Positions 1-64,000 of a stretch of DNA of 64,000 nucleotides are shown here, piece after piece. The stretch comes from a virus. Where the stretch lies: the IMG/VR virus record IMGVR_UViG_3300015372_000001, positions 16,738 through 80,737 of that record. One strand, given 5' to 3'. The translations under genes and the position numbers were made by a program. The number at the start of each line of letters is the position of its first letter. Position 1 is the stretch's first letter. The notes under the pieces were generated by a model. It searched no databases. It worked only from the letters and a program-made list of their open reading frames with translations, and was not told where the DNA came from.

Positions 1-2493
1 GTCGCCGACTACCACCGCAGCATGACCCGGGCCTGGGACGACTTCCACCTCCAGCGGAACCGCCAGGAGGAGGACTACCGGCACCAGATCGAGGTAACCG
101 CCCAGCAGCAGGCCATCGGGATGAACCTCTACCAGCGGGTGGACACCCAGCGCACCTCGAGCGCGACCTGGCTGCTGAGCAACACCCAGGACATCTTGTC
201 CCGGCTGCGCGAGCAGAAGCAGAACCTGAACAAGCTGCGCGAGCTGGGCTTCTCCGACGCAGTGATCCAGCAGCTGCAGCTGACCGACCCGTCCAACGCC
301 CAGGAGCTGTCCCGGTTCGTCGCCGAGGTCGAGCGGGACCGCAGCATGGTGGGCAAGTTCAACCGGACCGCCCGGCGGCTGCAGGGAGCCACCAAGGCGC
401 TGGGCACCGATGAGTCCAACCTGGACTTCCAGGAGATGCAGCGCCAGTTCCGGCTGTCGCGCACTCGTGGCCTGGCCGACATGAACCGGTCGATGGACCG
501 GCAGCGCTCGGACTTCCGGCGTGGTCTTCACCAGCAGCGTGAGGACTTCAACATCATGATGGACCAGCAGGCCGAGGACTACACCACCCAGATGAACCGG
601 CAGGAGAAGCAGTACCGGACCACCATGCACCGGGCCGCGGTGGACATGTCTCACATGGCCGACGAGATCACCGGGTCGATCGAGTCGGTGCTGGTCCGGG
701 CGCACCGGAGGCTGACCGGCAGCGCCAAGGAGCAGGCCGGGATCGCGCTGCAGTCCTTCCGCGACCTGAAGCGAGACTCCTCGGCCGAGGCGGTCGCGCT
801 GATGACCGAGCTGGCCGACATCTTCGGGTTCAAGTACACCGCGCCGAAGGGCGCGAAGGACACCGGCTCCTCCGGCTCCTCCGGACCTGCGCCGGGGAAC
901 GCCACCTCCGCAGACATGGGCTCTGCCGGGTACAGCGCGACTGCGGGGCAGACCTACTACGCCGGCGGCTACGGCGGGCCGAGCGGCGGGCTGCCGAACT
1001 CCGGGATGAACCAGGGCGGTGTGGTGCCCGGCTACACCCCGGACCGGGACACCCACACGATCGCGGTCGGCGGCGGCGAGGCGATCATGCGGCCGGAGTG
1101 GGTCCGGGCGATCGGCGGGGAGAAGGCGATCGCGGCGATGAACCACGCCGCCAAGTACGGCAAGGTGGTCGTCCAGGAGGGCTTCGCCGCCGGTGGGGTG
1201 GTCAACCCCGACCGCCGGGTCTACATGGACGGCGAGCCGCTGTCGAAGATCGCCGCCGCCCAGGTGCTGCTGGCCGAGAAGCTGTCCAAGCTGAACTTCT
1301 CGATCATGCAGGGCTCCTGGCAGCCCTACTCCAGCTACTCCGGCTCCTCCCACATGGGACCGGGTGTGTTGGACGCGGCACCTGGTGACTTCACCACCCA
1401 GTACTGGCTGCGCCGAGTCGGGTTCGCGGCCTGGGGCCGCAACTTCCCCGGTGCCGCCACCGCCGGCTCGGGCGCGCACGTCCACGCGGTCTCCCGGATC
1501 GATCCTGGTGCCTCCGGCCACGCCCAGCTGTCTTCCTTCGCCCGGGGCGAGGACGGCCTGGGCGGCCCGGACTACGGCCCGAACCCGCCGCTGGAGCCGG
1601 GGCTGATGCAGATGCTGGCCCAGTTCGGTGACCTGGCGCTCTCCACCGGCTCACCCAGCGGCGGAGCCGCGATGAAGCCGCGCGAGGTCCGGCGGATGGT
1701 GCAGCGGCAGGTGCTCAAGGACATGTACGCGCGCGCCGAGCGTTCGGCCGCGCACATGTCCGGGGTACACCCGCTGAAGCCGGGGATGATCTCGACCATC
1801 ATCAACCGGTTCGCCAAGCACAAGATCCGGGAGATGGTGCACAAGTACGGGGGAGTCAGCGGAGCTCCTCCGGGTGCGGTCCTCGAGCCCACCGTGGCTG
1901 CGGCCCAGAAGTTCGCCCGGTCACACCTGGCTGACTACGGCTGGGGTGGCGGCCAGATGTCCCCGCTGGTGAACCTGTGGAACCGGGAGTCCGGCTGGCA
2001 CTGGAACGCCGACAACCCGAACTCCTCGGCCTACGGCATCCCGCAGGCGCTGCCCGGCTCGAAGATGGCCAGCGCGGGCGCGGACTGGAAGACCAACGCA
2101 GCCACCCAGGTCAAGTGGGGTCTGGGCTACATCAAGGACCGGTACGGCTCGCCCGCGGCTGCCTGGGCGCACAGCAACGCCTACAACTGGTACGGCGACG
2201 GGGCGATGTTCGACCGGCCCAACGTGATCGGCGTGGGCGAGCGGGGACCGGAGGCGGTGATCCCGCTGAACGACGCTGGCGGGGAGTTCCTGGCCCGCTC
2301 GATCGGGCTGTCCACCCTGGCCGGGCACGGCGGGAGCATGAGCGTGCACAACTACCGGATCGACCGGTCCACCAACTTCACCGGGCCGATCACGGTCCAG
2401 GCCAACGACCCGAACGAGCTGCTGGCCAAGCTGCAGGCGCGCCAGCGGGTTCGCGCGCTGTCTCGGCCCTCCCTGACAGGATCAGCGGCATGA
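1..2493 (+). CDS. tail tape measure protein, C-terminal part
   Basis: Partial gene: the frame is open from base 1, so the true start lies left of the window and 830 codons remain. About nt 1-660 encode charged coiled-coil repeats of the RQxxDF type, typical of actinophage tape measures. A Gly-rich linker follows, then an IAVGGGEAIMRPEWVRAIGG segment (nt 1060-1120). Around nt 1250-1560 there is a GSSHMGPGVLDAAPGDF-like segment that resembles M15-type peptidase folds. At nt 1915-2205 lies a transglycosylase-like (SLT) domain with WNRESGWHW and YGIPQALPGSKMA. The tail GERGPEAVIPL (nt about 2240) is standard for the family. It sets tail length and probably helps the tail tip cross the cell wall. 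The stop overlaps the next start (ATGA). Confidence 0.93.
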   Translation, partial: VADYHRSMTRAWDDFHLQRNRQEEDYRHQIEVTAQQQAIGMNLYQRVDTQRTSSATWLLSNTQDILSRLREQKQNLNKLRELGFSDAVIQQLQLTDPSNAQELSRFVAEVERDRSMVGKFNRTARRLQGATKALGTDESNLDFQEMQRQFRLSRTRGLADMNRSMDRQRSDFRRGLHQQREDFNIMMDQQAEDYTTQMNRQEKQYRTTMHRAAVDMSHMADEITGSIESVLVRAHRRLTGSAKEQAGIALQSFRDLKRDSSAEAVALMTELADIFGFKYTAPKGAKDTGSSGSSGPAPGNATSADMGSAGYSATAGQTYYAGGYGGPSGGLPNSGMNQGGVVPGYTPDRDTHTIAVGGGEAIMRPEWVRAIGGEKAIAAMNHAAKYGKVVVQEGFAAGGVVNPDRRVYMDGEPLSKIAAAQVLLAEKLSKLNFSIMQGSWQPYSSYSGSSHMGPGVLDAAPGDFTTQYWLRRVGFAAWGRNFPGAATAGSGAHVHAVSRIDPGASGHAQLSSFARGEDGLGGPDYGPNPPLEPGLMQMLAQFGDLALSTGSPSGGAAMKPREVRRMVQRQVLKDMYARAERSAAHMSGVHPLKPGMISTIINRFAKHKIREMVHKYGGVSGAPPGAVLEPTVAAAQKFARSHLADYGWGGGQMSPLVNLWNRESGWHWNADNPNSSAYGIPQALPGSKMASAGADWKTNAATQVKWGLGYIKDRYGSPAAAWAHSNAYNWYGDGAMFDRPNVIGVGERGPEAVIPLNDAGGEFLARSIGLSTLAGHGGSMSVHNYRIDRSTNFTGPITVQANDPNELLAKLQARQRVRALSRPSLTGSAA

Positions 2494-2969
2494 CCACCAG
2501 AGCCAGGCCCTTCGTCGCCGAGGAACGCACCGGGCTGAACTACCTGGCGGTGGAGATCTCCTACGGCTCGAGGTGGGTCAACCTCAACGACGGCGAGGTC
2601 TACAAGATCAGTGCCGACCAGACCCGGGAGACCACCACCAAGACCTGGCGGAAGACGGTGGCCGACTCCCCGGTGCTGGGCGGCAACTACCTGATCCACG
2701 CGGTGCCGGACATGGTGACCGAGACGGTCGGGGTCTGGGTCTACGGCCGCAGCCAGTCCGAGGTGGCCGACAACCTGTTCGGGCTGACCCGGCTGTTCGA
2801 GCAGTACGACTACCGGATCCGGTGGACCACCGATGACTACCGGGAGTACTGGCGCTGCCAGCTGGCCGAGGCGGCGACGAGCCGGGGCCAGGTCTGGACC
2901 CACAGCCAGATGGCGGCCGCGCACTTCACCGTCCCGCGCTACCCGGACGTGACCCGGGAGCGGATCTGA
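2490..2969 (+). CDS. minor tail protein (distal-tail-like)
   Basis: A 159-residue protein that starts at an ATG overlapping the tape measure stop by 4 nt, and stops overlapping the next ATG. It lies directly downstream of the tape measure, where the distal tail protein gene is usually found in siphoviruses. It contains a beta-rich region with an RKTVADSPVLGGNYL stretch and a DNLFGLTRLFEQYDYRIRW stretch. The role is inferred from position and actinophage synteny. A longer in-frame upstream extension (from 1977) exists but is the antisense-like shadow of the tape measure. Confidence 0.8.
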   Translation: MTTRARPFVAEERTGLNYLAVEISYGSRWVNLNDGEVYKISADQTRETTTKTWRKTVADSPVLGGNYLIHAVPDMVTETVGVWVYGRSQSEVADNLFGLTRLFEQYDYRIRWTTDDYREYWRCQLAEAATSRGQVWTHSQMAAAHFTVPRYPDVTRERI

Positions 2970-3427
2970 TGGCGGGCCGCTTGACGATCTGGGGTGCCGG
3001 TGAGCTGCTGACCACCTTCTTCGGCAACCTCGATGCCGCCAAGGACCCGCCATCCGCGTTCTACCTTGCCCTGGTCCGGCTTATCGCTCCCACACCGTAC
3101 ATGTCCGGGGCCGAGCTGGACGAGCCGGACGCCTCGGACTACGCCCGGGTGCGGGTACCCAACGACACGCTGAACTGGGCCAACCCGTCCAGCCCTCAGG
3201 CGATCGCCAACCTGATGGACGTGTCCTTCGTCCCGGCGGTCACCGACTGGGGCGAGTGCCGGTACTGGGCGCTGTGCAACGCATCCACCGAGGGGTTCAA
3301 CTACCTGGTCGGTGATCTGGAGTCCCCGATCCTGGTCGTGGCCGGAGACACCGTGGTGGTCTCCGACGGCGACCTGGGTGTCACCCTGGGCCCGTTCTAC
3401 ATGGCCGACGACGAGGATGACGCCTGA
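2969..3427 (+). CDS. minor tail protein
   Basis: A 152-residue protein, translationally coupled on both sides (1-nt overlaps of stop and ATG). It has no transmembrane segment or signal peptide and an acidic C-terminus (DDEDDA). The sequence resembles small baseplate or tail-tip proteins carried after the distal tail gene in actinophages. No enzymatic motif was seen. The role is inferred from position. Confidence 0.75.
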   Translation: MAGRLTIWGAGELLTTFFGNLDAAKDPPSAFYLALVRLIAPTPYMSGAELDEPDASDYARVRVPNDTLNWANPSSPQAIANLMDVSFVPAVTDWGECRYWALCNASTEGFNYLVGDLESPILVVAGDTVVVSDGDLGVTLGPFYMADDEDDA

Positions 3428-4410
3428 TGGCGACCAAGCAGATGAAGCCCGGCTCGACCGCGATCGTCGCCCGGGCGATCACCAAGGCCGGGGTGGTGCC
3501 GCCGCAGATCCGGGACCTCCCCGGCGGGCTGTACCCGCTGCACTCGGCCGCCTTCGAGATGGACGAGTACCGGATCATGGCGGGCTGGCCGGTGCCGGTG
3601 CCGGCCTACGACATCCGGATCCAGACTCTGATGAGCGCCGACGGCACCGTGATCGCGGACCGGGACTCGCCCACCTCGCTGGTCACTGGGGCCGACTTCC
3701 GGTGGATCGCGGACAACAACTACTGGGACACCACCTCGCTGCGCTGGGCCCCGATCCAGGGTCAGGCCCCGCCGTGGTCGGCGATGCCGGGCACCGAGCC
3801 GACCCTGATCACCAACTACTCCTACACCGTGGCCGACGAGCGGTTCACCGAGATGACCTGCCTGAACTTCGACTCCGACACCGCCGACTACCTGGTCAAC
3901 GACCTGACCCTGACCATGGGCGGGATCCAGGGCTACACCATGATCATGGTGCTCAGCCCGAACTCGGTGTACGGCAACAACGCCGACGTGCCGGCCAACG
4001 GCCTGCTCGGTCCGGCGGAGAACACCGACTCCCCGCCGGGCTGGTTCAGCCTGAAGATCCAGGGCAACTACCTGTGGCTGGACTCCGACGACTCCACCGA
4101 CCAGCGCGGGGTCTCGATCGGGGTCGGTCAGCGGACCAACGCTCCGATGTTCCTCGCGATCGTGCTGGGACGCCCTCAGGCGGTCATGTACGCCGCCTCA
4201 GGGCCTTCCAGCCTGCTGAGCAAGAAGATCCCCACCGGGGATGTCGAACGGGCCCTGAGGGGCGACTTCTGGCTCGGCAAGACCCCACTGACGCCGGCCA
4301 CCGCGGACATGGCGCTGTTCGACTTCGGGATCTACGGCAACATGCTCTCTCCGGCCGCGATCGGGGCCGAGTTCGCGGCGCTGTCCTCGATCTACGGCGG
4401 AGACACATGA
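3427..4410 (+). CDS. minor tail protein with ConA/LamG-like C-terminal half
   Basis: A 327-residue protein. The second half has alternating hydrophobic strands ending in MALFDFGIYGNMLSPAAIG, the pattern of a LamG/concanavalin-like jelly-roll that often binds surface carbohydrate in phage tails. It is coupled to its neighbours through an overlap with the previous stop and an ATGA overlap with the next gene. The fold assignment is by eye. Receptor or tail-tip function is inference. Confidence 0.72.
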   Translation: MATKQMKPGSTAIVARAITKAGVVPPQIRDLPGGLYPLHSAAFEMDEYRIMAGWPVPVPAYDIRIQTLMSADGTVIADRDSPTSLVTGADFRWIADNNYWDTTSLRWAPIQGQAPPWSAMPGTEPTLITNYSYTVADERFTEMTCLNFDSDTADYLVNDLTLTMGGIQGYTMIMVLSPNSVYGNNADVPANGLLGPAENTDSPPGWFSLKIQGNYLWLDSDDSTDQRGVSIGVGQRTNAPMFLAIVLGRPQAVMYAASGPSSLLSKKIPTGDVERALRGDFWLGKTPLTPATADMALFDFGIYGNMLSPAAIGAEFAALSSIYGGDT

Positions 4411-6683
4411 CCACGACCGAGAGCACCACCTTGACCGCGGTGGCCAGCGAGCAGGTGCCGCTGGGCTACTACCGGGTCTTCGCCCAGCCGCCGGGCGGCC
4501 ACCGGCGGGAGATCACCATCTTCCGAGGCGCGCCGGTCCGGCTGATGTCGGCGACCACCCAGGACCCGTTCACCGAGGTCAACGCGCAGATCGCCCTGCC
4601 CCAGGTCACGCTCTTCGACAACCCGGGTTCTGGCGACCTGGACTGGCTGGTGGCCGACTGCGACATCGACATCGAGTTCCAGAACACCGGGGCCTACGAC
4701 TTCAGGTGGTCCTGGGAGGGCTACGTCGCCTCGTTCAGCTACAGCCTGTCCGGGAGCGACTCGCTGGTCACCATCGACCTGAAGGGTGCCTTCTACGGGC
4801 TGGACGACTACCTGGCGATCCCGTCCTTCCCGCGCCGTCCGATCCCGTACGAGATCCTGATCGCCCGGGCCTTCGACCAGACCCTGCACCCCTCCCGGCT
4901 GGGCAGCTTCCGGATGGAGTTCCCGAGGTGGTGGTCGAATCGGGTGCCGGAGTTCAACGACCCCGACTACCTGGTCGCACTGAAGCCGTTCGGGGTGACC
5001 ACCAACCAGCTCTGGACCGGGTTCACCTCCCGCTCCACCGGGACCTGGGAGGTGCTGCTGACCGGGCACGTCCAGTCCCTGCTCAGCGTGATGTACACCG
5101 CCGGCGGAGCGCAGTGGAGCATCCGGAACCGGGGCAAGCGCCGGGGGGAGCTGTACCTGCGGCAGATCCCGGCGGCCACCAGCGACAACATCATCGAGAT
5201 CTACCTGGGCGCGCCCGGGGTGAGCTTCGAGGGCACCCGGGACTACACCCAGCGAGCCGGGGTGATCTACGGCTCCGGCTCGGACGAGGCCGCGATCACC
5301 TTCTCCAACATGCAGGTCACCCCGGACGGGCGGACCACCTACTTCAAGCCGTTCGCCTACTCCGCCCGGCAGTGGCCGCGCAAGGGCAACCCGATGTACG
5401 ACAAGCGGGTCAAGCCCAAGGAGACGATGATCCAGTTCCAGCAGGGGATGGACGAGCTCGCCGCGACCAAGGTGGCCCAGGCCCAGTACCAGCGGTTCGC
5501 CGAGCCCGGGCTCACCGGGTCGATCACCCTGCTCACCGACCCCCGGTACTCCGACGGCTCGCTGTGCCCGCGGCTGATGATCCGGGCCGGGTCCACCATC
5601 CGGCTGAACGGGATGCTCGGGGTCAAGGAGGGAATCCTGGCCCACGTCACCCAGGCGGTGGCGGACTTCCAGTCGCTGAGCGTGTCGCTGACCTACGACA
5701 CCAAGTACCGCGACCAGCTGACCATCGAGGAGGTGCGGGCTCGGACCAGGGACTCCCTGAACCCGGTGCACGCGCTGCAGGTCGGCAAGTACCAGAACAC
5801 CATCAACGATCTGATCATCCCGTGGGACTACAGGGCCGGAAGCGGGATCATCCCGACCCCGGCCAAGGAGTTCTTCGCCCAGAAGCTGCCCTCGAGCGCG
5901 ACCTTCCCGTTCGAGGAGTGGACCCGCAAGCACCCGCCGAAGGACCCGGAGAGCGCGCCGTACTACATCCGGATCGGGCCGACCGACGTGAACAACTCCA
6001 GCAACAACTGGTCCGGGGTGGTCCGGGAGAACAGGATGACCATGGCCATCCCGATCCGGATGGGCCAGGCCGGGACGATCCGGCTCACCCAGCTGGCGGC
6101 GTACGACCGGGACGGCAACGTGATGCCGGTGAAGTTCCACTTCAGCGTCTACTACGGCAACGCCACGGCCGCGGACGGGATGCCGAAGTTCCCGCTGGAC
6201 CCGTACCACAACGCCGACCCGGACCCGGACAAGATCGCCCCGGACTGGCGGCGGCCGCGGAAGCCGGTGACCGCGGAGATCATCCCGACCAACTACAAGA
6301 CCTTCCAGGCCAACCCGTTCTACAAGGGAGCCTGGGAGCAGGTGCAGGAGGACGGCACCGTGTTCCCCTGGTCCGCCGACTCCAACCTGCCCACTCCCGG
6401 CTCGGGGCTGGTGGTCGGCTGGGGCAACTACTACGAGCCGGCCGGGTACTCCCCGGGCCGGGCCAGCAAGGGAGCCGCACGGACCGGACTGCTCCAGGAC
6501 GACACGGCCTGGACCTGGGACGTGGCCCAGACCCAGAACATCGACTTCCAGAACCCTGAGAACAACGTGAACGAGCAGTACATCGGGATGCTCTTCGTCC
6601 AGATCTACTGCGACGACCAGGACGACAAGGCGGTCTTCTTCATGGGCCGGCTGATCCGTAGCGATCCCGGGCAGACCAACTAG
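4407..6683 (+). CDS. large minor tail protein (tail hub-like)
   Basis: A 758-residue protein starting at ATG 4407 in an ATGA overlap. The frame is open further upstream (to 3312), but that part shadows the preceding gene. It sits two genes after the distal-tail-like protein, where siphoviruses encode the large baseplate hub or tail-associated protein. It is rich in Trp and Tyr, with no membrane segment. Hub or minor tail role is inferred from size and position; no peptidase motif was recognised. Confidence 0.75.
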   Translation: MTTTESTTLTAVASEQVPLGYYRVFAQPPGGHRREITIFRGAPVRLMSATTQDPFTEVNAQIALPQVTLFDNPGSGDLDWLVADCDIDIEFQNTGAYDFRWSWEGYVASFSYSLSGSDSLVTIDLKGAFYGLDDYLAIPSFPRRPIPYEILIARAFDQTLHPSRLGSFRMEFPRWWSNRVPEFNDPDYLVALKPFGVTTNQLWTGFTSRSTGTWEVLLTGHVQSLLSVMYTAGGAQWSIRNRGKRRGELYLRQIPAATSDNIIEIYLGAPGVSFEGTRDYTQRAGVIYGSGSDEAAITFSNMQVTPDGRTTYFKPFAYSARQWPRKGNPMYDKRVKPKETMIQFQQGMDELAATKVAQAQYQRFAEPGLTGSITLLTDPRYSDGSLCPRLMIRAGSTIRLNGMLGVKEGILAHVTQAVADFQSLSVSLTYDTKYRDQLTIEEVRARTRDSLNPVHALQVGKYQNTINDLIIPWDYRAGSGIIPTPAKEFFAQKLPSSATFPFEEWTRKHPPKDPESAPYYIRIGPTDVNNSSNNWSGVVRENRMTMAIPIRMGQAGTIRLTQLAAYDRDGNVMPVKFHFSVYYGNATAADGMPKFPLDPYHNADPDPDKIAPDWRRPRKPVTAEIIPTNYKTFQANPFYKGAWEQVQEDGTVFPWSADSNLPTPGSGLVVGWGNYYEPAGYSPGRASKGAARTGLLQDDTAWTWDVAQTQNIDFQNPENNVNEQYIGMLFVQIYCDDQDDKAVFFMGRLIRSDPGQTN

Positions 6684-6691
6684 GAGGAGCC

Positions 6692-7054
6692 GTGGACGGC
6701 ACCATCACCGATGCCCAGGTGCACCTGTGGCTGCAGGACATCGCGGACAGTGGTTATGTCAGCCTGCACTTCGACACCCCGGCGCTGGGCGGGCTGACCG
6801 CGGCCGAGATCTCCGGCGGCGGCTACCAGCGGTTCAAGATGAGCTGGTCGAACCCGGACAACCGGGCGATCTGGAGCGTGGTGGACGCCCGGTTCACCGG
6901 GCTGGTGCAGACCAAGGTCACCTACTTCGGGGTCTGGGACAAGCTGACCAAGGGCATGCTGATGGCCTACACCGAGCTGGCCACCCCGGTGGCGATCCTG
7001 AACGGCAAGGGCTTCGTGATCCCGAAGGGCCAGATCGCGGTCAGCATGGGCTAG
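6692..7054 (+). CDS. small minor tail protein
   Basis: A 120-residue protein with a GTG start at 6692, placed by a ribosome binding site (GGAGG at 6683-6687) that overlaps the preceding TAG stop. It is the last gene of the rightward tail cluster and ends just before convergent terminators. Soluble, beta-rich, no recognisable catalytic motif. Structural role is inferred from its place. Confidence 0.7.
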   Translation: MDGTITDAQVHLWLQDIADSGYVSLHFDTPALGGLTAAEISGGGYQRFKMSWSNPDNRAIWSVVDARFTGLVQTKVTYFGVWDKLTKGMLMAYTELATPVAILNGKGFVIPKGQIAVSMG

Positions 7055-7130
7055 CCTGTGGGCGAAGTTGAAGTGCCCGCGCGTGGTACGCCGTGCGCCG
7101 GCCCTGGGCAAGCCGGGACCTTCTGGTCGT

Positions 7131-7154
7131 GAACCCCTCCTCCGGGAGGGGTTC
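7131..7154 (+). terminator. terminator of the rightward tail operon
   Basis: Perfect 10-bp stem GAACCCCTCC / GGAGGGGTTC closing a TCCG loop, 77 nt after the last tail gene. The downstream sequence is only moderately T-rich, as is common for GC-rich actinobacterial terminators. Confidence 0.75.
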
Positions 7155-7194
7155 TCCGTCTATTCACTCCATTCACTCTGGTCACATCGAGGGC

Positions 7195-7252
7195 ATAAAA
7201 AAAGACCCGTTGGGGGCCGCCCTGCCCGAAGGCAGAGCGACCCCCTCGGGTC
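7195..7252 (-). terminator. Rho-independent terminator of leftward unit 1
   Basis: Read leftward, a GC-rich stem (GACCCG pairing with CGGGTC at 7204-7209/7247-7252 plus inner GGGGG/CCCCC at 7212-7216/7241-7245) is followed by a run of seven T. It lies after the last gene of the leftward unit that ends at 7366. Confidence 0.85.
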
Positions 7253-7365
7253 CCTACAGGTTCCACCAAGATCGGTGTCCCCATGATTGCCCCGGTGCTG
7301 ATCCCCCGATTCAGCGGTGGGGCGAGCCCCCTCCCCCTACATGCGCAATGGGGGGAGGGGACGGT

Positions 7366-8532
7366 TCAGGCCGCACGCTCCAGGATCGGAACGTCCGGGT
7401 GTCGGCAGACCTGCGGAGAAGACCAGTTCCCGGTGTTCCGGAAGTGCTCCTCGTCGGCCATGATCGCCAGCAGCTGACCCACCCAGCCATCGGCCAAGGG
7501 TAGGACCCGACCGTCCGCTTCCCGCATTCCGGGAGCGACGCAGATCCGGCCCAGCCGGCAGCCGTGCTGATCGACCTGCACGATGTTGCCGTGCACGCCG
7601 TTCTGCAGGGTGTCGATCTCATACATCCCACCCTGCGAGCCCCTCACCGGGATGATGTGGCGGTCCCGGAGCGACTGCTTCTGCTCGGGTGTGAGCAGCA
7701 TCTGGAGCAGCTCACCGCCCCGAGCCTCGGCCATGATCCTGGCCTCCTGCGCGGCGGCGTAGCGCTGCTCCTGCTCGAGCGCCCGACGGGCACGCTCCTC
7801 GCGAGCGCGCTGCTCACGATCGGCGAACTCCTGCAACTGCTCGGCCGTGGGCACGGTGCGCTGCTGGATCACCCGCCACTGCTCGGCGACGTGCCGGGCA
7901 GCCTCGCCGGCGTGGGTCAGGGCGTCGCCCATCTGGTGCCAGCCCACATCCCAGGTGACCCCGGTCCCCTCGAAGCGGGCCATGTCCTCGTCGGCGATGG
8001 TGGTGTAGGTACCGGTGGTGGTGTTGCCCACCGTCCACCCTGCCCACATCTCGTCTCTGGTCACGGTCCAATCTCCTATCGTGGTGGTGTTGTAGGCCGG
8101 ATGGGTCCAGGTGACTGTCGGATAAACCGCCGCCGTGACCGTGGTGTAGGTGTTCAGCGCGATCCGGTCCTGGGTGGCCTGGGTGAGGTCGTCCCAGCGA
8201 TACGGGTACGGGTTCTGCACCGGGTAGGTGATGGTGGTGTGGGTGTGGGTCGGGATGTCCCAGGCCCGACCGCCGTAGTGCCGGCCGACTCGCAGGTCGT
8301 TCCAGCCGTACGGCAGCCCCTCGAACCGGCCCCGGTTCCGCCGGACGTACTCGTCGTACTTGGTCTCCCGACCGTCCAACCCCCACTCCCGGAGCAGCCG
8401 AGCCCGCTCCCGGTGGGTGCGTCTGCCGTACAACTCTCGGCTGACGTTGCGCATGTCTCGGCACGGCCGATCCGGCTCGGAGTAGCACCTGGGACAGGCC
8501 ACACCCCAGACGTTCTTGATCCGGCCGGCCAT
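7366..8532 (-). CDS. zinc-finger protein with conserved C-terminal domain
   Basis: A 388-residue protein. The N-terminus has the actinobacterial zinc-finger signature CPRCYSEPDRPC followed by an RTHRERARLL segment. The middle is Thr-rich. A charged Glu/Arg helix occupies about residues 225-270. The C-terminus (LLTPEQKQSLRDR ... QVCRHP) resembles a conserved domain of actinobacterial and phage hypothetical proteins. Nucleic-acid binding is plausible; function unknown. It is the last gene of leftward unit 1. ATG at 8532 sits behind a GA-rich site. Confidence 0.75.
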   Translation of the reverse strand: MAGRIKNVWGVACPRCYSEPDRPCRDMRNVSRELYGRRTHRERARLLREWGLDGRETKYDEYVRRNRGRFEGLPYGWNDLRVGRHYGGRAWDIPTHTHTTITYPVQNPYPYRWDDLTQATQDRIALNTYTTVTAAVYPTVTWTHPAYNTTTIGDWTVTRDEMWAGWTVGNTTTGTYTTIADEDMARFEGTGVTWDVGWHQMGDALTHAGEAARHVAEQWRVIQQRTVPTAEQLQEFADREQRAREERARRALEQEQRYAAAQEARIMAEARGGELLQMLLTPEQKQSLRDRHIIPVRGSQGGMYEIDTLQNGVHGNIVQVDQHGCRLGRICVAPGMREADGRVLPLADGWVGQLLAIMADEEHFRNTGNWSSPQVCRHPDVPILERAA

Positions 8533-8541
8533 CAGCCGCCC

Positions 8542-8799
8542 TCACGGACTGCCCGGATGAAGCAAGTGGTGGTGACTGGGACACAGCCACCGCACCTCCA
8601 ACGGCTTGGTGTAGTCGTCATGGTGTGCATCGGTCTTCTCCCTTCCGCAGACCTCGCACGGGCCTCTGACCAGCCGCCCAGACTTGAGGGCGGCGGCGAC
8701 CTTGTTGCGCGCAGCAACCTTGGTCCGGTCAGCCTGCTTGGCCTTCGCGAGTTGCTTCGCTCGAGTGCGTTGGTAGTAGCGCTGGCGAGCAGCCTTCAC
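8542..8799 (-). CDS. HNH-like zinc-binding protein, start unresolved
   Basis: An 85-codon frame from a GTG at 8799. It contains CEVCG, AHHDDYTKPLEVRWLCP and SHHHLLH, the metal-binding pattern of small HNH-like phage proteins. Homologous-looking sequence (REYHRAWRAANPDK) continues upstream of that GTG without any ATG, GTG or TTG until a TGA at 8860-8862, which is the stop of the gene before it in the same frame. The N-terminus may therefore come from readthrough, a non-standard start or re-initiation. It has a basic N-terminal helix. DNA binding or nicking is inference. Confidence 0.65.
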   Translation of the reverse strand: MKAARQRYYQRTRAKQLAKAKQADRTKVAARNKVAAALKSGRLVRGPCEVCGREKTDAHHDDYTKPLEVRWLCPSHHHLLHPGSP

Positions 8800-8859
8800 C
8801 TTGTCGGGGTTGGCCGCTCGCCAGGCTCGGTGGTACTCACGACGATCGGGAGGCGTAGC

Positions 8860-9120
8860 TCAACCCCCTTGGAGTTGCTTCGTCATTATTATCTTCCCGG
8901 CCTGCGGGTCGAACTCGTGGATCACGGTGCCGGTCTTCTCCCCGGAGGTCTCGTCCACGGTGTAGGCGAGCATCCCCCGCTTCTTGGCCTTGTGGAAGGC
9001 CTCCCTGGCGACCTTCACCTCGTCCTCGATCCGGGGGTCCCACATGATCCGGGTGTCCCCGGTCGGGTCCGCGATCGAGAGCATGTTGCGGCCCTCGGGT
9101 CGGATTGCGGTGTCTGTCAT
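8860..9120 (-). CDS. conserved small phage protein, 86 aa (paralog of 20910-21170)
   Basis: Starts at ATG 9120 after AAGGA-type spacing. The core (ADPTGDTRIMWDP, GMLAYTVDE, EFDPQAGKII, QLQGG) matches a small soluble protein common in actinophages. A second copy of the same length, 86 residues, lies at 20910-21170. It ends in a TGA that is in frame with the HNH-like gene downstream. Function unknown. Confidence 0.8.
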   Translation of the reverse strand: MTDTAIRPEGRNMLSIADPTGDTRIMWDPRIEDEVKVAREAFHKAKKRGMLAYTVDETSGEKTGTVIHEFDPQAGKIIMTKQLQGG

Positions 9121-9133
9121 GCGATCTTCCTTT

Positions 9134-9355
9134 CTAGTTCCAGGGAAAGTTGTCCCTGAGGTACTGGATCCGGGCCTCCTCGGCGAGGTTGGCCAGGTGC
9201 TTGGTGTACTGGTGGCGCGTGTAGAGCCCGAACGCAGTGCAGACCACGGCCGCCGCCAGGTTCATCAGCGAGACCCAGTTCCACACCCACCAGGCGATGA
9301 ACAGGTTGAAGGCGGCCAGACCGAAGTCCATCAGTGCGATCCAGCGCCAGTGCAC
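9134..9355 (-). CDS. small membrane protein
   Basis: 73 residues from GTG 9355, one base after the stop of the gene upstream. Two hydrophobic stretches (LMDFGLAAFNLFIAWWVW and SLMNLAAAVVCTAFGLYT) suggest a two-pass membrane protein with a charged cytoplasmic tail ending NFPWN. Function unknown. Confidence 0.65.
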   Translation of the reverse strand: MHWRWIALMDFGLAAFNLFIAWWVWNWVSLMNLAAAVVCTAFGLYTRHQYTKHLANLAEEARIQYLRDNFPWN

Positions 9356-9356
9356 C

Positions 9357-10232
9357 TCAGTCCACCTCCGGCATGTGGTCGGTGGCGGGCCGGTAGCGCA
9401 TGGTCTGCCGTTCGCGGCCGTTGGCGTAGTCGTTCCAGCTCCTGATCCCGTTGGCCAGGAAGGTGGTCGGCCGGTAGGTGCCGCTGATCGACCGGTAGCC
9501 CTTCTCCGAGATCAGCCAGCGGCGGAAGGCGAGGATCGGGCTGCCGGGGCTCAGGTTGGTGCCGTCGCCCAGCCGCTCCCGGAACTCGGTCTGGGTGTCC
9601 GGACCGTGCTTGGAGTACAGCGAGAGCAGCGCGATCAGGACGCTGACCGAGGTCCGCATCCCGTACCGGCCGACCGCGTTGGAGACGACGTAGCCGGGCC
9701 GGAGCGAGTCCTGGATCGCTGGGCCGACCTCATCGTCGGCCAGCTTGATCAGCAGGTCCTGGGTGGTCATGCCGACCGTGGCCGAGCCCAACGTCGAGGT
9801 GGTGCCGATCACCTCGGGGTAGGCCAGCACCTGGCGGGTGACCGCGGCCAGCACGTTCACGTCGGTGTAACCGGCGATCCGCAGGCTGTCACCCGGCGAC
9901 CGGGCAGCTCCGGTGTCGATCACGCCGAAGGTCTCGGGGTCGGCATCGAAGGCGACCAGACTGGCGACGTGCTTGCGCTGGGCGGCGATCGCGGTGAGCC
10001 GGTGCCGTCCGTCCAGGACGAACCCGGTCGGATCCAGGGCGATCGGCTGGTGGGTGAACTTCCACTCGCCGGTCTCGATCGCGTGCAGGATCTTGGCGAC
10101 GTTCCGCTGGCGGATGGCGCGCTGGTTGCGCTCCGGAGAGACAGTCAGCCACTCGCGGGCCATGGCCGGCGTGATCTTGACCTCCTCGATGCGCATCTTC
10201 CGCTTGCCACCGCCGCTAGGGGTGGTAGTCAT
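9357..10232 (-). CDS. ParB/sulfiredoxin-like domain protein
   Basis: A 291-residue protein. Residues about 35-85 carry the ParB-nuclease-like signature RNVAKILHAIETGEW followed by QPIALDPTGFVLDGRHRL, including the conserved DGRHR loop. The remainder is helical. Proteins of this type occur in many phages, with roles in DNA binding, nicking or modification. The substrate is not known. It shares the unit with an AAA+ ATPase. The start has a weak binding site; an internal ATG at codon 13 is an alternative. Confidence 0.8.
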   Translation of the reverse strand: MTTTPSGGGKRKMRIEEVKITPAMAREWLTVSPERNQRAIRQRNVAKILHAIETGEWKFTHQPIALDPTGFVLDGRHRLTAIAAQRKHVASLVAFDADPETFGVIDTGAARSPGDSLRIAGYTDVNVLAAVTRQVLAYPEVIGTTSTLGSATVGMTTQDLLIKLADDEVGPAIQDSLRPGYVVSNAVGRYGMRTSVSVLIALLSLYSKHGPDTQTEFRERLGDGTNLSPGSPILAFRRWLISEKGYRSISGTYRPTTFLANGIRSWNDYANGRERQTMRYRPATDHMPEVD

Positions 10233-10238
10233 AACTGC

Positions 10239-10508
10239 TCATTCCATGTCGGCCAGGAACTCCATGAACTGGTTGGCCAGTCCGGGGCTCATCTGGATCG
10301 GGATTCGGATTCGGCCGGCCTGGTCGGTCCGGCCAGCAACGAACATCAGCACGCAGAGGTTCACGAGGTCCTCGTCACGGGTGATGACGAGCTCGTTGAC
10401 GCGGATGTACTCGTCAACGAGCACGGCCAGGCGTTCCTCTTCGGTTTCGGTCACGTTGGTGCCGGCGGCCTCGATGGCCTGGGCGGTGAAGGCTTCTTCG
10501 ATCTCCAT
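10239..10508 (-). CDS. hypothetical acidic protein
   Basis: 89 residues from ATG 10508, chosen because GGAGGG lies 4-5 nt upstream; an in-frame ATG at 10541 precedes that site. Acidic helical N-terminus, then VNLCVLMFVAGR. No known family recognised. Confidence 0.65.
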   Translation of the reverse strand: MEIEEAFTAQAIEAAGTNVTETEEERLAVLVDEYIRVNELVITRDEDLVNLCVLMFVAGRTDQAGRIRIPIQMSPGLANQFMEFLADME

Positions 10509-10530
10509 GTGTCCCTCCTTGGGACGCAAT

Positions 10531-10608
10531 GGAGCGAGCACCCGAGTGCCCGCTCCACCGCAGAATGCGACCAGGGAGGGGGCGCAACCCCCCAGTTCTC
10601 CCCCTCCC
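10531..10608 (-). terminator. paired intercistronic hairpins after the AAA+ gene
   Basis: Two stem-loops in the gap downstream of the AAA+ gene: GGGAGGGGG / CCCCCTCCC (10574-10608) and GGAGCG-GCAC / GTGC-CGCTCC (10531-10556). Neither has a T-run. They may act as partial terminators or 3-prime stabilisers. Confidence 0.5.
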
Positions 10609-10619
10609 CGGTCTCTGGG

Positions 10620-12275
10620 CTAGCTGCGCACCATGATCTCGCCGTCGGACAGGTCAACGACGTGGTGCTGCAGCACCCGCTCGAACACGTTCTCGACCGC
10701 CGCCTCCAGAGCAGGCTTGGGCGGCCGGTCGGTGGCCAGCTGGTGCGCGTCGCGCTCGGCGCGCTTGGCGTTGGCCGCCCGGAGGAAGTCCTCGGTCGTC
10801 AGAGGCTGACCGAGCTTCCTGGTCCGGATGATGTTGTGCTTCACCACGTCCTCCAGCGTGCGGACGACGAACGCCGGCATCCAGCCCTCGTAGGCGGTGT
10901 CGAGCTGGGCGTAGTCCAGCTTGGCCCGCTGCGACTCCGGGATGTGGCTGTCGATCAGCCGCTGCAGACCGGGCTGGTCCAACGGGCCGATGACGATGGT
11001 GTGGTCGATCCGGTGACCGCCCTTCATCGACTTCGGGATCTCCTCGGGGTGGTTGGTGGTCATCAGCAGCGTGACCGCGTACCCCTTGGTTCGCATCCCG
11101 TCGAACTCCCCCAGCAGCTTGTCCATGGCGTCGGGGTTCTTGAACAGGTGCTCCACGTCCTCGAGCACCATCACCGTGGGCTGGTCCAGCCGCTGGACGA
11201 ACCGAGTGGCCTGAACCAAGTCCTCGTTCCAGTTCACCTCCACGAAGTTGAACCCGTACTCCAGGCAGTACTGCCCGGCGATCGCCGCCGCGCAGGTCTT
11301 GCCACCACCGTTGTCGCCGGACAACAGCACGTTGTTCGACAGCTTGATGTGGGTCCGCTCCGTCCTCGTGATCGGCTTGCCGTCCTCATCGAGAACCGGC
11401 TTCCGACCCTCAGGGTCGGTCACCCACTCGGTGACCGGCTCGGCTTCGGGATGGTCCGCTGCCACGAGGTTGCCCGCATGGTCGTCGTAGACGATGTTGT
11501 CGTCCTCATCGACCACGTAGACCTTGTGGACCAGGTAGCCAGCGTTGGCCTCCTTGATCAGCTCGTGGCACTCGATCAGCCCGTAGATGTGAGCCTGCAG
11601 CTCCCACCAGTTCTCGGTGGAGTAGGCGATGGTCGCCCGGTCCACCACGTACGGGTCGATGAACTCCGGCTGGGCGGTGACGTTGCGCATCGCCTTCCCG
11701 GCGTAGATCGAGTTCTCCTTGAGGAAGTCCTCGAGGAGCAGGAAGAAGTTCGAGATGTCGGTCTCGTACTTCAGCTTGCCGTAGGCGCTGACCGAGAACG
11801 AGACTCCGTACTCGGGGTGCATCGCCATGCCCAGCTCGAACGTGGTCTCCCAGGGCTTGAAGTACATCGTCCCCCAGGGCACGTTGTAGGACTCGCCGCG
11901 GTTGACCTCGACCGCGATCATCTGCGGCGGCGAGGCGAACCAGCCGGTGGTCCGCTTGCCGAGTGGGGTGTCCCACAGCTGGGTGAGCAGCTTGTTGAAG
12001 TTCCACGCGCCGTCCGGCGGCCGGCACAGGAAGACCTTGGAGAACTCGTAGGTCTCCTCCTCGGCTTCCTTCTTCTCGCGGATGGTCTCCTCGGCGGTCT
12101 CGAGGGCCATGTCCACCGGCAGCGCGATCTTCTTGCCGCCGTCCTTGCGTCGCTCGATCTTCTCGGTCAGGGTGCTGCGGTTCTTGCCGTGCTCGGCAAG
12201 AAGGTCACTGACCCGTCGGCGCTCCTCGTCTGCTGCCTCGGTGCTCCACGGGTCAACCTTCTCCTGCTCTGACAT
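10620..12275 (-). CDS. AAA+ ATPase
   Basis: 551 residues from ATG 12275, behind GGAAGG; an upstream in-frame ATG at 12317 lacks a site. Walker A GDNGGGKT near residue 320 and Walker B VMVLEDVE near residue 370 are intact, followed by MRTKGYAVTLLMTTNHPEEIP and a C-terminal helical lid. The N-terminal 300 residues form a separate domain without a recognised motif. The ATPase core resembles proteasomal or CbbX-type AAA proteins in phages, which remodel or unfold a partner. The target is unknown; neighbouring ParB-like and membrane proteins are candidates. Confidence 0.85.
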   Translation of the reverse strand: MSEQEKVDPWSTEAADEERRRVSDLLAEHGKNRSTLTEKIERRKDGGKKIALPVDMALETAEETIREKKEAEEETYEFSKVFLCRPPDGAWNFNKLLTQLWDTPLGKRTTGWFASPPQMIAVEVNRGESYNVPWGTMYFKPWETTFELGMAMHPEYGVSFSVSAYGKLKYETDISNFFLLLEDFLKENSIYAGKAMRNVTAQPEFIDPYVVDRATIAYSTENWWELQAHIYGLIECHELIKEANAGYLVHKVYVVDEDDNIVYDDHAGNLVAADHPEAEPVTEWVTDPEGRKPVLDEDGKPITRTERTHIKLSNNVLLSGDNGGGKTCAAAIAGQYCLEYGFNFVEVNWNEDLVQATRFVQRLDQPTVMVLEDVEHLFKNPDAMDKLLGEFDGMRTKGYAVTLLMTTNHPEEIPKSMKGGHRIDHTIVIGPLDQPGLQRLIDSHIPESQRAKLDYAQLDTAYEGWMPAFVVRTLEDVVKHNIIRTRKLGQPLTTEDFLRAANAKRAERDAHQLATDRPPKPALEAAVENVFERVLQHHVVDLSDGEIMVRS

Positions 12276-12350
12276 GCTGTGCCTTCCATAGTTGGCTGTA
12301 CTAGGGGTTCGTTGCACGGTCCTGCTGGTTGGTGCTGGTGGTACCTCCTC

Positions 12351-12737
12351 TCAGAGCGATCCGATGTCCCAGATCTGCCGGTAGCTGTTGAGCACGTCCT
12401 GGCACTGGGGGTCGTTCTGATCGACCCAGGTGGGGACGGGCTTGGGGTAGGACAGGGTGTAGGTCTCGGTCATCCCGGCGATCGGGTAGTGCTCGCAGAT
12501 CGCGTAGTCGCGCTTGGCGTCTCCACCCGTGCCGAGCATCAGGACTGCGAGCAGGTCTCCTTGCCTCAGCATCTGCGTCCGGGCCTGGGTGGCGCGTGCC
12601 TTCCCGAGTTCGGTGAGGTGGAGGGTGTGAGCGATCTTGTAGTCCTTGTCGATCAGGAACATGACCTCGCGTCCGGACATGACCGAGATCACGGCCTGGA
12701 CGACGCTTCTCAGCATCGGGTCTTCGGGTTCTTTCAT
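12351..12737 (-). CDS. hypothetical protein
   Basis: 128 residues from ATG 12737, set by AAGGAG upstream. The longer open frame to 12977 overlaps the upstream gene and is discounted. It contains VMFLIDKDYKIAHTLHLTELGKARATQA. No family recognised. Confidence 0.7.
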   Translation of the reverse strand: MKEPEDPMLRSVVQAVISVMSGREVMFLIDKDYKIAHTLHLTELGKARATQARTQMLRQGDLLAVLMLGTGGDAKRDYAICEHYPIAGMTETYTLSYPKPVPTWVDQNDPQCQDVLNSYRQIWDIGSL

Positions 12738-12771
12738 GGGTCTCTCCTTGCTGACGAGGGGAAGCGAAAGG

Positions 12772-12807
12772 AGGGGAGGGACCCGTGCCGAAACGGGCCC
12801 CTCCCCT
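12772..12807 (-). terminator. intercistronic hairpin
   Basis: Long stem AGGGGAGGG-CCCGT / ACGGG-CCCTCCCCT between the gene ending at 12818 and the next leftward gene. No T-run follows, so it could be an intrinsic terminator of actinobacterial type or an RNA stability element. Confidence 0.55.
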
Positions 12808-12817
12808 GGGGTGACTC

Positions 12818-13876
12818 TCAGGCGACCTTGCTGCCCTTGAGCCGGTCGTGCTCTGCCTTCAGCCGGATGATCTTGTTCAGCCGGCTGTTCTCGGCCATCG
12901 CTCCGCGGTAAAGCGCCGAGGGGTAGATCCCTGACTCCTCGGAACTGGCGATCGGCACCTCGTGCTCCGATCCCCACTGCAGAAGCAAGGACTTCTTGAA
13001 GTCCTCGTGGATCTCTGCGACGGTGGCCGACTTCTTGACCTTGGAGTGCTTACCCGCCCGAACGTGGATGAGGTTCTGGCGACCCTGCAGTTCGCAGATG
13101 TACTCCTTGTCCTGGTCGGGCTTGTTCATCTCGGCGTTGATGAGCACGTCCAGGTCGTTGAAACGCTTGGCAAGCGTCTCGGTCGGGATCAGGTCGCCCT
13201 CGGGCAGCTTGACCTTGTAGCCGTTGCCCTTGGCGGGCTCGGCGGCCGAGGAGTCCTCGGTCTTCTCGACCTCGGCCGGAGCCTCAGTCACAGGCGGAGC
13301 CTCGGGCGAGGTCTTGGTCACGACGACCTCGACCTCCTCGGTCTCGTCGGTGAGAGCCTCGAAGACAGCATCGACTGCCTCCTTGACCTTCTCCTCCGCG
13401 ACCTTCCGGGACTTCTTCTTCGGAGCCTTCGGCTCCTCAGGGGCGGGGGCGACCTCGATCGCCACCACCTTCTCCTTGCCTCGCCAGTTCTTCCTGGTGA
13501 CGATCGTCACCACGAGGCCCAACAGGACGAGTCCCGTCAGCGCCGCGAGCAGCTTGGAGCCCATCATGACCGCGAGGGCCACTCCGACTCCGTACGCCAC
13601 CGGCTGAACCACCATCCGGTTGGCCCACTGGACCCCCGGGTGTGCCCAGTGCCAGGCCTTGGATCCGGCGAACTTCGCCTTGTCCCAGGCCCAGGTGACT
13701 GGGGTGAGGTGGAATGCCCAGTTGCCGGCCTTCTTGGCGAACTGGACGGCCTTGGAGGTCGCGGTCTTCGCGAACTCCAGAGCCTTCCGGGCCATGGCCC
13801 GGAAGCGATCCGACACGCGCGCCATGAAGGCGTCACGGTTGGGGATCGCAGGCACAACTGCAACTGCTGCAGCCAT
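12818..13876 (-). CDS. membrane protein with cytoplasmic acidic domain
   Basis: 352 residues from ATG 13876; GTG 13885 is also possible, but the GAAAGGG site spaces better to the ATG. A basic amphipathic N-terminal region is followed by a hydrophobic segment, VALAVMMGSKLLAALTGLVLLGLVVTIV, quoted here in two parts: VALAVMMGSKLLAAL and TGLVLLGLVVTIV. Next come a Lys/Ala/Glu/Pro-rich linker and a C-terminal soluble part. First gene of leftward unit 1, behind an attenuator-like leader. Function unknown. Confidence 0.72.
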   Translation of the reverse strand: MAAAVAVVPAIPNRDAFMARVSDRFRAMARKALEFAKTATSKAVQFAKKAGNWAFHLTPVTWAWDKAKFAGSKAWHWAHPGVQWANRMVVQPVAYGVGVALAVMMGSKLLAALTGLVLLGLVVTIVTRKNWRGKEKVVAIEVAPAPEEPKAPKKKSRKVAEEKVKEAVDAVFEALTDETEEVEVVVTKTSPEAPPVTEAPAEVEKTEDSSAAEPAKGNGYKVKLPEGDLIPTETLAKRFNDLDVLINAEMNKPDQDKEYICELQGRQNLIHVRAGKHSKVKKSATVAEIHEDFKKSLLLQWGSEHEVPIASSEESGIYPSALYRGAMAENSRLNKIIRLKAEHDRLKGSKVA

Positions 13877-13922
13877 GGTGATCACACCCTTTCATGATGT
13901 GGTCGTTGGGGTTTGCACACCG

Positions 13923-13988
13923 GGCCCTCTTCGAGGCCGCTCCGCAGAGCCGGTCGATTGCCACACGTCTTCGGCCCTCTTCGAGGCC
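13923..13988. repeat. two copies of a 16-bp hairpin-forming repeat
   Basis: GGCCCTCTTCGAGGCC occurs at 13923-13938 and 13973-13988. Each copy can fold as GGCC(C)TC/GAGGCC with a short TTC loop. The 50-bp spacing and position between terminator and first gene suggest a regulatory RNA or protein-binding element. Confidence 0.6.
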
Positions 13989-14010
13989 CACCCGCAGGTT
14001 CCGGACATGC

Positions 14011-14040
14011 AAAAAGCCCCTGACCATCGGGGTCAGGGGC
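14011..14040 (-). terminator. attenuator-like terminator in leader 1
   Basis: Read leftward: GCCCCTGACC pairs with GGTCAGGGGC (14016-14025/14031-14040), followed by TTTTTGCATGTC. It lies between the unit's promoter and its first gene, so full termination would silence the unit unless relieved. Confidence 0.75.
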
Positions 14041-14112
14041 TTCAGTGGGCGGATGGCCTCTGACAGCCATCCGTCCTGTTTCCGCGCAGGCAGAAGCCCA
14101 CGCACTGGAATC

Positions 14113-14141
14113 AGTGTATCACATACACAACACTGGGTCCA
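14113..14141 (-). promoter_or_regulatory. promoter of leftward unit 1
   Basis: Leftward -35 TGGACC (14136-14141), 17-bp spacer, -10 TACACT (14113-14118). It matches four of six bases in each box. Confidence 0.5.
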
Positions 14142-14218
14142 GGAGACATCGGCAGTGGCCGGTGGGGACCGCGCACCGTGGGGATGCCGTCCTGCCTAAC
14201 CGGCCACCACCGTGGACC

Positions 14219-14246
14219 GGCCCCTCCACCGGACAACAGAGGGGCC
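14219..14246 (-). terminator. end hairpin of leftward unit 2
   Basis: GGCCCCTC / GAGGGGCC 8-bp stem just after the stop of the last unit 2 gene (14253). No T-run. Confidence 0.5.
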
Positions 14247-14252
14247 AGTCGT

Positions 14253-14510
14253 CTATGGGCTGGCCTTGCGCCTGACGGCGCACTGCTCGCACCAGCCGAT
14301 GAACCGGTCACGCCGGTCCTGCCCCAGCCGCCACAGCTCGTCGGCGATGAAGTTCGGCACCATCCGGGCGTTCTTCATCCCCGAGCAGTACGGGACGCTG
14401 TGCAGCAGCGCGACTCCTCCCATCGCGGTGGCGGTGGTGTACATGACGCCGTTGCTGGTGCGCTCCCAGTCGGCGAGCACCGACATGGTGGGCGTGAAGG
14501 TGTCAGGCAT
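14253..14510 (-). CDS. hypothetical protein
   Basis: 85 residues from ATG 14510, fixed by AGGAGG 5-6 nt upstream and overlapping the previous gene by 8 nt. Last gene of leftward unit 2. It contains MYTTATAMGGVALLHSVPYC and a Trp-rich C-terminus. No family recognised. Confidence 0.7.
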   Translation of the reverse strand: MPDTFTPTMSVLADWERTSNGVMYTTATAMGGVALLHSVPYCSGMKNARMVPNFIADELWRLGQDRRDRFIGWCEQCAVRRKASP

Positions 14511-14763
14511 CGGCTGCCTCCTTCTGGTCCGAGTCGTGCCAGGCCAGCCAGTCGGCGAACCCGACGGTGGTGTCACCTAGCGCGACCTCCTGCTGCCAGA
14601 GCGCGTACGCGCCCAGGCTGCTCGGGTCCACGGCGGCAGCACGCTCCCGAGCGCGTCGATCTGCTGCCTCCATGCAGGTGGCGATCCGGTCCAGGTGGTG
14701 CCGGATCATGCTGATGTCGCCGCAGAACTGATGGTCCATGCGGCTACCCGGCTCTCCTGGCAT
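14503..14763 (-). CDS. hypothetical protein
   Basis: 86 residues. The start ATG at 14763 overlaps the previous stop (TGATG). Helical, charged, with FADWLAWHDSDQKE near the end. No recognised domain. Translationally coupled within the unit. Confidence 0.65.
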   Translation of the reverse strand: MPGEPGSRMDHQFCGDISMIRHHLDRIATCMEAADRRARERAAAVDPSSLGAYALWQQEVALGDTTVGFADWLAWHDSDQKEAADA

Positions 14764-15140
14764 CAGCCCTCACCTCCGTGCTGGACGTGGAGATCCTCGA
14801 TCTCCTTGTTCCGCCTGGCTTCTCTCTCGGCGTGGTGAATGTCGCACAGCGTCTTCCACCAGCCGTGGATCGACCGGGTTTCGGCTCGCTTCCCGCACAC
14901 CTCGCAGAGCTTGGTGGAGGCCTCCTCGGCGATGGCGATCGCCTCGTGGAAGCCCTCGGCGTCGGACTGGGCGTAGTACCGCAGCCCGCCGAACTTCTCC
15001 TTGACCTGCTGGAGGGTGAAGTCCGGGTCCAGGTCGTTGAGCTGGAGCTCCAGGTTGCGGAGCAGTTGGTGCCAGCCCTCACCGACGTTGCTAGCCGCAG
15101 TCATCATCGGTGATGCCTGCGGCCCGAAACAGGTGGTCAT
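14763..15140 (-). CDS. conserved Cys-containing phage protein
   Basis: 125 residues. VGEGWHQLLRNLELQL, QVKEKFGGLRYY and CEVCGKRAETRSIHGWWKTLC form the pattern of a family frequent in actinophages and bacteria. A probable zinc site comes from CEVC plus the later Cys and His (TLCDIHH). Function unknown. Confidence 0.78.
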   Translation of the reverse strand: MTTCFGPQASPMMTAASNVGEGWHQLLRNLELQLNDLDPDFTLQQVKEKFGGLRYYAQSDAEGFHEAIAIAEEASTKLCEVCGKRAETRSIHGWWKTLCDIHHAEREARRNKEIEDLHVQHGGEG

Positions 15141-15511
15141 GACACTCCCTCGGTTTCCTGTGGTTCACGAGCCCAGTACTCGTGAACCTGATCCCAGCCA
15201 TCCAGCCGCTGACCGGCCAGGTGCATCACGTAGATGTCGGCGACGTGCATCATCACTCCGTAGCCCTCCATCGGGCCGCGGGTCACGATGATCCCGCCGA
15301 CGTTGGCGGTCTGCTTGGCACCGGTCACCTCGACCAGCGCCACCAGTTGGGCGAGCTCGTGGACCACCACGTCGTACGTCGGGCAGTCCTTGATGCCGCG
15401 GACTACCTTCAGGATCTGGTAGACCCGTCTGGCCTGCTCGCGCAGATGGTCGTTGTCCTTCAGCTCCGCGCTGCGGGGCATCCACTCGTGGTTCGGATCC
15501 AAGTTGCTCAT
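15137..15511 (-). CDS. hypothetical protein
   Basis: 124 residues from ATG 15511, placed by AAGGAGA upstream and an ATGA overlap with the stop of the previous gene. Soluble, mixed alpha/beta, with VRGIKDCPTYDVVVHELAQL. No family recognised. Confidence 0.7.
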   Translation of the reverse strand: MSNLDPNHEWMPRSAELKDNDHLREQARRVYQILKVVRGIKDCPTYDVVVHELAQLVALVEVTGAKQTANVGGIIVTRGPMEGYGVMMHVADIYVMHLAGQRLDGWDQVHEYWAREPQETEGVS

Positions 15512-15717
15512 GTCTCTCCTTTCTCGTGCTCTAGGTTGTGTTGCTCGGCGTACTTCGCGGAGAGCTCGGCGAGCCCTCCCAGACCCTCGGTGAACCGGGG
15601 CCATGCGTGCCCGCAGTGCGGGCACACCCAGTACAGAACTCCGTCGTAGACCCCGAGCACCTCGTAGCCGAGGTAGTCGGGCTCCTCGCACTCCGGGCAG
15701 CCGTCCGGTTCGGCCAT
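15508..15717 (-). CDS. zinc-ribbon protein
   Basis: 69 residues from ATG 15717, which overlaps the stop of the upstream gene. Two CxxC knuckles (CPEC and CPHC) separated by about 24 residues define a zinc ribbon. Short acidic tail. Binding of nucleic acid or protein is inference. Confidence 0.75.
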   Translation of the reverse strand: MAEPDGCPECEEPDYLGYEVLGVYDGVLYWVCPHCGHAWPRFTEGLGGLAELSAKYAEQHNLEHEKGET

Positions 15718-16079
15718 CAGCCGTTGTAGAGCGAGGTAGTGCCGACGAATGCTCCGGACCACTCCCAGTTGTCCAGCCAGTAGGCGTTGAAGTCACGCTC
15801 GTCCAGCTGAACGGTGTCGTTCACCTCGGCTTCGAGGCGGGCGATCATCACGTCGTAGGACTTCGCGTAGCTGGTGGGCTTCGGAAGCTTGTTCAGCGGA
15901 GAGAAGCTCTGGTAGTTCAGCTTCTGATCCTTCTCCGCTCGATCAGCGACCTTGCGAAGCTCCCGGATCGCCTTCTTCAGCCAGGTCCTCCGGGCCTTCT
16001 TGTACTCCTTGATGTGCTTGGTCCGGTTCTCCTGGAGTTTGTCCAGGAGGTCGGTGGTCTTGACCTCGGTGGGCTTCAC
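15717..16079 (-). CDS. conserved phage protein, 120 aa
   Basis: GTG start at 16079, chosen because AAGGAG lies 6 nt upstream; it overlaps the previous stop as GTGA. DLLDKLQENRTKHIKEYKK and RLEAEVNDTVQLDERDF are typical of a widespread actinophage family. The N-terminal half is a Lys-rich helix. Function unknown. Confidence 0.8.
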   Translation of the reverse strand: MKPTEVKTTDLLDKLQENRTKHIKEYKKARRTWLKKAIRELRKVADRAEKDQKLNYQSFSPLNKLPKPTSYAKSYDVMIARLEAEVNDTVQLDERDFNAYWLDNWEWSGAFVGTTSLYNG

Positions 16080-16483
16080 GGTGTTCTCCTTACTGGGTCG
16101 TTGCTGGGGCCGGTTGGCGGATGCCAGTTGCCCTTCTCGTCGCGGTACGCGGGGGTGTCGAGCATCATCACTTCGTCCTCGATCTGGTCGCCGATGGTGG
16201 TGCCGGCGGCGTTCAGGATCTTGGAGCCGCAGTCGGTGCAGCGCATCGGACGGGCTCGCGCCGTCTTCGCATCGCTGCGCTTCTCCAGCTCCTCGGTGAT
16301 CTCGGTCTCGCCGATGAAGCAGATCCCGCCGACGATGATGGCCGGGATGCCCATGGCGAAGGCGGTGGCCATCAGCGCCTTCCCGGCCGGGTCCGGCAGC
16401 CAGTAGCTGACCATCAGCGCGATCCAGGCCACCACCACGGTCACCACCGCGAACGCGGTCACCAGGCGGATGTTGTGCCGCAT
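16076..16483 (-). CDS. membrane protein with CxxC motif
   Basis: 135 residues. Two transmembrane segments near residues 7-30 (LVTAFAVVTVVVAWIALMV) and 36-58, then a soluble tail with MRCTDCGSKI. The tail probably lies in the cytoplasm. Function unknown. Confidence 0.7.
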   Translation of the reverse strand: MRHNIRLVTAFAVVTVVVAWIALMVSYWLPDPAGKALMATAFAMGIPAIIVGGICFIGETEITEELEKRSDAKTARARPMRCTDCGSKILNAAGTTIGDQIEDEVMMLDTPAYRDEKGNWHPPTGPSNDPVRRTP

Positions 16484-16839
16484 CAGTAGCCACGCTCCTC
16501 GCGGATCGTCTTGCGGGCGATCTCCCGGAACCGGCCTTCGAGATCGAGCTCGGTCTTCATCTGGGCCAGTTCCTTGGTGTCGCTGGTGATCACCTGGGCC
16601 TTCTGCTGCTGGTCCAGGTAGATGTTCTTCTCCAGCGCCATCGAGGACCGGTGGTTGGAGTGGTACCAGCCGAGCGCGACGTTGGCGGCGACCGCGGTCG
16701 CGAAGAACAGCACCCCGGACCAGATGAACCGGTAGTTCACCCCGGTGCCCATCCAGATGCCGATCAGTACCAGGGCGAACGCGATCGTGTAGAAGATCGC
16801 GATGTACTTGCTGTAGCGCAGGAAGTCGTTCCAGGTCAT
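16483..16839 (-). CDS. two-pass membrane protein with helical tail
   Basis: 118 residues from ATG 16839 behind GAGGAGAG. Hydrophobic stretches at about residues 12-32 and 38-58, then a Gln/Lys/Glu-rich helix. Overlaps the next start by one base. It forms a membrane-protein pair with the following gene. Confidence 0.68.
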   Translation of the reverse strand: MTWNDFLRYSKYIAIFYTIAFALVLIGIWMGTGVNYRFIWSGVLFFATAVAANVALGWYHSNHRSSMALEKNIYLDQQQKAQVITSDTKELAQMKTELDLEGRFREIARKTIREERGY

Positions 16840-17114
16840 GTTCTCTCCTCAGGGTGTTGGGCTTCGTAGAAGTCGATGGAGCCGATCACCATCTGGCCCC
16901 ACAGGTTCACGTCGGACTGGTCCGGGCCGAGGGCGGCTGCATAGGCCAGCCCGACCTCCTCGCGGAGGATCTCCTTGCCGTCGGCGATCCGGGTGACGGT
17001 GAGGATCCCGCGCCAGCTGTTGGTCTCCATCCGGGTCACGTCGGCCCGCCAGGCTCCGTCATCGACGCCTGCGGACCAGACCAGCCCGGCGATCTCGGCG
17101 GGTTCTTCGGTCAT
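16836..17114 (-). CDS. hypothetical protein
   Basis: 92 residues from ATG 17114 behind GAGGAG, 6 nt away. Acidic and soluble, with SWRGILTVTRIADGKEILREE strand-like stretches. No family recognised. Confidence 0.68.
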   Translation of the reverse strand: MTEEPAEIAGLVWSAGVDDGAWRADVTRMETNSWRGILTVTRIADGKEILREEVGLAYAAALGPDQSDVNLWGQMVIGSIDFYEAQHPEERT

Positions 17115-17136
17115 GGCAGCTCCTCTCACAAGTCGA

Positions 17137-17173
17137 GGGGGCAGCAAGCAGGACGTGCCTGCTCACTGCCCCC
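17137..17173 (-). terminator. intercistronic hairpin
   Basis: Stem GGGGGCAG / CTGCCCCC (17137-17144/17166-17173) continued by AGCAGG / CCTGCT. Lies between two leftward genes without a T-run. Confidence 0.5.
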
Positions 17174-17178
17174 TGGTC

Positions 17179-17412
17179 TCAGGCGACGTTCTTCAGATGG
17201 CGGATGGCCATCAGCACGAACGTCTTGGTGGACTCGAAGTAGGTGATCTTGCGAGTCACCTCGGTGCTGGTCGCGGTGAAGCCGTTCTGGCTGAACAGCT
17301 GACGAGCGAACTCACCGATCTCTCGGGTCATCTTGTCGATCGTGACCTGGTTGGCCTTCCGGGTTCCCTTGGCCAGATCCGCAACGAACTTGATCTCGAT
17401 CCTGCGTGGCAT
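17179..17412 (-). CDS. hypothetical basic protein
   Basis: 77 residues from ATG 17412 behind GGAGG. Short strand then helices: RRIEIKFVADLAKG and KMTREIGEFARQL. Basic, possibly nucleic-acid binding. No family recognised. Confidence 0.65.
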   Translation of the reverse strand: MPRRIEIKFVADLAKGTRKANQVTIDKMTREIGEFARQLFSQNGFTATSTEVTRKITYFESTKTFVLMAIRHLKNVA

Positions 17413-17416
17413 TGCG

Positions 17417-17635
17417 TTACCTCCGTTCCTTCTGTTCAGTCCGAGATGTCATGTGCCAGTACGGGCAGTCCCGGCACTTGTAGGCGCGCAGCCGTTGCCC
17501 GCCCTTGATCGCGCGATTGAGCGTGGCGCTCAGTGCATGCGCCTTGCTCTGGTAGCAGAACTTGCCGCTCTTGCACTCCTTCAGGGCCGGGGAGCGGTGC
17601 GGCTTCCTCCTCCTCGGCTTGATTCGTCGGCCCAT
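17417..17635 (-). CDS. zinc-ribbon protein
   Basis: 72 residues from ATG 17635 (GGGAGGG upstream). Very basic N-terminus (GRRIKPRRRKPHR), then Cys residues at CKSGKFC and CRDC, followed by YWHMTSR. This is the common actinophage miniprotein with Cys pairs and a YxCxxCxxWHxT ending. Possibly RNA or ribosome related; function unproven. Confidence 0.75.
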   Translation of the reverse strand: MGRRIKPRRRKPHRSPALKECKSGKFCYQSKAHALSATLNRAIKGGQRLRAYKCRDCPYWHMTSRTEQKERR

Positions 17636-17645
17636 GGGCCCTCCC

Positions 17646-17945
17646 TTACTCCTCGGTCCGCCCATAGGGGTGCGGAATGCTTCTGACGGCTCGCTTCCGG
17701 CCATGCAGCGCGGCCAGCAGCGACTCGATGTAGGGGTCGTAGGTGCCTCCGGCGATGCCCTCGATCAGGTCATCGATCTCGGGCGGTCCGGAGGACTCCG
17801 CGACCTCTTCCTCCTCGGCGCGGCGCAGCCACTCCCAGGAGTGATCGGACAGATCAGTCACGGTGTGACCGATCGGATGGGTGCAAGCCAGCCGCTCCCC
17901 GCTGACCCGGCTGGTGTACTTCTGGTTGCAGATCCGAGGGCTCAC
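17646..17945 (-). CDS. hypothetical protein
   Basis: 99 residues from GTG 17945, overlapping the previous stop as GTGA. CNQ and CTHPIGH near the N-terminus look like a small metal site. An acidic middle and a basic C-terminus follow. Function unknown. Confidence 0.65.
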   Translation of the reverse strand: MSPRICNQKYTSRVSGERLACTHPIGHTVTDLSDHSWEWLRRAEEEEVAESSGPPEIDDLIEGIAGGTYDPYIESLLAALHGRKRAVRSIPHPYGRTEE

Positions 17946-18292
17946 GCCGGCTCATCTCCTTCCGGGAGCGGGCTCTCGATCGAGATGACGCGAGGCAGTG
18001 GTTCCGGTCCGACATAGCGCAGACACCGGCAGGTGGTGAGCACCTGCCGGGTGCCCAGCTTGGTCTTCTTGAAGAAGGCGACGGTGTAGTGACAGCCGTC
18101 GTCGTCGCTGTGGAACGAGTAGTGGTGCGTGCACCCACAGGTCGGGTCCGGATCGGTGAGGACCCGGACCCGACGCTGCAGCCGAATGTTCGCCTGGTGG
18201 TAGGTCTCACCCCAGCCGAGGGTGAGGAACCAGCCGATGGCCAGCACCACGTTGCAGGTCAGGCTGACCCACAGCAGGTGCTGTGCGGTCAT
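17942..18292 (-). CDS. single-pass membrane protein with Cys/His domain
   Basis: 116 residues. One transmembrane segment at residues 4-27 (LLWVSLTCNVVLAIGWFLTL), then CGCTHHYSFHSDDDGC and CRCLRY. The latter matches a Cys/His-rich actinophage family that probably binds a metal. Confidence 0.7.
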   Translation of the reverse strand: MTAQHLLWVSLTCNVVLAIGWFLTLGWGETYHQANIRLQRRVRVLTDPDPTCGCTHHYSFHSDDDGCHYTVAFFKKTKLGTRQVLTTCRCLRYVGPEPLPRVISIESPLPEGDEPA

Positions 18293-18561
18293 CTGACGAT
18301 CGCCGTCTCACGATCGAGGATCTCGTACCGGGAGTAGCCGTTCTCCGGATCGCCGATGATCCGCTGCACCTCCGACAGCACCAGCTGGTCGAGCTGGATG
18401 TGGGTGTGCACCTCCGTGGAGGGCCCGTTGTCGGGGCTCTGGGCGGGCGTACGGCGCTTCCGGGGAGTCGGTTGGACCTCTCCCCTGGCCACGGCCTGAA
18501 CGGCCTTCTCGTGGAGGCTGGCGGTCTCGGGGAGGGGCACGCCCTTCTTGGTCTCAGTCAT
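18289..18561 (-). CDS. hypothetical protein
   Basis: 90 residues from ATG 18561 behind GGAGG. Overlaps the upstream gene by 8 nt. A disordered Pro/Arg-rich centre is followed by VHTHIQLDQLVLSEVQRI. No family recognised. Confidence 0.62.
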   Translation of the reverse strand: MTETKKGVPLPETASLHEKAVQAVARGEVQPTPRKRRTPAQSPDNGPSTEVHTHIQLDQLVLSEVQRIIGDPENGYSRYEILDRETAIVR

Positions 18562-18883
18562 GGTCCTCCGCTCCTTCCACGGTGTCCGGGATGCCGACGA
18601 ACTCCAGGTCCCGGCCACTGGCCTGGAAGATCGCCTTCATGTGCATGAACAGCGCGGCCATCGCCTGCACCGAGTCCTCGTAGTCGCGGATCTGGATCCC
18701 GGCCTTCTCGTCGTCCTCGAGGAAGACAATGGCCTTGACCGGGGTCAGGTTGGCCTCGGGGTCGCCCCGGTGCTCCTCGCGCTCTGCTTCGAGTGCGTCG
18801 TCCAAGGCGTCGGTCATCGACTGGCACAGGCGGGTCAGCCGGGTGAACGGCTGGTCGGCCTGCTTTACGTCCATGTCGGTCAT
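18554..18883 (-). CDS. hypothetical helical protein
   Basis: 109 residues. Acidic helices, a VKAIVFLEDDEKAGIQI strand pair, and a long helix AALFMHMKAIFQASG. Coupled to its neighbours by overlaps. No family recognised. Confidence 0.68.
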   Translation of the reverse strand: MTDMDVKQADQPFTRLTRLCQSMTDALDDALEAEREEHRGDPEANLTPVKAIVFLEDDEKAGIQIRDYEDSVQAMAALFMHMKAIFQASGRDLEFVGIPDTVEGAEDHD

Positions 18884-19101
18884 GGCGTTCCTTCCTTGCA
18901 GGTCAGCTGGTGGGCCTTGAGCTCGTGTCGAGCCATGGCCGCCTGCGTCCGCAGCTGTTGCAGACGCCGGCGCTCGGGGGCGCTGATGTGTCGCCCACGA
19001 GCCTTGATGGCCAGGCTGTTGTGCTCACCGGCGACCCGGACCAGGTTCCGCTTGAGCTCACTGCACTCCGCGCAAGCGACCCTGTTCTCGGCGATCCTCA
19101 T
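18880..19101 (-). CDS. hypothetical helical protein
   Basis: 73 residues from ATG 19101 after AAGGAACG. CAEC near the N-terminus and a later Cys (HQLTC). Largely helical and basic. Possible small zinc protein. Confidence 0.65.
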   Translation of the reverse strand: MRIAENRVACAECSELKRNLVRVAGEHNSLAIKARGRHISAPERRRLQQLRTQAAMARHELKAHQLTCKEGTP

Positions 19102-19155
19102 TCCGTTCCTTCCTGGGTGACTGGCATGATGGAACCTCGTTCCCTTCCAAGGCGA

Positions 19156-19200
19156 ACAGCAGAGCCCCGGAGCTTGTGGTGATCCCCGGGGCTCTGCTGT
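19156..19200 (-). terminator. strong intercistronic hairpin
   Basis: 15-bp perfect stem ACAGCAGAGCCCCGG / CCGGGGCTCTGCTGT (19156-19170/19186-19200) between two leftward genes. No T-run on either side, so it is either an intrinsic terminator of the GC-rich type or an RNA processing/stability element. Confidence 0.6.
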
Positions 19201-19201
19201 G

Positions 19202-19462
19202 TCAGGCGACTGCTCGATCCTCGCAACCGAAGACCGGGCTATTGATGTGGTGGGTGATGTTGCCCAGCTCGTCCCGTCCGATCAGGGTGACCATCCGGAT
19301 GTGCTTCGGGTTGAGCTGGGTGAGCAGGCTGGGATCGATCGCACACGAGAGCATGGTGCTGTACTCATCCATCGCCTCTTCGAGGCTGGTGTGGTTGCGG
19401 CTGAAGCTGCTCCCACTGCAGAGAGTGATCCCCACCTCATACGTCACGGATCTGGTGCCCAT
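19202..19462 (-). CDS. hypothetical protein
   Basis: 86 residues from ATG 19462, chosen by AAGGAG 4-5 nt upstream over an in-frame start at 19576. Contains RMVTLIGRDELGNITHHI. Its stop is next to the 15-bp hairpin. No family recognised. Confidence 0.65.
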   Translation of the reverse strand: MGTRSVTYEVGITLCSGSSFSRNHTSLEEAMDEYSTMLSCAIDPSLLTQLNPKHIRMVTLIGRDELGNITHHINSPVFGCEDRAVA

Positions 19463-19556
19463 GACTCCTTCTTTCGGGGTCGGCAGGTTGGTGGTGACCC
19501 ACGCCTCGCCGACCGGGAGGCATTGGCCTATCTGGCGGGGGTGTAGACCCGAGAGC

Positions 19557-19688
19557 TCACTCGAGCCCCCTGTCATGATCGTGGATCTCTTCGGTGGCCC
19601 GCCGTTGCCAGTAGGCCTCCATGAACAGGTTGGTGAGGATGGAGACCCCCACCGACCCGAATAGACAGGACAGGAAGAAGAGCGACAT
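19557..19688 (-). CDS. small membrane peptide
   Basis: 43 residues from ATG 19688, overlapping the previous stop (TGATG). Hydrophobic N-terminus SLFFLSCLFGSVGVSILTNL, then a charged tail. Likely a single-pass membrane protein. Confidence 0.5.
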   Translation of the reverse strand: MSLFFLSCLFGSVGVSILTNLFMEAYWQRRATEEIHDHDRGLE

Positions 19689-19873
19689 CAGGCCTCCTCC
19701 CCCGTCCAGTCGTGGCAGTTCCCGCAGTACCCCTCGCGGATGTCGTTCGGGTTGTGCGAGGTCCTGCCGCATCGCGGGCAGGTGAAGCCGGTGATGATCC
19801 GGTCCACCGCCTGCTGGGCCTTGCGGCCCCGCTCCACGAACTCGCGGAGCATGTCCTGGTTGCGCTCGGTCAC
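19688..19873 (-). CDS. zinc-ribbon protein
   Basis: 61 residues from GTG 19873. An N-terminal helix, then CPRCGRTSHNPNDIREGYC and CGNC knuckles. This is a well-known actinophage miniprotein with a predicted zinc ribbon. Confidence 0.75.
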   Translation of the reverse strand: MTERNQDMLREFVERGRKAQQAVDRIITGFTCPRCGRTSHNPNDIREGYCGNCHDWTGEEA

Positions 19874-20265
19874 GACTGCTCACCTTCTGCGTCGTCACGG
19901 TCGATGCGCTCGGTGGGCAACTCACCTCTGACCCGGACCTTGATCTGGTACCTGCTCCAGTCATCCCGGCCGACCTCCTGGGCGACCACATCCTGGAAGT
20001 ACTCTGGAATCTCCTCCCAGGGCACCTGGTGGAAGTCGAGCAGCTCGTTCCGCTTCAGCTCCGACCGGTCCCGGTTGAGCATCACCGCGTTCCGCAGGTA
20101 GGCCGGCTGTGCGGTCCCCAGCGGGTGGATGCCGGACGGCTCCGCACTGGGCTGGAGCGTGGTGAACTGGGTCCAGCCTTCGGTAGGGCTGGAGAACCCT
20201 TCCGGTGTCGTCGGCTGGTTGGCGTGACCGACCTCGATGACGATGGTCGGTGCAAGGTGCTTCAT
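19870..20265 (-). CDS. hypothetical protein
   Basis: 131 residues from ATG 20265 behind AAAGGGG. A flexible Pro/Gly-rich N-terminal half is followed by WEEIPEYFQDVVAQEVG and a strand-rich end. Overlaps the next gene as GTGA. No family recognised. Confidence 0.65.
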   Translation of the reverse strand: MKHLAPTIVIEVGHANQPTTPEGFSSPTEGWTQFTTLQPSAEPSGIHPLGTAQPAYLRNAVMLNRDRSELKRNELLDFHQVPWEEIPEYFQDVVAQEVGRDDWSRYQIKVRVRGELPTERIDRDDAEGEQS

Positions 20266-20334
20266 GGTGTCCCCTTTCGGAGGGTTTGGTTCCCCACGAC
20301 GGTCGCCGTGGGCAGGGCGGGTCACCCTCCAGAC

Positions 20335-20370
20335 ACGCACATCCTCGACGGAGAGGACGAGGATGTGCGT
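20335..20370 (-). terminator. intercistronic hairpin
   Basis: 13-bp perfect stem ACGCACATCCTCG / CGAGGATGTGCGT with a 10-nt loop, in the gap after the gene ending at 20388. No T-run. Confidence 0.55.
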
Positions 20371-20387
20371 GCTGGGCAGCGACCCCC

Positions 20388-20909
20388 TCAGTAGCGGGTG
20401 TAGGCCACGACCGACTTCGCGAGGAACTGAGTCTCGTTGAACTTCAGGCCCAGGTACTGCCCGAGGTAGAAGTCGTACATCGGGATCGGCAGCGGCTGCC
20501 TCCCCTCCAGCCTCATCGCTTGGCTCCAGAGCTCGTCATCGACCCGAGGGAGCCGGGAGCGGTGCATCGACGCTGGCGTGGAGTAGTCGGACCACAGGTA
20601 TGGACCACCGCAGATCCGGCCGCCCTGGTTCCCGTACGGCGTGGTGGACTTGAACCTGAAGCTGATGTTCTCCACCATCCCGGTGAACCGGATCTCATAG
20701 ACGGCCGATTCGGTCTCCACCTGGATCGGATTGCTGAGATTGCTATCCCAGTCGCCTGGGTCCACCAGTGCCCGCAGCAGAGCCAGCGAGCGCTTCTCGG
20801 CATTCTCCTGGCGCTGCTCCCGGGACGGTCGTGCGGCCCACCGGCCGTTGGGCAGCCGAGGCTGCTGGCGGAGCCGGTTCAGGACGTTGGCGACAGGACT
20901 GCTGGCCAT
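20388..20909 (-). CDS. hypothetical protein, paralog of 21248-21631
   Basis: 173 residues. The segments ALLRALVDPGDWD and YLGQYLGLKFNE align with ALLRATVPSSDWR and WLGQYLALKYDE of the gene at 21248-21631, and both proteins share a central beta-rich region. Adjacent to the 86-aa paralog at 20910. Function unknown. Confidence 0.7.
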   Translation of the reverse strand: MASSPVANVLNRLRQQPRLPNGRWAARPSREQRQENAEKRSLALLRALVDPGDWDSNLSNPIQVETESAVYEIRFTGMVENISFRFKSTTPYGNQGGRICGGPYLWSDYSTPASMHRSRLPRVDDELWSQAMRLEGRQPLPIPMYDFYLGQYLGLKFNETQFLAKSVVAYTRY

Positions 20910-21170
20910 CTAGCCCCCGACCGTCTGCGGGACCATGACCACCTGCTCGGCGGTCTGGTCGAAGGTGCGGGTGACCGTGCCCGTGCCACCGCCGGAGTCC
21001 ACGGTGAAGGCGAGCATGCCCTTGGCCATGGACTCATCGAAGGTGGCCATGGCCTCGTTGACCTCGGTCTCGACGGCCGGGTCGTAGATCACGTCGGTGT
21101 GGCCGGAGCTGTCCAGGATGCGCAGGACGTGCTTGCCGGCCGGAACGTCGATCTTGGTGAGAGTGGACAT
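20910..21170 (-). CDS. conserved small phage protein, 86 aa (paralog of 8860-9120)
   Basis: Starts at ATG 21170 and stops at TAG next to the following ATG. LRILDSSGHTDVIYDP, GMLAFTVDS and VPQTVGG parallel the 86-residue protein at 8860-9120. The longer open frame to 21563 overlaps the upstream gene and is discounted. Confidence 0.78.
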   Translation of the reverse strand: MSTLTKIDVPAGKHVLRILDSSGHTDVIYDPAVETEVNEAMATFDESMAKGMLAFTVDSGGGTGTVTRTFDQTAEQVVMVPQTVGG

Positions 21171-21202
21171 TCGGTTGTTTCCCTTCGTGGTGATACAGCG
21201 AA

Positions 21203-21228
21203 GCCCCACAGCCGAGTTGCTGTGGGGC
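21203..21228 (-). terminator. intercistronic hairpin
   Basis: 10-bp stem GCCCCACAGC / GCTGTGGGGC with loop CGAGTT, downstream of the gene ending at 21248. Confidence 0.5.
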
Positions 21229-21247
21229 GGGTGGAACATCCGTGGGG

Positions 21248-21631
21248 CTACAGGACCACGACGTGGTGCGGCCAGTGGGCGTAGGGGACGGCCTTCTTGC
21301 GGAAGGCCCGCTCGTCGTACTTCAACGCGAGGTACTGCCCGAGCCAGATGTCGGGGTCCGGCAGTCGGCCGCCTGTGTAGGAGAAGGGCTTCGGCCCCCC
21401 ACACAGGGCGAACATGAAGTGCCCTTCGGTGCCGACTGCCTTGATGTTGATCGCGGTCGAGGCGAACCAGACCTGGTAGCGCTGCCCGCTCTGGCTGGTG
21501 AACTCCAGGTGGGTGTAGATCCGTCGCTGGAACCGACCACGCTTGTCCCGTTCGACCTGCCACCGCCAGTCCGAACTGGGGACGGTGGCTCGTAGCAGAG
21601 CCCAGCTGCGTTCATAGGCCGCTCCGGCCAT
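21248..21631 (-). CDS. hypothetical protein, paralog of 20388-20909
   Basis: 127 residues. Shares the ALLR..V...DW and LGQYLxLKxxE blocks with the 173-residue protein at 20388 but is shorter at the N-terminus. Both copies flank the 86-aa gene, suggesting a local duplication. Confidence 0.7.
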   Translation of the reverse strand: MAGAAYERSWALLRATVPSSDWRWQVERDKRGRFQRRIYTHLEFTSQSGQRYQVWFASTAINIKAVGTEGHFMFALCGGPKPFSYTGGRLPDPDIWLGQYLALKYDERAFRKKAVPYAHWPHHVVVL

Positions 21632-21814
21632 TCATGCTCCTTCCGTGGTGTGGGCGAGCGCGAGGAACCAGAGCTCCGGAGTGGCGTTCTCGCACCGCTC
21701 CATCGCCATGGCCTTGCGTCCGACCTCCAGTTCCCGTTGGAGGTCGGACGTGGACGCTCCGGGGCTGCTGTCCCAGCCCCAGATGTCGGCGTACCAGTAG
21801 ACGTACTCAGGCAT
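21632..21814 (-). CDS. hypothetical protein
   Basis: 60 residues from ATG 21814, overlapping the upstream gene by 8 nt. Aromatic N-terminus PEYVYWYADIWGWD, then a helix. No family recognised. Confidence 0.6.
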   Translation of the reverse strand: MPEYVYWYADIWGWDSSPGASTSDLQRELEVGRKAMAMERCENATPELWFLALAHTTEGA

Positions 21815-21983
21815 CTGCCACCTCGGTGGTGACGGTGATGACCAGGACATGCACCTTGCGGAACTCGTCTCCCGGTGGGGTGGGCTGATCGGGGTGGATG
21901 TGAGGTTCCGTCATCCAACCGCCGTCGTTGGTGCGGACCTGCACCTCGACTCGCTCGGTGTAGGTGACCTCGGCGGCGCTCAT
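21807..21983 (-). CDS. hypothetical protein
   Basis: 58 residues from ATG 21983 with GGAGG directly upstream. Strand-rich, with VEVQVRTNDGGWMTEPH and KVHVLVITVTTEV. The longer frame to 22316 is a shadow of neighbours. Confidence 0.62.
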   Translation of the reverse strand: MSAAEVTYTERVEVQVRTNDGGWMTEPHIHPDQPTPPGDEFRKVHVLVITVTTEVADA

Positions 21984-22222
21984 CCGACCTCCTCCTGTTC
22001 GACTGCGATGAACCGTCGGACACAGGCCTCGACGTTGAGGTAGGCGGCTGCACTGATCGGCGAGCAGCGAACTGCTTCGATCAGCGCCACACCAGCCGCC
22101 TCGACTGGGATGTGCTGGATCTCCAGGAGTTCCAGCACCTCTCGGGTCACGTCGAAGATCTGGACCAGGTGGGTGTCCATGAGCACCGACACGGCCAGTT
22201 CGACCTTCTCGTCCAGCGTCAT
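21980..22222 (-). CDS. hypothetical helical protein
   Basis: 80 residues from ATG 22222 in an ATGA overlap. Amphipathic helices (LDEKVELAVSVLMD, REVLELLEIQHI). No catalytic motif. Confidence 0.62.
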   Translation of the reverse strand: MTLDEKVELAVSVLMDTHLVQIFDVTREVLELLEIQHIPVEAAGVALIEAVRCSPISAAAYLNVEACVRRFIAVEQEEVG

Positions 22223-22536
22223 CACACCTCCAGCGGGAGCAGGGAGCGGGGCTCCATGACCGTGACCTGCCGGGCGGAGACCTCCAGCACCTCGGGGATG
22301 TCCCAGCACGCGACACCTTGTTGACCTTGCGCGCCGGCGATCTCCGGGGTGCAGCCGACCTGCACCTCGTCCAGGAGGCGTTCGATCAGGACCGTGAGCG
22401 GCGGTTGACGGCTGTTGACCAACTCCAGCAGCCCGAAGAAGTGACCGGCGATGTAGCTGAACCGGTAGTAGTTCTCGGTCGCGCCCTTGCCCGCGTTGTC
22501 GGGCTTGGTCCGGAACGTGACGACGTAGATGTCCAT
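22222..22536 (-). CDS. hypothetical protein
   Basis: 104 residues from ATG 22536, overlapping the previous stop. Starts with a beta strand (MDIYVVTFRTKPDN). No family recognised. Confidence 0.63.
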   Translation of the reverse strand: MDIYVVTFRTKPDNAGKGATENYYRFSYIAGHFFGLLELVNSRQPPLTVLIERLLDEVQVGCTPEIAGAQGQQGVACWDIPEVLEVSARQVTVMEPRSLLPLEV

Positions 22537-22859
22537 CACTCCTCCTCGTCCTCGCCGTAGGACTCCAGCCAGGCCTGCTCGCGCGCCAGGTCACGGTCCT
22601 GGGCGCGCTCGGCCTGCTCCTCGAGCCAGTCCTCGCACTCGTCCGAGCAGCCCAGCTGCCAGACGCTGACGGGCTGGAAGTGCGCGGCGCAGCGCAGGCA
22701 CTGATCGACCCTGTTGTACGGATCGATCTTCTTGATGCAGGTGATGCACCGGTACTGCTGCTCCGGGTGGGGCTCGAACTCGTCGTCCGCCCAGGTGATC
22801 TCGGCCCCGCAGTCCATGCAGGCGACATCGTGGTAGTACGTGGTGATGGTGGTGCTCAT
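22536..22859 (-). CDS. multi-Cys zinc-binding protein
   Basis: 107 residues from ATG 22859 behind AAAGGAG. Four Cys pairs: CMDC, CITC, CLRC and the CSDEC region, consistent with two zinc sites, then an acidic helix. First gene of leftward unit 2, preceded by an attenuator-like leader. Confidence 0.75.
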   Translation of the reverse strand: MSTTITTYYHDVACMDCGAEITWADDEFEPHPEQQYRCITCIKKIDPYNRVDQCLRCAAHFQPVSVWQLGCSDECEDWLEEQAERAQDRDLAREQAWLESYGEDEEE

Positions 22860-22888
22860 GGTGACTCCTTTCAGGGGTCAGACATGCG

Positions 22889-22922
22889 AAAAGGCCCCCA
22901 GATCGAGTGATCTGAGGGCCTT
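22889..22922 (-). terminator. attenuator-like terminator in leader 2
   Basis: Read leftward: GGCCCTCAGATC pairs with GATCTGGGGGCC (one mismatch), loop ACTC, followed by TTTTCGCATGTC. Only 30 nt separate it from the ATG of the first gene. Confidence 0.75.
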
Positions 22923-23004
22923 CCCGCCGGCAACACCTTGTTGCCGTCGTTGCTGGTCAGAGCCGCTTTTGGGTATGCGGTCGCTGATCAACTGCTCTAA
23001 CTAT

Positions 23005-23033
23005 CTCATACAGGCGTGGGAAACGCAAGTCAA
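23005..23033 (-). promoter_or_regulatory. promoter of leftward unit 2
   Basis: Leftward -35 TTGACT (23028-23033), 17-bp spacer, -10 TATGAG (23005-23010). The local sequence is clearly AT-richer than its surroundings. Confidence 0.65.
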
Positions 23034-23070
23034 AACGCTACATTCCCAGCACTTTCTTGCGCCTCAGGAG

Positions 23071-23271
23071 TCACACCCCAGGGAACAGCCGCACGTTGGG
23101 GTCGAACGGCTCGTCCAGGATCTGGATCTCCATCTTGCGGCCTCCCTTGGTGAATACCAGGGCCACGACGCCGTAGTCGGCGGCCTGAACCTTCTCGATC
23201 GCGGCCACGATGTCGTTGCTGCTGGCCTTCATGTGCTGTGCCATCCGCAGGAAGTGGTTGTAGTCGGGCAT
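23071..23271 (-). CDS. hypothetical protein
   Basis: 66 residues from ATG 23271, with AGGAGG upstream. N-terminal helix, then VALVFTKGGRKMEIQILDEP strands. Last gene of leftward unit 3. No family recognised. Confidence 0.62.
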   Translation of the reverse strand: MPDYNHFLRMAQHMKASSNDIVAAIEKVQAADYGVVALVFTKGGRKMEIQILDEPFDPNVRLFPGV

Positions 23272-23375
23272 CAGGAGCCTCCTCTGCTCCACCACCACGC
23301 GAGGAGCAGCCCTGTCCAGAAGCAGACGTAGCCGTACAGGGCTGCCCACACGATCACCAGGTGCTGAAGACTCAC
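23271..23375 (-). CDS. small membrane peptide
   Basis: 34 codons from GTG 23375, overlapping the previous stop as GTGA and the next start as TGATG. The product SLQHLVIVWAALYGYVCF continues into a Trp-rich hydrophobic stretch, so it is one membrane span with an RGGS tail. The perfect coupling on both sides supports it despite its size. Confidence 0.5.
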   Translation of the reverse strand: MSLQHLVIVWAALYGYVCFWTGLLLAWWWSRGGS

Positions 23376-23641
23376 TCAGCCTCCTCGGCGGCCTCGGAGA
23401 TCTTCGCGATCATGTCGTCCACCACCTGCGGAGCGATCTTGAGCATCGCCTGAGCCAGCCGCAGGTGGTCGTCGTCGGCCTCGAACTCGACGCTCAGGAT
23501 CGCGCCCCTGGCCTTGATCATGACCTGGATCCCCATCTCGGTAGGCCGGATGCTGGCCTCGCCGATGGTCGCGCTGCAGTCGGCGTTGTTCAGCCGGGTC
23601 ATCAGCTCCTCGAGCAGCTCGGCATCGGGTACCTGGGTCAC
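23372..23641 (-). CDS. hypothetical protein
   Basis: 89 residues from GTG 23641, overlapping the previous stop as GTGA. Contains MIKARGAILSVEFEADDDH, then a helical acidic C-terminus. No family recognised. Confidence 0.62.
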   Translation of the reverse strand: MTQVPDAELLEELMTRLNNADCSATIGEASIRPTEMGIQVMIKARGAILSVEFEADDDHLRLAQAMLKIAPQVVDDMIAKISEAAEEAE

Positions 23642-24063
23642 AGCTTCTCCCCAGCGATCTTCTCGGCGATCCGGCGGACCTGGGTTGCCGAGTTGGAGCC
23701 GTCGAACAGCGCGCCCGCCTGCTCGTCGGTGAGACCGAGCTCCGTTATCGCGACGTACCGGACATGGATCCCGTCCACCACGTCCGTGGTGGTGTACCGG
23801 GAGTCGGCATGCATCCCGACCCAGCCGGCCACACAGTAGGCAGTGCCGCAGTGCGCCCGGATCTGGTTGAGCTGCTCGTTGTTGACTCGGGTGCCGTCGC
23901 TGTTCCAGACCATTCTGACCAGGTGGTCGGCCATGTAGTTGGGGGGCGTCACGTACCCGCCCTGCCACCACTCGCGGTCGATCTCGGGCAGAGCGTCCTG
24001 CTCCTCTACCCACTCCACTGCCTTCCGCAGCAGCGGGATGTTGGGACTGATGTTCTCGGTCAT
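23638..24063 (-). CDS. conserved phage protein, possibly DUF6197-related
   Basis: 141 residues. NIPLLRKAVEWVEEQ, then CGTAYCVAGWVGMHADSRY and a helical C-terminus. The Cys/Gly centre and the helical frame resemble DUF6197-type proteins of actinobacteria and phages. It heads a set of similar adjacent genes. Confidence 0.7.
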   Translation of the reverse strand: MTENISPNIPLLRKAVEWVEEQDALPEIDREWWQGGYVTPPNYMADHLVRMVWNSDGTRVNNEQLNQIRAHCGTAYCVAGWVGMHADSRYTTTDVVDGIHVRYVAITELGLTDEQAGALFDGSNSATQVRRIAEKIAGEKL

Positions 24064-24464
24064 GGGATGATCCCTTCATCCGGGTCGAACCCAGCTCTCG
24101 CGATCTTCTCGCACTTGGCCAGCAGGTCCTCGACCTCCGTCTGGGTGGTGGTATCGGCGTCGTTCCAGCAGGTGACCACGCCGACCGGGGCCGGCTGAAG
24201 GTCTCCGTCCTCGTCGTACTTGCGCTCGTCGTAGTCGAGCTGGCTGGCCAGCAGCCAGACCGCCTCGGTCATGTCCTCGTGCTCGGAGACCAGTTGCTCC
24301 AGGGACTCGTTGTCGGTCTCGAACAGACCCTGACAGAACGCCATCCCGCCCATCATGCAGACGTGGCCGTTCTCCTCGTTCAGGGTGCCCTGAGCCCAGC
24401 CGTGCTCCCGGATGTACTCCCGGGTGCTGGCCAGCAGGTCGGCCACCCTGTCCATGATCTTCAT
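24060..24464 (-). CDS. DUF6197-like protein (tandem copy 1)
   Basis: 134 residues. REHGWAQGTLNEENGHVCMMG and a C-terminal WNDAD followed by EVEDLLAKCEKIARA. The central Cys/Gly-containing motif and WND near the C-terminus recur in the next two genes. Function of the family unknown. Confidence 0.68.
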   Translation of the reverse strand: MKIMDRVADLLASTREYIREHGWAQGTLNEENGHVCMMGGMAFCQGLFETDNESLEQLVSEHEDMTEAVWLLASQLDYDERKYDEDGDLQPAPVGVVTCWNDADTTTQTEVEDLLAKCEKIARAGFDPDEGIIP

Positions 24465-24826
24465 GTGGTGATCCCTTCATCCGGGTCAAACCCGGCTCGT
24501 TCGATCTTGGCTGCCTTGCGGAACGTGTCCAGGACGTGCTGCTTGCCCCGGGCACCCCTCTCCTTGTCGTCGTTCCAGGTCATGACGTTGCCCGAGGCGA
24601 GGACGATGTTCTCGGATCCGTCGATCGCCTTCATCAGGGCCTGACAGGCGCGCGCGACCTCCGGGGCCTGTACCTGGCTCTCGTCCAGGTCAGCGGAGAA
24701 CAGGATCGCGCCGACGGCGCAGCTCTGGTTCCGGTTGGGACCGAGGAGGGCACCCCTCCACCAGCCATGGTTCTCGAGGTAGTCGGCCGCGGCGTCCAGC
24801 CAGTCGGCCACGGATGCGAACTTCAC
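24461..24826 (-). CDS. DUF6197-like protein (tandem copy 2)
   Basis: 121 residues from GTG 24826. LENHGWWRGALLGP, SCAVGAILF, VMTWNDDKE and FRKAAKIERAGFDPDEG. The end RAGFDPDEGI is shared almost exactly with copy 1, which shows recent duplication. Confidence 0.68.
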   Translation of the reverse strand: MKFASVADWLDAAADYLENHGWWRGALLGPNRNQSCAVGAILFSADLDESQVQAPEVARACQALMKAIDGSENIVLASGNVMTWNDDKERGARGKQHVLDTFRKAAKIERAGFDPDEGITT

Positions 24827-25203
24827 AGCTCGTCCCTCTCCGCGATCTTGATGGCTCGGTCGAATGCCTCTACCACCTCGGCCTGGGTCCGACCGGCGGC
24901 GTCGTTCCAGTCGATCAGGTCGTACTCCCAGGGCCCGGTGGTGAGCTCGGTGATGGCCATCTCCACCACCCGCTGGTCGTTGTACAAGCGCTCCTGGACG
25001 GGGCCACGGTGCCCGATCTGCTCCAGGACCGCCATCCGCAGCGCTCCGATCGAGCAGAACCTCAGCTGCCCGTCATCGTCGGTCGTCATCTCGATGTTCT
25101 GGGCCCAGCCGTTCGCGATCTTGTCGCGGGCTGCGGTCAGCTCCGCGACTGTTCGCGTCTGCATCAGTGGTCCCTCTCCGCGGGTGTAACGGGGTCGCTT
25201 CAT
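24823..25203 (-). CDS. DUF6197-like protein (tandem copy 3)
   Basis: 126 residues from ATG 25203, or 113 from ATG 25164. FCSIGALRMAVLEQ and DWNDAAGRTQAEVVEAFDRAIKIAE fit the family pattern best of the group. Overlaps the next gene as ATGA. Confidence 0.7.
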   Translation of the reverse strand: MKRPRYTRGEGPLMQTRTVAELTAARDKIANGWAQNIEMTTDDDGQLRFCSIGALRMAVLEQIGHRGPVQERLYNDQRVVEMAITELTTGPWEYDLIDWNDAAGRTQAEVVEAFDRAIKIAERDEL

Positions 25204-25688
25204 CTTTGGTTCCCTTCCGTGGGGTTGTCTTCTTCCATCTGCTTGGCGATCTCCTTGGGGTACATCACGACCATCGCGTCGTTCCAGGAGTCGGCGTAGT
25301 TGTACTGGCGCTCCCCGGTTGCGGCGTCCAGAGCATCGATGAACTGGCTCAGAAACGACCGCGAAGTGTCCTCGGGGTGCTCATCACCCGGGGTCCATCC
25401 GGTCCAGCGGGTGACCAGCAGGGAGTGTCCTTGCTCGGCCTCCTCGCGGGTGGAGTACCGGATCATGTCCAGGTCGGTGCTGTCGTCGGGGCCGAAGACC
25501 ATCGACTCGAAGATCAGCGGCGGGCCTTCCTCCCTGAACGAGTGGTCCAGCCCGAGCCAGACCGTGGAGACCCGGCAGCCGCCGGGCAGCTCGGTGTAGC
25601 CGATCCGGCGGTGCTCGAAGTCCTCGAACGTCTCGCACCACTTCTCCATGGTGATCGGCTGACCGTCCATGTCGTAGTAGTGGCTCAT
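25200..25688 (-). CDS. conserved phage protein
   Basis: 162 residues. YYDMDGQPITMEKWCETFED, VSTVWLGLDHSF and PLIFESMVFG are hallmarks of a small protein present in many actinophages. Function unknown. ATG 25688. Confidence 0.8.
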   Translation of the reverse strand: MSHYYDMDGQPITMEKWCETFEDFEHRRIGYTELPGGCRVSTVWLGLDHSFREEGPPLIFESMVFGPDDSTDLDMIRYSTREEAEQGHSLLVTRWTGWTPGDEHPEDTSRSFLSQFIDALDAATGERQYNYADSWNDAMVVMYPKEIAKQMEEDNPTEGNQR

Positions 25689-25957
25689 GTGTACCCCCAG
25701 CCCGAGCTCCCTCCGTCGTTGACCTCCTCGAACTCGACGGTGGTGGTGAACCGCAGCCCAGACTCGGTGACGATGGTGAAGGACTGGATGGTCCCGGAGT
25801 CACTGCGGTTCTCCTCGACGTGATCGACCTTGATCGGGAACTCATCGAAGCCCACGACTGCCCGAAAGCAGCCGAGGATCAGGTACTTCAGAGACCGATC
25901 CGGCATCGGGGTCTCACCGGGCCCCGGTGGGCCCATGCGGATGTGTCTCCTGGTCAT
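25685..25957 (-). CDS. hypothetical protein
   Basis: 90 residues from ATG 25957 behind AGGAGAAGG, with an alternative ATG 17 codons later. Strand-rich: FTIVTESGLRFTTTVEFEEV. No family recognised. Confidence 0.63.
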   Translation of the reverse strand: MTRRHIRMGPPGPGETPMPDRSLKYLILGCFRAVVGFDEFPIKVDHVEENRSDSGTIQSFTIVTESGLRFTTTVEFEEVNDGGSSGWGYT

Positions 25958-26109
25958 GACGCCTTCTCCTTCGGTGCCTGGTACCACCAGCGCTTGCACT
26001 CGGCGCAGAAGTGGTCTCCGTCGTTGTGGTCGCCGGTGCAGGTGTGGGTGTGGCCGGGATCGGCGATCCCCGGCATGGTCGCCCGGCAGATCTTCGGCTT
26101 GTCGTTCAC
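25954..26109 (-). CDS. small Cys/His protein
   Basis: 51 residues from GTG 26109, coupled on both sides (GTGA upstream, ATGA downstream). Sequence includes PGHTHTCTGDHNDGDHFC and CKRWW: a probable metal-binding miniprotein. Short, but well supported by exact coupling. Confidence 0.62.
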   Translation of the reverse strand: MNDKPKICRATMPGIADPGHTHTCTGDHNDGDHFCAECKRWWYQAPKEKAS

Positions 26110-26309
26110 AGCCACACCACCTGAGTGGCACCGTCATGACCGTGGATCGACATCGCGTCGTCCAGGTTGGCCCAGATCACGGTGGAGGCCTTCTCGGTCA
26201 GCCACCTGATCGCCACCGTGCCGTCGGTGAACTGCACGCCCTCGGCCACGATCCCGGTGCCCGAGACACCGGAGACATCGCGGTCGCGGAGCAGCCGGAA
26301 GGTCCTCAC
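26106..26309 (-). CDS. conserved phage protein
   Basis: 67 residues from GTG 26309, overlapping the previous stop. FRLLRDRDVSGVSGTGIVAE, DGTVAIRWLTE and HGHDGATQVVWL match a beta-rich miniprotein very common in actinobacteria and their phages. Function unknown. Confidence 0.8.
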   Translation of the reverse strand: MRTFRLLRDRDVSGVSGTGIVAEGVQFTDGTVAIRWLTEKASTVIWANLDDAMSIHGHDGATQVVWL

Positions 26310-26647
26310 AGGAACTCCACTCGGGAGAACGGGTTCCCCACAACCGGGTGCTTCGGCTTGTCTCCGTGAGAGGAAGGACCGATCATCTGCTGCCCGGCGT
26401 GGAACTTGCAGATGTCGTTGTAGCAGCTGATGCAGTAGTGGCCGATCATCCCGCAGCAGGACCTGATCGTGACCACCTTCGCCGGGTTGGAGCAGGTGAA
26501 GTTGTTGCCGACGGTCTCCACCGGACCTCCGTTCTCGGCGCGCTGGAACTTGTGCCCGATGCACTTCGGCACCTTCTCCTGGGACTCCTCCGGGTCGAAG
26601 TCCAGGTGGGTGATCTCGGCCGGGACTGTGGTGTTCTGCTCACTCAT
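26306..26647 (-). CDS. Cys-rich zinc-binding protein
   Basis: 113 residues. Cys at CSN, SCCG and CISC, with His residues, suggest a zinc site. A hydrophilic N-terminus precedes it. Overlaps the DUF4262 gene by 8 nt. Confidence 0.65.
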   Translation of the reverse strand: MSEQNTTVPAEITHLDFDPEESQEKVPKCIGHKFQRAENGGPVETVGNNFTCSNPAKVVTIRSCCGMIGHYCISCYNDICKFHAGQQMIGPSSHGDKPKHPVVGNPFSRVEFL

Positions 26648-27107
26648 CGCCGCTCCAGATCCCGAGCAGCGGCTGCCGGTCCCGGTACTCCTCCTCGAAG
26701 TCCTCGTGCCAGGGGAACCTGTCGCTGGCGTCCGGCCAGACGATCTGCAGTGCCTCCACCTGTCCGAAGAGGTGGTTGCACATGGACAGCGGGTAGTCCC
26801 CGAGGGGCTCCAGGACCTCCAGAACGGCCACTCTGAGGCCTCGCAGCACCTCGGTGGAGTAGGTGTCCGGGTAGAACCTGGTACCCCGCTGAACGGCCTG
26901 GTACGCCGCGTTCAGGACACCGTGCGCCTGCTGCTGCACCATGCCCATCACGATCATGTCGGGGTGGTCGTGCTTGGTCATCCCGACGGTGTAGGTGAAG
27001 TACTCGTTGCCCGGGCCGAGGTCGTCCTCGGTGGGGAACACCGAGATCGCCGCCCAGCCGGTGCGCTCGATGTCGTCAAGGACCTTCCGGTCCACCTTGT
27101 CCAGCAT
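26640..27107 (-). CDS. DUF4262 protein
   Basis: 155 residues from ATG 27107 behind GAAGGAG. DDIERTGWAAISVFPTED, YTVGMTKHDHPDMIVMG and a C-terminal helical region follow the DUF4262 layout. The biochemical function of the family is unknown. The longer frame to 27368 overlaps the upstream gene and is discounted. Confidence 0.78.
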   Translation of the reverse strand: MLDKVDRKVLDDIERTGWAAISVFPTEDDLGPGNEYFTYTVGMTKHDHPDMIVMGMVQQQAHGVLNAAYQAVQRGTRFYPDTYSTEVLRGLRVAVLEVLEPLGDYPLSMCNHLFGQVEALQIVWPDASDRFPWHEDFEEEYRDRQPLLGIWSGDE

Positions 27108-27447
27108 CTTCCTCTCCTTCCGGTGTGGTTGAACGTGCGATCTGCTCCTCGGTGTAGCGGCAGCCGATGGCGAAGCCGTCCACCCACAGCGCCATCCCCA
27201 GCGCCCGCAGATCGAGGTCGGTCTGGAGCGCGGGGTTGATCTCGGTCCCGCGCAGGACCCGTTGGTTGCACAGGTAGACCACGGAGTCGGGGTCGGCATA
27301 GACCGCCACGATCTCCTTGGGATGGTGACCACCCTCGCCGGCCTGACCGTCGAGGTAGTTGACCGCATCGGACAGCCACCAGAAGTCGGTGTGCCGGGGA
27401 CGGTCAGGGAACCTCGGGTCGTTGAGCGGGTCGATGAAGTCGTTCAC
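27076..27447 (-). CDS. conserved phage protein
   Basis: 123 residues from GTG 27447. DPLNDPRFPDRPRHTDFWWL and the LDLRALGMALWVDGFAIG segment are familiar from actinophages. It overlaps the DUF4262 start by 32 nt, longer than the 4-8 nt usual here. Function unknown. Confidence 0.72.
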   Translation of the reverse strand: MNDFIDPLNDPRFPDRPRHTDFWWLSDAVNYLDGQAGEGGHHPKEIVAVYADPDSVVYLCNQRVLRGTEINPALQTDLDLRALGMALWVDGFAIGCRYTEEQIARSTTPEGEEDAGQGGPEGP

Positions 27448-27590
27448 GACCGCTCACCCACTTCGGGCGGAGTGACGCACGGCTCGCATTGGTCGTCGAG
27501 GTTGTCGCGCTCCCAATCCGTCAGGGCATGGCCGCAGGTTCGGCAGACGATTGCCCGCGAGCGACCCGCGTCATTCTCGGCGTTAGGCAT
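27444..27590 (-). CDS. small zinc-ribbon protein
   Basis: 48 residues from ATG 27590, overlapping genes on both sides (8 nt upstream, GTGA downstream). Cys pairs CRTC and CEPC separated by about 15 residues. The C-terminus CVTPPEVGE resembles the end of the next upstream gene. Confidence 0.62.
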   Translation of the reverse strand: MPNAENDAGRSRAIVCRTCGHALTDWERDNLDDQCEPCVTPPEVGERS

Positions 27591-27843
27591 CGCGTCCTCC
27601 CTCGGGCGGAGTGACGCGGGTCCAGTCGCTCACCATCCGGGTCTCAATGCGGAGGTTCCGCTTCGGGGCTCTGAGCGACCTTTCCTCCACGATGCGGAGC
27701 GCGGCCTGCACGGCGTCAAGGGATGGGACCTCGTGCATCCGAACCGCGTTGTGCGAGCCGTCCATGTTCGGGGTGTCGCTGTCGTAGGCGACGCACCAGA
27801 CCTGGCGTAGCCCATTCTCGGCGGTAGATGTCTGGTCGTTCAT
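27583..27843 (-). CDS. hypothetical protein
   Basis: 86 residues from ATG 27843. QVWCVAYDSDTPNMDGSH, then a helix and strands, ending VTPPEGGRDA. Soluble; no family recognised. Confidence 0.66.
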   Translation of the reverse strand: MNDQTSTAENGLRQVWCVAYDSDTPNMDGSHNAVRMHEVPSLDAVQAALRIVEERSLRAPKRNLRIETRMVSDWTRVTPPEGGRDA

Positions 27844-28148
27844 GGCAGCTCCTTGCAGCTCGGGCAGACCCCGAACATGAAGATCACCTGGACGTTGCCC
27901 CGCATCCGGACCGAGTGGCCGGTGTAGAACTCGTCCGGGCAGTAGGCACCGCAGTTGTCGCAGGTGCGCTCCCAGACCTCACGGTCGTGATCGGTGGCGT
28001 TCTCCTCGGGCTCGGTCAGCGGGGTCATCACCACGTTGGCCGGCACGTCGGCGGCGTTGCCCATGTGCTGCTCCATCAGGGCCAGCCGCTGGTCGATGCT
28101 CGCCCGCAGCCACGTCGGCTCAGGCTGGAGCTTGGGCTTGTCATCCAT
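27840..28148 (-). CDS. zinc-binding protein
   Basis: 102 residues. CDNCGAYC and CPSC knuckles in the C-terminal half with strand-forming sequence between them. The N-terminus is helical. Probable zinc ribbon. Confidence 0.7.
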   Translation of the reverse strand: MDDKPKLQPEPTWLRASIDQRLALMEQHMGNAADVPANVVMTPLTEPEENATDHDREVWERTCDNCGAYCPDEFYTGHSVRMRGNVQVIFMFGVCPSCKELP

Positions 28149-28392
28149 GGCTCTCCTCCGGACAGCCGCCGTCCTCGTTCAGATGCCGGTCCAGGGACTC
28201 GGCGTCCTCGAACCGGTAGTGGCAGTGCGGGCACTCGTGCAGGCCAGGCAACTGGTCCTCCTCCTCGGGGTAGTTGGTCTCGCAGAACGGGTTCGCGCAG
28301 GCCAGCGGCCCACCCACCACCCATCCCTTCGGCTTGTAGATGGTGGTGTGCCCGCAGTACGGGCACACCGGGGAGTACTCAGATGTGGACAT
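28141..28392 (-). CDS. zinc-finger protein
   Basis: 83 residues. CPYC, a central CANPFC and CPHC followed by H and C give two metal sites; the last looks like a C2H2-type finger (CPHCHYRFEDAESLDRHL). DNA or RNA binding is inference. Confidence 0.72.
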   Translation of the reverse strand: MSTSEYSPVCPYCGHTTIYKPKGWVVGGPLACANPFCETNYPEEEDQLPGLHECPHCHYRFEDAESLDRHLNEDGGCPEESHG

Positions 28393-29575
28393 CGACCACG
28401 GCCAGGTATGCCTCGTCCGGCAGGCTGTCGATCAGCCGGGCGAACTCGCGCTCCCAGGTGGTCTGGTCCTTCTCGTTGCTGACCGTCCCGAACCAGCCCA
28501 TCCGACCCTGCTCGTGCCACTGACCGTCGACCAGCACCGCGTGGGTGATCCCAGCGCCGTCACGAGCGTGAGCGACGTACGCCTCACGACCACCGGAGTT
28601 GACGTACCAGGCCTCCAGCGGGTCATCGAGCCACGGCATCAGGTGGGCCTCGGACAGGGCCTTGATGAACGGCTGGTTGTGGAACTGGTGGCGAGCCTCG
28701 TTGGTGAGCTGCTGCCGGTTCTGCACCCACTCGGCCTCCGAGACCGGCTCCAGTTTCTCCGCAGTCCTGGCCAGCACGTAGCCGTCGTAGGTCTCGTCCG
28801 GGTCGGTGTCGTGGTCGAAGTACACCCGGCGCAGCAGGTCCGGCCAGCTCTCCGGCAGCTCCAGGCCGACGGTCGCCTTCTCGAAGGCGTCGTAGCCGGC
28901 CTCGGCGTTCTGCCCAGCCATCATCCGCATCGCCTCGAAGTCGATCTGGCCCTTGCGAGCCAGGTCCGCCCGGCCCTCGAAGTTGCTGCCCTGGTCGTCA
29001 CCGAAGGTGCCTCCGTTGCCGAGCACGGCGTCCTGGGAGCCGTCGTAGACCGGGAGCTGCTCCTCGCCGTGAACCCGGTCCTCACCGACCGGTGACCGGT
29101 CCTCCAGTGCCCTGCGCCACTCCGGTACCGGTACCGCGGCCAGGTTCACCGCGGGCTTGAGCTGGTAGAAGCCGTGCCAGCGACCACCGAGGGTCCACCA
29201 GTCCCAGCGCGAGTCCGGGTTGTAGCTGGACAGGTAGCCGAACCGGTCCTCCTCGGCGTCGTAGATCCCGCGCTCACAGCCGTTGCCGAAGTAGCCACCG
29301 ACGGCCATCCGGGCCCACTCGTTCCAGGCCTCGAGGTTGCCCTCGGTCACGTAGTCATCGAACGGCTTGGTCGGACCGTCGTCACCGGTGCAGTACTCGG
29401 GGTGCTCCCGGTAGAAGGTCTGGGCCTGCTGGACGCCATCGGCTTCCACCCACTCCGGGTAGGGGTCCATCTCCTTGTTCTCATCGAAGGGATCGAGGAT
29501 CCCTCCCAACATCTCCATCGCCTCGGCAGAGGTACTGGCGTCACGGATTACCACGGTCACGGTGCTGTGCGACAT
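28379..29575 (-). CDS. conserved large hypothetical phage protein
   Basis: 398 residues from ATG 29575 behind GGAAGGG. YNPDSRWDWWTLGGRWHGFY is the signature of a family common in actinophages and actinobacteria. The rest is acidic with a helical centre and a C-terminal beta-rich segment. First gene of leftward unit 3. Function unknown. Confidence 0.8.
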   Translation of the reverse strand: MSHSTVTVVIRDASTSAEAMEMLGGILDPFDENKEMDPYPEWVEADGVQQAQTFYREHPEYCTGDDGPTKPFDDYVTEGNLEAWNEWARMAVGGYFGNGCERGIYDAEEDRFGYLSSYNPDSRWDWWTLGGRWHGFYQLKPAVNLAAVPVPEWRRALEDRSPVGEDRVHGEEQLPVYDGSQDAVLGNGGTFGDDQGSNFEGRADLARKGQIDFEAMRMMAGQNAEAGYDAFEKATVGLELPESWPDLLRRVYFDHDTDPDETYDGYVLARTAEKLEPVSEAEWVQNRQQLTNEARHQFHNQPFIKALSEAHLMPWLDDPLEAWYVNSGGREAYVAHARDGAGITHAVLVDGQWHEQGRMGWFGTVSNEKDQTTWEREFARLIDSLPDEAYLAVVDVHI

Positions 29576-29606
29576 TCGGTTCCCTTCCATAGGTTGTCTG
29601 GGCATG

Positions 29607-29656
29607 AAAAAGGCCCGGTACCGGAGAAGCTTCCTCTGCTCCTCCGACACCGGGCC
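29607..29656 (-). terminator. attenuator-like terminator in leader 3
   Basis: Read leftward: GGCCCGGT-GT-CGGAG pairs with CTCCG-GT-ACCGGGCC, followed by TTTTTCATGCCC. The first gene of the unit starts about 30 nt further on; an ATG inside CATGCCC is in frame with it. Confidence 0.78.
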
Positions 29657-29906
29657 GGTCTTCCTTGAACCTTCCCAGAACGGTTGGGAAGGGCCTGGAT
29701 CAGGGCATGCGGTGCCCCAAACGCTAGGTTCATTGTATCTCATCTAGGTAAAGACGCACAAGGGCCGAGACGATGTTCGTCCCGGCCTGTTCGGAGTATC
29801 AGCGCGGCACTGTGTCTACGTGACGGGCCGACTGATTGACCCCGAGGCGAGGTGTGATCCCCGCCAGAGACCGCCGGCTAACCTGCCCAGCGATCTCATG
29901 TACCCC

Positions 29907-29935
29907 ACTGTAGGCCATACACCACAGGTTGTCAA
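29907..29935 (-). promoter_or_regulatory. promoter of leftward unit 3
   Basis: Consensus-like leftward -35 TTGACA (29930-29935), 17-bp spacer, -10 TACAGT (29907-29912). Strongest promoter match in the window. Confidence 0.78.
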
Positions 29936-29990
29936 CCAGGGCAGCCAACCTCGTTACCGTGGAGGGGAGGGGGAGCGCGAAGGGGATGCC

Positions 29991-30254
29991 ATGACCAGGC
30001 GAAGGTTCCGGGACCGGCCTACCGGGGAGATCATGGTGCTGATGATCGCGGCCACGATCTGCACCTACATCGCGGCCACGATGGTCGTGCTGTTCATCCT
30101 GGCGATCACCACCGACCGGGACCTGTCGGGTCCAGCTCGGAACATCGCCGACATCATCAACACCCTGATCGGTCTGCTGGCCGGCTACCTGGCCGGCCGT
30201 ACCGACATCGCACTCGGGCACAAGAAGGAACCGGAGCAGCCCAGTGAACCGTAG
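29991..30254 (+). CDS. two-pass membrane protein
   Basis: 87 residues from ATG 29991 with AAGGGG upstream. Transmembrane stretches EIMVLMIAATICTYIAAT...FILAI and IADIINTLIGLLAGYLAG. The C-terminus is charged. It overlaps the collagen-like gene by 11 nt, so the two proteins may act together in the membrane. Confidence 0.7.
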   Translation: MTRRRFRDRPTGEIMVLMIAATICTYIAATMVVLFILAITTDRDLSGPARNIADIINTLIGLLAGYLAGRTDIALGHKKEPEQPSEP

Positions 30255-30816
30255 GTGGACCTCGATCCTGGGCTACGGCTCTGCGCTGGTGCTGAGTGGT
30301 GTCGGGTTCGCTGCTGCCAGCTACGACCGGGCGTCATCTGCCAATGCGCCATCGGCTCCATCGGCGTCAACTGGACCCAGTAGTAGCCCAACAGTGTCTC
30401 CTACACCTCCGGCTAGCTCACCGACACCAGTACCAGGACCGCGAGGAGAACCAGGACCGAGAGGCCCACGAGGCCCCCGAGGAAAGCCAGGAACACCGGG
30501 CTCGACAGGTCAGGCAGGTCAGAAGGGTGAGACTGGCTCAACCGGTCCACGAGGACCAGCAGGACGACCAGGAGAACCAGGAAGGGCGGGACCAGGAGGA
30601 CCAGCAGGACCTCCCGGTGAGAGGGGACCACGAGGTGTGAGAGGACCGAGGGGGGCATCGGGACAGGATGGTCTACCGGGCCCGCAGGGCCCAGCCGGAC
30701 CTCCCTGTCCGGATGGCTACACCGGGATGGATCTGGGGGTCCACATCAGGGAACCGATCGATCGGACAGTTCAGATGTTCGTCTGCGTCCGGAACGACCA
30801 GCTCCCGATCGGCTGA
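30244..30816 (+). CDS. collagen-like secreted or membrane-anchored protein
   Basis: 190 residues from GTG 30244. An N-terminal hydrophobic segment (residues 6-26) acts as signal or anchor. A Ser/Pro/Thr-rich linker follows, then about 30 Gly-X-Y triplets (residues about 65-155) and a C-terminal domain with [11 protein letters not shown] and CVRND. The C-terminal Cys pair could trimerise or cap the helix. Codons favour GGA, CCA, AGA and CGA, unlike the C/G-ending codons of neighbours. Surface display on the host or virion is inference. Confidence 0.82.
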
Positions 30817-30833
30817 AGGCTATGACCTGATGG

Positions 30834-31079
30834 TCACTGGCCTGAAGTGCTGAACCTTCTGCGTGGAGGTGGAGGTGGACCGACTCGAGGTGATCGTGAG
30901 ACCCATCTCCAGGTGTACTTCCTGATCTGCTCCCTGGCCAGTTCCAGACCGTCGGTCTGGTGGTCGTCCGGGATCGGGTCAGGTGGTCGTACGACGTAGA
31001 CCGGACCGGATCTGGCAGCCCACTGCTTCTCCTGAGAGTCCCGTTTCCTCTTCCTGGATCTCCGAGCTCCCCTAGTCAT
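30834..31079 (-). CDS. hypothetical basic protein
   Basis: 81 residues from ATG 31079 with AAGGAG 5 nt upstream. Basic N-terminus (TRGARRSRKRKRDS), Pro-rich C-terminus. It runs against the flanking rightward genes. Only the binding site supports it. Confidence 0.4.
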   Translation of the reverse strand: MTRGARRSRKRKRDSQEKQWAARSGPVYVVRPPDPIPDDHQTDGLELAREQIRKYTWRWVSRSPRVGPPPPPRRRFSTSGQ

Positions 31080-31272
31080 GTGGCTCCTTCGGAGCCGTGG
31101 CGCTTCGCACTGTGGCCCTCCCCCCTATCCCCCCAGCGGGGGACATGCGAAACAGCCGAAACACTCGGCTGCCGGGGACCTTTCCGGCGCACGGTCGCAA
31201 CCGCCTCTGACGCGGGTTGCTCCGGTTCGACTTCCGGGTCCTGATCGGCTTCACGCCGCCGTGGCGTCGCAT
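31072..31272 (-). CDS. doubtful small basic ORF
   Basis: 66 codons from ATG 31272 overlapping the next leftward start by 8 nt, a spacing seen in several certain gene pairs here. The composition is Arg-rich and there is no clear binding site, so it could be chance. Confidence 0.22.
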   Translation of the reverse strand: MRRHGGVKPIRTRKSNRSNPRQRRLRPCAGKVPGSRVFRLFRMSPAGGIGGRATVRSATAPKEPHD

Positions 31273-31381
31273 GATCTGTTCAGTTGGTGCCCAGAACGAG
31301 ATGCAGATCGCGACGCCGATGGCCTACGATGTGATCGCGTTCCTGACAAGCGCACAGTAGTTCGCTGGCACGAGCTACGGC

Positions 31382-31419
31382 AAGGCCCCTGGTTGGCATG
31401 TTCCTGCCAGGGGCCTTTT
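31382..31419 (+). terminator. terminator before the replication genes
   Basis: AAGGCCCCTGG pairs with CCAGGGGCCTT and is followed by TTTTGCTGTC. It resembles the hairpins of the leftward leaders and lies 75 nt before the next rightward gene. Confidence 0.72.
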
Positions 31420-31481
31420 GCTGTCAGGACCATCTCCAGAGATAGTTCCTTCGGCCCACGCGCGCCGTCCCCGGAGGGGAG

Positions 31482-31493
31482 TACGGTGCGCAG
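31482..31493 (+). promoter_or_regulatory. TAnnnT -10-like box at a leaderless-type start
   Basis: TACGGT, six bases, then ATG. No -35 match seen. The same spacing occurs before other rightward genes. Confidence 0.4.
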
Positions 31494-31823
31494 ATGCCGA
31501 CAGTCTGGATCCGGGATGATCCCAAGCACCGGACCAGATTCCACCGCCATCCCGACTGCTTCCAGCTGACCAAGAAGCCGTCCCGGGGCGACCACCACGA
31601 CCTGGTGTCCGCCGACCTCTCGACAGTGCATGTCCGGCCCTGTCGGGTCTGCTACCCCGACGCCCCACACCTGGCGCTGTGGAAGCGGTACTGCCCGACC
31701 TGCGACACCAAGAACGCCTGCCGGCACAACGGTGGGATCGAGGTGATCGACCGACGAGGGCGCAAGTTCTGGGTCTGGCCGGATACCAACCAGATGCCCT
31801 ACTATCGCAAACAGGCCATCTAG
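31494..31823 (+). CDS. conserved Cys/His-rich phage protein
   Basis: 109 residues. FHRHPDCFQLTKKPSRGDHH, CRVCYPDAPHL, CPTCDTKNACRHNGG and KFWVWPDTNQMPYYR are the conserved blocks of a small actinophage protein with predicted zinc sites. First gene of the rightward replication block. The ATG has a TACGGT box six bases upstream, though a GGAGGGGAG lies further away. Confidence 0.78.
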   Translation: MPTVWIRDDPKHRTRFHRHPDCFQLTKKPSRGDHHDLVSADLSTVHVRPCRVCYPDAPHLALWKRYCPTCDTKNACRHNGGIEVIDRRGRKFWVWPDTNQMPYYRKQAI

Positions 31824-31897
31824 GCCAGCTAGATCACCACATCAACTACACACACTCCTGGACGAGCGTGTGGGACGAGCACACGAATGGAGTCACC

Positions 31898-33199
31898 GTG
31901 CCAGCGGTATCCGCAGAAGCGCTGTTGATCTCAGCCCTGGTCAACACCGCGTCGGTCGGAAGCGAGGTCCCGTTCGGGATCAGCGCTTCGGACTTCGAGG
32001 GCTACTCCGACGAGTACAACTGGCTCGTCAACTACACCGAGACCTACGGCGCGCAGCCGACCTGGGACATCTTCGCGATGAAGTTCCCAGGCTTCTGGCG
32101 CAGCGAGCACACCGAGGTGCGCTCGGCCGCGGACATGGTGCACCAGTCCGCCAACCGCCGCCGGCTGAACACCGCGATCACCGAGGCGTCCGAGCTGGTG
32201 CACCTAGGGGAGGCGAGCGCCGCCTACGAGCGGCTGGTCGAAGCCCGGCCGAGACGGGCTGCGGCTCGTCCCCGGCGGATCCTCACCGACACCGGCTACC
32301 TGGACGAGTGGGACGCCCGGCCGTACGCCGTCGAGCTGCCCTACCCCACCTTGCAGCGGTACACCGGCGGGATCTGCGCGGGCAACCTGTGGTACCTGGC
32401 CGGGAGGCCGAGCCAGGGCAAGTCGGCGCACATCACGGTGATCAGCAAGAGCGCGGTGATCGGCGGGAACCGGGTCCTGATGTACAGCCTCGAGATGAGC
32501 GAGGCCGAGGTCAGGGCCCGGTTCCATGCATGTCTGGGGGCCGAGATGGGCTACCCGTCGATCACCCTGACCAACCTGCGGGCCCGGGCCTGCGAGCGGG
32601 CCACGGTGAAGAAGTTCACCGGCGAGCTCGCCGACCGGCTGGAGGCCTGCGGCGGGGTGCTGGACGTGCACACCCCGGCCGACGGCCCGGTCAGCCCATC
32701 GGTGGTCGCGGCCAGAGCATCGGAGTACGACCTGGTGGTGATCGACTACGTGGGCCTGATGTCCGCCGACGGCGGTGGCCGGGCGGTGGACGACTGGCGG
32801 GAGATGGCCAAGATCTCCAACTCGCTGAAGTCGATCGCGTTGAGCCAGAAGACCGCGCTGCTGTGCGCGGCCCAGATCAACCGGGACGGGGAGACCGGCT
32901 CGGCACCGCCGAAGGTGAAGAACCTGGCCCAGTCCGACGCGCTCGGGCAGGACGGTGACGTGGTGCTGACGATGCGGTCCAAGCCGCACAACGTGGCCAC
33001 CCACTTTTCCCTGGAAAAGAACCGGCACGGTCCCTCCGGGATCTACTTCCACACCACCTTCGACCCCGACCACGGGTCCTTCACCGAGATCTCGGCCGAC
33101 CATGCCGACGACCTGGTGATCAACGCCGAGGTGATGTCCGAGAACACCAGCACTCCGCCACCCGCACTCCGGGTGATCAAGACCAAGGACGAGCTATGA
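31898..33199 (+). CDS. DnaB-like replicative helicase
   Basis: 433 residues from GTG 31898 (TGGAG 6 nt upstream). An N-terminal helical domain (LLISALVNTASVG...) precedes a RecA-like core with Walker A GRPSQGKS near residue 170, MYSLEMSEAEV, Walker B LVVIDYVGLM near residue 280, and QINRDGE. This is a DnaB-family hexameric helicase that unwinds DNA at the fork, coupled to the primase gene that follows. Confidence 0.9.
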   Translation: MPAVSAEALLISALVNTASVGSEVPFGISASDFEGYSDEYNWLVNYTETYGAQPTWDIFAMKFPGFWRSEHTEVRSAADMVHQSANRRRLNTAITEASELVHLGEASAAYERLVEARPRRAAARPRRILTDTGYLDEWDARPYAVELPYPTLQRYTGGICAGNLWYLAGRPSQGKSAHITVISKSAVIGGNRVLMYSLEMSEAEVRARFHACLGAEMGYPSITLTNLRARACERATVKKFTGELADRLEACGGVLDVHTPADGPVSPSVVAARASEYDLVVIDYVGLMSADGGGRAVDDWREMAKISNSLKSIALSQKTALLCAAQINRDGETGSAPPKVKNLAQSDALGQDGDVVLTMRSKPHNVATHFSLEKNRHGPSGIYFHTTFDPDHGSFTEISADHADDLVINAEVMSENTSTPPPALRVIKTKDEL

Positions 33200-33363
33200 G
33201 CACCATCGAGACCCTGCCCGCGATCGAGACCGTGCAGGAAACCCTGTTCGTGCTGCCGCACATGACCACCGTCGGCAACACCACCTTCTGGTGCATCCAG
33301 GAGGACTGTGACGGCGAGCACCACTTCTGGTGCGACTGCCATGCATCCACACACGCTGGCTGA
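33196..33363 (+). CDS. small Cys/His protein
   Basis: 55 residues in an ATGA overlap with the helicase stop; it overlaps the primase start by 23 nt. NTTFWCIQEDCDGEHHFWCDC is quoted in part: WCIQEDCDGEHHFWC. The Cys/His pattern predicts a zinc site. Position between helicase and primase suggests a replication-linked role. Confidence 0.65.
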   Translation: MSTIETLPAIETVQETLFVLPHMTTVGNTTFWCIQEDCDGEHHFWCDCHASTHAG

Positions 33364-34168
33364 GGCGCTGCTGTACGGCCGGGGAGTCGAGCGCCCGTTC
33401 CTGTGCCCGGAACACGGCGACTCCCGGCCGAGCGCCAGCGTGAACGTGGTCAAGAAGGTCTGGTTCTGCTACACCTGCCACGCCCACGGCGACCTGACCG
33501 GGGAGGCCCGGCTGGCCGAGCCGGACTACACGGTGATGCGGCTGTGGCTGGACAAGAAGATCGCCGAGGGCCAGATCTACCCCGAGGCCTGGCTGGACCG
33601 GTTCGACGCCGGCGAGGTGCACCCGTACTGGGTCCAACGAGTAGGGACAGCCGCCGCTCGTGAGTTCCGGTTGGGATCGGATCCGGACGAGGAGGCTGTC
33701 ACCTACCCGCTTCGTGACCCACGGGGTCAGGTGCTCGGGGTGGTCCGACGGGCGCTGGGGGGAGCTGGCCCGAAGTACCGCTACCCGACCGGTGTCGATG
33801 TGGGTCGTCTGCTCTTTCAGTACACACCCGCCTACCGGGATGCGGTAGTGCTGGTGGAGGGAGCGCTGGACGCGATCGCATTGTGGAACGTGGGAGTCGA
33901 GGCGTTCGCGATCTACGGCTCCCGGCTGAGCGAGTACCAGGTGCACCTGATCGACAAGATCGACCCCACCTACGTCTACACCTGCTACGACCTGGACAAG
34001 GCCGGGTGGACCGCGCACTGCGAGACCGAGCGGGCCTTCAAGCACCGGATGGTCACCCGGATCTCCTGGCCCAAGGGCTGGGGCGGTGACATCGCCGAGC
34101 TGTCCGAAGATCGTCGACGACACGTCGTTGATGACCTTGTATCAACTGGACTGGCATGCGTAGAGTGA
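33341..34168 (+). CDS. DnaG-like primase
   Basis: 275 residues from ATG 33341. A CHC2-type zinc finger (Cys22, His25, Cys43, Cys46: CPEH ... FCYTC) is followed by a TOPRIM core with LVEGALDAIA near residue 170 and DLDKAG near residue 217. It lacks a separate helicase-binding domain, so it is a compact phage primase. It synthesises RNA primers with the adjacent helicase. Nt 33620-33890 show a local codon-use shift. Confidence 0.88.
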   Translation: MHPHTLAEALLYGRGVERPFLCPEHGDSRPSASVNVVKKVWFCYTCHAHGDLTGEARLAEPDYTVMRLWLDKKIAEGQIYPEAWLDRFDAGEVHPYWVQRVGTAAAREFRLGSDPDEEAVTYPLRDPRGQVLGVVRRALGGAGPKYRYPTGVDVGRLLFQYTPAYRDAVVLVEGALDAIALWNVGVEAFAIYGSRLSEYQVHLIDKIDPTYVYTCYDLDKAGWTAHCETERAFKHRMVTRISWPKGWGGDIAELSEDRRRHVVDDLVSTGLACVE

Positions 34169-34172
34169 CCTC
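34137..34172 (+). promoter_or_regulatory. promoter of a leaderless-type gene
   Basis: -35 TTGTAT (34137-34142), 18-bp spacer, -10 TAGAGT (34161-34166), six bases, then ATG 34173. The gene has no Shine-Dalgarno sequence. Confidence 0.55.
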
Positions 34173-34529
34173 ATGCCCCAGGATCACGAGTACATGTCGG
34201 GTCACAAGACCCCCAAGGAGAAGCAGCAGCGAGTGCTGGTGGCTCTCGCCAGGGCTGGCCGGGACGGGCTCACCTCGCGTGAGCTGGCGAAGGTAGAGAC
34301 ACCGGGAGATGTCTCGGCGGTGAGTGCCTGGGGGTCCGCCTTCACGGTGCTGCACCAGGAGAACCTGATCGCCGCTCTGGCTGAGCGGCGCGACGCCCAC
34401 CACGTCTATGTGATGCCGGAGCACGTCGGTGACCGGGCCACTTGGCCGGGGTACCGACACCGTGGCTCGGGCCAGATCGTGGTGATCACCAAGCACTGCA
34501 GGACCTGCACCTGCCCAGAGGAGGAGTGA
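34173..34529 (+). CDS. winged-helix-like DNA-binding protein
   Basis: 118 residues. KEKQQRVLVALARAGRDGLT, SRELAKVETPGDVSAVSAWG and FTVLHQENLIAAL make a helix-turn-helix/winged-helix pattern. HCRTCTCPEEE at the end may bind metal. Likely a transcriptional regulator. It starts without a Shine-Dalgarno sequence behind a plausible promoter. Confidence 0.72.
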   Translation: MPQDHEYMSGHKTPKEKQQRVLVALARAGRDGLTSRELAKVETPGDVSAVSAWGSAFTVLHQENLIAALAERRDAHHVYVMPEHVGDRATWPGYRHRGSGQIVVITKHCRTCTCPEEE

Positions 34530-34915
34530 TGGAGAACCCGTTGGTAGACGACTACCTCGAGGCCAAGGCGGAGAGGGACAAGGCCCAGGCCCGGCTCGAT
34601 GAGCTGGGCGAGCGGCTGACCAAGCAGATGGAGGCCGACCAGCGGAAGTCCTACCGCTGGAACGCCGATGGGGTCAGGCACACCCTGACCTACGTCCAGG
34701 CCCACACCACCCAGATCGATGAGCAGGGGCTGCGCAAGGCGCTGACGGCCAAGGTCTTCGACCGTTACACGAAACGTGTATTGGACCGGAAGTCGATGGA
34801 GAACGCGATCGACGCCGGTGACGTGGACCCGGTGGTGGTGAGCCGGTTCGTGACCCTGCGGCCGAACAAGCCGCACCTGACCTACAAGGCCGGCGCGCCG
34901 GTCGAGGAGGACTGA
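34529..34915 (+). CDS. hypothetical coiled-coil protein
   Basis: 128 residues from ATG 34529 (TGATG overlap, GAGGAG upstream). The first 40 residues form a coiled coil (EAKAERDKAQARLDELGERL). The C-terminal half is alpha/beta. Related host-nuclease inhibitor-like proteins have this shape, but no firm match. Confidence 0.7.
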   Translation: MENPLVDDYLEAKAERDKAQARLDELGERLTKQMEADQRKSYRWNADGVRHTLTYVQAHTTQIDEQGLRKALTAKVFDRYTKRVLDRKSMENAIDAGDVDPVVVSRFVTLRPNKPHLTYKAGAPVEED

Positions 34916-35097
34916 TGGCCAGGCTGAACATCGGGATGGAGGGCGGCTCGATCGACCTGGAGAGCCTGCGCCGGCTGGTGGCTCTGGCCGACTGGCTGGA
35001 CTTCCCGGACTCGGCGTCGGTCTCGTCCAACCTCCAGCAGATCTTCATCAGCATCACCGAAGCCGAGATCAAGTGGGACAAGGTGGTGGGTCCATGA
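34915..35097 (+). CDS. hypothetical protein
   Basis: 60 residues, coupled to both neighbours. Helical, with LESLRRLVALADWLDFPDSA. No family recognised. Confidence 0.62.
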   Translation: MARLNIGMEGGSIDLESLRRLVALADWLDFPDSASVSSNLQQIFISITEAEIKWDKVVGP

Positions 35098-35309
35098 GCA
35101 CCGTGAGGTACCTGCTGGTGGTCAGCGCGGACCAGAAGGTCCGGATCGCCAAGCGCCCGCACATCTATGCCGACGAGATCGCGATCCCGATCAACCTGGA
35201 GTACCCGCCGCACTGGGGCCGGGTGCTGACCGACCAGGCGATCACGATCAAGGTGCCCGACTTCACCCCCGAGGTGATCCACGAGATCGAGAAGGAGGAG
35301 ACCTCATGA
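35094..35309 (+). CDS. hypothetical protein
   Basis: 71 residues from ATG 35094 in an ATGA overlap. Beta-rich (VRYLLVVSADQKVRIA, AITIKVPDFTPEVI). No family recognised. Confidence 0.65.
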   Translation: MSTVRYLLVVSADQKVRIAKRPHIYADEIAIPINLEYPPHWGRVLTDQAITIKVPDFTPEVIHEIEKEETS

Positions 35310-35536
35310 GCACCGCACCCACGATCGGCCGGATCGTGCACTACCGGACCTACGAGAATGACCGGACCCTGACCCGATGCGTCCCGGCGTTCGTGACCGA
35401 GGTCCACGAGAACAGCGAGGTGGGACTGGCCATCTTCACTCCCACCGGCTCGTCCTTCGACCGCAGGGTGCGGTGGGACGAGCAACAGGACCCGGCCACC
35501 TGGCACTGGCCCTGCGTGCGAACAGAGGAAACCTGA
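35306..35536 (+). CDS. conserved small phage protein
   Basis: 76 residues. GRIVHYRTYENDRTLTRCVPA and WHWPCVRTEE are typical of a beta-barrel-like miniprotein shared by many actinophages. Function unknown. Confidence 0.75.
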   Translation: MSTAPTIGRIVHYRTYENDRTLTRCVPAFVTEVHENSEVGLAIFTPTGSSFDRRVRWDEQQDPATWHWPCVRTEET

Positions 35537-35868
35537 TGGTGAACCCCAAGATCGTGGACTCCGAGGAGATCAAGCGTCGTCCCCGGAAGTCCCCGGCCAC
35601 CCGGCTGATCGAGTCGCTGCCGCCGAACCTGCTGACCGCGCGTCAGGTGGCGGAGAGGTTCGAGGTGAGCATCGAGACGATCCGCCGTCTGGGCCGGAAG
35701 AAGCTGTCGGACGGCAGCCCTATGTTCAAGGCACCGAGCAAGGCTGCGCGGACCGGCGATCTGGTCGTCTGGCTGTACACGCCGGCCGACCTGAGAGAGC
35801 TCGCGGAGTACTTCGGGAGGAAGGAACCCACCAACAACACCACCAGGAAGGGAAGGAAGAAGGCGTGA
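35536..35868 (+). CDS. helix-turn-helix protein
   Basis: 110 residues from ATG 35536. LLTARQVAERFEVSIETIRR is a MerR/excisionase-type helix-turn-helix, followed by a Lys-rich tail. It may regulate transcription. No integrase was found near it. Confidence 0.7.
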   Translation: MVNPKIVDSEEIKRRPRKSPATRLIESLPPNLLTARQVAERFEVSIETIRRLGRKKLSDGSPMFKAPSKAARTGDLVVWLYTPADLRELAEYFGRKEPTNNTTRKGRKKA

Positions 35869-36110
35869 ACGAACCAGCCAGGAAGGGCATGGAGGCCTAC
35901 GAGCTGTTCGCGGGCGACCAGATCACCGTGGGTGTGACCCACCAGATCGAGATCGGCCGGGACAAGTCGTGGGTGAAGTACGAGGCGATCACCAAGATCC
36001 GCCCCGGTGAGGCAGCAGAAGACGCAAGGACCCGGGCCATTGGCCACGTCAACGTGAGCGTCATGGAAGTCGTACATCAGACAGTCGAGACAGTGAGGAA
36101 CGCATCATGA
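35865..36110 (+). CDS. hypothetical protein
   Basis: 81 residues from GTG 35865 (GTGA overlap). Strand-rich: VGVTHQIEIGRDKSWVKYEA, then a helix. It lies before the single-strand binding protein gene with an ATGA overlap. Function unknown. Confidence 0.66.
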   Translation: MNEPARKGMEAYELFAGDQITVGVTHQIEIGRDKSWVKYEAITKIRPGEAAEDARTRAIGHVNVSVMEVVHQTVETVRNAS

Positions 36111-36916
36111 GGTTTGGCAAGAGCGCGGCCGAGGCCGCCGAAGAGCCTGGTCGTGGCGGTGGTGGAGGGGACTTCATCCGCTACCTGAAGGACGGTGACA
36201 CCACCTTCCGGATCCTGCAGGAGCCGGATGACTGGACCTACTGGTGGGAGCACTTCTCCCCGATGGGGTTCTCCTTCCCCTGCCCGCGCGGCGTGGACGA
36301 CCCGGTGGAGGACTGCCCCGGCTGCAGTAGCGACAACGAGAAGATGTCCAAGGTGAACCGCAAGATCGGGTTCAACGTGCTGGCCTCGGTCAACGGCGTG
36401 GAGTACGTCAACGCCTTCAAGGTCGGGCCCACGGTCGCGGACAAGCTGAAGAACCGGTTCAACCGGTTCTCGACCGTGACCGACCGGGACTACACCATCA
36501 CTCGGTACAAGACCGGCTCGGACCGCTGGGACTTCGACGTGGAGGGCGGGATGCCCAGCCCGGTCGATGTCAGCAAGTACGAGCTGAAGGACCTCGAGGA
36601 GCTCCTGGCCCAGTCCTACGACGAGGCCTGGGGCGACGGTGCGCAGGCCCAGGCGAACCGTCAGGGCTCGGCCGAGGTTGCGGTGGCTGCCCAGCCCAAG
36701 CGGCCCACGATCGCCCCGCAGACGGCGGCTGTGGCCCAGGAGGAGCCCCCTTTTGAGGCTCCGGGGACCGAGAAGGTCTACCAAGAGGCCGACCTGCGGA
36801 AGATGGACCGCGAGGAGCTCCTGCTGCTGATCAAGAACGACCTGGGAGTGGAGCCGCCGAGCACCCTGACCACCCCGGGCGAGGTCGTGGACTGGCTGAT
36901 GTCGATCCAGCCCTGA
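36107..36916 (+). CDS. single-stranded DNA-binding protein (gp32-like)
   Basis: 269 residues. FIRYLKDGDTTFRILQEP, WWEHFSPMG, CPGC and a long OB-fold-like region (RDYTITRYKTG) follow the pattern of actinophage gp32-like proteins; the Cys cluster suggests a zinc site. A Pro/Ala linker leads to a C-terminal helical module (residues about 225-269). It coats single strands during replication next to helicase, primase and polymerase genes. Confidence 0.82.
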   Translation: MRFGKSAAEAAEEPGRGGGGGDFIRYLKDGDTTFRILQEPDDWTYWWEHFSPMGFSFPCPRGVDDPVEDCPGCSSDNEKMSKVNRKIGFNVLASVNGVEYVNAFKVGPTVADKLKNRFNRFSTVTDRDYTITRYKTGSDRWDFDVEGGMPSPVDVSKYELKDLEELLAQSYDEAWGDGAQAQANRQGSAEVAVAAQPKRPTIAPQTAAVAQEEPPFEAPGTEKVYQEADLRKMDREELLLLIKNDLGVEPPSTLTTPGEVVDWLMSIQP

Positions 36917-36921
36917 GAGTC

Positions 36922-36962
36922 GTGGGTGGGGCTCCGGGTTCTGAACACCGGGCCCCACCCAC
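36922..36962 (+). terminator. terminator after the SSB gene
   Basis: Long stem built from GTGGGTGGGGC and GGCCCCACCCAC plus CGG/CCG, starting 6 nt after the SSB stop. No T-run. It separates the early replication genes from the polymerase gene. Confidence 0.65.
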
Positions 36963-36986
36963 TACCAGCTCCCCCGTAACCCCCGC

Positions 36987-37043
36987 ATGGAAGGAACGAC
37001 CGAGGTGGCCAAACGTGACGCCACCTCGGGTCTGCTGCGATGA
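36987..37043 (+). CDS. possible 18-codon leader peptide upstream of dnaE
   Basis: ATG 36987 opens an 18-codon frame whose TGA overlaps the polymerase ATG as ATGA. The same stretch contains an imperfect stem (about 36998-37033: CGAGGTGGC / GCCACCTCG). It could couple or attenuate polymerase expression. It may also be chance. Confidence 0.35.
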   Translation: MEGTTEVAKRDATSGLLR

Positions 37044-39772
37044 GGATCATCCCAACCCCGAGACCGTTCCGGATCGAGCCGATGCCGTTCTGGCACCTGC
37101 ATGCCCATAGTCGGTACTCGGTCAACGACGCGATGCCGGCGGTCGAGGCGATGGTGGCCAAGGTCAAGGCGATGGGCCAGCCCGCGCTCGCGATCACCGA
37201 CCACGGCAACATGGCCGCGAGCGTGGAGCTGTACCAGGCCTGCGCCAAGGCCGGGATCACCCCGTTCCCCGGCTCGGAGATGTACTTCGTGCCGGACACC
37301 ATGGCCTATCGCACCGACCGTGCGGACAAGAGCACCAAGGCGACCATGTACCACCTGGGTGTGGTGGCCTACACCACCCAGGGCTACGAGCACCTGGTCA
37401 ACCTCTCGACCGCGAGCCACCGCAACCACTTCCACAAGCCGCTGGTGGACGAGCTGATGCTGGCCCAGCTGGCCCAGGACGGGAAGACCGCCGGGCTGGC
37501 GGTGACCACCGGCTGCTACTACGGCTACCTGGCGCAGACTCTGCTGCACGGCGGGGAGGCGTCAGCCCTGCGCTTCCTGCACACCCTCTCGGCCTGGTTC
37601 CCCGGCTCGGTGTACGTGGAGATCCAGAATCATCACATCACTCATGACGAGGGGACGAACGACGATGAACTGGCCGAAGGGCTTGTGGTACTGGCTGACC
37701 GAGCTGGTCTTCCCGTGGTCATCACTCAGGACTCGCACTACCTCGAGCCCGGTGACCGAGCCGACCACGACGGACTCAAGCGACTCGTTGCCTTTGGACC
37801 GGACCCGGACGACGCTGTTTTCCCCGGGGATGGCTTCCACCTGGCGGACGCCGGATGGATCGCAGATCATCACGGTCAACGTCGCCTTGCGCGAGGGCTG
37901 GAAGGACTGGCAGATCTCCTCGGTCGTCACACACTCACGATCCCTGTCCTTGACTCTTACTCGTACGCCGTCCCCGAAGTCGTAGCCAACCCGTTCCAGG
38001 CGCTGGTCAACCGGGTGCACGCCGCGCTCGAGGGGCGGTTCGCACCGAAGGGGATTCCGAACCGGTACGCGCTTCGGCTGGACGACGAGCTGCAGGTGAT
38101 CGATGACTCCGGGATGGCCGGCTACCTGATGCTGGTGGCCCAGGTGACGGACTGGTTGCGGGCCGAAGACATCATGTTCCAGACTAGAGGCTCGGCCGCG
38201 GGTTCTCTGGTCTGCTGGCTGCTCGGAATCTCGAACGTCGACCCGATCAAGTGGGACCTGAGGTTCGAGCGGTTCCTGTCCAAGGATCGGACGAAGCCTC
38301 CGGACGTGGACCTGGATGTGGCCCACGACCGACGTGACGAGCTGCTCGCGATGCTGGACACCCGGTTCACTGCTCATCAGATCGGGTCGTGGGCCACGTA
38401 CTCGCTGAACGACACCGAGGACGAGTTCGGTGAGACCCAACGAGGCTCTCTACGGGTGCGCTACTTCACCGCCGCCAACAAGCGCGACGAGGGCGCATCC
38501 TCGTGGTCTGAGGTTCCGGCCGCCGACAAGACCATGCTCGCCTCCCTCTCCGAACGGCACCTGTACAAGGGTATGGGAACCAACGCCGCCGGGATCGTGC
38601 TCACCAGCACCCAGGCGGAGTTCGACCGTCTCGTACCCATGGCATGGATGGCCAATCGCAAGGCGTACGTCACCCAGTACGGCAAGGACCAGATCGAGGC
38701 GCTGGGCCTGGTCAAGCTGGACGCGCTCGGGCTGAAGACGATGACCGTGCTGGACCGCACCATGCGGATGCTCGGACTGCCGCTGCACCGGCTCGGTGAC
38801 ATCGAGCACAAGGACGGACCCACCTACCAGCTGATCCGCTCGGGCAACACCGAGGGCATCTTCCAGCTGGAGGGCCGCTCCACTCAGTGGGGGCTGCGGG
38901 ACCTGAAGCCGACCACGATCAAGGATGTGATCGCGGCGATGGCGCTGTTCCGTCCCGCGACCATGAACACCGGGGCCACCCGGGCCTACATCGCCCGTAA
39001 GCACGGCGATGCGGCGATCCCGCTGCGGCACGAGCTGATCGCCAGGGTCACCGCGCCTACCTACGGGATCATGCTCTACCAGGAGCAGGTGATCGACATC
39101 CTGCGCGGGCTGGGGATGAACGCCGACGACCTGACCGCGTTCCTGAAGGCGGTCAAGGCCTCCAACAAGGACATCGGTGACGCCGGTGACGTGATCGACT
39201 CCTACATGACCTGGATCATCGAGGAGTGCGCCGAGCGCGGGATGAGCCAGGTCGACATCGACTACATCGAGGGGTCCATCCATGGGTTCGCCGAGTACGG
39301 CTTCAACCGGGCGCACGCCACGGTCTACGGGATCACCGCGTACCGCTGCGCGTACCTGGCGGCGCGTCATCCGCTGGAGTTCCACACGGCTCTGCTGGGC
39401 GTGGCGTCGGGCGGGGACAGCAAGAAGGAGACTCGCTACCTGGCTGCGACCAGGCGTCGCGGGCTGCGGGTGCTGGCACCGGACATCAACGTCTCGGGTG
39501 CCTCCTACACCCTCGATGAACTGCGAGGGGCTGTCCGTCGTGGACTTCAGTCCATTGATGGAGTCGGGGCCATCAGCGCAGCTCGACTGGAATCCCTCCA
39601 GCCCTTCTCCGGGCTGGACGATCTTGTCGAGCGATCCGCCACCGCGAGCGTTTCTGGACACAAGGAGTACGACGGAACCCCCGAGTCCCTGACCGGGGTG
39701 CTCGGCAAGATCTTCGCCTCGGGGGCGCTCACCACCCTCATCCATGGAAGGAACCCGCATGTCCCACTGTGA
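37040..39772 (+). CDS. dnaE: DNA polymerase III alpha subunit (DnaE-type)
   Basis: 910 residues from ATG 37040; ATG 37082 is an alternative. The N-terminal PHP domain keeps HLHAHSRYS (His19, 21, 23) and AITDHGN near residue 52, suggesting an active metal site and possible proofreading. The C-family palm has PPDVDLD (Asp422, 424, 426). Fingers and a C-terminal HhH-like part follow (GLQSIDGVGAISAARLESL). It is shorter than bacterial DnaE (about 1160). No separate epsilon gene was seen. Codon use shifts at about 37630-37985, 38400-38650 and 39500-39660. Confidence 0.92.
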   Translation: MRIIPTPRPFRIEPMPFWHLHAHSRYSVNDAMPAVEAMVAKVKAMGQPALAITDHGNMAASVELYQACAKAGITPFPGSEMYFVPDTMAYRTDRADKSTKATMYHLGVVAYTTQGYEHLVNLSTASHRNHFHKPLVDELMLAQLAQDGKTAGLAVTTGCYYGYLAQTLLHGGEASALRFLHTLSAWFPGSVYVEIQNHHITHDEGTNDDELAEGLVVLADRAGLPVVITQDSHYLEPGDRADHDGLKRLVAFGPDPDDAVFPGDGFHLADAGWIADHHGQRRLARGLEGLADLLGRHTLTIPVLDSYSYAVPEVVANPFQALVNRVHAALEGRFAPKGIPNRYALRLDDELQVIDDSGMAGYLMLVAQVTDWLRAEDIMFQTRGSAAGSLVCWLLGISNVDPIKWDLRFERFLSKDRTKPPDVDLDVAHDRRDELLAMLDTRFTAHQIGSWATYSLNDTEDEFGETQRGSLRVRYFTAANKRDEGASSWSEVPAADKTMLASLSERHLYKGMGTNAAGIVLTSTQAEFDRLVPMAWMANRKAYVTQYGKDQIEALGLVKLDALGLKTMTVLDRTMRMLGLPLHRLGDIEHKDGPTYQLIRSGNTEGIFQLEGRSTQWGLRDLKPTTIKDVIAAMALFRPATMNTGATRAYIARKHGDAAIPLRHELIARVTAPTYGIMLYQEQVIDILRGLGMNADDLTAFLKAVKASNKDIGDAGDVIDSYMTWIIEECAERGMSQVDIDYIEGSIHGFAEYGFNRAHATVYGITAYRCAYLAARHPLEFHTALLGVASGGDSKKETRYLAATRRRGLRVLAPDINVSGASYTLDELRGAVRRGLQSIDGVGAISAARLESLQPFSGLDDLVERSATASVSGHKEYDGTPESLTGVLGKIFASGALTTLIHGRNPHVPL

Positions 39773-40067
39773 AGCCATGATCGCGACCAGGACCGGTAGG
39801 TACGCCTGCTGCGGAGCCGAGCCGGCCGACCTGCACCACAAGATCACCCGAGCCCGGGGTGGGCTGATCCTGGACGCGGCGAACGAGACCTACCACCAGA
39901 TGTACCTGTGCCGAGAGCACCACGCCTACGCCCATGACCGTGAGACCGCGTTCGAGGGCGGGCTGCTGATCCACGGCTACGTGGTGACCGGGGTGGACGG
40001 CCGGCCGCTGTACACCGGGCCCGACGAGTACCTGACCGAGCACTACGGCAAGGGTGCACGAGTCTGA
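39759..40067 (+). CDS. HNH-like endonuclease or zinc protein
   Basis: 102 residues from ATG 39759 (AAGGA upstream), overlapping the polymerase end by 14 nt; ATG 39744 is possible. CCGAEPADLHHKITRARGG and YLCREHHAYAH match an HNH fold, with His-His near the catalytic site and Cys ligands. Likely a nuclease acting on DNA intermediates. Confidence 0.72.
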   Translation: MSHCEAMIATRTGRYACCGAEPADLHHKITRARGGLILDAANETYHQMYLCREHHAYAHDRETAFEGGLLIHGYVVTGVDGRPLYTGPDEYLTEHYGKGARV

Positions 40068-40125
40068 GCGTGTCGCCTGGACGAACCAACGTGCGTCGTA
40101 CTAGTGTGCGTAACAGGAGTGACAG

Positions 40126-40878
40126 ATGAAGTTCTCTGAGACGATCAAGCTGGCCGATCCTGGGCTGGTGGTGAGCAAGCGGCACGAGGCCTGGATCACC
40201 GAGCTCGACCACCACATGTACAGCCAGCGGGCGATCGACTTCGCCCAGGCCCAGCTCGGCTCGGTGGGCCGGAAGAGGTCGGGCACGATCAGCGCCTCGT
40301 CCCTGGGCGAGTGCGGCCGGTACCAGCAGTTCGTCTACCTGGGGATGCCCAAGCTGCTCCCCGATGCGAAGAACGCCGCGAAGATGGCCAACGGGTCGTT
40401 CATGCACCTGAGGTGGCAGATGGAGGGGTTGACCGAGGGCTGGCTGTCCCATGCCGAGGTGCCCTTGGACAAGAACGTCTTCGGGCTGAGCGGGACCATG
40501 GACGGGCTGCTGTACGACGACTCGATCCTGGAGCTGAAGAGCATCAACACCAACGGATTCAGTCGTGTGGTGACCTTCGGCCCACTGATCCCGCACCTGT
40601 TCCAGATGGCCACCTACATGATGTGCAGCGGCATCGACAAGGGCGTCTTCATCTACGAGAACAAGGACAACCAGGAGTACAAGGAGATCGTGGTCACCCC
40701 CGACGACGTGGACTTCGAGGAGACCAGGATCAGGGCCGAGTGGATGTGGGGTTCCACGGTCACCAAGAAGCTGCACGAGCCGCTGGGCAAGTGCATCGAC
40801 CGAGAAGGCTGGGAGTACAACTCGTGCCCGTTCCGTGACCGGTGCCTGTCGATCACGAGCTGGGAGGAGGTCGGGTGA
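40126..40878 (+). CDS. Cas4/RecB-like PD-(D/E)XK nuclease
   Basis: 250 residues from ATG 40126 behind AGGAG. GLSGTMDGLL and ILELKSIN form the D...ExK active site near residues 122-145. Cys at GECGRY and the C-terminal CPFRDRC fit the Fe-S cluster of Cas4-like exonucleases. A role in recombination or end processing is inferred. TAGTGT upstream may belong to a promoter. Confidence 0.83.
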   Translation: MKFSETIKLADPGLVVSKRHEAWITELDHHMYSQRAIDFAQAQLGSVGRKRSGTISASSLGECGRYQQFVYLGMPKLLPDAKNAAKMANGSFMHLRWQMEGLTEGWLSHAEVPLDKNVFGLSGTMDGLLYDDSILELKSINTNGFSRVVTFGPLIPHLFQMATYMMCSGIDKGVFIYENKDNQEYKEIVVTPDDVDFEETRIRAEWMWGSTVTKKLHEPLGKCIDREGWEYNSCPFRDRCLSITSWEEVG

Positions 40879-41081
40879 ACAGCGTTGTCAACATCGTCTG
40901 GTGCCCGTACTGCGAGGAGCCCATCGACTACCCCTGTCTGACCGTGAGCGGGAAGAAGAGCCGGGTCCTGCACCAGGCTCGCCTGATTGCGTCCGGGGGA
41001 CCGATCTGCACCGAGTGCGGCAACGACCTGGCGGCCGAGGGCCAGCAGCTGTGCCTGGAGTGCCTGGAGGCTACGTCGTGA
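40875..41081 (+). CDS. zinc-ribbon protein
   Basis: 68 residues from GTG 40875 (GTGA overlap). CPYC, CTEC and CLEC knuckles predict two ribbons or one bipartite site. Coupled to the nuclease gene. Confidence 0.72.
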   Translation: MNSVVNIVWCPYCEEPIDYPCLTVSGKKSRVLHQARLIASGGPICTECGNDLAAEGQQLCLECLEATS

Positions 41082-41245
41082 AGACGATCAGGCTCGAGAC
41101 CGTCCAGGAGATCTGCAAGCTGCTGGAGATCGACCCCGAGGACACCCTGGAGATCTACATCGGGGTGCACGAGGTGACGGTGACCAGGCGGCACGGGTTC
41201 ATCAGCCGGAAGATCATCGCCGACGATGCCGAGGAGTCGGAGTGA
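41078..41245 (+). CDS. hypothetical small protein
   Basis: 55 residues from GTG 41078. TIRLETVQEICKLLEIDPED and IYIGVHEVTVTRR. Coupled on both sides. No family recognised. Confidence 0.6.
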   Translation: MKTIRLETVQEICKLLEIDPEDTLEIYIGVHEVTVTRRHGFISRKIIADDAEESE

Positions 41246-41661
41246 GGATTGAGCCGTCCCGACAGCCGAGCGTCCGTGCGCCGGCCAAGTTCGGGCACAA
41301 GCTGACCGATGTCGAGGTGCTCTCCGGACTGCCCGATGTCGAGGACCTGCACGACGAGCTGCTGGGCTACGCCAACATCATCCTGGGCCGGGCAGACCCG
41401 CCGGCCGACATGGACTCGGTGCTGGACCTGATGGAGATCGCCGCGGCCTACTACGCGCGGGCCAAGGAGATCGACATGCTGATCCACTGGGAGGAGCAGA
41501 ACCGGCGCGTGATCAGGGGCAGCCCGTACTACAAGTTCCGCACCGGACAACTGAGGAGCTTCATCGAGATGGCCAAGATGATGGCCGACCTGGGGAGCAG
41601 GCGACTGACCCAGGAGCGGCTGTTGTTCGAGGCAAGGTACGACGCGAACGGAGATGTGTGA
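41242..41661 (+). CDS. hypothetical helical protein
   Basis: 139 residues from GTG 41242. Long helices including LHDELLGYANIILGRAD and YYARAKEIDMLIHWEEQN. The longer upstream frame shadows earlier genes. Similar four-helix proteins occur near recombination nucleases in actinophages; function unknown. Confidence 0.68.
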   Translation: MRIEPSRQPSVRAPAKFGHKLTDVEVLSGLPDVEDLHDELLGYANIILGRADPPADMDSVLDLMEIAAAYYARAKEIDMLIHWEEQNRRVIRGSPYYKFRTGQLRSFIEMAKMMADLGSRRLTQERLLFEARYDANGDV

Positions 41662-42146
41662 TGGGCACCAAGCGGGCCAGGAGCCAGCGCTGGATGGAGG
41701 GTGCGGAGGTGGCGCGGGTCGGGACCGCAGGCCATCAGGCGATGTACCAGATGGAGCGGTTGATCCAGGGTCAGCACCCGGAGAAGAACCCGATCAGGCA
41801 GCTGGTGCTGATGAAGAAGTACGGCCGCAGTCTGATGGAGCTGGTCTTCATGATGACCAAGGTGCAGAAGGTGATGCGCGAGCAGATGATGATGGACACG
41901 CCGAACCAGGGTCTGCCCTGGACCGAGCAGGAGGATGAGCTGGTGGTTCGGGACCGGGCCGAGGGGATGGAGATCCACGAGATCGCCCGGTCCTTGGGCA
42001 GGACGCCGGCCGCGATCGCGACCAGGCTGAGCGTGCTGATCGGAGTGCCGAGGTCGGAGATCGTGACCGCCTACATCGACGGCACGGTGGACACCGAGCG
42101 GGTGCGTGGGATCTTCCACGGTGTGGCCAAGCGGGTGGCGGGGTGA
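41661..42146 (+). CDS. SANT/Myb-like helix-turn-helix protein
   Basis: 161 residues from ATG 41661 (TGATG overlap). Residues about 85-130 (PWTEQEDELVVRDRAEGM, EIARSLGRTPAAIATRL) match a SANT/Myb-type DNA-binding motif. N-terminus is Met/Gln-rich helical. Probable DNA-binding protein. Confidence 0.7.
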   Translation: MGTKRARSQRWMEGAEVARVGTAGHQAMYQMERLIQGQHPEKNPIRQLVLMKKYGRSLMELVFMMTKVQKVMREQMMMDTPNQGLPWTEQEDELVVRDRAEGMEIHEIARSLGRTPAAIATRLSVLIGVPRSEIVTAYIDGTVDTERVRGIFHGVAKRVAG

Positions 42147-42358
42147 CCGAGAAGATCCCGGACGAGGTGATCAAGCAGGCCCTGGCCCAGGCGGCGTGGG
42201 ACAAGAGGAAGTCCCTGACCCAGTACCGGATCGCGATCGAGACCGCTCATCAGCACGGCTGGGGGCACACCAGAATCGCACGAGTGTGCGGGGTGAGTGA
42301 GGCCGCCATCCGCAACTACCTGCGGCGATCCAAGAGTAAGGCCAAGGGGCGGAGATAG
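42143..42358 (+). CDS. helix-turn-helix protein
   Basis: 71 residues from GTG 42143. GWGHTRIARVCGVSEAAIRN is a resolvase/sigma-like helix-turn-helix, followed by a Lys/Arg tail. Ends the recombination gene cluster. Confidence 0.7.
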   Translation: MTEKIPDEVIKQALAQAAWDKRKSLTQYRIAIETAHQHGWGHTRIARVCGVSEAAIRNYLRRSKSKAKGRR

Positions 42359-42368
42359 GTGGTTACTG

Positions 42369-43121
42369 ATGGTTGACATAACGTTGCATGCGATGCACTG
42401 TTCGATGCAGTTCGCGGACTCGGCCAAGCAGAAGCAGGCCGATGCAGCGAAGATCTTCGGCCGGGCCAAGAGCAGGGGCGTGCACTGGATCACCGGCACC
42501 GAGGCGGGGATGGCGAAGAGCGCCGACCTGCGCAAGGCACTGGGCAAGGCAGCCGACGCCACCGACTACCGGTTCACCGTGCAGAGCGATGTCTGGATCG
42601 CGGTCAGGAAGGACCTGATCCTGCCGGGGACCTGGAAGCGAGGGTTCATCCAGACCCTGGAGGCGAGCACCGGGAGCCAGACCTTCTCTGACCGGGGGAT
42701 CCTGTGGGCCCAGTTCGACACCGCCGAGGTTGGGCTGGTGAGCGTGGGGTGCAGCCACTACATGACCAACGGCCGGAAGCCGGGGGACGAGTACTACCAG
42801 GCCAACACCAAGCTGACCAGGGCGATCGGGGAGTGGGGCAAGGTGCACGGGAAGGGCGCGCAGCTGTGCTTCTACGGAGGCGATGCCAACATCGTGGACC
42901 GGACCGACGACGTGTTCCGGGGCAAGCCGTTCACCACCCTGGCCGATGAGCTGAAGGACTGGGAGAACTCGGGGCACGGGAGCATCGACATCATCGCCTC
43001 CTATGACGCCGACAGGCGGGTCAAGGGCAAGTACTGGCGGGTGCTGGACGACTCCGAGTTCCACCTGAACACCGACCACTACGCCTGCGAGGGCGGGTTC
43101 ACGGTGACCAGGAAGACGTGA
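42369..43121 (+). CDS. endonuclease/exonuclease/phosphatase-fold protein (copy 1)
   Basis: 250 residues from ATG 42369. An N-terminal strand (ITLHAMHCSMQF), WITGTEAG with the Glu expected for metal binding, SVGCSHYMTNG, CFYGGDANIVDR and a terminal NTDHYACEG follow the EEP (DNase I-like) layout. No signal peptide. Similar to 44209-45162. Actual substrate unknown; it could act on host DNA or be virion-associated. Confidence 0.75.
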   Translation: MVDITLHAMHCSMQFADSAKQKQADAAKIFGRAKSRGVHWITGTEAGMAKSADLRKALGKAADATDYRFTVQSDVWIAVRKDLILPGTWKRGFIQTLEASTGSQTFSDRGILWAQFDTAEVGLVSVGCSHYMTNGRKPGDEYYQANTKLTRAIGEWGKVHGKGAQLCFYGGDANIVDRTDDVFRGKPFTTLADELKDWENSGHGSIDIIASYDADRRVKGKYWRVLDDSEFHLNTDHYACEGGFTVTRKT

Positions 43122-43125
43122 TCGC

Positions 43126-43137
43126 TAGCCTGAGCAC
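43126..43137 (+). promoter_or_regulatory. TAnnnT -10-like box at a leaderless-type start
   Basis: TAGCCT (43126-43131), six bases, then ATG 43138. A GTGACC 16 bp upstream could act as -35. No Shine-Dalgarno sequence precedes the gene. Confidence 0.42.
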
Positions 43138-43728
43138 ATGGCCAAGGTGCGGGCTCACTGGGCGGCGATCGGGGACTCGCTGACCTTCGGCTGGGGCTCC
43201 ACCGACCCCGCCACCAAGGCGTACCCGGTGATCGCGGGGCTGCCCAGGATCGGCAAGCCGGGGCAGTGCCTGACCATCCCAGGCCCCTGGCCGGCGCTGA
43301 TCGACACCTTCGCCAACGAGGTGAACAACCTGAAGGCCGACTTCGGGGTGAACGCGATCGTGGTGGAGATCGGGCTGAACGACCTGCGGCGCAGGGACAA
43401 GCTCTACGACGACATGCTGGCCGGGTACCAGCACCTGGCGAAGGTGGGGGACAACCACCATGTGAAGGTGGTGTTCTCCACGATCACGCCCTGGGGAGCA
43501 GGCAGCACCACGGCGACAGCGCTCAAGCAGCAGAACCGGGCTCAGCTCAACCACTGGGTGCGGACCACGGTGGGGTTCGTGGAGTACGCGATCCCGATGG
43601 GCAACGCCACGTTGAGGCCCGAGTTCGACAGCGGCGACCACACCCATCCCAGTGATGCCGGGCATGCCCGGATGGGCGGGGTGCTGGCTGCCTACGCGGC
43701 CCTGCACCAGGAGATCAAGAAGCCCTGA
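43138..43728 (+). CDS. SGNH/GDSL hydrolase
   Basis: 196 residues. Block I IGDSLTFGWG (nucleophile Ser14), GLNDLR in block III and DHTHPSDAGH with the catalytic Asp/His in block V are intact. SGNH enzymes cleave esters on carbohydrates, lipids or peptidoglycan. No signal peptide, so it acts in the cytoplasm or is carried by virions. It sits between two EEP-fold genes and a regulator. Confidence 0.87.
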   Translation: MAKVRAHWAAIGDSLTFGWGSTDPATKAYPVIAGLPRIGKPGQCLTIPGPWPALIDTFANEVNNLKADFGVNAIVVEIGLNDLRRRDKLYDDMLAGYQHLAKVGDNHHVKVVFSTITPWGAGSTTATALKQQNRAQLNHWVRTTVGFVEYAIPMGNATLRPEFDSGDHTHPSDAGHARMGGVLAAYAALHQEIKKP

Positions 43729-43731
43729 TAG

Positions 43732-43822
43732 CGTCAGACGTTTGCTGATAACGTCTGACGTTATGGCGAGAAAACCCCTGGATACGTCAGACGAAACCCT
43801 CCGACTGACCATTCGTCTGACG
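43732..43822. promoter_or_regulatory. four-copy operator array of the RHH gene
   Basis: CGTCAGACG at 43732-43740 and 43785-43793; its reverse complement CGTCTGACG at 43752-43760 and 43814-43822. The first pair brackets a possible -10 (TAACGT, 43749-43754) before ATG 43763. The second pair lies inside the first 20 codons. Autoregulation is inferred. Confidence 0.75.
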
Positions 43823-44098
43823 AAACAGCAACTGGCGCTGTTGGACTCCCAGCGTGGAGGCGCGTCCCGGAGTTCCTACGTGCGCGAGCTGATCGAGCAC
43901 GGGATGGCGCAGAAGACCCTGCGTGACATTCCGCCCATGCAACCGACCCGAGTCGGGGAGCGGATGATCGTGGTCGAGCCCTTGGAACCGGTGCGGGAGC
44001 ATCTGCACCGGTACATCAAGGGCGACGAAGCTGGGTACGTCCGTGGCACCAAGGTCTACCTCTACACCTGCGAGTGCGGGGAGACCGAGGTTCGATGA
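43763..44098 (+). CDS. ribbon-helix-helix DNA-binding protein
   Basis: 111 residues from ATG 43763, with no Shine-Dalgarno sequence. LRLTIRLTKQQLALLDSQRG and SYVRELIEHGM give the beta-strand/helix/helix pattern of RHH repressors (residues about 13-48). The C-terminal part with CECGE may bind metal. The operator-like array upstream and within its own codons points to self-repression, perhaps also control of neighbouring genes. Confidence 0.8.
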   Translation: MARKPLDTSDETLRLTIRLTKQQLALLDSQRGGASRSSYVRELIEHGMAQKTLRDIPPMQPTRVGERMIVVEPLEPVREHLHRYIKGDEAGYVRGTKVYLYTCECGETEVR

Positions 44099-44108
44099 GG
44101 GAGGACCG

Positions 44109-44201
44109 ATGAGCCGAGAAGTCTTCCAGTGGATCGTGGTGATCGAGCTGTTCGTGATCATCCTGCTGCTGGCCCTGCCCCTGCGTGGGAGGGTGCGATG
44201 A
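44109..44201 (+). CDS. small membrane peptide
   Basis: 30 residues with GGGAGGA upstream. A single hydrophobic helix (WIVVIELFVIILLLALPL) ends in RGRVR. The strong binding site supports it. Confidence 0.55.
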   Translation: MSREVFQWIVVIELFVIILLLALPLRGRVR

Positions 44202-44208
44202 TGAGCCT

Positions 44209-45162
44209 GTGTCAGGCCATGCGTCCTTCACTCACATCCACTGCTCCTCGCGGTTCGACCGGAGTGCGGCTGCGCTCGAGGTAGACCTCGACCGGTGGAT
44301 GGAGAACAGCTCGCTGATCACCCTGACCGAGGTGGCGTCATCAGACCGGGCCTCAAAGCTGCGAGAGCAGGGCTGGGGTCACTTCGTGGCCTCGGAGGGC
44401 GGCCGCTCCGACGATGCCGCGATCGCCTGGGAGAAGAAGACCTGGCGTGACCAGGAGCACTGGGCCAAGAAGCTGCACGGCAGCTTCGGCAGCGGGGCGT
44501 TGCTGGTCTCGGGGCTGTGGTGCTCCGATGTCCTGCTCAAGCACGTCGGAACCGGGCAGACCCTGATCGTCAGCGTCTCCCACATGCCCGCGCATGTGAA
44601 CGGGACCGAGGGGTTCTCCAACATCCGCAACGAGCCGGCCGCGATCTGGGCTGCCCGCAAGCAGGCCTACCAGCAGGGGATGGACCAGTGGTCCACCCAT
44701 GTCCAGGACATCTGCCGGCGGAAGAAGCCGGATGCGCTGATGGTGGTGGGCGACTTCAACGTCAACCTCAAGGACGACTGGTTCCGGGCCTACATGAAGC
44801 AGCACTGGAAGCCGCTGGACCTGACCTTGGCCTGGAAGCACTTCCCGACCGAGGGCGGAACCCTGGGTGGGAACCGGATCATCGACGGCACCTACTACCA
44901 CGGGATGTCCACCGATGGCGCGGTCCTGCAGCCGCGGGTGAACAGTAGCGACCACCGCCCCTACAAGGAGTCCTTCGCCCTGGGCGCGACCGAGCCGGTC
45001 GAGTTCTACGACCCGGCCACCGGCCACATCGGTCCGGGCGTGGAGTGGTGGGGCTTCGGCGACTACGCCTACGACGAGATGTTCGAGAAGCAGACCGTCG
45101 ATGACGACGGGAACGTGGTCGTGTCCTTCGACTTCTCCGGCCTCGACCCGAACTTCTTCTAA
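44209..45162 (+). CDS. endonuclease/exonuclease/phosphatase-fold protein (copy 2)
   Basis: 317 residues if it starts at GTG 44209; GTG 44185 is possible. LITLTEVASSD holds the metal-binding Glu; VSVSHMPAHV, VVGDFNVNLKDDW and a C-terminal SSDHRPYKESF complete the EEP (DNase I-like) active site. Similar in plan to 42369-43121 but longer at the C-terminus. Substrate unknown. Confidence 0.82.
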   Translation: MSGHASFTHIHCSSRFDRSAAALEVDLDRWMENSSLITLTEVASSDRASKLREQGWGHFVASEGGRSDDAAIAWEKKTWRDQEHWAKKLHGSFGSGALLVSGLWCSDVLLKHVGTGQTLIVSVSHMPAHVNGTEGFSNIRNEPAAIWAARKQAYQQGMDQWSTHVQDICRRKKPDALMVVGDFNVNLKDDWFRAYMKQHWKPLDLTLAWKHFPTEGGTLGGNRIIDGTYYHGMSTDGAVLQPRVNSSDHRPYKESFALGATEPVEFYDPATGHIGPGVEWWGFGDYAYDEMFEKQTVDDDGNVVVSFDFSGLDPNFF

Positions 45163-45170
45163 GGAGCGAG

Positions 45171-45668
45171 ATGAGCGTCCTGATCGGGATCGACCTGGGG
45201 GTGCGCAAGATCGCGCTGGCGGTGTTCATCGAGAACTCGCTGGCGGTCACCCACGCCTACGAGTCGAACGCCAAGGACCGCGATGTCCAGCTGATGCAGC
45301 TGGGCCACTACGCCCTGGATGTGGTCCAGCTCCATGCTGCGGATTCGGTCTGGACCGAGGACGTGCTGATGGGCAACAACCGCAAGTACTCGCTGGCCCT
45401 GGCCGAGACCAAGGGCGCGGTGCTGGGCTCGCTGTCCCACCTGCGACCGGCCTGCGACATCCGTACGGTCAACGTCAAGGCCTGGAAGAAGGAGGTCGTC
45501 GGGAACGGAAACGCCGGCAAGGAACAGGTGAGTAACTACATCGTTGCCACTCACCCTGCGTATGCTGCGGTCTGTGACGGGGACCAGGACCGCATCGACG
45601 CCACCTGTGTTGCCCTCTACGGACTCCGAATCACCTCCCGAGTACGAGAGCTGCGACTCGCCGAGTAG
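45171..45668 (+). CDS. RuvC-like Holliday junction resolvase
   Basis: 165 residues behind AAGGAG. IGIDLGVRKIALAV (Asp8), VWTEDVLMG (Glu) and DGDQDRIDATCVAL (Asp pair) make an RNase H-fold resolvase active site. It cuts branched DNA before packaging. The 3-prime end overlaps the WhiB-like frame by 95 nt, and codon use there differs from the rest, as expected for dual coding. Confidence 0.85.
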   Translation: MSVLIGIDLGVRKIALAVFIENSLAVTHAYESNAKDRDVQLMQLGHYALDVVQLHAADSVWTEDVLMGNNRKYSLALAETKGAVLGSLSHLRPACDIRTVNVKAWKKEVVGNGNAGKEQVSNYIVATHPAYAAVCDGDQDRIDATCVALYGLRITSRVRELRLAE

Positions 45669-46161
45669 CTACCTGCTGGACGACTGGCTGGATCTGACCG
45701 GGCAGCGCATCCCCGACTCCGATGACCAGCGGTGGGTCAGCTACAACGTCTCCGACCTCTACCCGGAGTGGCAGGACCAGGCGCACTGCGCGGGGGTCGG
45801 GGTGCAGTACTACTTCGGCGAGTCGATCCAGCAGGTGCGTCGCGCGTCCAAGCTGTGCGATGTCTGCCCGGTCTTCTACGACTGCCTGTTCCACGCCCTG
45901 GTCAACCGCGAGGGCTACGGGGTCTGGGCCGGCACATCGGGCCGGATGAGACGGCGGATCTTCAAGATGGTGGACACTGGTCAAACCACTGTGGCAGAGG
46001 TGATGGAGGTGTTCCGCCGTGGCGAAGGGGACAGGTACCGGATCGGGGCCCAAGAAGCAGGTCAGTACCGTGAGCTCGCTCCGGAGCCCGTCGCGCGAGG
46101 AGCACTGGACGAGGGCACGAGAGGCCTTCGACCTGAGGCTGGAGGGGCACTCGCCCTCTGA
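45574..46161 (+). CDS. WhiB-like transcription factor
   Basis: Up to 195 residues from GTG 45574; the start is uncertain. The Fe-S ligands AHC, LCDVC and DC and the G[VI]WAG turn (GVWAGTSGRMRRRI) are all present, so it should bind a 4Fe-4S cluster and host sigma factor. Its frame continues 143 nt into the next gene; those last ~47 residues look like a shadow of that gene. Overlaps ruvC at its start. Confidence 0.85.
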   Translation: MTGTRTASTPPVLPSTDSESPPEYESCDSPSSYLLDDWLDLTGQRIPDSDDQRWVSYNVSDLYPEWQDQAHCAGVGVQYYFGESIQQVRRASKLCDVCPVFYDCLFHALVNREGYGVWAGTSGRMRRRIFKMVDTGQTTVAEVMEVFRRGEGDRYRIGAQEAGQYRELAPEPVARGALDEGTRGLRPEAGGALAL

Positions 46162-46492
46162 GATCGCGGCCATCCTGGCGGTCACTCCCGAGTCGGTGAC
46201 CCAGATGCTGAGCGAGCTGTACGGGTTCGACGCGGCCTACCTGACCGAGCAGGAGCGGACCACCGCCCTGGCCACCGAGGTGATGCGGCTGGACAAGCTG
46301 CAGACCGCGGTCTGGCCGGCGGCGATGATGGGCGATCCGAAGTCCGTGGACTCCGCAGTGCGGATCATCATGGCGCGGGCCAAGATCACCGGCCTGGAGC
46401 AGGCCGACCCGGTGGTGAACAAGAACCTGGTGCTGATCATGGGGGACAAGGAGGAGGACTACATCAAGGCCCTGCAGGCGGCTACCGAGTAG
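46019..46492 (+). CDS. helix-turn-helix protein, possible small terminase-like
   Basis: 157 residues from GTG 46019 (GGAGG upstream). EAFDLRLEGHSPSEIAAILA and VTPESVTQMLSELYG form a helix-turn-helix; the C-terminal half is helical with MARAKITGLEQADPV. Small terminase or regulatory DNA-binding protein are both possible. It lies about 11 kb from the large terminase. Confidence 0.62.
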   Translation: MAKGTGTGSGPKKQVSTVSSLRSPSREEHWTRAREAFDLRLEGHSPSEIAAILAVTPESVTQMLSELYGFDAAYLTEQERTTALATEVMRLDKLQTAVWPAAMMGDPKSVDSAVRIIMARAKITGLEQADPVVNKNLVLIMGDKEEDYIKALQAATE

Positions 46493-46505
46493 CACGCGCA
46501 GCCCG

Positions 46506-46518
46506 TAGGGTTCGCCCC
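46506..46518 (+). promoter_or_regulatory. TAnnnT -10-like box at a leaderless-type start
   Basis: TAGGGT (46506-46511), seven bases, then ATG 46519. No -35 match or Shine-Dalgarno sequence. Confidence 0.4.
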
Positions 46519-46947
46519 ATGGCAGCCAAGCGGACCTCGCTCCCCATGACCGAGCTCACCGCAGAGCAGCTGCTACTGCATGTTGTGATCCCGTCCCTCA
46601 ACCGCCTGGAGAAGAAGATGACCGACCTTGGAACAGCAGTAGCAGACCTGCAGTCTGCAGTGGACGGAGTGGCCCAGCGGCTGCTCCCGGAGATCGCCAA
46701 CCTCGAGGCCGCTCTGGCCGCTGCCCAGGCAGACGACGCGGATGCGGCTGCGGCTGCTGCCGACGCGGCTACCGCGGTGGCCAACATCCGGACCGAGGTG
46801 GACCGGCTGAACGCGCTCGGCACCGACCCGAGCACGCCGGTGGACACCGAGACCCCGCCGGTCGAGCCGCCTCCGGTCGAGGTGCCGGCCGACCCGAACG
46901 CTCCGGTCGTGGACAACACCCTCCCCGGCGACCTGCCGGTCGAGTAG
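46519..46947 (+). CDS. coiled-coil protein with Pro-rich tail
   Basis: 142 residues. A central coiled coil (residues about 15-95, Ala/Asp/Glu heptads) is followed by a Pro/Val-rich disordered tail. Common in front of tail-fibre genes of actinophages; probably virion-associated. No catalytic motif. Confidence 0.68.
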   Translation: MAAKRTSLPMTELTAEQLLLHVVIPSLNRLEKKMTDLGTAVADLQSAVDGVAQRLLPEIANLEAALAAAQADDADAAAAAADAATAVANIRTEVDRLNALGTDPSTPVDTETPPVEPPPVEVPADPNAPVVDNTLPGDLPVE

Positions 46948-46969
46948 GCTACAACCGCTGCGACCACGG

Positions 46970-47019
46970 CGAAGGCCTCGTACCGATCCTGCCCCATGCT
47001 GGACGGTCCGGGGCCTTCG
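46970..47019 (+). terminator. possible terminator
   Basis: CGAAGGCC pairs with GGCCTTCG across a 34-nt loop, followed by TTCTGGG. Lies after the coiled-coil gene. Confidence 0.4.
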
Positions 47020-47051
47020 TTCTGGGTAGCGGAGATCGGGATGATGGAGAC

Positions 47052-47462
47052 ATGGTTGCCGCGAACGTGCCGATGGAGATCGACCAGGGCGAGGACTGGA
47101 CCACCACGATCGTCTACACCGACGACTTCGATGAGCCCTACCACCTCGTCGCCCCGTGCCGGCTGGACATCAAGTCCAGGCAGGGAGCGATCCAGCTCAC
47201 CCTGGAGACCCCGGACGAGGAGGTGCCCGAGGGCACGATCCCGGCGATCGGGATCAGCGAGGACATCGGGTTGATCCAGCTGCACATCGAGGACTCGGTG
47301 ACCGCCTCGATGGTGCCCGGGGTCTACAAGTACGACCTGTTCGTGACCGTGAACGACGGCGACGAGTACGCCGGGAACCAGGTGCAGCGGCTGATCGCGG
47401 GCACCTGCACGGTCAACCAGCGGATCACCATCCTCAACGGCACCGCACCTCCGGAGGACTGA
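47052..47462 (+). CDS. beta-sandwich structural protein (LtfC-like)
   Basis: 136 residues behind GGAGAC. EIDQGEDWTTTIVYTDDFDE and a beta-rich body with a C-terminal CTVNQRITI resemble the LtfC-like beta-sandwich proteins of actinophages, linked to tail fibres. Coupled to the next gene (TGATG). Confidence 0.72.
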   Translation: MVAANVPMEIDQGEDWTTTIVYTDDFDEPYHLVAPCRLDIKSRQGAIQLTLETPDEEVPEGTIPAIGISEDIGLIQLHIEDSVTASMVPGVYKYDLFVTVNDGDEYAGNQVQRLIAGTCTVNQRITILNGTAPPED

Positions 47463-48286
47463 TGAAGAGCGCGTTCGGGGTCGAGCACGGCGAGTTCAGC
47501 AAGGCCGACCAGGCCACCAAGGACCGGCGGACGGCCAACACGCTCGCGGGCATGGGCGGGGCCGCGACCGGGCTGGGTGCGGCTACGGCTGGAATCGGCT
47601 ACGCCGAGCACAAGGGCAAGGACCCGATGGGGTTCATCCACACCTGGGGACAGCAGCTGGGGAGGCGGCCCTCGGCCGGGGCTCGAGCGCATGTGCTCCG
47701 CTCGGTCGCGCGTGGTCATGGGGTGCAGGCAGCCGCCGCCGGCGGGCTGGGTGCGACCTCGCTCGGGCTGTCCCACGCCTACCGGAAGAAGTCCAAGCAG
47801 GTGAGCAAGGCCGTCAACGAGAAGGACGCCTCGCTGCGAGCAGGCACGGCTGCGGTCGGAGGCACTGCTGCCGGCCTGGGCGGGTACAACGCCCAGTTCC
47901 TCGGCGGCCATGTGGCCGAGCACCAGAAGAAGTTCCGGGCCGCCCATCACCTGGTCGCGCTGCACAACATGAACGAGGTCGAGCTGGCTCCCAAGGAGCT
48001 GAAGGAGACCCTGAAGACGCGCCGGATCAGCGGCCGGGTGGCCGGGATCAAGGGTGCCGGAGCGGTGGCCTCGGCCGGGATCGCGGGAGCGGGGGCCAAG
48101 GTGGCCTACGACGCGATCAGGGGGCCGAAGAAGCAGCCGGTCTCCAAGGAGGCCGGGTTCATGCCGATGGGCCCGCGGAAGAAGGCCGGTCCTGCGAAGA
48201 TGGACGCGCTGAGGTCCGGCTACCGGATGCGCTCGGCGCGACAGGCGAAGACCCTGGGTCGGCTGGCCCGGGTGACCAGGCGGTGA
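47462..48286 (+). CDS. SAFGVEHGE-type protein (copy 1)
   Basis: 274 residues. Starts MKSAFGVEHGEFSK, then Gly/Ala-rich helical segments (GMGGAATGLGAATAGIGYAE) and a very basic C-terminus. The same N-terminal block starts the next gene. Such proteins occur in several actinophages near tail genes. Gly/Ala helices could be membrane-active. Function unknown. Confidence 0.7.
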   Translation: MKSAFGVEHGEFSKADQATKDRRTANTLAGMGGAATGLGAATAGIGYAEHKGKDPMGFIHTWGQQLGRRPSAGARAHVLRSVARGHGVQAAAAGGLGATSLGLSHAYRKKSKQVSKAVNEKDASLRAGTAAVGGTAAGLGGYNAQFLGGHVAEHQKKFRAAHHLVALHNMNEVELAPKELKETLKTRRISGRVAGIKGAGAVASAGIAGAGAKVAYDAIRGPKKQPVSKEAGFMPMGPRKKAGPAKMDALRSGYRMRSARQAKTLGRLARVTRR

Positions 48287-48294
48287 GGTGAGTC

Positions 48295-48522
48295 ATGCAG
48301 AGCGCATTCGGTGTGGAGCACGGTGAGATCAGCAAGGTGGCAGGAAGACTCGCTCTCAAGTCTGGTCGCGCGGGAGCATGGAGGGACCTCAAGCAGGGGC
48401 TGAAGGAGGGCTTCGAGTACCCGCCGAACAGGGCGATGGGGAAGCTGGCCGCGATCGGTACGGCTGCCGGTGGCGGTAGCTACGTGGGCACCAAGCAGGC
48501 CATGAAGAACAGGAAGCGCTGA
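48295..48522 (+). CDS. SAFGVEHGE-type protein (copy 2)
   Basis: 75 residues. MQSAFGVEHGEISKVAGRL, then AAIGTAAGGGSYVGTKQAM. A shorter relative of the preceding protein that shares the N-terminal tag and a Gly/Ala-rich segment. Confidence 0.7.
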   Translation: MQSAFGVEHGEISKVAGRLALKSGRAGAWRDLKQGLKEGFEYPPNRAMGKLAAIGTAAGGGSYVGTKQAMKNRKR

Positions 48523-49208
48523 TGGCGAACGTAGTCAAGCTGGTCAACGGTGGGGCGATCCAGGTCCGTACCGGAGTGATCCAGGGGATCGGCCCGGTCG
48601 GGCCCAGGGGCGCGGTCGGTCCACAGGGACAGCAGGGTGAGCAGGGCCCGGTCGGCGAGACCGGTCCGCTGGGCCAGATCCTGGCCGTCCAGGGCCGGAC
48701 CCTGATCACCGACAGCCAGGCGCTGGCCGCGAACACCGACACCGTGATCGCCTTCGGTGGGATCGACTACGACCAGCAGACCAGCTTCTTCTTCTCCTCC
48801 TCCAACATCGTGCTGCACGACCCCGGCGACTACCTGCTCAGCGTCTATCTGGTCTTCAACGACGCCGCTGCCGGGCTGAGATCGGTGTGGTTCCAGTCGG
48901 TGACCAACGGGCTGATCTCGCGCACCGACCGCTCCAGCGTGGCCGGATCCACCTTCTGCGTGGACCTGAGCTACCCGTGGCGGTGCAAGGCGGGCGAGGA
49001 GACGATCAACGTGCTGGCACGCTCTGCCCAGGCGTTGAACATCTCTGCTGGAGCGTTGACCGTGACTCGAGTCGGCTCGGGGCCGATCGGCGAGACCGGA
49101 CCGCCCGGACCGCAGGGCCCGGTGGGTGCGCAGGGAGCGCAGGGACTGAAGGGCGACCCGGGCTCTCCGGGCGCGTACGCGAGTTACGACGAGCTGGTAG
49201 GGCACTAG
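48522..49208 (+). CDS. minor tail protein with collagen-like arms
   Basis: 228 residues. Two Gly-X-Y stretches (residues about 24-50 and 185-215) flank a beta-rich domain that looks C1q/TNF-like (residues about 55-180). This is a typical trimeric fibre segment. It lies directly before the large fibre gene. Confidence 0.8.
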   Translation: MANVVKLVNGGAIQVRTGVIQGIGPVGPRGAVGPQGQQGEQGPVGETGPLGQILAVQGRTLITDSQALAANTDTVIAFGGIDYDQQTSFFFSSSNIVLHDPGDYLLSVYLVFNDAAAGLRSVWFQSVTNGLISRTDRSSVAGSTFCVDLSYPWRCKAGEETINVLARSAQALNISAGALTVTRVGSGPIGETGPPGPQGPVGAQGAQGLKGDPGSPGAYASYDELVGH

Positions 49209-49212
49209 GCCC

Positions 49213-49224
49213 TAGCATCGCCTC
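49213..49224 (+). promoter_or_regulatory. TAnnnT -10-like box at a leaderless-type start
   Basis: TAGCAT (49213-49218), six bases, then ATG 49225. No Shine-Dalgarno sequence. Confidence 0.4.
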
Positions 49225-52200
49225 ATGACCGGGGTCTATGACCATGCCCAGAGCCCTCGGCTCGGTCAACGCACCTCGGTGGAGTCCACCTACGTCCAGA
49301 TGTTCTCCGGGGACGACATCCCCGAGGCGGCCTGGACCGGCCAGCTGATCTACCGCAACGAGACCCAGGCGCTGCAGATCTTCAACGGCAACGCCTGGGA
49401 GGACGTGGTAGGCGGCACCCCGGGCACGCTGACCTTCATCGGGTCGATCCCACCGGTCGCCCAGCACATCGGTGACATCTGGCTGGACTCCGGCAACGAC
49501 AACCGGATGTACGTCTCGGCCAGCGTGGGTGCGGACGCGATCGCGGCCGGGGAGTGGGAGGCGGTCAGTGCCGGGGTGCCGCCGCTGACCGAGACCACCC
49601 ACATCTACCAGCAGGACACGCCTCCTGGCGGGGGCGATGTCCCACCGCCGAAGGACAACGACTTCTGGTACGAGACCCCGGGCAACCACCAGTACTACTA
49701 CCTGGCCACCGCTCCTGGGACGCACTGGATCGCGGTCAAGGACACCGGGATCGACCAGGCCCAGAGCACCGCCGATGCGGCTCAGGCCGCTGCCGACGCT
49801 GCTACGGCTGCGGCCAGCGCTGCTGCTGCGGCTGCGGTGGACGCCAACAACGCCGCCGCCGACGCGATGACCGCTGCCGAGGCTGCTCAGGCCACTGCGG
49901 ACGGGGCGATCACCACCTACTACCTGTCCGACCCGCCCTGGGCCAACGCTGCCTCTGGTCATGACGACAACGCCGGCGACATGTGGTTCGACATCGATGA
50001 CGGCCAGGCCTACCGCTGGAACGCGGTGACCAAGAACTGGGACGTGATCGAGGACAGCTCGATCGGAGCAGCGCTGGGTGCGGCCAACACCGCACAGGCA
50101 ACTGCGGACGCGAAGATCACCGCCTACTACGCCACCGCCCAGCCCTGGGCGAACGGGCTGACCACGCACGACCTGGACTTCGGCGACATCTGGTACGACA
50201 CCGACGACAAGAACAAGCCCTACTACTGGAAGAACGACCGGACCTGGGTCTCGGTGCGAGACGGCACCATCGCCGATGTCCAGGCCGACCACGATGCGCT
50301 GGCAGCGGTCGTGCACTCCGACCTCTTGCCGCCGACCAGCTCTCCGACTCCAGTGGTGATCGGCGGGATCGGAGCTCTGTTCGCGCGCTGGCCGGGGATC
50401 GTGAACCACGATCCGGTCGAGTACCAGGTGCACATCTCGATCACAGACAACTTCACCCCCACCGCCGACACCCTGGTGGTGACCACGCCCTCGAACTCGA
50501 TGACCATCCGGCAGCTGCCCACGGCGATGGGCGACCCGCTCACCACCGCGCTGGTCTACAACACCACCTACTACGTCAAGATCATCGCCCAGGACGTGGA
50601 TGGCGCGACTACTCCGAGCACCCAGGGCTCGGGGCAGATGGTCCAGATCACCGGACCCGACATCGCGGCCCATGAGGTCGATGCCGAGAAGATCGTGGTC
50701 GGGTCGCTGACCGGAGACCTGTTCAGCGGAACCGTGGTGACCGGTTCCACGCTCAGCACCGGAGCCTACGACCCCGATACCAAGCAGATCACCGGTGCGC
50801 GGGTAGACCTCGGGTCATCCGGTCTGATCATCGTGGACTCGGACGGGAACGAGATCACCAAGTTCCCGCTGGACCCGACCGAGCACACCTTCATCAAGCA
50901 GGCCCAGGTGGATGTGGTCTCCCTCGATGTGGCCGACAACCTCGCCCTGCACGGGACCAACAACGAGGTCTCGACCGAGGCCGAGCTGACCTTGGCCGCC
51001 GGTCCGACCGCGCCGTCCACGCCGCCGACGGTGACCCATGTCTGGGACCAGCTGCAGCTGGACATCACCACCGCGGTTCCTCCGCACACGCCCAACCCCG
51101 GCTACGACCTGGGCACCTTCGCACTCGACCCGAGCCAGATCACCTCGTTCGACTGGGTGACCACCAACGGTGGCTACTGGGCCGTGTTCCAGCAGAAGTC
51201 GGCCGGGTTCCGGGTCTGGCGGTTCAAGACCGACGGCACGATCTTGAACAACGTCGGCACCGGCCGGCCCTGGGTGGACGACTGGAACAACCGGACCAAC
51301 GTCTTCTGCACCTTCCACGACACCCTCGCTCGGCTCGACTTCCTCTGGATGCAGGACTCCGGGGACTGGTTCATCGGCGGGTCCAGGCCCGACGGGGTGA
51401 ACGAGATCAACTTCATCCCCAGGGCCTGGATCATCGACGTGACCAAGCCGCCGGCGCTCGCCTACGACGTGGCCGGGAACAAGTACATGCTGCTCCAGCA
51501 GAGCGGGGCGAACACGGTCGTGCGGCGGTTCCACCTGGTGGCTGGCTCCGGCGGGATCTTCGGCACCGCGGTGGTCGATGGAGCGGACTTCTCCATGTCC
51601 GGGTTCAACGCCGGCTCTCGGTACAACGGCCTGGTCTATGGCAGCCAGGTCGGCACCGGTACTCGGTATGCGCTCGCCGCCGACTCCTTGCAACAGGTCA
51701 CGGTGTGGGACACCACCTCGACCGGCTACAAGGTCGGCAGCGGTGTCTACGAGTCGTGGTTCAAGCCGACTGCCAACTCACGCGGGTTCTGTCATGACGG
51801 CACCAAGTTCGCCTCGGTGGACGGGACCGGCCTGATCACCTTCTACGCCGACTGGACCTGGACCGAGTACCCGGTCACCACCTACATCGGGGCATCGGCC
51901 TACGACAGCGATGCTGCCGGGGCCGGTGGGACTCACGAGACTCCGGTCGGGATTCCGTTGAAGCAGTTCACCCAGATCCGCCGGGCCAAGCTGCAGGTCA
52001 CCATGCCGGAGACCAACGACTCCGGCGGCAACAACGACCCGGACAAGTGGCGGATCTACTACCTGCGGTCGGCGTCGGTACCGACCGACGGGACCGGGTT
52101 CAAGCTGGCCGGCACGATCGGTTCTCCCTCTGCGCCCACCTCGATCTCTCCACCCCTGAGCGCGAATCCGGCTGGAGCCGCACCGCCTGGCGGGCTGCAG

Positions 52201-52914
52201 GGCACCGCCGGTGCGAACAACACCTTCCCCGGTGCGAACCCGGCCCGGATCGAGAGCGGCGAGGGTCCGACCCCGCTGATCCAGCTGGTCGGGGACGGGT
52301 CCGGCAAGGTCGGTCCATTGAGCTGGAATGCCTCCGGTGTGCTGCTCACCACTCCGATGCCGCCCGGCTCGATCATGATGTGGGCGACCGCGACCCCGCC
52401 GACTGGCTGGCTGATCTGTGACGGGTCCTCGAAGCTGAACGGTGACTACCCAGCTCTGTCGGCGGTGATCCGAGGAACCTACGGCGGGGCAGACGGATCG
52501 CACTTCTACCTGCCGGACCTGAAGTCCAGGTTCCCGATCGGGGCCGGGCTAGCAGCCGCACTGGGCAACAGCGACACCTTGCCGGGCGTGCTGGACGACG
52601 CCACCCGGTCCGGGAAGTTCACCCACGCGCACGGACACAACCACAATCACGCCGGCCCGAACCACCAGCACACCGGCCCGAACCACCAGCACCTCATCAC
52701 GGTCACCAACGCCCAGAACGCCTCGGGTACCGCAACCACCCGCGTGGTCACCGTGGGTGGCTCGCCTGCGCTAGGCGGCGGGAACGGTGTCACCAACTTC
52801 GAGGGCACCGAGTTGACCGGCTTAGGTGGCACCGGACTCACCGATGACGACAACACCAGCGGTGGCAGCACCGGGCACGCCTACACCGCACTCAACTTCA
52901 TCATCAAAACCTAG
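49225..52914 (+). CDS. tail fibre protein with phage tail collar domain
   Basis: 1229 residues. Beta-rich N-terminal repeats (GDIWLD/GDMWFD/GDIWYD with W-containing modules) alternate with Ala-rich coiled coils (residues about 170-225). A fibronectin III-like domain spans nt 50310-50630. A beta-propeller-like region follows. The C-terminus has a tail-collar motif (GSIMMWATATPPTGWLICDG, nt 52366-52560) and a His-rich HAHGHNHNH cluster of the collar fold. Host receptor binding is inferred. Confidence 0.88.
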   Translation: MTGVYDHAQSPRLGQRTSVESTYVQMFSGDDIPEAAWTGQLIYRNETQALQIFNGNAWEDVVGGTPGTLTFIGSIPPVAQHIGDIWLDSGNDNRMYVSASVGADAIAAGEWEAVSAGVPPLTETTHIYQQDTPPGGGDVPPPKDNDFWYETPGNHQYYYLATAPGTHWIAVKDTGIDQAQSTADAAQAAADAATAAASAAAAAAVDANNAAADAMTAAEAAQATADGAITTYYLSDPPWANAASGHDDNAGDMWFDIDDGQAYRWNAVTKNWDVIEDSSIGAALGAANTAQATADAKITAYYATAQPWANGLTTHDLDFGDIWYDTDDKNKPYYWKNDRTWVSVRDGTIADVQADHDALAAVVHSDLLPPTSSPTPVVIGGIGALFARWPGIVNHDPVEYQVHISITDNFTPTADTLVVTTPSNSMTIRQLPTAMGDPLTTALVYNTTYYVKIIAQDVDGATTPSTQGSGQMVQITGPDIAAHEVDAEKIVVGSLTGDLFSGTVVTGSTLSTGAYDPDTKQITGARVDLGSSGLIIVDSDGNEITKFPLDPTEHTFIKQAQVDVVSLDVADNLALHGTNNEVSTEAELTLAAGPTAPSTPPTVTHVWDQLQLDITTAVPPHTPNPGYDLGTFALDPSQITSFDWVTTNGGYWAVFQQKSAGFRVWRFKTDGTILNNVGTGRPWVDDWNNRTNVFCTFHDTLARLDFLWMQDSGDWFIGGSRPDGVNEINFIPRAWIIDVTKPPALAYDVAGNKYMLLQQSGANTVVRRFHLVAGSGGIFGTAVVDGADFSMSGFNAGSRYNGLVYGSQVGTGTRYALAADSLQQVTVWDTTSTGYKVGSGVYESWFKPTANSRGFCHDGTKFASVDGTGLITFYADWTWTEYPVTTYIGASAYDSDAAGAGGTHETPVGIPLKQFTQIRRAKLQVTMPETNDSGGNNDPDKWRIYYLRSASVPTDGTGFKLAGTIGSPSAPTSISPPLSANPAGAAPPGGLQGTAGANNTFPGANPARIESGEGPTPLIQLVGDGSGKVGPLSWNASGVLLTTPMPPGSIMMWATATPPTGWLICDGSSKLNGDYPALSAVIRGTYGGADGSHFYLPDLKSRFPIGAGLAAALGNSDTLPGVLDDATRSGKFTHAHGHNHNHAGPNHQHTGPNHQHLITVTNAQNASGTATTRVVTVGGSPALGGGNGVTNFEGTELTGLGGTGLTDDDNTSGGSTGHAYTALNFIIKT

Positions 52915-52922
52915 GAGAGCCG

Positions 52923-53195
52923 ATGAGCTACACCACGATGGTCGAGATCGCCAACAACGTCTCGCTGCTGCACCGGGTGGCTGCTGCCGCGGCCGCCGAG
53001 GGCCTGCAGACCGATCCACTCGCCTGGGCCCAGGAGCACAGCTGGTTGATCGCGTCCCAGCCAGGTTGGGCCGATGCCTGGCAGTACGCCATCGACACGG
53101 CCACCGACGACGTGAACCCGGATACCGGGATGCGGCCCGGGGTGATCAACGACCAGATGATCCTGTCCGCGGTGCAGGCGCTCCTGGCCGCATAG
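52923..53195 (+). CDS. conserved small phage protein
   Basis: 90 residues behind GGAGAG. MVEIANNVSLLHRVAAAAA, WAQEHSWLIASQPGWADAW and INDQMILSAVQALLAA match a small protein found next to tail fibres in many actinophages. Function unknown. Confidence 0.75.
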   Translation: MSYTTMVEIANNVSLLHRVAAAAAAEGLQTDPLAWAQEHSWLIASQPGWADAWQYAIDTATDDVNPDTGMRPGVINDQMILSAVQALLAA

Positions 53196-53245
53196 GCGGG
53201 TGGCTCGCCTGGGGATGATGGTGATGTGCCTCTAAGGAGGGTGCG

Positions 53246-53623
53246 ATGACAGTCGAGAGCCCTACCCGCGTGGCCCGCTGCCTGGGCTTCCTGGTCTACT
53301 GCGTGGGGATCATCTTCTGGGCGATCTCCGGACCGGACCCGATCGACATCGCCGAGTGGATCGCGGTCGTCCTGTCCGCCGTCGCGATCGTGGGGCTGGC
53401 TGCTCACGCCACCACCAAGTTCAACCTGCCCGGCGAGCACTACGCCTACCTGGTGACCGGGTTCGCCGGAGCCACCTCGGCCATGCTGTACGTGGTCGAC
53501 AACGAGGACACCGGAGAGTGGAACGTCTACCTGACCCTGCTGCTGATTGCGCCAGCAGTGCTGTCCTATGGCGCATACCTGACCATGGACGTAGAGGGCC
53601 GGGGGACACATGACACTAGATGA
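53246..53623 (+). CDS. membrane protein
   Basis: 125 residues behind AAGGAGGG. Four hydrophobic segments: LGFLVYCVGIIFWAI, IAVVLSAVAIVGLAAHA, AYLVTGFAGATSAMLYVV and LTLLLIAPAVLSYGAYL. Overlaps the next gene by 14 nt. Possible holin-associated protein. Confidence 0.7.
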   Translation: MTVESPTRVARCLGFLVYCVGIIFWAISGPDPIDIAEWIAVVLSAVAIVGLAAHATTKFNLPGEHYAYLVTGFAGATSAMLYVVDNEDTGEWNVYLTLLLIAPAVLSYGAYLTMDVEGRGTHDTR

Positions 53624-53795
53624 GGGAACCAGAGAGATCCTTGTGCTGCTGATCACCACCTCCGGGACGGTGGCGGTGGCCTACTTCAAGACCCACCCGG
53701 GGCCGAACACCAGACGAATCCAGCAGGAGCAGGACGAGGACCGTGCCGCCGGCAATGCGGTGCGCGCACAGGACCGCAACGATCCGGGTGCGTAG
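53610..53795 (+). CDS. small membrane protein, holin-like
   Basis: 61 residues. One transmembrane helix (EILVLLITTSGTVAVAYF) and a charged tail RRIQQEQDEDRAAGNAVRAQ. Placement with another membrane protein suggests part of a lysis set. Not proven. Confidence 0.62.
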   Translation: MTLDEGTREILVLLITTSGTVAVAYFKTHPGPNTRRIQQEQDEDRAAGNAVRAQDRNDPGA

Positions 53796-53829
53796 CGCTG
53801 GATGAGACGATGACGATGAGGAGGTTGCC

Positions 53830-54162
53830 ATGCCGACCAACACCCCGATCGCAGGCTTCCGGATCCCGGTAGGCGGCGACGACCCGGATGTCGTAGACGA
53901 CCTGACCCAGTTCGCTCTGGGCGTCGAGAAGCGGGTGATCGCGGTCTTCGCCACCCCGTCCGCCCGGGACACCGCGTACACCGGGAGGCTCGAGGAGGGG
54001 CTGTTTGCCTTCACCAAGGACCAGAACCAGCTCTGGTACTACTCCGGGGCGGCCTGGGTCGAGTTCGTGCCGAGCACCGGGCAGAAGATCGGCTCCGGAC
54101 CATCGGTGCCGTCCAACTCCGACCCGACCTACGCCAACAACGACGTGTTCTTCAAGGTGTGA
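53830..54162 (+). CDS. minor tail or fibre-associated protein
   Basis: 110 residues behind GAGGAGG. IAGFRIPVGGDDPDVVDDLT is common at the start of fibre-linked proteins in actinophages; LWYYSGAAWVEFVPS resembles the repeat module of the large fibre. Structural role inferred. Confidence 0.72.
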   Translation: MPTNTPIAGFRIPVGGDDPDVVDDLTQFALGVEKRVIAVFATPSARDTAYTGRLEEGLFAFTKDQNQLWYYSGAAWVEFVPSTGQKIGSGPSVPSNSDPTYANNDVFFKV

Positions 54163-54163
54163 G

Positions 54164-55288
54164 ATGTCGCTGCACATCAAGGTCGATGGAGTCTGGGTCG
54201 AGGCTCAGCGCCCGTACCTGAAGCGGAACGGGGTCTGGGTCGCGGCGGACGAGGCCTGGGTGAAGCGCTCCGGTGCCTGGGTGCGGGCCTACGAGTTCGA
54301 TGTCATCCCACCGAACCCGCCGGAGATCACCCTGCAGATAGTCGAGGACTTCGACACGGTGCACGGCCAGCGGAAGCTGAAGACCCGCTACATCAAGGTC
54401 GGCACCCGGCTGCCTGGGGCGGCCAACGATCCCGATGCTCGGCTGACTCGGGTGCTGACCACCTACCACGGCGACGCCCCGACCACCCAGTTCGGCGGCA
54501 CCTACACCACCACTCCCGATCATGACTGGACCGGCGAGCCGTGGAGCGAGTGGCGCTACAACAAGTACGGCGACCACAACAACACCTCGAACTACACCTA
54601 CAAGCAGTGGCCGCCGAACGTGACTGCCGGGTACACCATCCCCGGGGACAAGGACTACCACTTCACCGGCTGGAGCCTGGACGACGCCGGCAACTGGAGC
54701 GTGGCCACCCCGACTAAGATCCACATCCCCAAGGACTCGGTGGAGACTCCGAACATCATCGTCAAGGACGCCCGGTTCCAGCCGAACACCTCCGGGAGCT
54801 GGCGCAGCAACGGGTACCAGGGCGGGGACCTGATCCAGCAGAACAACCCGAAGAGCCAGGGGCTGTGGTTCCACGGCAACCAGTTCACCGACTCAGTCGG
54901 CACGCAGGGTGCGCCGACCATCCGCAAGGCCCAGATCAAGATCACCCGTGAGGGCAAAGACGAGGACAACGGCTCGGCCAGCGCCAACATCTACCTGTTC
55001 TGGCACGGCTACATCAACCCCAACGCACTGCCGAACCCGAACGCGCCGGGCGGGATCACCCAGCACGGGATCAACAAGGTCGGGCAGCTGGCCAAGGGCG
55101 AGTCCAAGTGGTTCGACCTGCCGGAGGTGTACTTCAACAACCTCAAGAACGACATCAAGGGGTTCGGGCTGTACTGGAAGGACCCGGACAAGGCGTCGGC
55201 CTTCGCAGCCGACTACTCCCGGATCGTGTCGACCAGCCAGGCACTGCGATGTGGTGAGGTCTACATCGTGTGGGAAGAGAAACTCTAG
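54164..55288 (+). CDS. minor tail protein with N-terminal WV repeats
   Basis: 374 residues from ATG 54164. The first 45 residues hold three short tandem repeats (DGVWVEA, NGVWVAADE, SGAWVRAYE). The rest is beta-rich with Asn/Gly/Trp. Longer upstream frame shadows the previous gene. Probably a tail-fibre or tip protein. Confidence 0.72.
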   Translation: MSLHIKVDGVWVEAQRPYLKRNGVWVAADEAWVKRSGAWVRAYEFDVIPPNPPEITLQIVEDFDTVHGQRKLKTRYIKVGTRLPGAANDPDARLTRVLTTYHGDAPTTQFGGTYTTTPDHDWTGEPWSEWRYNKYGDHNNTSNYTYKQWPPNVTAGYTIPGDKDYHFTGWSLDDAGNWSVATPTKIHIPKDSVETPNIIVKDARFQPNTSGSWRSNGYQGGDLIQQNNPKSQGLWFHGNQFTDSVGTQGAPTIRKAQIKITREGKDEDNGSASANIYLFWHGYINPNALPNPNAPGGITQHGINKVGQLAKGESKWFDLPEVYFNNLKNDIKGFGLYWKDPDKASAFAADYSRIVSTSQALRCGEVYIVWEEKL

Positions 55289-55296
55289 GAGGAAGC

Positions 55297-55458
55297 ATGG
55301 CCAAGAGCACCAACCCCAACCAGGACACCGAGTACGACAACCCCGGTGTCGAGGGCCAGCTGCTCTACCCCGAGGTAGAGGTGGACCAGGAGCGGGCAGC
55401 CGCCTTCGCCGGCGGCAAGGTGGATTCACTCTACGACGAGGACGAGGAGGACGAGTGA
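55297..55458 (+). CDS. small acidic protein (tandem copy 1)
   Basis: 53 residues behind AGGAGGA. VEGQLLYPEVEVDQERAAAF and VDSLYDEDEEDE. The motif GQ[LI]LYPxxEVD recurs in the next gene. Confidence 0.65.
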   Translation: MAKSTNPNQDTEYDNPGVEGQLLYPEVEVDQERAAAFAGGKVDSLYDEDEEDE

Positions 55459-55667
55459 TGGCCGACACTGAGCCGAACCAGCCACCGGAGGACAACCCGG
55501 TGATGTACACCACCCACGCCGACGATGCCGGGATCGTCGGGCAGATCCTTTACCCGACCACCGAGGTGGATGCCTACCGGGCCGGTGAGTACGCGGCCGG
55601 GAGCGTGGACACCCTGGAGATCAGCGACGACGAGACCTGGCCACCCGAGGAGGAGCCCGAGGCATGA
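55458..55667 (+). CDS. small acidic protein (tandem copy 2)
   Basis: 69 residues from ATG 55458 (TGATG overlap). IVGQILYPTTEVDAYRAGEY and SVDTLE align with copy 1, showing tandem duplication. Function unknown. Confidence 0.68.
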   Translation: MADTEPNQPPEDNPVMYTTHADDAGIVGQILYPTTEVDAYRAGEYAAGSVDTLEISDDETWPPEEEPEA

Positions 55668-55828
55668 GTGATGAGCCGTCGGTGGAGGAGCCCCTCGCGG
55701 ACGAGGCAGACCTGGAGGAAGAGGGTCTGGAGGTCGACTTCGACCCAGATGAGGAGATCGAGCCGGACGACTCCGACGACCCGGGCCCGGGCGGAAACCT
55801 GGGCATCGAGGAAGGCGAGGACGGATGA
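55664..55828 (+). CDS. small acidic protein
   Basis: 54 residues, over 40% Asp/Glu, coupled to both neighbours by ATGA overlaps. No motif. Directly precedes the M23 peptidase gene. Confidence 0.62.
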   Translation: MSDEPSVEEPLADEADLEEEGLEVDFDPDEEIEPDDSDDPGPGGNLGIEEGEDG

Positions 55829-56262
55829 GACCGGTCAACGCCGCGATCGGCACGCCGTACGGCAGGCGCGGCCCGTGGTGGTCGTGCCGGCGGGACTCCC
55901 GGGGCAACGGGATCCACACCGGGGTTGACTTCCCGGCCGCGATCGGGACCACCGTGATCGCGGCCCGGGGCGGCCGGGTGGTCTACGCCAACCACGGCTC
56001 CGCCTTCGGCTTCCACCAGCTCGAGATCGTGCACGGCGACGGCACCCGGGACTTCTACGCCCACATGCGCACCCGGAGCGTGCCCAACGGGTCCCGGGTC
56101 CGGGCCGGGCGCAAGATCGGCGAGGTCGGGGCCGAGGGCAACGTGACCGGGCCGCACCTGCACTTCGAGCGGCACTCGGTCGCGACCGGGGGCTGGTCGT
56201 GCTCGATCGTGCGCAACCCGCAGCCCTCGATCGACTTCAAGCCGAGATGGAAGAAGAAGTAG
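55825..56262 (+). CDS. M23 peptidase, endolysin component
   Basis: 145 residues. HTGVDFPA (His31, Asp35), FYAHM and HLHFERH (His111, His113) form the zinc site of lysostaphin-type endopeptidases. It cuts peptide cross-links in peptidoglycan. No wall-binding domain or signal is seen. Its TAG is followed immediately by the ATG of the M15 gene. Confidence 0.88.
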   Translation: MRPVNAAIGTPYGRRGPWWSCRRDSRGNGIHTGVDFPAAIGTTVIAARGGRVVYANHGSAFGFHQLEIVHGDGTRDFYAHMRTRSVPNGSRVRAGRKIGEVGAEGNVTGPHLHFERHSVATGGWSCSIVRNPQPSIDFKPRWKKK

Positions 56263-56799
56263 ATGGCCGTCTCGCAGAACGGCTGGCAGGTCCTGGGCGG
56301 GAGCTTCGACGGCCCCTTCCCGCGGCTGCGGAACTGGAGGATCCCCGGGGCGACCCGGCAGCTGCCGCTGCGAGACGGCTCGGCAGGGTTTCTGCTGGTG
56401 CACATGGCGACCTGGTTCGACCGCAACATCGAGAAGATCGATCCCGGCTTCGATGACTGGGGCTGGTCCCCGCGCCGGATCGGCAACACCGACGTGTGGT
56501 CCAACCATGCCTCGGGGACCGCGGAGGACCTGAACGCCGACCGTCATCCGCAGGGCCGGTCGGCCTCGCTGAGCTTCTCCACCCTGGAGATCACCAACAT
56601 CCACCGTCGGCTGGGGATGTACAAGGACTGCGTGCGCTGGGGCGGCGACTTCCGTTCGATCCCGGACCCGATGCACTTCGAGATCGCCAAGGACCCGGTG
56701 GCGGTCGAACAGCGCGCCCGGTACCTGTGCGGGCGCGGTGCGATCGGCAGAGCGGTACTGGCTGCGAACCCCGGAGCCAGATCGGTGATCTTCACCTAG
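56263..56799 (+). CDS. M15 peptidase, endolysin component
   Basis: 178 residues. SNHASGTAEDLNADRH (His near residue 82, Asp near 89) and DPMHFEI (His near 139) match the zinc ligands of D,D- or L-Ala-D-Glu endopeptidases (VanY/M15). It probably acts with the M23 enzyme as a split lysin. Confidence 0.83.
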   Translation: MAVSQNGWQVLGGSFDGPFPRLRNWRIPGATRQLPLRDGSAGFLLVHMATWFDRNIEKIDPGFDDWGWSPRRIGNTDVWSNHASGTAEDLNADRHPQGRSASLSFSTLEITNIHRRLGMYKDCVRWGGDFRSIPDPMHFEIAKDPVAVEQRARYLCGRGAIGRAVLAANPGARSVIFT

Positions 56800-56807
56800 G
56801 AGGAACC

Positions 56808-57008
56808 ATGGAGATCGTCAAGAACGAGCCAGTCCTGATCCAGAGCCTGGTGCAAGCGGTCCTGGGGCTGTTCCTGGCCTTCGGGGTGAACCTGAGCAAC
56901 GAGCAGACCGGCTCGATCATGGCCGTGGTGGCAGTGGTGCTGGCGATCGTGGCCCGGATGTTCGTCACCCCGACCAACAAGCTGCCCGCACCACCTGCGG
57001 GTGACTGA
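56808..57008 (+). CDS. holin-like membrane protein
   Basis: 66 residues from ATG 56808 (AGGAGGA upstream). Two hydrophobic helices (LVQAVLGLFLAFGVNL and IMAVVAVVLAIVARMFV) split by a short turn, typical of small actinophage holins. Adjacent to both lysin genes. Confidence 0.78.
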   Translation: MEIVKNEPVLIQSLVQAVLGLFLAFGVNLSNEQTGSIMAVVAVVLAIVARMFVTPTNKLPAPPAGD

Positions 57009-57328
57009 TGCCCGGCTTCGTCACCGTCTACGGCTCCTTCGCCCGGGGCCGGGAACCGGTGCACGGGCTGGTCCGGTTCACCCCGGAGCGGCTGTGGGTG
57101 ATCGAGAACGAGGTGCCCTGGGCCACCCTGGCACCGTGGACCGAGCTGGACGCCGAGGGTCGGTTCGAGGTCCGGCTCACGCCCACCGACACCGATACCG
57201 TGCCCTGGTACTACCAGGTGGAGAGCCCGGCCGGCTGCTGGCGGATCCGGGTCTACAAGAAGTGCCCGACCTACGGCCTGAAGGAGCTGATCGTTGAGCA
57301 TCGTCCTGGGCCGCGGTCCCCGCACTGA
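57008..57328 (+). CDS. conserved hypothetical phage protein
   Basis: 106 residues. VTVYGSFARGREPVHGLVRF and WAxLAPWTELDAEGRF resemble a beta-sandwich protein encoded near fibre or terminase genes in actinophages. Overlaps the terminase start by 35 nt. Confidence 0.68.
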   Translation: MPGFVTVYGSFARGREPVHGLVRFTPERLWVIENEVPWATLAPWTELDAEGRFEVRLTPTDTDTVPWYYQVESPAGCWRIRVYKKCPTYGLKELIVEHRPGPRSPH

Positions 57329-58796
57329 CTCCGAGCTGTACGAGCTGGTCAAGGCGCTGTGGGGCCATACCATCCCCCGGCACAAAGTGTGTCCCGAGCA
57401 CAACGCGCCGTTCGAGGCCTTCGCCCACGGCTACTTCAACCGCGCCCCGCAGATCCTGATCAAGGGGTCGCGAGGCCTGTCCGGGAAGAGCCGCCTGGTC
57501 TCCCTGTTGGGCCTGACCTACGCGGCCGTGCACGGGGCCGACACCAACATCGTGGGCGGCTCGCTGAACCAGTCGGTCAACATCCAGGAGACGATCCGGG
57601 ACGCCTTCAACTTCGAGCGCGCGCCGAGGTACCTGATCCGGGACGAGTCGCAGACCGCGGTCCGGCTGGTCAACGGTGCGGTGATCCGGCCGCTGACTGC
57701 CTCGCAGAAGACGGTCCGTGGCCCGCACCCGCCGATGCTGCTGCTGGACGAGATCGATGAGATGGATGTCGAGATCCTGGAGTCGGCCAAGGGCCAGCCG
57801 ATGCCGCAGAAGAACTACCGCGGGGAGATCATCCCGGCCCAGACGATCATGAGCTCGACCCTGCAGTACTCCGACAAGGCAATGGCCCAGGAGCTGGCCA
57901 GGTTCGACCTGGAGGGGCTGCCGGTCTTCGAGTGGTGCTACCGCGACACCGCCAACCCGATCGACGGCTGGCTGGACCCGGGGTTCGTGGAGCAGAAGCG
58001 GCGCGAGGTCTCGGCCGAGCGCTGGCGGGTGGAGTACGACCTGGGCGAGCCCAGCATCGGCAACCGTGCCTTCGACGCCAGCGCGGTCGAGGAGACCTTC
58101 TCCCTGCCGGCGGCCACGCTGAAGCAGAAGGACGGCAAGGAGTGGCAGGAGTACCGGTTCGAGGACCCGAAGAACGACCGGGAGTACGTGATCGGGGCTG
58201 ACTGGGCGCAGGCGGTGGACTGGACCGTGATCAGCGTGGTGGACGTGACCTACTTCCCGGTCAAGGTGGTGCACTGGACCCGGATGCGCCGGCATCCCTA
58301 CCCGGTGATGGTGGGGGTGTTCAACAAGCTGATGAAGGCCTACAACGCCGAAGGGATCCATGACGCGACCGGTCTGGGCGCGGTGGTCAGCGACTACATC
58401 GACCGGCGCGCGCGGGGCTTCATCATGGCCGGCCGGGCCCGGGACGACATGCTGAGCGAGTACGTCTCCTCGGTCGAGAACGGGAGGTGGCGGGCCCCGA
58501 AGATCCGGGAGTTCTACCTGGCGCACCTGTACTGCTCGACCGAGCAGCTGTTCAACCGGGGAAAGGAGTTCCACCTGCCGGACGAGGTGTGCTCGATGGC
58601 CCTGGTCTGGCGGTCGATCAGCAAGCGGGCGATCCCGGCGATCCCGGTGGTGCTGGGCGGCAACAACGACCCGTCCTGGATCGAGGACGAGATGCGGTTC
58701 AACCGTGACGCCAAGCGCAAGCCCGGCAACTGGGTGGTCGGCGGGGTGGAGAACAAGTCCAAGGAGATCGCCAGCGAGCTCGACCTGATGGTGTGA
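57294..58796 (+). CDS. terminase large subunit
   Basis: 500 residues from TTG 57294, a rare start, within the previous gene. ATPase part: Walker A GSRGLSGKS near residue 58, Walker B MLLLDEIDEMD near residue 149. Nuclease part: VIGADWAQAVDW near residue 301 and DATGLGAVVSDYID. It pumps DNA into proheads and cuts it. ATG alternatives further in are poorly placed. Confidence 0.9.
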   Translation: MSIVLGRGPRTDSELYELVKALWGHTIPRHKVCPEHNAPFEAFAHGYFNRAPQILIKGSRGLSGKSRLVSLLGLTYAAVHGADTNIVGGSLNQSVNIQETIRDAFNFERAPRYLIRDESQTAVRLVNGAVIRPLTASQKTVRGPHPPMLLLDEIDEMDVEILESAKGQPMPQKNYRGEIIPAQTIMSSTLQYSDKAMAQELARFDLEGLPVFEWCYRDTANPIDGWLDPGFVEQKRREVSAERWRVEYDLGEPSIGNRAFDASAVEETFSLPAATLKQKDGKEWQEYRFEDPKNDREYVIGADWAQAVDWTVISVVDVTYFPVKVVHWTRMRRHPYPVMVGVFNKLMKAYNAEGIHDATGLGAVVSDYIDRRARGFIMAGRARDDMLSEYVSSVENGRWRAPKIREFYLAHLYCSTEQLFNRGKEFHLPDEVCSMALVWRSISKRAIPAIPVVLGGNNDPSWIEDEMRFNRDAKRKPGNWVVGGVENKSKEIASELDLMV

Positions 58797-58821
58797 GTGA
58801 CAACCCAGGGAGACTGGAGAC

Positions 58822-60744
58822 ATGGCAGACGTGCGGTTCCCCGACGGTCGAGACATCTCGATCTACGACGAGGACAACGTGGGGGATGCGGTCCCCAAGA
58901 ACGTGCCGCCGATGCTCGAACTCGGTGTCACCGGAGTCAAGCGGGTCTCCGGCTACGTCGATGAGGAGTTCCTGCCGGCGCTGCGTGGCCGCAAGGCGGT
59001 CAAGGTCTACCGGGAGATGTCTGCCAACGACTCCATGGTCGGGGCGCTGCTGTTCAGCATCGACAAGCTGATCCGCGAGGTGGAGTGGAAGGTGCTGCCG
59101 GCCGACCAGTCCGAGGAGAACATCCTGGCCCAGGAGTTCCTCGAGTCCTGCATGGACGACATGAACGAGCCATGGGACGGGTTCATCGGCGAGGTGCTGA
59201 GCATGATCCCGTACGGCTGGAGCTGGCACGAGATCGTCTACAAGCGCCGGATGGGCCCCTGGGAGACCGACCCGAAGAAGCGCTCGAAGCACTCCGACGG
59301 GCTGATCGGCTGGCGGAAGATGCCGATCCGCGCCCAGGAGACGCTGATGCGCTGGGTCTTCGCCGAGGACGGCGGGGTCAAGGCGATGGTGCAGATGGCC
59401 CCGCCCCGGTACCAGATGACGGTGATCCCGATCGAGAAGTCGATCCTGTTCCGGACCGCGATCGCCAAGGGCAACCCGGAGGGCTACAGCCTGCTCCGCA
59501 ACGCCTACCGGCCCTGGTACTTCAAGAAGCGGCTGGAGGAGTTCGAGGCGATCGGGGTCGAGCGGGACCTGGCTGGTATGCCGGTCGGTCGGGTCCCGGC
59601 CGACTACCTGACCGCGGCCAAGGGAACCCCCCAGGCGAAGACCGTGGACGCCTTCAAGAAGATGGTGCGCGGGGTCAGGCGGGACGAGAACGAGGGCCTG
59701 GTGCTGCCCACCCAGTACGACCCGGACACCAAGCAGCCGCTGTTCGACTTCGAGCTGATGAGCTCGGGAGGCTCCCGGCAGTTCGACACCAACTCCATCA
59801 TCACCCGCTACGAGCAGCGGATCCTGATGACCGTGCTGGCCGACTTCATCCTGGTCGGGCACCAGGACACCGGCTCCTACAGCCTGCACACCGACAAGAC
59901 CGGGATCTTCCGGGCCGCGCTGAACGCGATCGCGAAGGCCATCGCGGACACCCTGAACCGGTACGCCGTGCCCCGGCTGTTCGCGATGAACGGCTGGAAG
60001 CTGGACCAGCTGCCGCGGTTCGAGCCGACCAACGTGGACCCGCCCGCACTGGACCAGCTGGCCGCCTTCATCTCGGCCACCGCCGGTGCCGGCATGCAGT
60101 GGTTCCCGGACCCGGAGCTGGAGAAGTACGTCCGCGAGATCGCCCGGCTGCCGGAGATGACCGAGGAGGACGTGGACTACAAGCGGGCGATGCTGGAGCA
60201 GCAGCAGGCGATGGAGTTCGCCGGCAGCCAGATGGAGATGCTCGGGATGCGGCAGAAGGCCGAGCTGACCGCGCAGGGGTTCAGCCCGGAGCAGGCCCAG
60301 ATGCACGCCGAGCAGCCCACCGCCGAGATGGCCCAGCAGTACGCCGTGGACGGTGCCAATGCCGAGCAGGAGGGCGAGGCGGCCAGGCGGCTGCACCCGG
60401 TGGGCCAGGCCGACGCCGCCGACGCCCAGATGCAGATGCAGATCGAGCAGAGCCGGGAGGAGATGAAGAACGCTCCCCCGCCCGCAGACCCGAACGAGGA
60501 GAAGCGGTTCGCGCGGGAGAAGGCCAAGGCCGACCAGGACGAGAAGTACGCTGCGGTCGGACACAAGCGGGAGACCGAGAAGATGAAGCTCGCCGACCAG
60601 TTGGCCGAGCGCAAGCACCAGCGGGACATCGCTGCGCTGCGGGAGAAGAAGAAGCAGGTCGGTCGCCCGGACAAGCGTCCTGCTGCCAGGGTGGTCCCGG
60701 CGAAGAAGACCGCGAAGAAGCCACCTCCGAAGAGGGGGAAGTGA
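58822..60744 (+). CDS. portal protein
   Basis: 640 residues behind GGAGAC. SANDSMVGALLFSIDKLIRE and EVEWKVLPAD in the N-terminal part, then a central stem-like region and a long Glu/Lys/Gln-rich helical tail ending KKPPPKRGK. The plan fits DUF935-like portals. It forms the dodecameric vertex through which DNA enters. Position after terminase agrees. Confidence 0.87.
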   Translation: MADVRFPDGRDISIYDEDNVGDAVPKNVPPMLELGVTGVKRVSGYVDEEFLPALRGRKAVKVYREMSANDSMVGALLFSIDKLIREVEWKVLPADQSEENILAQEFLESCMDDMNEPWDGFIGEVLSMIPYGWSWHEIVYKRRMGPWETDPKKRSKHSDGLIGWRKMPIRAQETLMRWVFAEDGGVKAMVQMAPPRYQMTVIPIEKSILFRTAIAKGNPEGYSLLRNAYRPWYFKKRLEEFEAIGVERDLAGMPVGRVPADYLTAAKGTPQAKTVDAFKKMVRGVRRDENEGLVLPTQYDPDTKQPLFDFELMSSGGSRQFDTNSIITRYEQRILMTVLADFILVGHQDTGSYSLHTDKTGIFRAALNAIAKAIADTLNRYAVPRLFAMNGWKLDQLPRFEPTNVDPPALDQLAAFISATAGAGMQWFPDPELEKYVREIARLPEMTEEDVDYKRAMLEQQQAMEFAGSQMEMLGMRQKAELTAQGFSPEQAQMHAEQPTAEMAQQYAVDGANAEQEGEAARRLHPVGQADAADAQMQMQIEQSREEMKNAPPPADPNEEKRFAREKAKADQDEKYAAVGHKRETEKMKLADQLAERKHQRDIAALREKKKQVGRPDKRPAARVVPAKKTAKKPPPKRGK

Positions 60745-60745
60745 G

Positions 60746-63700
60746 ATGCCGTTCCAGAGCGTGAAGCAGCGCGGGTACCTGCTCGCGCACCCGGAGATCA
60801 CCGACAAGAAGGGCCGGTCGGTGGGCCGGAAGTGGCTCAAGGAGCACGGGACCAAGGTCGAGAAGAACCGGGGTGACGGCTGGCTGAAGCCGGTGGTGGC
60901 CGGCACCGTCGCCGGTGGTCTGGCCAACCAGTTCCCCCGGGTCCAGGACATCGAGCGCGAGGCCCGACGGAAGAAGAAGCGCAAGGGCGTGACCAAGCGG
61001 CTGGACACCCCGGACTGGCCCGAGGACGGGTTCTTCAACACCAAGGCGGCCCAGCAGGCCTACGACCTGGTGATGAAGATGGACCGCGACACCGCCGAGA
61101 TGTTCGTGACCTGCGTAGTCTCCGACGCGCTCGAGGCCGACATCGAGGCCAACCGGCGGACCCTGCAGAAGCACCTGAACGAGGTGGTGGCCAAGCAGTT
61201 CACCGACCTGAAGCGAGCCACCATGCGGGTGGTGGCCAAGAGTGGGGACGGCGAGCAGGAGCAGGTCGAGTTCGCCCAGGCAGTCTCGGCCCTGGAGGAG
61301 ATCTGCAAGGCGGGGGTGGTCTCCAAGGTCAAGACCCCCTACGACTACGGCTTCGTCTTCCGTGAGGACCTGATCCGGCGTGACCCGGGGTCCGGGCAGT
61401 TCCAGACCAAGATCAAGCGCACCCAGGTCCGGCCGATCAACGACAAGACGGCTGCGTCGATGGGGATCCCCGAGCACACCACGGAGAACAAGCCCACCAA
61501 GTTCACGCCCAAGCAGAAGGCCCAGTACCAGGACGAGTACCGGCAGCTGGCCCACTTCCTGGGCTCGGTGGCCCAGTCCACCCAGAACTCCGGGGACACC
61601 CGGATCGACCTGCACTTCGAGGACGACCAGGGCAACCAGTGGATCGAGGAGGCGACCAGCACCCGACCGAAGCCGGGGCTGCTGGACCCCCGGGACCGGA
61701 ACCTGCGCGGGGTCACCGCCTACCCGAAGACGCTGAACCTGGGTGGGGCAGCGTTCGGTCTGAGCGGTGCGCTGGGCGGTGGGCTGTCCCCGCAGCGGGT
61801 GGGCCAGATCAACACCGCGGCCGCCCAGATGCCGTCCTTCGCCCAGGCCTGGACCAGGGACTACGGCCACACCGACACCAACGCCCGGCTCTACGGCCGG
61901 ACGAAGGCCGGAGGGCAGCTGCTGACCGAGGTCGCTCCCGCCGGGTCCAAGGCGAACCTGGCCGGGCACTTCGGGCGGTTCGTGGGCCAGTACGGCCCGC
62001 AGGCCGAGGCGGTGATCGGGCCGCCGGCGCGGAAGACTGCCTACCGCTACCGGGGCACCGAGAAGAAGCCGGACGAGAAGATGGTGGAGGCGTACCGCCA
62101 GGAGGTCAACCGGCAGATGGCCTTCCGGAGCGGCTTCGGTGATGAGGAGACCCAGACCGCGGTCAAGACCGCTCAGACCAGGGCGCTGAAGGCCGAGCAG
62201 AACAAGATCGCCGACCGTGAGGGCAAGCCGGTCGAGGCGGTCCGGATCCCGGAGGACCGGCGCAGGCAGATCCTGGACGCCACCAAGGCCAAGGTGCGCA
62301 GCGTGCAGCGGCCGGGCAAGCCCACCTGGACCGAGCAGAACGCGGCCAGCGCCGCGATCATCGACCATCTGCAGCGCCCGACCTCCGAGGGTGGAGCGGC
62401 CCCGGAGAAGAAGCTGTACAACCTGCAGCTGGCCTCGGGGAACGTCCCGCCGAGCGAGGGCGTGATCTTGGACCGGGACGGCCAGATCGTGACCCAGGCG
62501 ATCGGCTACGGCGACGACCACTACCTGCCGTTCAACCTGAAGAACCTGAAGGCGCTGAAGGGCGGCTCCTACATCCGGAACCGCTCGGTGGGCGGGCTGA
62601 CCAGCGAGGACATCTACACCGGCCTGGTCTCGGGCGCGCGTCAGGTGACCGTGGTCTCCCGCTCGGGGGTGTTCACCATGGAGTTCGAGCCGGACTTCCG
62701 TGGTGCTCGCCGGCACAACGACAAGGCCGCCCGGATGACTCGGCGCTACGAGCAGCTGCTGGACGCGGTGCAGTCCGAGCAGGTGGAGCGGCAGGGGATC
62801 GACCCCGATGTGCGCGCGGTGATCACGCAGAAGGTCAAGGCCGAGGCGGACACGGTGGGCCGCGGGGTCATGACCAACGCCGACATCCGAGCCGAGGTCA
62901 AGCGCCGGATCCAGGACTACCAGGCCAGTCCGGAGCTGGACGACGACACCGAGGAGATCATCCAGCTGATCGTGAACAACCGGACCGCCGGGCTGACCAG
63001 CCCGGACTCGAAGAAGATCCGGGCCACGGTCGAGAACGAGATCGCCCGGGACAAGGAGTACCGGTACCGGTTGAACGGCAACGGCTACGCCGCCGCGCTG
63101 GATGGCCTGCGCGAGCAGTTCCCGTACTACATCAAGGTCCGCAGCGTGCCGACCAAGGAGCTGGAGCGGTTCGAGACCGAGCGGGACCTCGGCTACATCG
63201 AGCCCGGGAAGATCCGTCCCACCGCTGCGGCCGCCGGTCTGTTCGGCAACGTCGGCGCGATCCAGACACCGAAGTACGACAAGATGGGCGGCAAGCTCTC
63301 GGCCCGGGACACCAACACCTACAAGCCGGCGTTCGTCCAGCCGGAGGAGCCCACCGCGGAGCCGACGGAGACTTCGACCGAGACCGCTGCCGAGACCGGG
63401 GAGAAGAAGCCGGAGACGGCTCCGGTGCCGACCACGATCGGTGCGATCAAGGAGCAGGCCAAGTACGACGACGCCGCGGTGACCCTGCAGCAGGCGATCA
63501 AGGAGCACATCGACCTGAGCCAGGACCAGCTCGCCAGCAAGTGGTACGGCCTGGGGTCGGGCGAGTTCCGGGCGTGGATCCAGAACAAGGAGAACCAAGC
63601 CGACTTCGACCAGTACGTGACCACCCGCGCGGCCGAGATGACCGCGGGTGGTACCGACCCCAGCGCACTGCACCGCGCGGCGGTGGTACAGCCGATGGCC

Positions 63701-64000
63701 GGCTACAAGCAGGCCTCGGGCCGGCTGGGGCAGAAGGCGTACGAGCGGATTCTGAGCCAGCAGTGGGGAGACAAGCCGTACGGCGGCTTCGCCGGTCCGG
63801 CGTATGAGGCCGGTGCCGACGAGGCGACCCGGCACAGGGAGCTGACCCGGCTCAGGGCGGACCGGGTGGGCGTGGTCAACCTGAAGCCGATCAGCCAGAT
63901 GACCGACAAGGAGCTGGAGCAGGAGGTAATCGCGGTCTCCCAGATCCGGCGAGTGCTCGGCGGCTTGACCGGCCAGCCCACCTTCGAGCAGAAGAAGGAG
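60746..64000 (+). CDS. very large head-region protein, 3-prime truncated by the window
   Basis: Starts at ATG 60746, 2 nt after the portal stop, and stays open for 1085 codons to the window edge. It opens with MPFQSVKQRGYLLAHPEI, which resembles small actinophage portal-linked proteins, then basic and helical segments. Around residues 575-650 there is GYGDDHYLPFNLKNL and TSEDIYTGLVSGARQVTVVS. The C-terminal part is Pro/Glu/Thr-rich, then helical. Possibly a head-morphogenesis, MuF-like or internal virion protein; not assigned. Confidence 0.75.
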   Translation, partial: MPFQSVKQRGYLLAHPEITDKKGRSVGRKWLKEHGTKVEKNRGDGWLKPVVAGTVAGGLANQFPRVQDIEREARRKKKRKGVTKRLDTPDWPEDGFFNTKAAQQAYDLVMKMDRDTAEMFVTCVVSDALEADIEANRRTLQKHLNEVVAKQFTDLKRATMRVVAKSGDGEQEQVEFAQAVSALEEICKAGVVSKVKTPYDYGFVFREDLIRRDPGSGQFQTKIKRTQVRPINDKTAASMGIPEHTTENKPTKFTPKQKAQYQDEYRQLAHFLGSVAQSTQNSGDTRIDLHFEDDQGNQWIEEATSTRPKPGLLDPRDRNLRGVTAYPKTLNLGGAAFGLSGALGGGLSPQRVGQINTAAAQMPSFAQAWTRDYGHTDTNARLYGRTKAGGQLLTEVAPAGSKANLAGHFGRFVGQYGPQAEAVIGPPARKTAYRYRGTEKKPDEKMVEAYRQEVNRQMAFRSGFGDEETQTAVKTAQTRALKAEQNKIADREGKPVEAVRIPEDRRRQILDATKAKVRSVQRPGKPTWTEQNAASAAIIDHLQRPTSEGGAAPEKKLYNLQLASGNVPPSEGVILDRDGQIVTQAIGYGDDHYLPFNLKNLKALKGGSYIRNRSVGGLTSEDIYTGLVSGARQVTVVSRSGVFTMEFEPDFRGARRHNDKAARMTRRYEQLLDAVQSEQVERQGIDPDVRAVITQKVKAEADTVGRGVMTNADIRAEVKRRIQDYQASPELDDDTEEIIQLIVNNRTAGLTSPDSKKIRATVENEIARDKEYRYRLNGNGYAAALDGLREQFPYYIKVRSVPTKELERFETERDLGYIEPGKIRPTAAAAGLFGNVGAIQTPKYDKMGGKLSARDTNTYKPAFVQPEEPTAEPTETSTETAAETGEKKPETAPVPTTIGAIKEQAKYDDAAVTLQQAIKEHIDLSQDQLASKWYGLGSGEFRAWIQNKENQADFDQYVTTRAAEMTAGGTDPSALHRAAVVQPMAGYKQASGRLGQKAYERILSQQWGDKPYGGFAGPAYEAGADEATRHRELTRLRADRVGVVNLKPISQMTDKELEQEVIAVSQIRRVLGGLTGQPTFEQKKE

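Follow-up and report, generated by a model that had tools for sequence, protein, structure and literature searches.

Terminators between promoter and first gene in three leftward units of an uncultivated phage group suggest conditional read-through at operon starts

The leftward genes of an uncultivated, soil-type phage are probably switched on by RNA polymerase reading through terminators that stand at the start of the units they control. We analysed bases 16738–80737 of an 80,737-bp IMG/VR virus record; this 64,000-nt stretch is the window, and coordinates refer to it unless a relative is named. Each of three leftward units consists of a promoter, a 5'-terminal hairpin (H1), a strong intrinsic terminator and only then the first gene, and this layout recurs, with the order of the units kept, in about ten related uncultivated contigs (at least nine). 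A terminator held under selection in the 5' UTR while the genes behind it vary argues that a set of operons is read through conditionally. We put the probability that processive antitermination acts at these leaders, be it trans-acting or RNA-based in the manner of put and nut, at roughly 45%.

All three leaders lie on the minus strand. Unit 1 has the promoter TGGACC-17-TACACT (14113–14141) with the extended -10 TGaTACACT, the form TGnTAnAnT being kept in the unit-1 leaders of relatives. Two 5'-terminal hairpins, H1 and H1b, follow at 14042–14108 (MFE -36.3 kcal/mol, z = -4.3 against dinucleotide shuffles). The terminator (14003–14041, -22.1 kcal/mol) is a 27-nt hairpin, TTTTT and GCATGTCC, with the stem at 14015–14041 running into TTTTTGCATGTCC. 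The first gene encodes P0001 (12818–13876, 352 aa), which has no family match; proteins in the unit-1 position of relatives are 15–45% identical and lack conserved stretches for a profile search.

Unit 2 starts at TTGACT-17-TATGAG (23005–23033), with GATAGT at 23000–23005 as an alternative -10, and the same promoter, TTGACTTGC...TATGgGATAGTTA, is present in G011. Its H1 and H1b occupy 22925–22998 (z = -2.9), and five relatives carry a related H1 with the loop NNNNGCAU. The terminator (22881–22920, -22.9 kcal/mol) is a hairpin, TTTT and CGCATGTC; its stem, 22893–22920, is followed by TTTTCGCATGTC, and the first gene is that of the 107-aa, Cys-rich P0002 (22536–22859).

For unit 3, the initial annotation had proposed a promoter, TTGACA-17-TACAGT at 29935, which we did not trace in relatives. 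Conservation points instead to TTGTGC-18-TACAAT (29732–29761), since TTGTGC-17/18-TAnANT occupies the same position before unit 3 in G001, G003, G004, G005, G006 and G013. The leader is thus about 120 nt long, not the 330 nt at the upper end of the 150–330 nt range first given. It folds into H1, with the loop ACCGCAU, and H1b (29670–29722; z = -1.0 here and -1.8 to -5.6 in homologues). The terminator (29600–29656, -36.4 kcal/mol) comprises a 19-bp hairpin, TTTTT and CATGCCC, its stem at 29612–29656 leading into TTTTTCATGCCC. The first gene encodes P0003 (28379–29575, 398 aa; PHROG 10079, unknown function). A scan of the window with a promoter consensus gave one match where 1.6 were expected, no better than chance, and promoters were therefore judged by conservation; on that measure the unit-1 -10 and the unit-2 promoter stand as first described. 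The terminators had been placed right before the first gene, which holds for units 2 and 3, where about 30 nt separate the T-run from the ATG, and fails for unit 1, where the distance is about 135 nt. Thirty nucleotides are too few for another promoter, so the first genes of units 2 and 3 should need read-through.

Two relatives came from protein searches, G001 via P0003 (64% identity) and G002 via P0002 (50%). More contigs were found by scanning IMG/VR with GGGG-N0-3-TTTTTGCATGTCC, a pattern derived from G001 and from the window's unit 1, and G013 was recovered via the unit-3 stem. G000 to G011 together with G013 form one group, with DnaE identities of 46–81% where that protein is present and terminase identities of 56–70%. 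The closest DnaE relatives are those of Gordonia and Brevibacterium phages, and the group looks actinobacterial by this measure. Isolated phages are distant: megablast of the region against them gave no match, a relative's leader used as a distant blastn query gave chance matches only, and a terminase tblastn reached at best 26% identity, with no isolated phage close. The pattern TTTTN0-3CATGYC matched four times in eight isolated phages, never behind an evident terminator hairpin; we counted the layout as not found on that ground, and it was not seen in the eight isolates. A scan of bacterial genomes with GGGG-T5-GCATGTCC was set aside: it returned many ordinary terminators, by our estimate about as many as chance would give in that much DNA, and so is uninformative on spread beyond phages.

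Homologous leaders of units 1, 2 and 3 follow one another in unchanged order in G000, G003, G004, G005, G011 and G013 (allowing in G004 for the contig cut), and G001, G006, G007 and G010 have homologous leaders for one or two units. The unit-1 terminator has homologues in G003, G004, G005, G006, G007, G011 and G013. Across 11 contigs, a -10-like hexamer, mostly of the extended TGn type, lies 33–80 nt upstream of the stem in 24 of 25 leaders. The first genes vary under this constant layout: P0003 is limited to G000 and G001, and P0002 to G000 and G002. The proposal of the initial annotation would have fallen had the stems not been conserved in relatives; the layout holds up in them, and the stems covary. 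In unit 3, compared over nine phages, 8 of 15 pairs have changed on both sides and 94.8% of cells are paired, a value that none of 500 shuffles reached; pairs changed on both sides number three in the unit-2 stem, and the unit-1 stem shows covariation at six pairs.

The terminators themselves far exceed chance. A strict search (hairpin energy of -22 kcal/mol or below and a run of at least four T) found three in the window on the minus strand and one on the plus strand; in 40 dinucleotide shuffles both strands together gave a mean of 0.05 and a maximum of 1. The three leftward leaders with hairpins and terminator stems that had been described are present. All 24 leaders with a recognised -10 have an H1 (mean z = -3.1). 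No H1 sequence is common to all units, and apart from GCAT the three units have leaders of unlike sequence. This tetranucleotide, often in the H1 loop, occurs between the -10 and the terminator in 12 of 24 leaders against 3.6 expected, an enrichment that is suggestive only, because homologous leaders are not independent.

We had considered that strong leftward terminators might be confined to leaders, and dropped this idea when a relaxed scan revealed an operon-end terminator after the last leftward gene of the arm (7191–7250, minus strand), a nested hairpin followed by TTTTTTTATGCCC (7191–7203). G001, G004, G006 and G007 each have one matching site on the same strand. The idea that the sequence after the T-run marks leaders fell with it. 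That these sequences are alike, as the initial annotation had reported, is borne out: nearly every leader has a CATG-type motif (consensus CATGYCC) that starts 6–7 nt past its stem. Among the first ten contigs checked, every match to TTTTN0-3CATGYCC lies on one strand, and a reversed control pattern gave none. Most relatives were picked with a pattern containing the motif, and for this reason unselected copies alone count; in our tally 14 of 17 of these read [CT]ATG[CT]C, and ATGYC stands at that position in 4 of 123 unselected terminators from bacterial genome fragments. The motif also follows the operon-end terminators of the window, G001, G004, G006 and G007 and the hairpins that precede a small rightward gene in G003, G004, G006 and G010. 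Being common to the operon-end terminator, it is no proof of antitermination and cannot tell a regulated terminator from an ordinary one. It is thus a feature of terminators as such in this phage group, sitting where polymerase would release the RNA. It is odd for an element to stand behind almost every strong leftward terminator of a phage group and to be rare in bacterial fragments. GCATGTCC was also tried as a free-standing operator or stoperator and rejected, as its 6 copies in the window, against 3.7 expected, are no enrichment.

From this arrangement we infer three things: polymerase in host cells would end transcription at the leader terminators, its passage beyond them is conditional, and H1 is the element that acts in cis. 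A host-type promoter would open each leftward unit and give a short leader RNA with H1, sometimes two hairpins, and then the intrinsic terminator. By default RNA polymerase would halt there, and expression of the unit would be limited by passage. While transcribing the promoter-proximal leader, polymerase would be altered, H1 serving as a nut- or put-like RNA, alone or aided by a phage protein; the altered enzyme would then pass the leader terminator and weaker intergenic hairpins until it reaches the operon-end terminator, whose T-run is longer. An extended version, in which the phage's own terminators, at leaders and operon end, are marked by the lineage-specific CATGYCC and the mark, with the 5' hairpin and a putative phage factor, licenses operons singly, is doubtful. 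Counting against antitermination are the want of a shared H1 sequence and of a recognisable antiterminator, and a post-T motif that is not specific; Pfam and PHROGs recognised no antiterminator protein among the roughly 40 proteins scanned.

Fixed partial termination is a somewhat unlikely alternative. The leader terminators would then be leaky valves, or stops for read-through from upstream, that set a low and constant level of each unit without any switch. Leader T-runs are indeed shorter (4–6 nt) than that of the operon-end terminator (7 nt), and hairpins with poor T-runs and CATGYC lie before genes inside operons (G003 at 49179 and 60333, G013 at 10848), as graded polarity would have it. 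However, the leader stems are some of the strongest hairpins that the genome has, they have been retained along with promoter and 5' hairpin, and unit 3 has the strongest terminator though there is little to insulate it from, the region upstream holding mostly rightward genes. Leaky and regulated terminators would give the same picture in sequence.

In another reading, which we consider improbable, the terminated transcript of 70–130 nt is itself the product, a small RNA, and the mRNA is leakage. A compact 5' hairpin plus terminator does have the shape of a bacterial sRNA, and the unit-3 leader of G013 contains, between H1 and terminator, a tRNA-like RNA (Rfam, 48.1 bits, 3-nt anticodon loop). 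This insert is visible with Rfam only; ARAGORN, run on the window and on all leaders, reported no tRNA. Leader sequence is nevertheless unconserved between units and between most relatives, and a small-RNA gene would leave the first genes of units 2 and 3 with no other visible route of expression.

Attenuation had been offered alongside antitermination in the initial annotation, and keeping the terminator before differing genes speaks for conditional read-through as such; its coordinated control of about 56 early genes stays conjectural. A hairpin before a leader terminator is usual attenuator anatomy, and ligand, ribosome or protein could in principle choose between mutually exclusive terminator and antiterminator structures. 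But the leader upstream of the stem shows no more complementarity to either terminator arm than shuffles do (mean z +0.42 and -0.04), the distance from H1 to the terminator varies widely among leaders and in G013 takes in the tRNA-like RNA, homologous leaders do not share a conserved leader peptide with its ribosome-binding site, and covariance models of Rfam leader and riboswitch families gave no match at gathering score. Together these observations speak against classical attenuation, which is very unlikely here, and favour processive antitermination. Equally remote is the reading of the hairpins as non-terminating 5' UTR stabilisers or mRNA processing sites: stable 5'-terminal hairpins occur in mRNA stabilisers and one begins every leader, but a T-run and a nearly fixed distance from stem to CATG would be superfluous for stability.

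If processive antitermination involves a phage protein, a speculative candidate is P0004, an 81-aa basic protein encoded by a small leftward gene upstream of unit 3 (30834–31079, minus strand). In front of this gene lies a fourth leader-like hairpin, weaker than the others, that runs into TTTCGCATGTCC (31142–31175, minus strand). The translated N terminus, TRGARRSRKRKRDSQEKQWAARS, is basic and may loosely resemble the arginine-rich motif of lambda N. Homologues are found in G010 (70%), G003 and G013 (45%) and not in the remaining contigs, and the one in G013 lacks most of the arginine-rich-like motif.

Leaders of promoter, terminator and genes with antitermination are already known from lambdoid phages (Q, put and N), and conjugative plasmids (conAn) are known to antiterminate where operons begin. 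At the lambdoid late pR'-tR' region a promoter, a short leader and an intrinsic terminator precede genes whose expression requires read-through by Q (PMC6606751). A terminator between a promoter and the operon it serves is common to both; here there are several units with varying first genes, and we recognised no Q homologue (about 40 proteins, Pfam and PHROGs), Q-binding element or conserved -10-like pause element. In HK022, put RNA acts without a phage protein from a site right behind the promoter, where it forms two stem-loops of about 70 nt (PMC9378689). Stem-loops at the transcript 5' end before terminators are shared with our leaders (24 of 24), but put sites of one phage are similar in sequence whereas H1 shares structure and a frequent GCAT only, and the phages here are actinophage-like, not lambdoid. 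What the leaders share with lambda N and nut is that more than one operon has a hairpin separating promoter from terminator and that a small basic protein gene lies nearby; boxA and boxB consensus sequences were not identified in the leaders, and P0004 is only loosely N-like and absent from some relatives. Antitermination by conAn at the start of long pLS20-type conjugation operons of Gram-positive hosts has a cis RNA component (PMC8955417); compared by description only, operon-start antitermination with a cis RNA is alike, and the single long operon there contrasts with several short units here. In attenuators and terminating riboswitches, too, a hairpin precedes a terminator, while the alternative pairing, leader peptide and Rfam match that go with them are lacking here.

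In the mainly open-access literature we found no published antitermination system for this group and no description of this layout. Provided that read-through is conditional, what is new would be a multi-operon version of these leaders in an uncultivated group, with a CATGYCC motif linked to its terminators, and the three units would belong to a phage-wide antitermination regulon in actinobacterial-looking phages.

A stretch of 61 residues encoded at 41476-41661 (+) of the window is more strongly conserved than DnaE: comparison with the relatives gives 85-93% identity in seven of them and 59-66% in three others. It has no match in Pfam or PHROG and probably belongs to a longer gene, of which it would form the C-terminal part.

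In the related phage G013, the leader of the leftward gene block unit 3 carries a tRNA-like RNA (L105 15635-15700, -; Rfam RF00005, 48.1 bits), placed between the promoter hairpin and the leader terminator. Its anticodon loop is 3 nt, and ARAGORN makes no tRNA call for it. A leader-like element in another stretch (L007 2760-2835, +) holds the tRNA T-arm-like sequence GGGGTTCGAGTCCCC a short way 5' of TTTTTTATGCCC; the Rfam tRNA model does not match this element. Ten low-GC phage loci (L024, L028, L029, L031, L034, L038, L043, L047, L049 and L054) share the order -10-like element, terminator, GCATGTCC and RBS, with an HNH endonuclease gene forming part of the layout in L024; because the copies are near-identical, they count as one independent case.

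The window also holds a collagen-like gene (30244-30816, +), recognized by repeats in its predicted protein, with similar sequences (32-42%) in six relatives. At 31384-31415 (+), a strong terminator hairpin in rightward orientation, with TTTTGCTGTC after it, stands ~80 nt 5' of a rightward ORF (31494-31823); in relatives, hairpin-TTCATGCCC-RBS-ATG precedes a small rightward membrane-type gene.

DNA alignments also reveal an unusually conserved stretch of ~100 nt (31180-31285, -), outside and 5' of the gene for P0004, the speculative antiterminator candidate. The alignments, 200-295 nt long, show 75-80% identity in G010, G003 and G013, and the stretch contains several small hairpins. It may be an RNA, a replication origin or a packaging site.

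Follow-up and report, generated by a model that had tools for sequence, protein, structure and literature searches.

A palindromic array spanning the start of a phage ribbon-helix-helix-like gene and the codons of its DNA-binding domain

Introduction

Why should palindromic words that lie over the promoter of a regulator gene recur in the codons of that regulator's own DNA-binding domain? The question is raised by a ribbon-helix-helix (RHH)-like gene in a 64,000-nucleotide stretch of viral DNA (the window), with four exact CGTCWGACG words falling within 91 bp and spanning the gene start (Table 1). The window is part of an 80,737-base virus record (G000) that carries a WhiB gene and has a high third-position GC, which suggests a phage of actinobacteria. 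The original prediction for this locus, made from the window alone, was of an operator array embedded in its own repressor gene and tightly autorepressing a leaderless mRNA. Here we compare the locus with its relatives in other viral records, and consider which explanations of the in-gene words are consistent with the observed distribution of sites.

Results

The sequence CGTCAGACG reads CGTC-A-GACG, two palindromic halves around one central base, which alone sets its orientation; CGTCTGACG differs from it only at that base. The array therefore consists of four palindromic sites. The original prediction had described two inverted pairs of a 9-mer, one over the promoter and the other within codons 8–20; the four 9-mers are located as described, but since each is itself a palindrome there are no inverted pairs. 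An exact-match search of the 80,737-base record revealed no further CGTCWGACG copies outside the array, in agreement with the original remark that the 9-mer was not noticed elsewhere in the window, and the word is thus not common across the genome, with a phage-wide regulon being rejected on the same result.

Under a Markov-1 model the whole record should contain 2.1 exact sites, with a rough probability of about 4e-9 for four falling in 91 bp, and chance clustering of 9-mers is rejected. Dinucleotide shuffles of the window contained a mean of 1.73 copies and reached 4 copies in 8/100; the array is thus unusual by its clustering and not by its copy number. One-mismatch words number 11 elsewhere in the record and show no excess, with a reversed-pattern control yielding 18 against 15 in all. 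The pair near window 18290–18312 falls at a junction between genes and seems to be a coincidence.

Table 1. Features in and downstream of the array (window positions; distances are from the ATG of the RHH-like gene)
Feature	Position	Strand	Remarks
Palindromic site 1, CGTCAGACG	43732..43740	.	centre -27; upstream, -35 region
TAACGT, -10-like TANNNT box	43749..43754	+	8 nt before ATG; overlaps site 2; putative promoter element
Palindromic site 2, CGTCTGACG	43752..43760	.	centre -7; overlaps -10 box, reaches 2 nt before ATG
RHH-like regulator gene	43763..44098	+	111 aa plus stop; N-terminal RHH-like domain
Palindromic site 3, CGTCAGACG	43785..43793	.	codons 8-11 (T-S-D-E), centre +27
Predicted DNA-reading beta-strand, codons 12-19 (TLRLTIRL)	43796..43819	+	from alignments; strand by analogy with NikR-type RHH
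Two-mismatch word, CGACTGACC	43802..43810	.	place of better site in L018, L026 and L028 (centre +44)
Palindromic site 4, CGTCTGACG	43814..43822	.	codons 18-20 (R-L-T), centre +56
Small single-TM-like peptide gene, 30 aa	44109..44201	+	next gene downstream of RHH gene
EEP2, endonuclease/exonuclease/phosphatase-like	44227..45162	+	conserved neighbour; start approximate

The window protein is likely of the ribbon-helix-helix type. Its predicted N-terminal strand, which has an R-x-T pattern and precedes two helices, resembles the arrangement in the RHH proteins NikR, CopG, and MetJ. It scores 13.9 bits against Pfam RHH_1, below the cut-off of 20.5, and the 7 sequences returned by a profile search of the PDB are all NikR-type chains, which match weakly (E 0.0098 at best) and span just the RHH part of the protein. 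The structure model contains helices 21–31 and 36–49 with high confidence and a strand that is not formed in the monomer, and a structure search (Foldseek) gave no RHH fold among the 50 matches listed of 408. The C-terminal part is strand-rich and contains CECGE.

Relatives of the window gene (class 1) comprise two copies of the window's own phage (L003 and L004, with 0 and 1 differences over the compared stretch) and the divergent loci L018, L026, and L028, class 1 homologues being 31–45% identical to the window protein. L026 and L028 came from a protein search in which the window and L018 sequences served as queries; L018 was found via the 9-mer pattern itself, and its promoter and codon sites are therefore not an independent test. 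Each divergent relative carries five sites (≤1 mismatch) in a layout similar to that of the window, with centres at -23, -6, +27, +44, and +68 from the ATG in L018, -29, -6, +27, +44, and +68 in L026, and -25, -6, +30, +47, and +71 in L028. Being 95% identical in DNA over 150 nt from the start onwards, L018 and L028 represent roughly a single lineage. The CGACTGACC word of the window may be a remnant or a weak site. The L018 record holds one further exact 9-mer copy beyond its own RHH gene.

Scanning viral sequences for the 9-mer pair returned 18 stretches, with an RHH gene of this kind only in L012, L013, and L018, and of the 5 stretches returned by a promoter-pattern scan, 4 had been found before and the fifth is AT-rich and matches by chance. 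The last viral scan found nothing beyond the phages already known. Close-set CGTCWGACG-like words were also seen near 1741–1805 of L010 and near 460–517 of L020, both contigs without this RHH gene. In L026 (3304–4001) a divergently oriented ORF starts near 3954, such that the class 1 array in that record may also cover a second promoter.

The in-gene words coincide with the conserved SDET and RLT residues. Synonymous recoding of codons 2–26 with same-locus codon usage reached the observed exact sites in 0/20,000 trials for both the window (two sites) and L018 (three sites), and in 0.4% and 0.06% of trials for L026 and L028 respectively; for the 7-mer core the values are 1% (window), 0.005% (L018), 0.01% (L026), and 0.28% (L028), with window recodings containing a mean of 0.2 GTCWGAC each. 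Protein constraint alone as the source of the in-gene sites is rejected for class 1 on these results. At the +68 site, L018 has CGT CTG ACG (R-L-T, CGTCTGACG) and L026 has CGT CAG ACG (R-Q-T, CGTCAGACG), the palindrome being retained and the amino acid altered. Synonymous-site conservation of codons 8–20 had been proposed as a check on the prediction, and the recoding test, over codons 2–26, supports selection on the DNA. The array is real, selected, and operator-like.

Further RHH genes were sought beside the conserved neighbours EEP2 (17 loci) and EEP1 (23 loci). A second class, consisting of L037, L068, and L061 and found through a neighbour gene, has its palindromes arranged as in class 1 but with another word, GTGATATCAC, whose upstream copies lie near -37, -22, and -6 (two of them in L061), together with an in-gene word, TGATATCA, at +9 inside codons 2–5. 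Given the protein, the probability of the in-gene word is 0.035 in L037, 0.023 in L061, and 0.092 in L068, where it is by itself not significant (P=0.09). With ≤1 mismatch, GTGATATCAC is confined in these records to the array except for one one-mismatch word each in the L068 and L072 records. A scan for GTGATATCAC returned 24 stretches, with L072, L073, L082, and L091 belonging to the three known class 2 phages and the remaining 20/24 lacking an RHH frame of this kind where the word occurs.

L055 has four GGTACCAC-containing palindromes at 3884–3932, ahead of a different RHH-like gene that starts at 3953; no GGTACCAC words are present in the codons, this array being upstream only. No RHH gene was found beside EEP2 in L031–L034 and L044 (L031 and L044 also by profile), nor by profile at 12 further EEP1 loci (L057–L060, L062–L067, L069, L070). 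Dense GTGTCTAC/GTAGACAC words lie at 228–462 of L057 (also in L058 and L059), upstream of a gene (MSQNEKARYYQALKAAG...).

Sharing of words between promoter and codons was scored as words of the 60-bp upstream region recurring in the first 26 codons beyond the recoding expectation. By longest word (p<0.05), 8/14 RHH genes, which are related to each other, show sharing compared with 0/26 other genes, whose starts were hand-chosen from ORF lists and are in some cases maybe untrue, the terminase entry in particular. Sharing by coverage is likewise seen in 8/14 RHH genes, a partly different set, and collapsing sister loci leaves 6/11 vs 0/26 (Fisher 0.0002). The longest-word test is failed by L035a, L036, L041, L040, L039, and L055 (6/14). 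L035b, the second RHH-like frame of L035, is not significant on recoding and was left out of the promoter and word-sharing counts. Part of the sharing in L043 stems from a tandem duplication of the 5' end of its RHH gene; the extra copy lies at 6060–6160, just upstream of the gene, and stops after 11 codons.

The placement of the array over a TAACGT box holds as originally described, as does the lack of a Shine-Dalgarno-like word before the ATG of the window RHH gene. Throughout class 1 a TARCGT box runs into the -6/-7 site and ends 7–8 nt before the ATG, so that bound protein would cover the -10 element. A TANNNT ending 6–8 nt before the ATG is present in 11/14 RHH genes compared with 3/18 other starts, and a Shine-Dalgarno-like word in 0/14 compared with 8/18, these 18 control starts being hand-picked and one of them (L026_EEP2) off its start codon. 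The TANNNT spacing is found in 0/3 class 2 genes, and a sigma-70 consensus scan found no promoter. The spacing of the box and the missing Shine-Dalgarno-like word fit a probably leaderless transcript of the RHH gene. If the mRNA has no leader, sites placed beyond the start can only fall in codons, and as the DNA-binding domain is N-terminal, the codons holding such sites are the DNA-reading ones; no special mechanism is then needed to account for the embedding.

Comparison of L028 and L036 reveals 91.4% identity up to L028:2768, with the first site beginning at 2771, and identity resumes, at 98.6%, from position 2976 within the RHH gene. The two differ in the promoter and the DNA-binding half and have the C-terminal part in common. 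L028 and L035 are 96.8% and 99.1% identical in the regions flanking 2767–3107. The L028/L036 pattern appears to be what a joint swap of the sites and the reading domain would leave. L035 and L036 have a common DNA-binding domain and different promoters, and this pair, together with the 6/14 genes without significant word sharing, argues against strict coupling. The second RHH-like frame carried by L035 may be relevant to its mismatch of domain and promoter.

The RHH protein has no match in named phages or plasmids, and EEP2 none in named phages, with terminase similarity of 26% at best. No chromosomal relatives were confirmed, and none of EEP1 in an 84,980-species genome collection. Neither of the marks of a prophage immunity repressor, an integrase and sites at other phage promoters, was found, with a Phage_integrase or Resolvase match in 0/4 records, which may be fragments. 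A toxin partner gene was not identified beside the window RHH gene; a peptide similar to the TM-like one of the window lies downstream of EEP2 in L018, not adjoining the RHH gene. Between EEP1 and the RHH gene, the window has a GDSL/SGNH-like hydrolase gene (43138–43728) that is absent there in L018.

Discussion

From the arrangement of sites and genes, we consider it probable that the array is the autorepressor's own operator, straddling a start that is probably leaderless and forming part of a portable specificity cassette, with autorepression as the most likely function. RHH dimers would bind the 9-bp palindromes CGTCWGACG, probably cooperatively, and would cover the -35/-10 region and continue past the start into the first 20 or so codons, presumably because the mRNA has no leader. 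Binding would shut off the RHH gene's own promoter and probably the co-directional downstream genes too. The codons concerned would be doubly constrained, encoding the DNA-reading segment and having to stay an operator, and the promoter array and the DNA-binding half would form one specificity cassette, exchangeable among phages.

Other regulators frequently act on phage genes, and the sites could belong to a different host or phage protein, e.g. the HTH protein at 42143, with the RHH gene merely the target. We regard this as unlikely, as the word tracks the RHH class, with CGTCWGACG at 4/4 class 1 loci and GTGATATCAC at 3/3 class 2 loci, and outside the RHH gene there is no exact site in the window's record and almost none in the other records. 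Furthermore, L036, which is similar to L028 outside the replaced segment, is without the word where its RHH half differs.

Still less likely is that the in-gene copies are RNA elements, with the palindromic words pairing into an early-coding hairpin that controls translation or elongation. Folding of the first 90 nt is indeed strong, with z -2.71 in the window, -2.50 in L018, and -3.31 in L028, but hairpins would be expected in any case, since one copy of a palindrome is always able to pair with another. In addition, the fold is weak in L026 (z -1.26) and lacking in class 2 L037 (z +0.66), the sites that pair are not the same from phage to phage (codons 8/18, 8/14, and 14/22), and two copies sit upstream of the putative start.

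That the in-gene copies are a by-product of the protein sequence (SDET, RLT) and codon usage is very improbable, and for class 1 already disfavoured, since even with the chance rate raised by the position of the words on conserved residues (the mean of 0.2 GTCWGAC per window recoding), it is opposed by the synonymous recoding tests, the 0/26 control genes, and the change of R-L-T to R-Q-T with the palindrome kept.

The autorepressor operator proposed for the RHH gene has partial counterparts in known systems. Heteroimmune exchange of repressor and operator, in which specificity and sites change together, occurs in lambdoid phages and Cluster A mycobacteriophages. In contrast to these exchanges, the sites described here seem not to extend beyond the gene of the repressor itself, and the replaced unit, about 0.2 kb long, ends within that gene.

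MazE6, an RHH antitoxin of Mycobacterium tuberculosis, binds an operator that takes in the -10 element (TANNNT) of the antitoxin's promoter, an arrangement also proposed here, although in the part of that study concerned it is an 18-bp operator at the -10 region, upstream of the gene, with no multi-site array in codons (PMC9477884). Omega and PaaR-type RHH repressors act at their own promoters, with Omega binding cooperatively, but the passage on these proteins describes no operators inside their own DNA-binding codons, unlike those proposed for the window gene (PMC3874152). The cI and cro genes of phage PY54 are, in the section describing them, regulators with leaderless mRNA beside an operator; these encode Cro/CI proteins and not RHH proteins, and it is suggested that Cro is not autorepressing (PMC4488713). 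In the portions of the open-access full-text literature covered, we recognised no report of an RHH protein with operators in the codons for its own DNA-binding domain.

The module would be a variant among autoregulated repressors, the unusual part being the coupling of site and reader. More tentatively, and with somewhat less confidence than doubt, these genes may represent a regulator family in which the DNA encoding the reading strand is part of the operator, such that specificity and target travel, recombine, and evolve together, with class-specific words that may comprise CGTCWGACG, GTGATATCAC, and possibly GTGGTACCAC. If true, one stretch of DNA would hold both the specificity determinant and its target, which would explain how phage regulators could switch specificity without losing their sites. 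Such loci would also provide natural matched pairs of RHH protein and operator, from which the RHH recognition code could be read.
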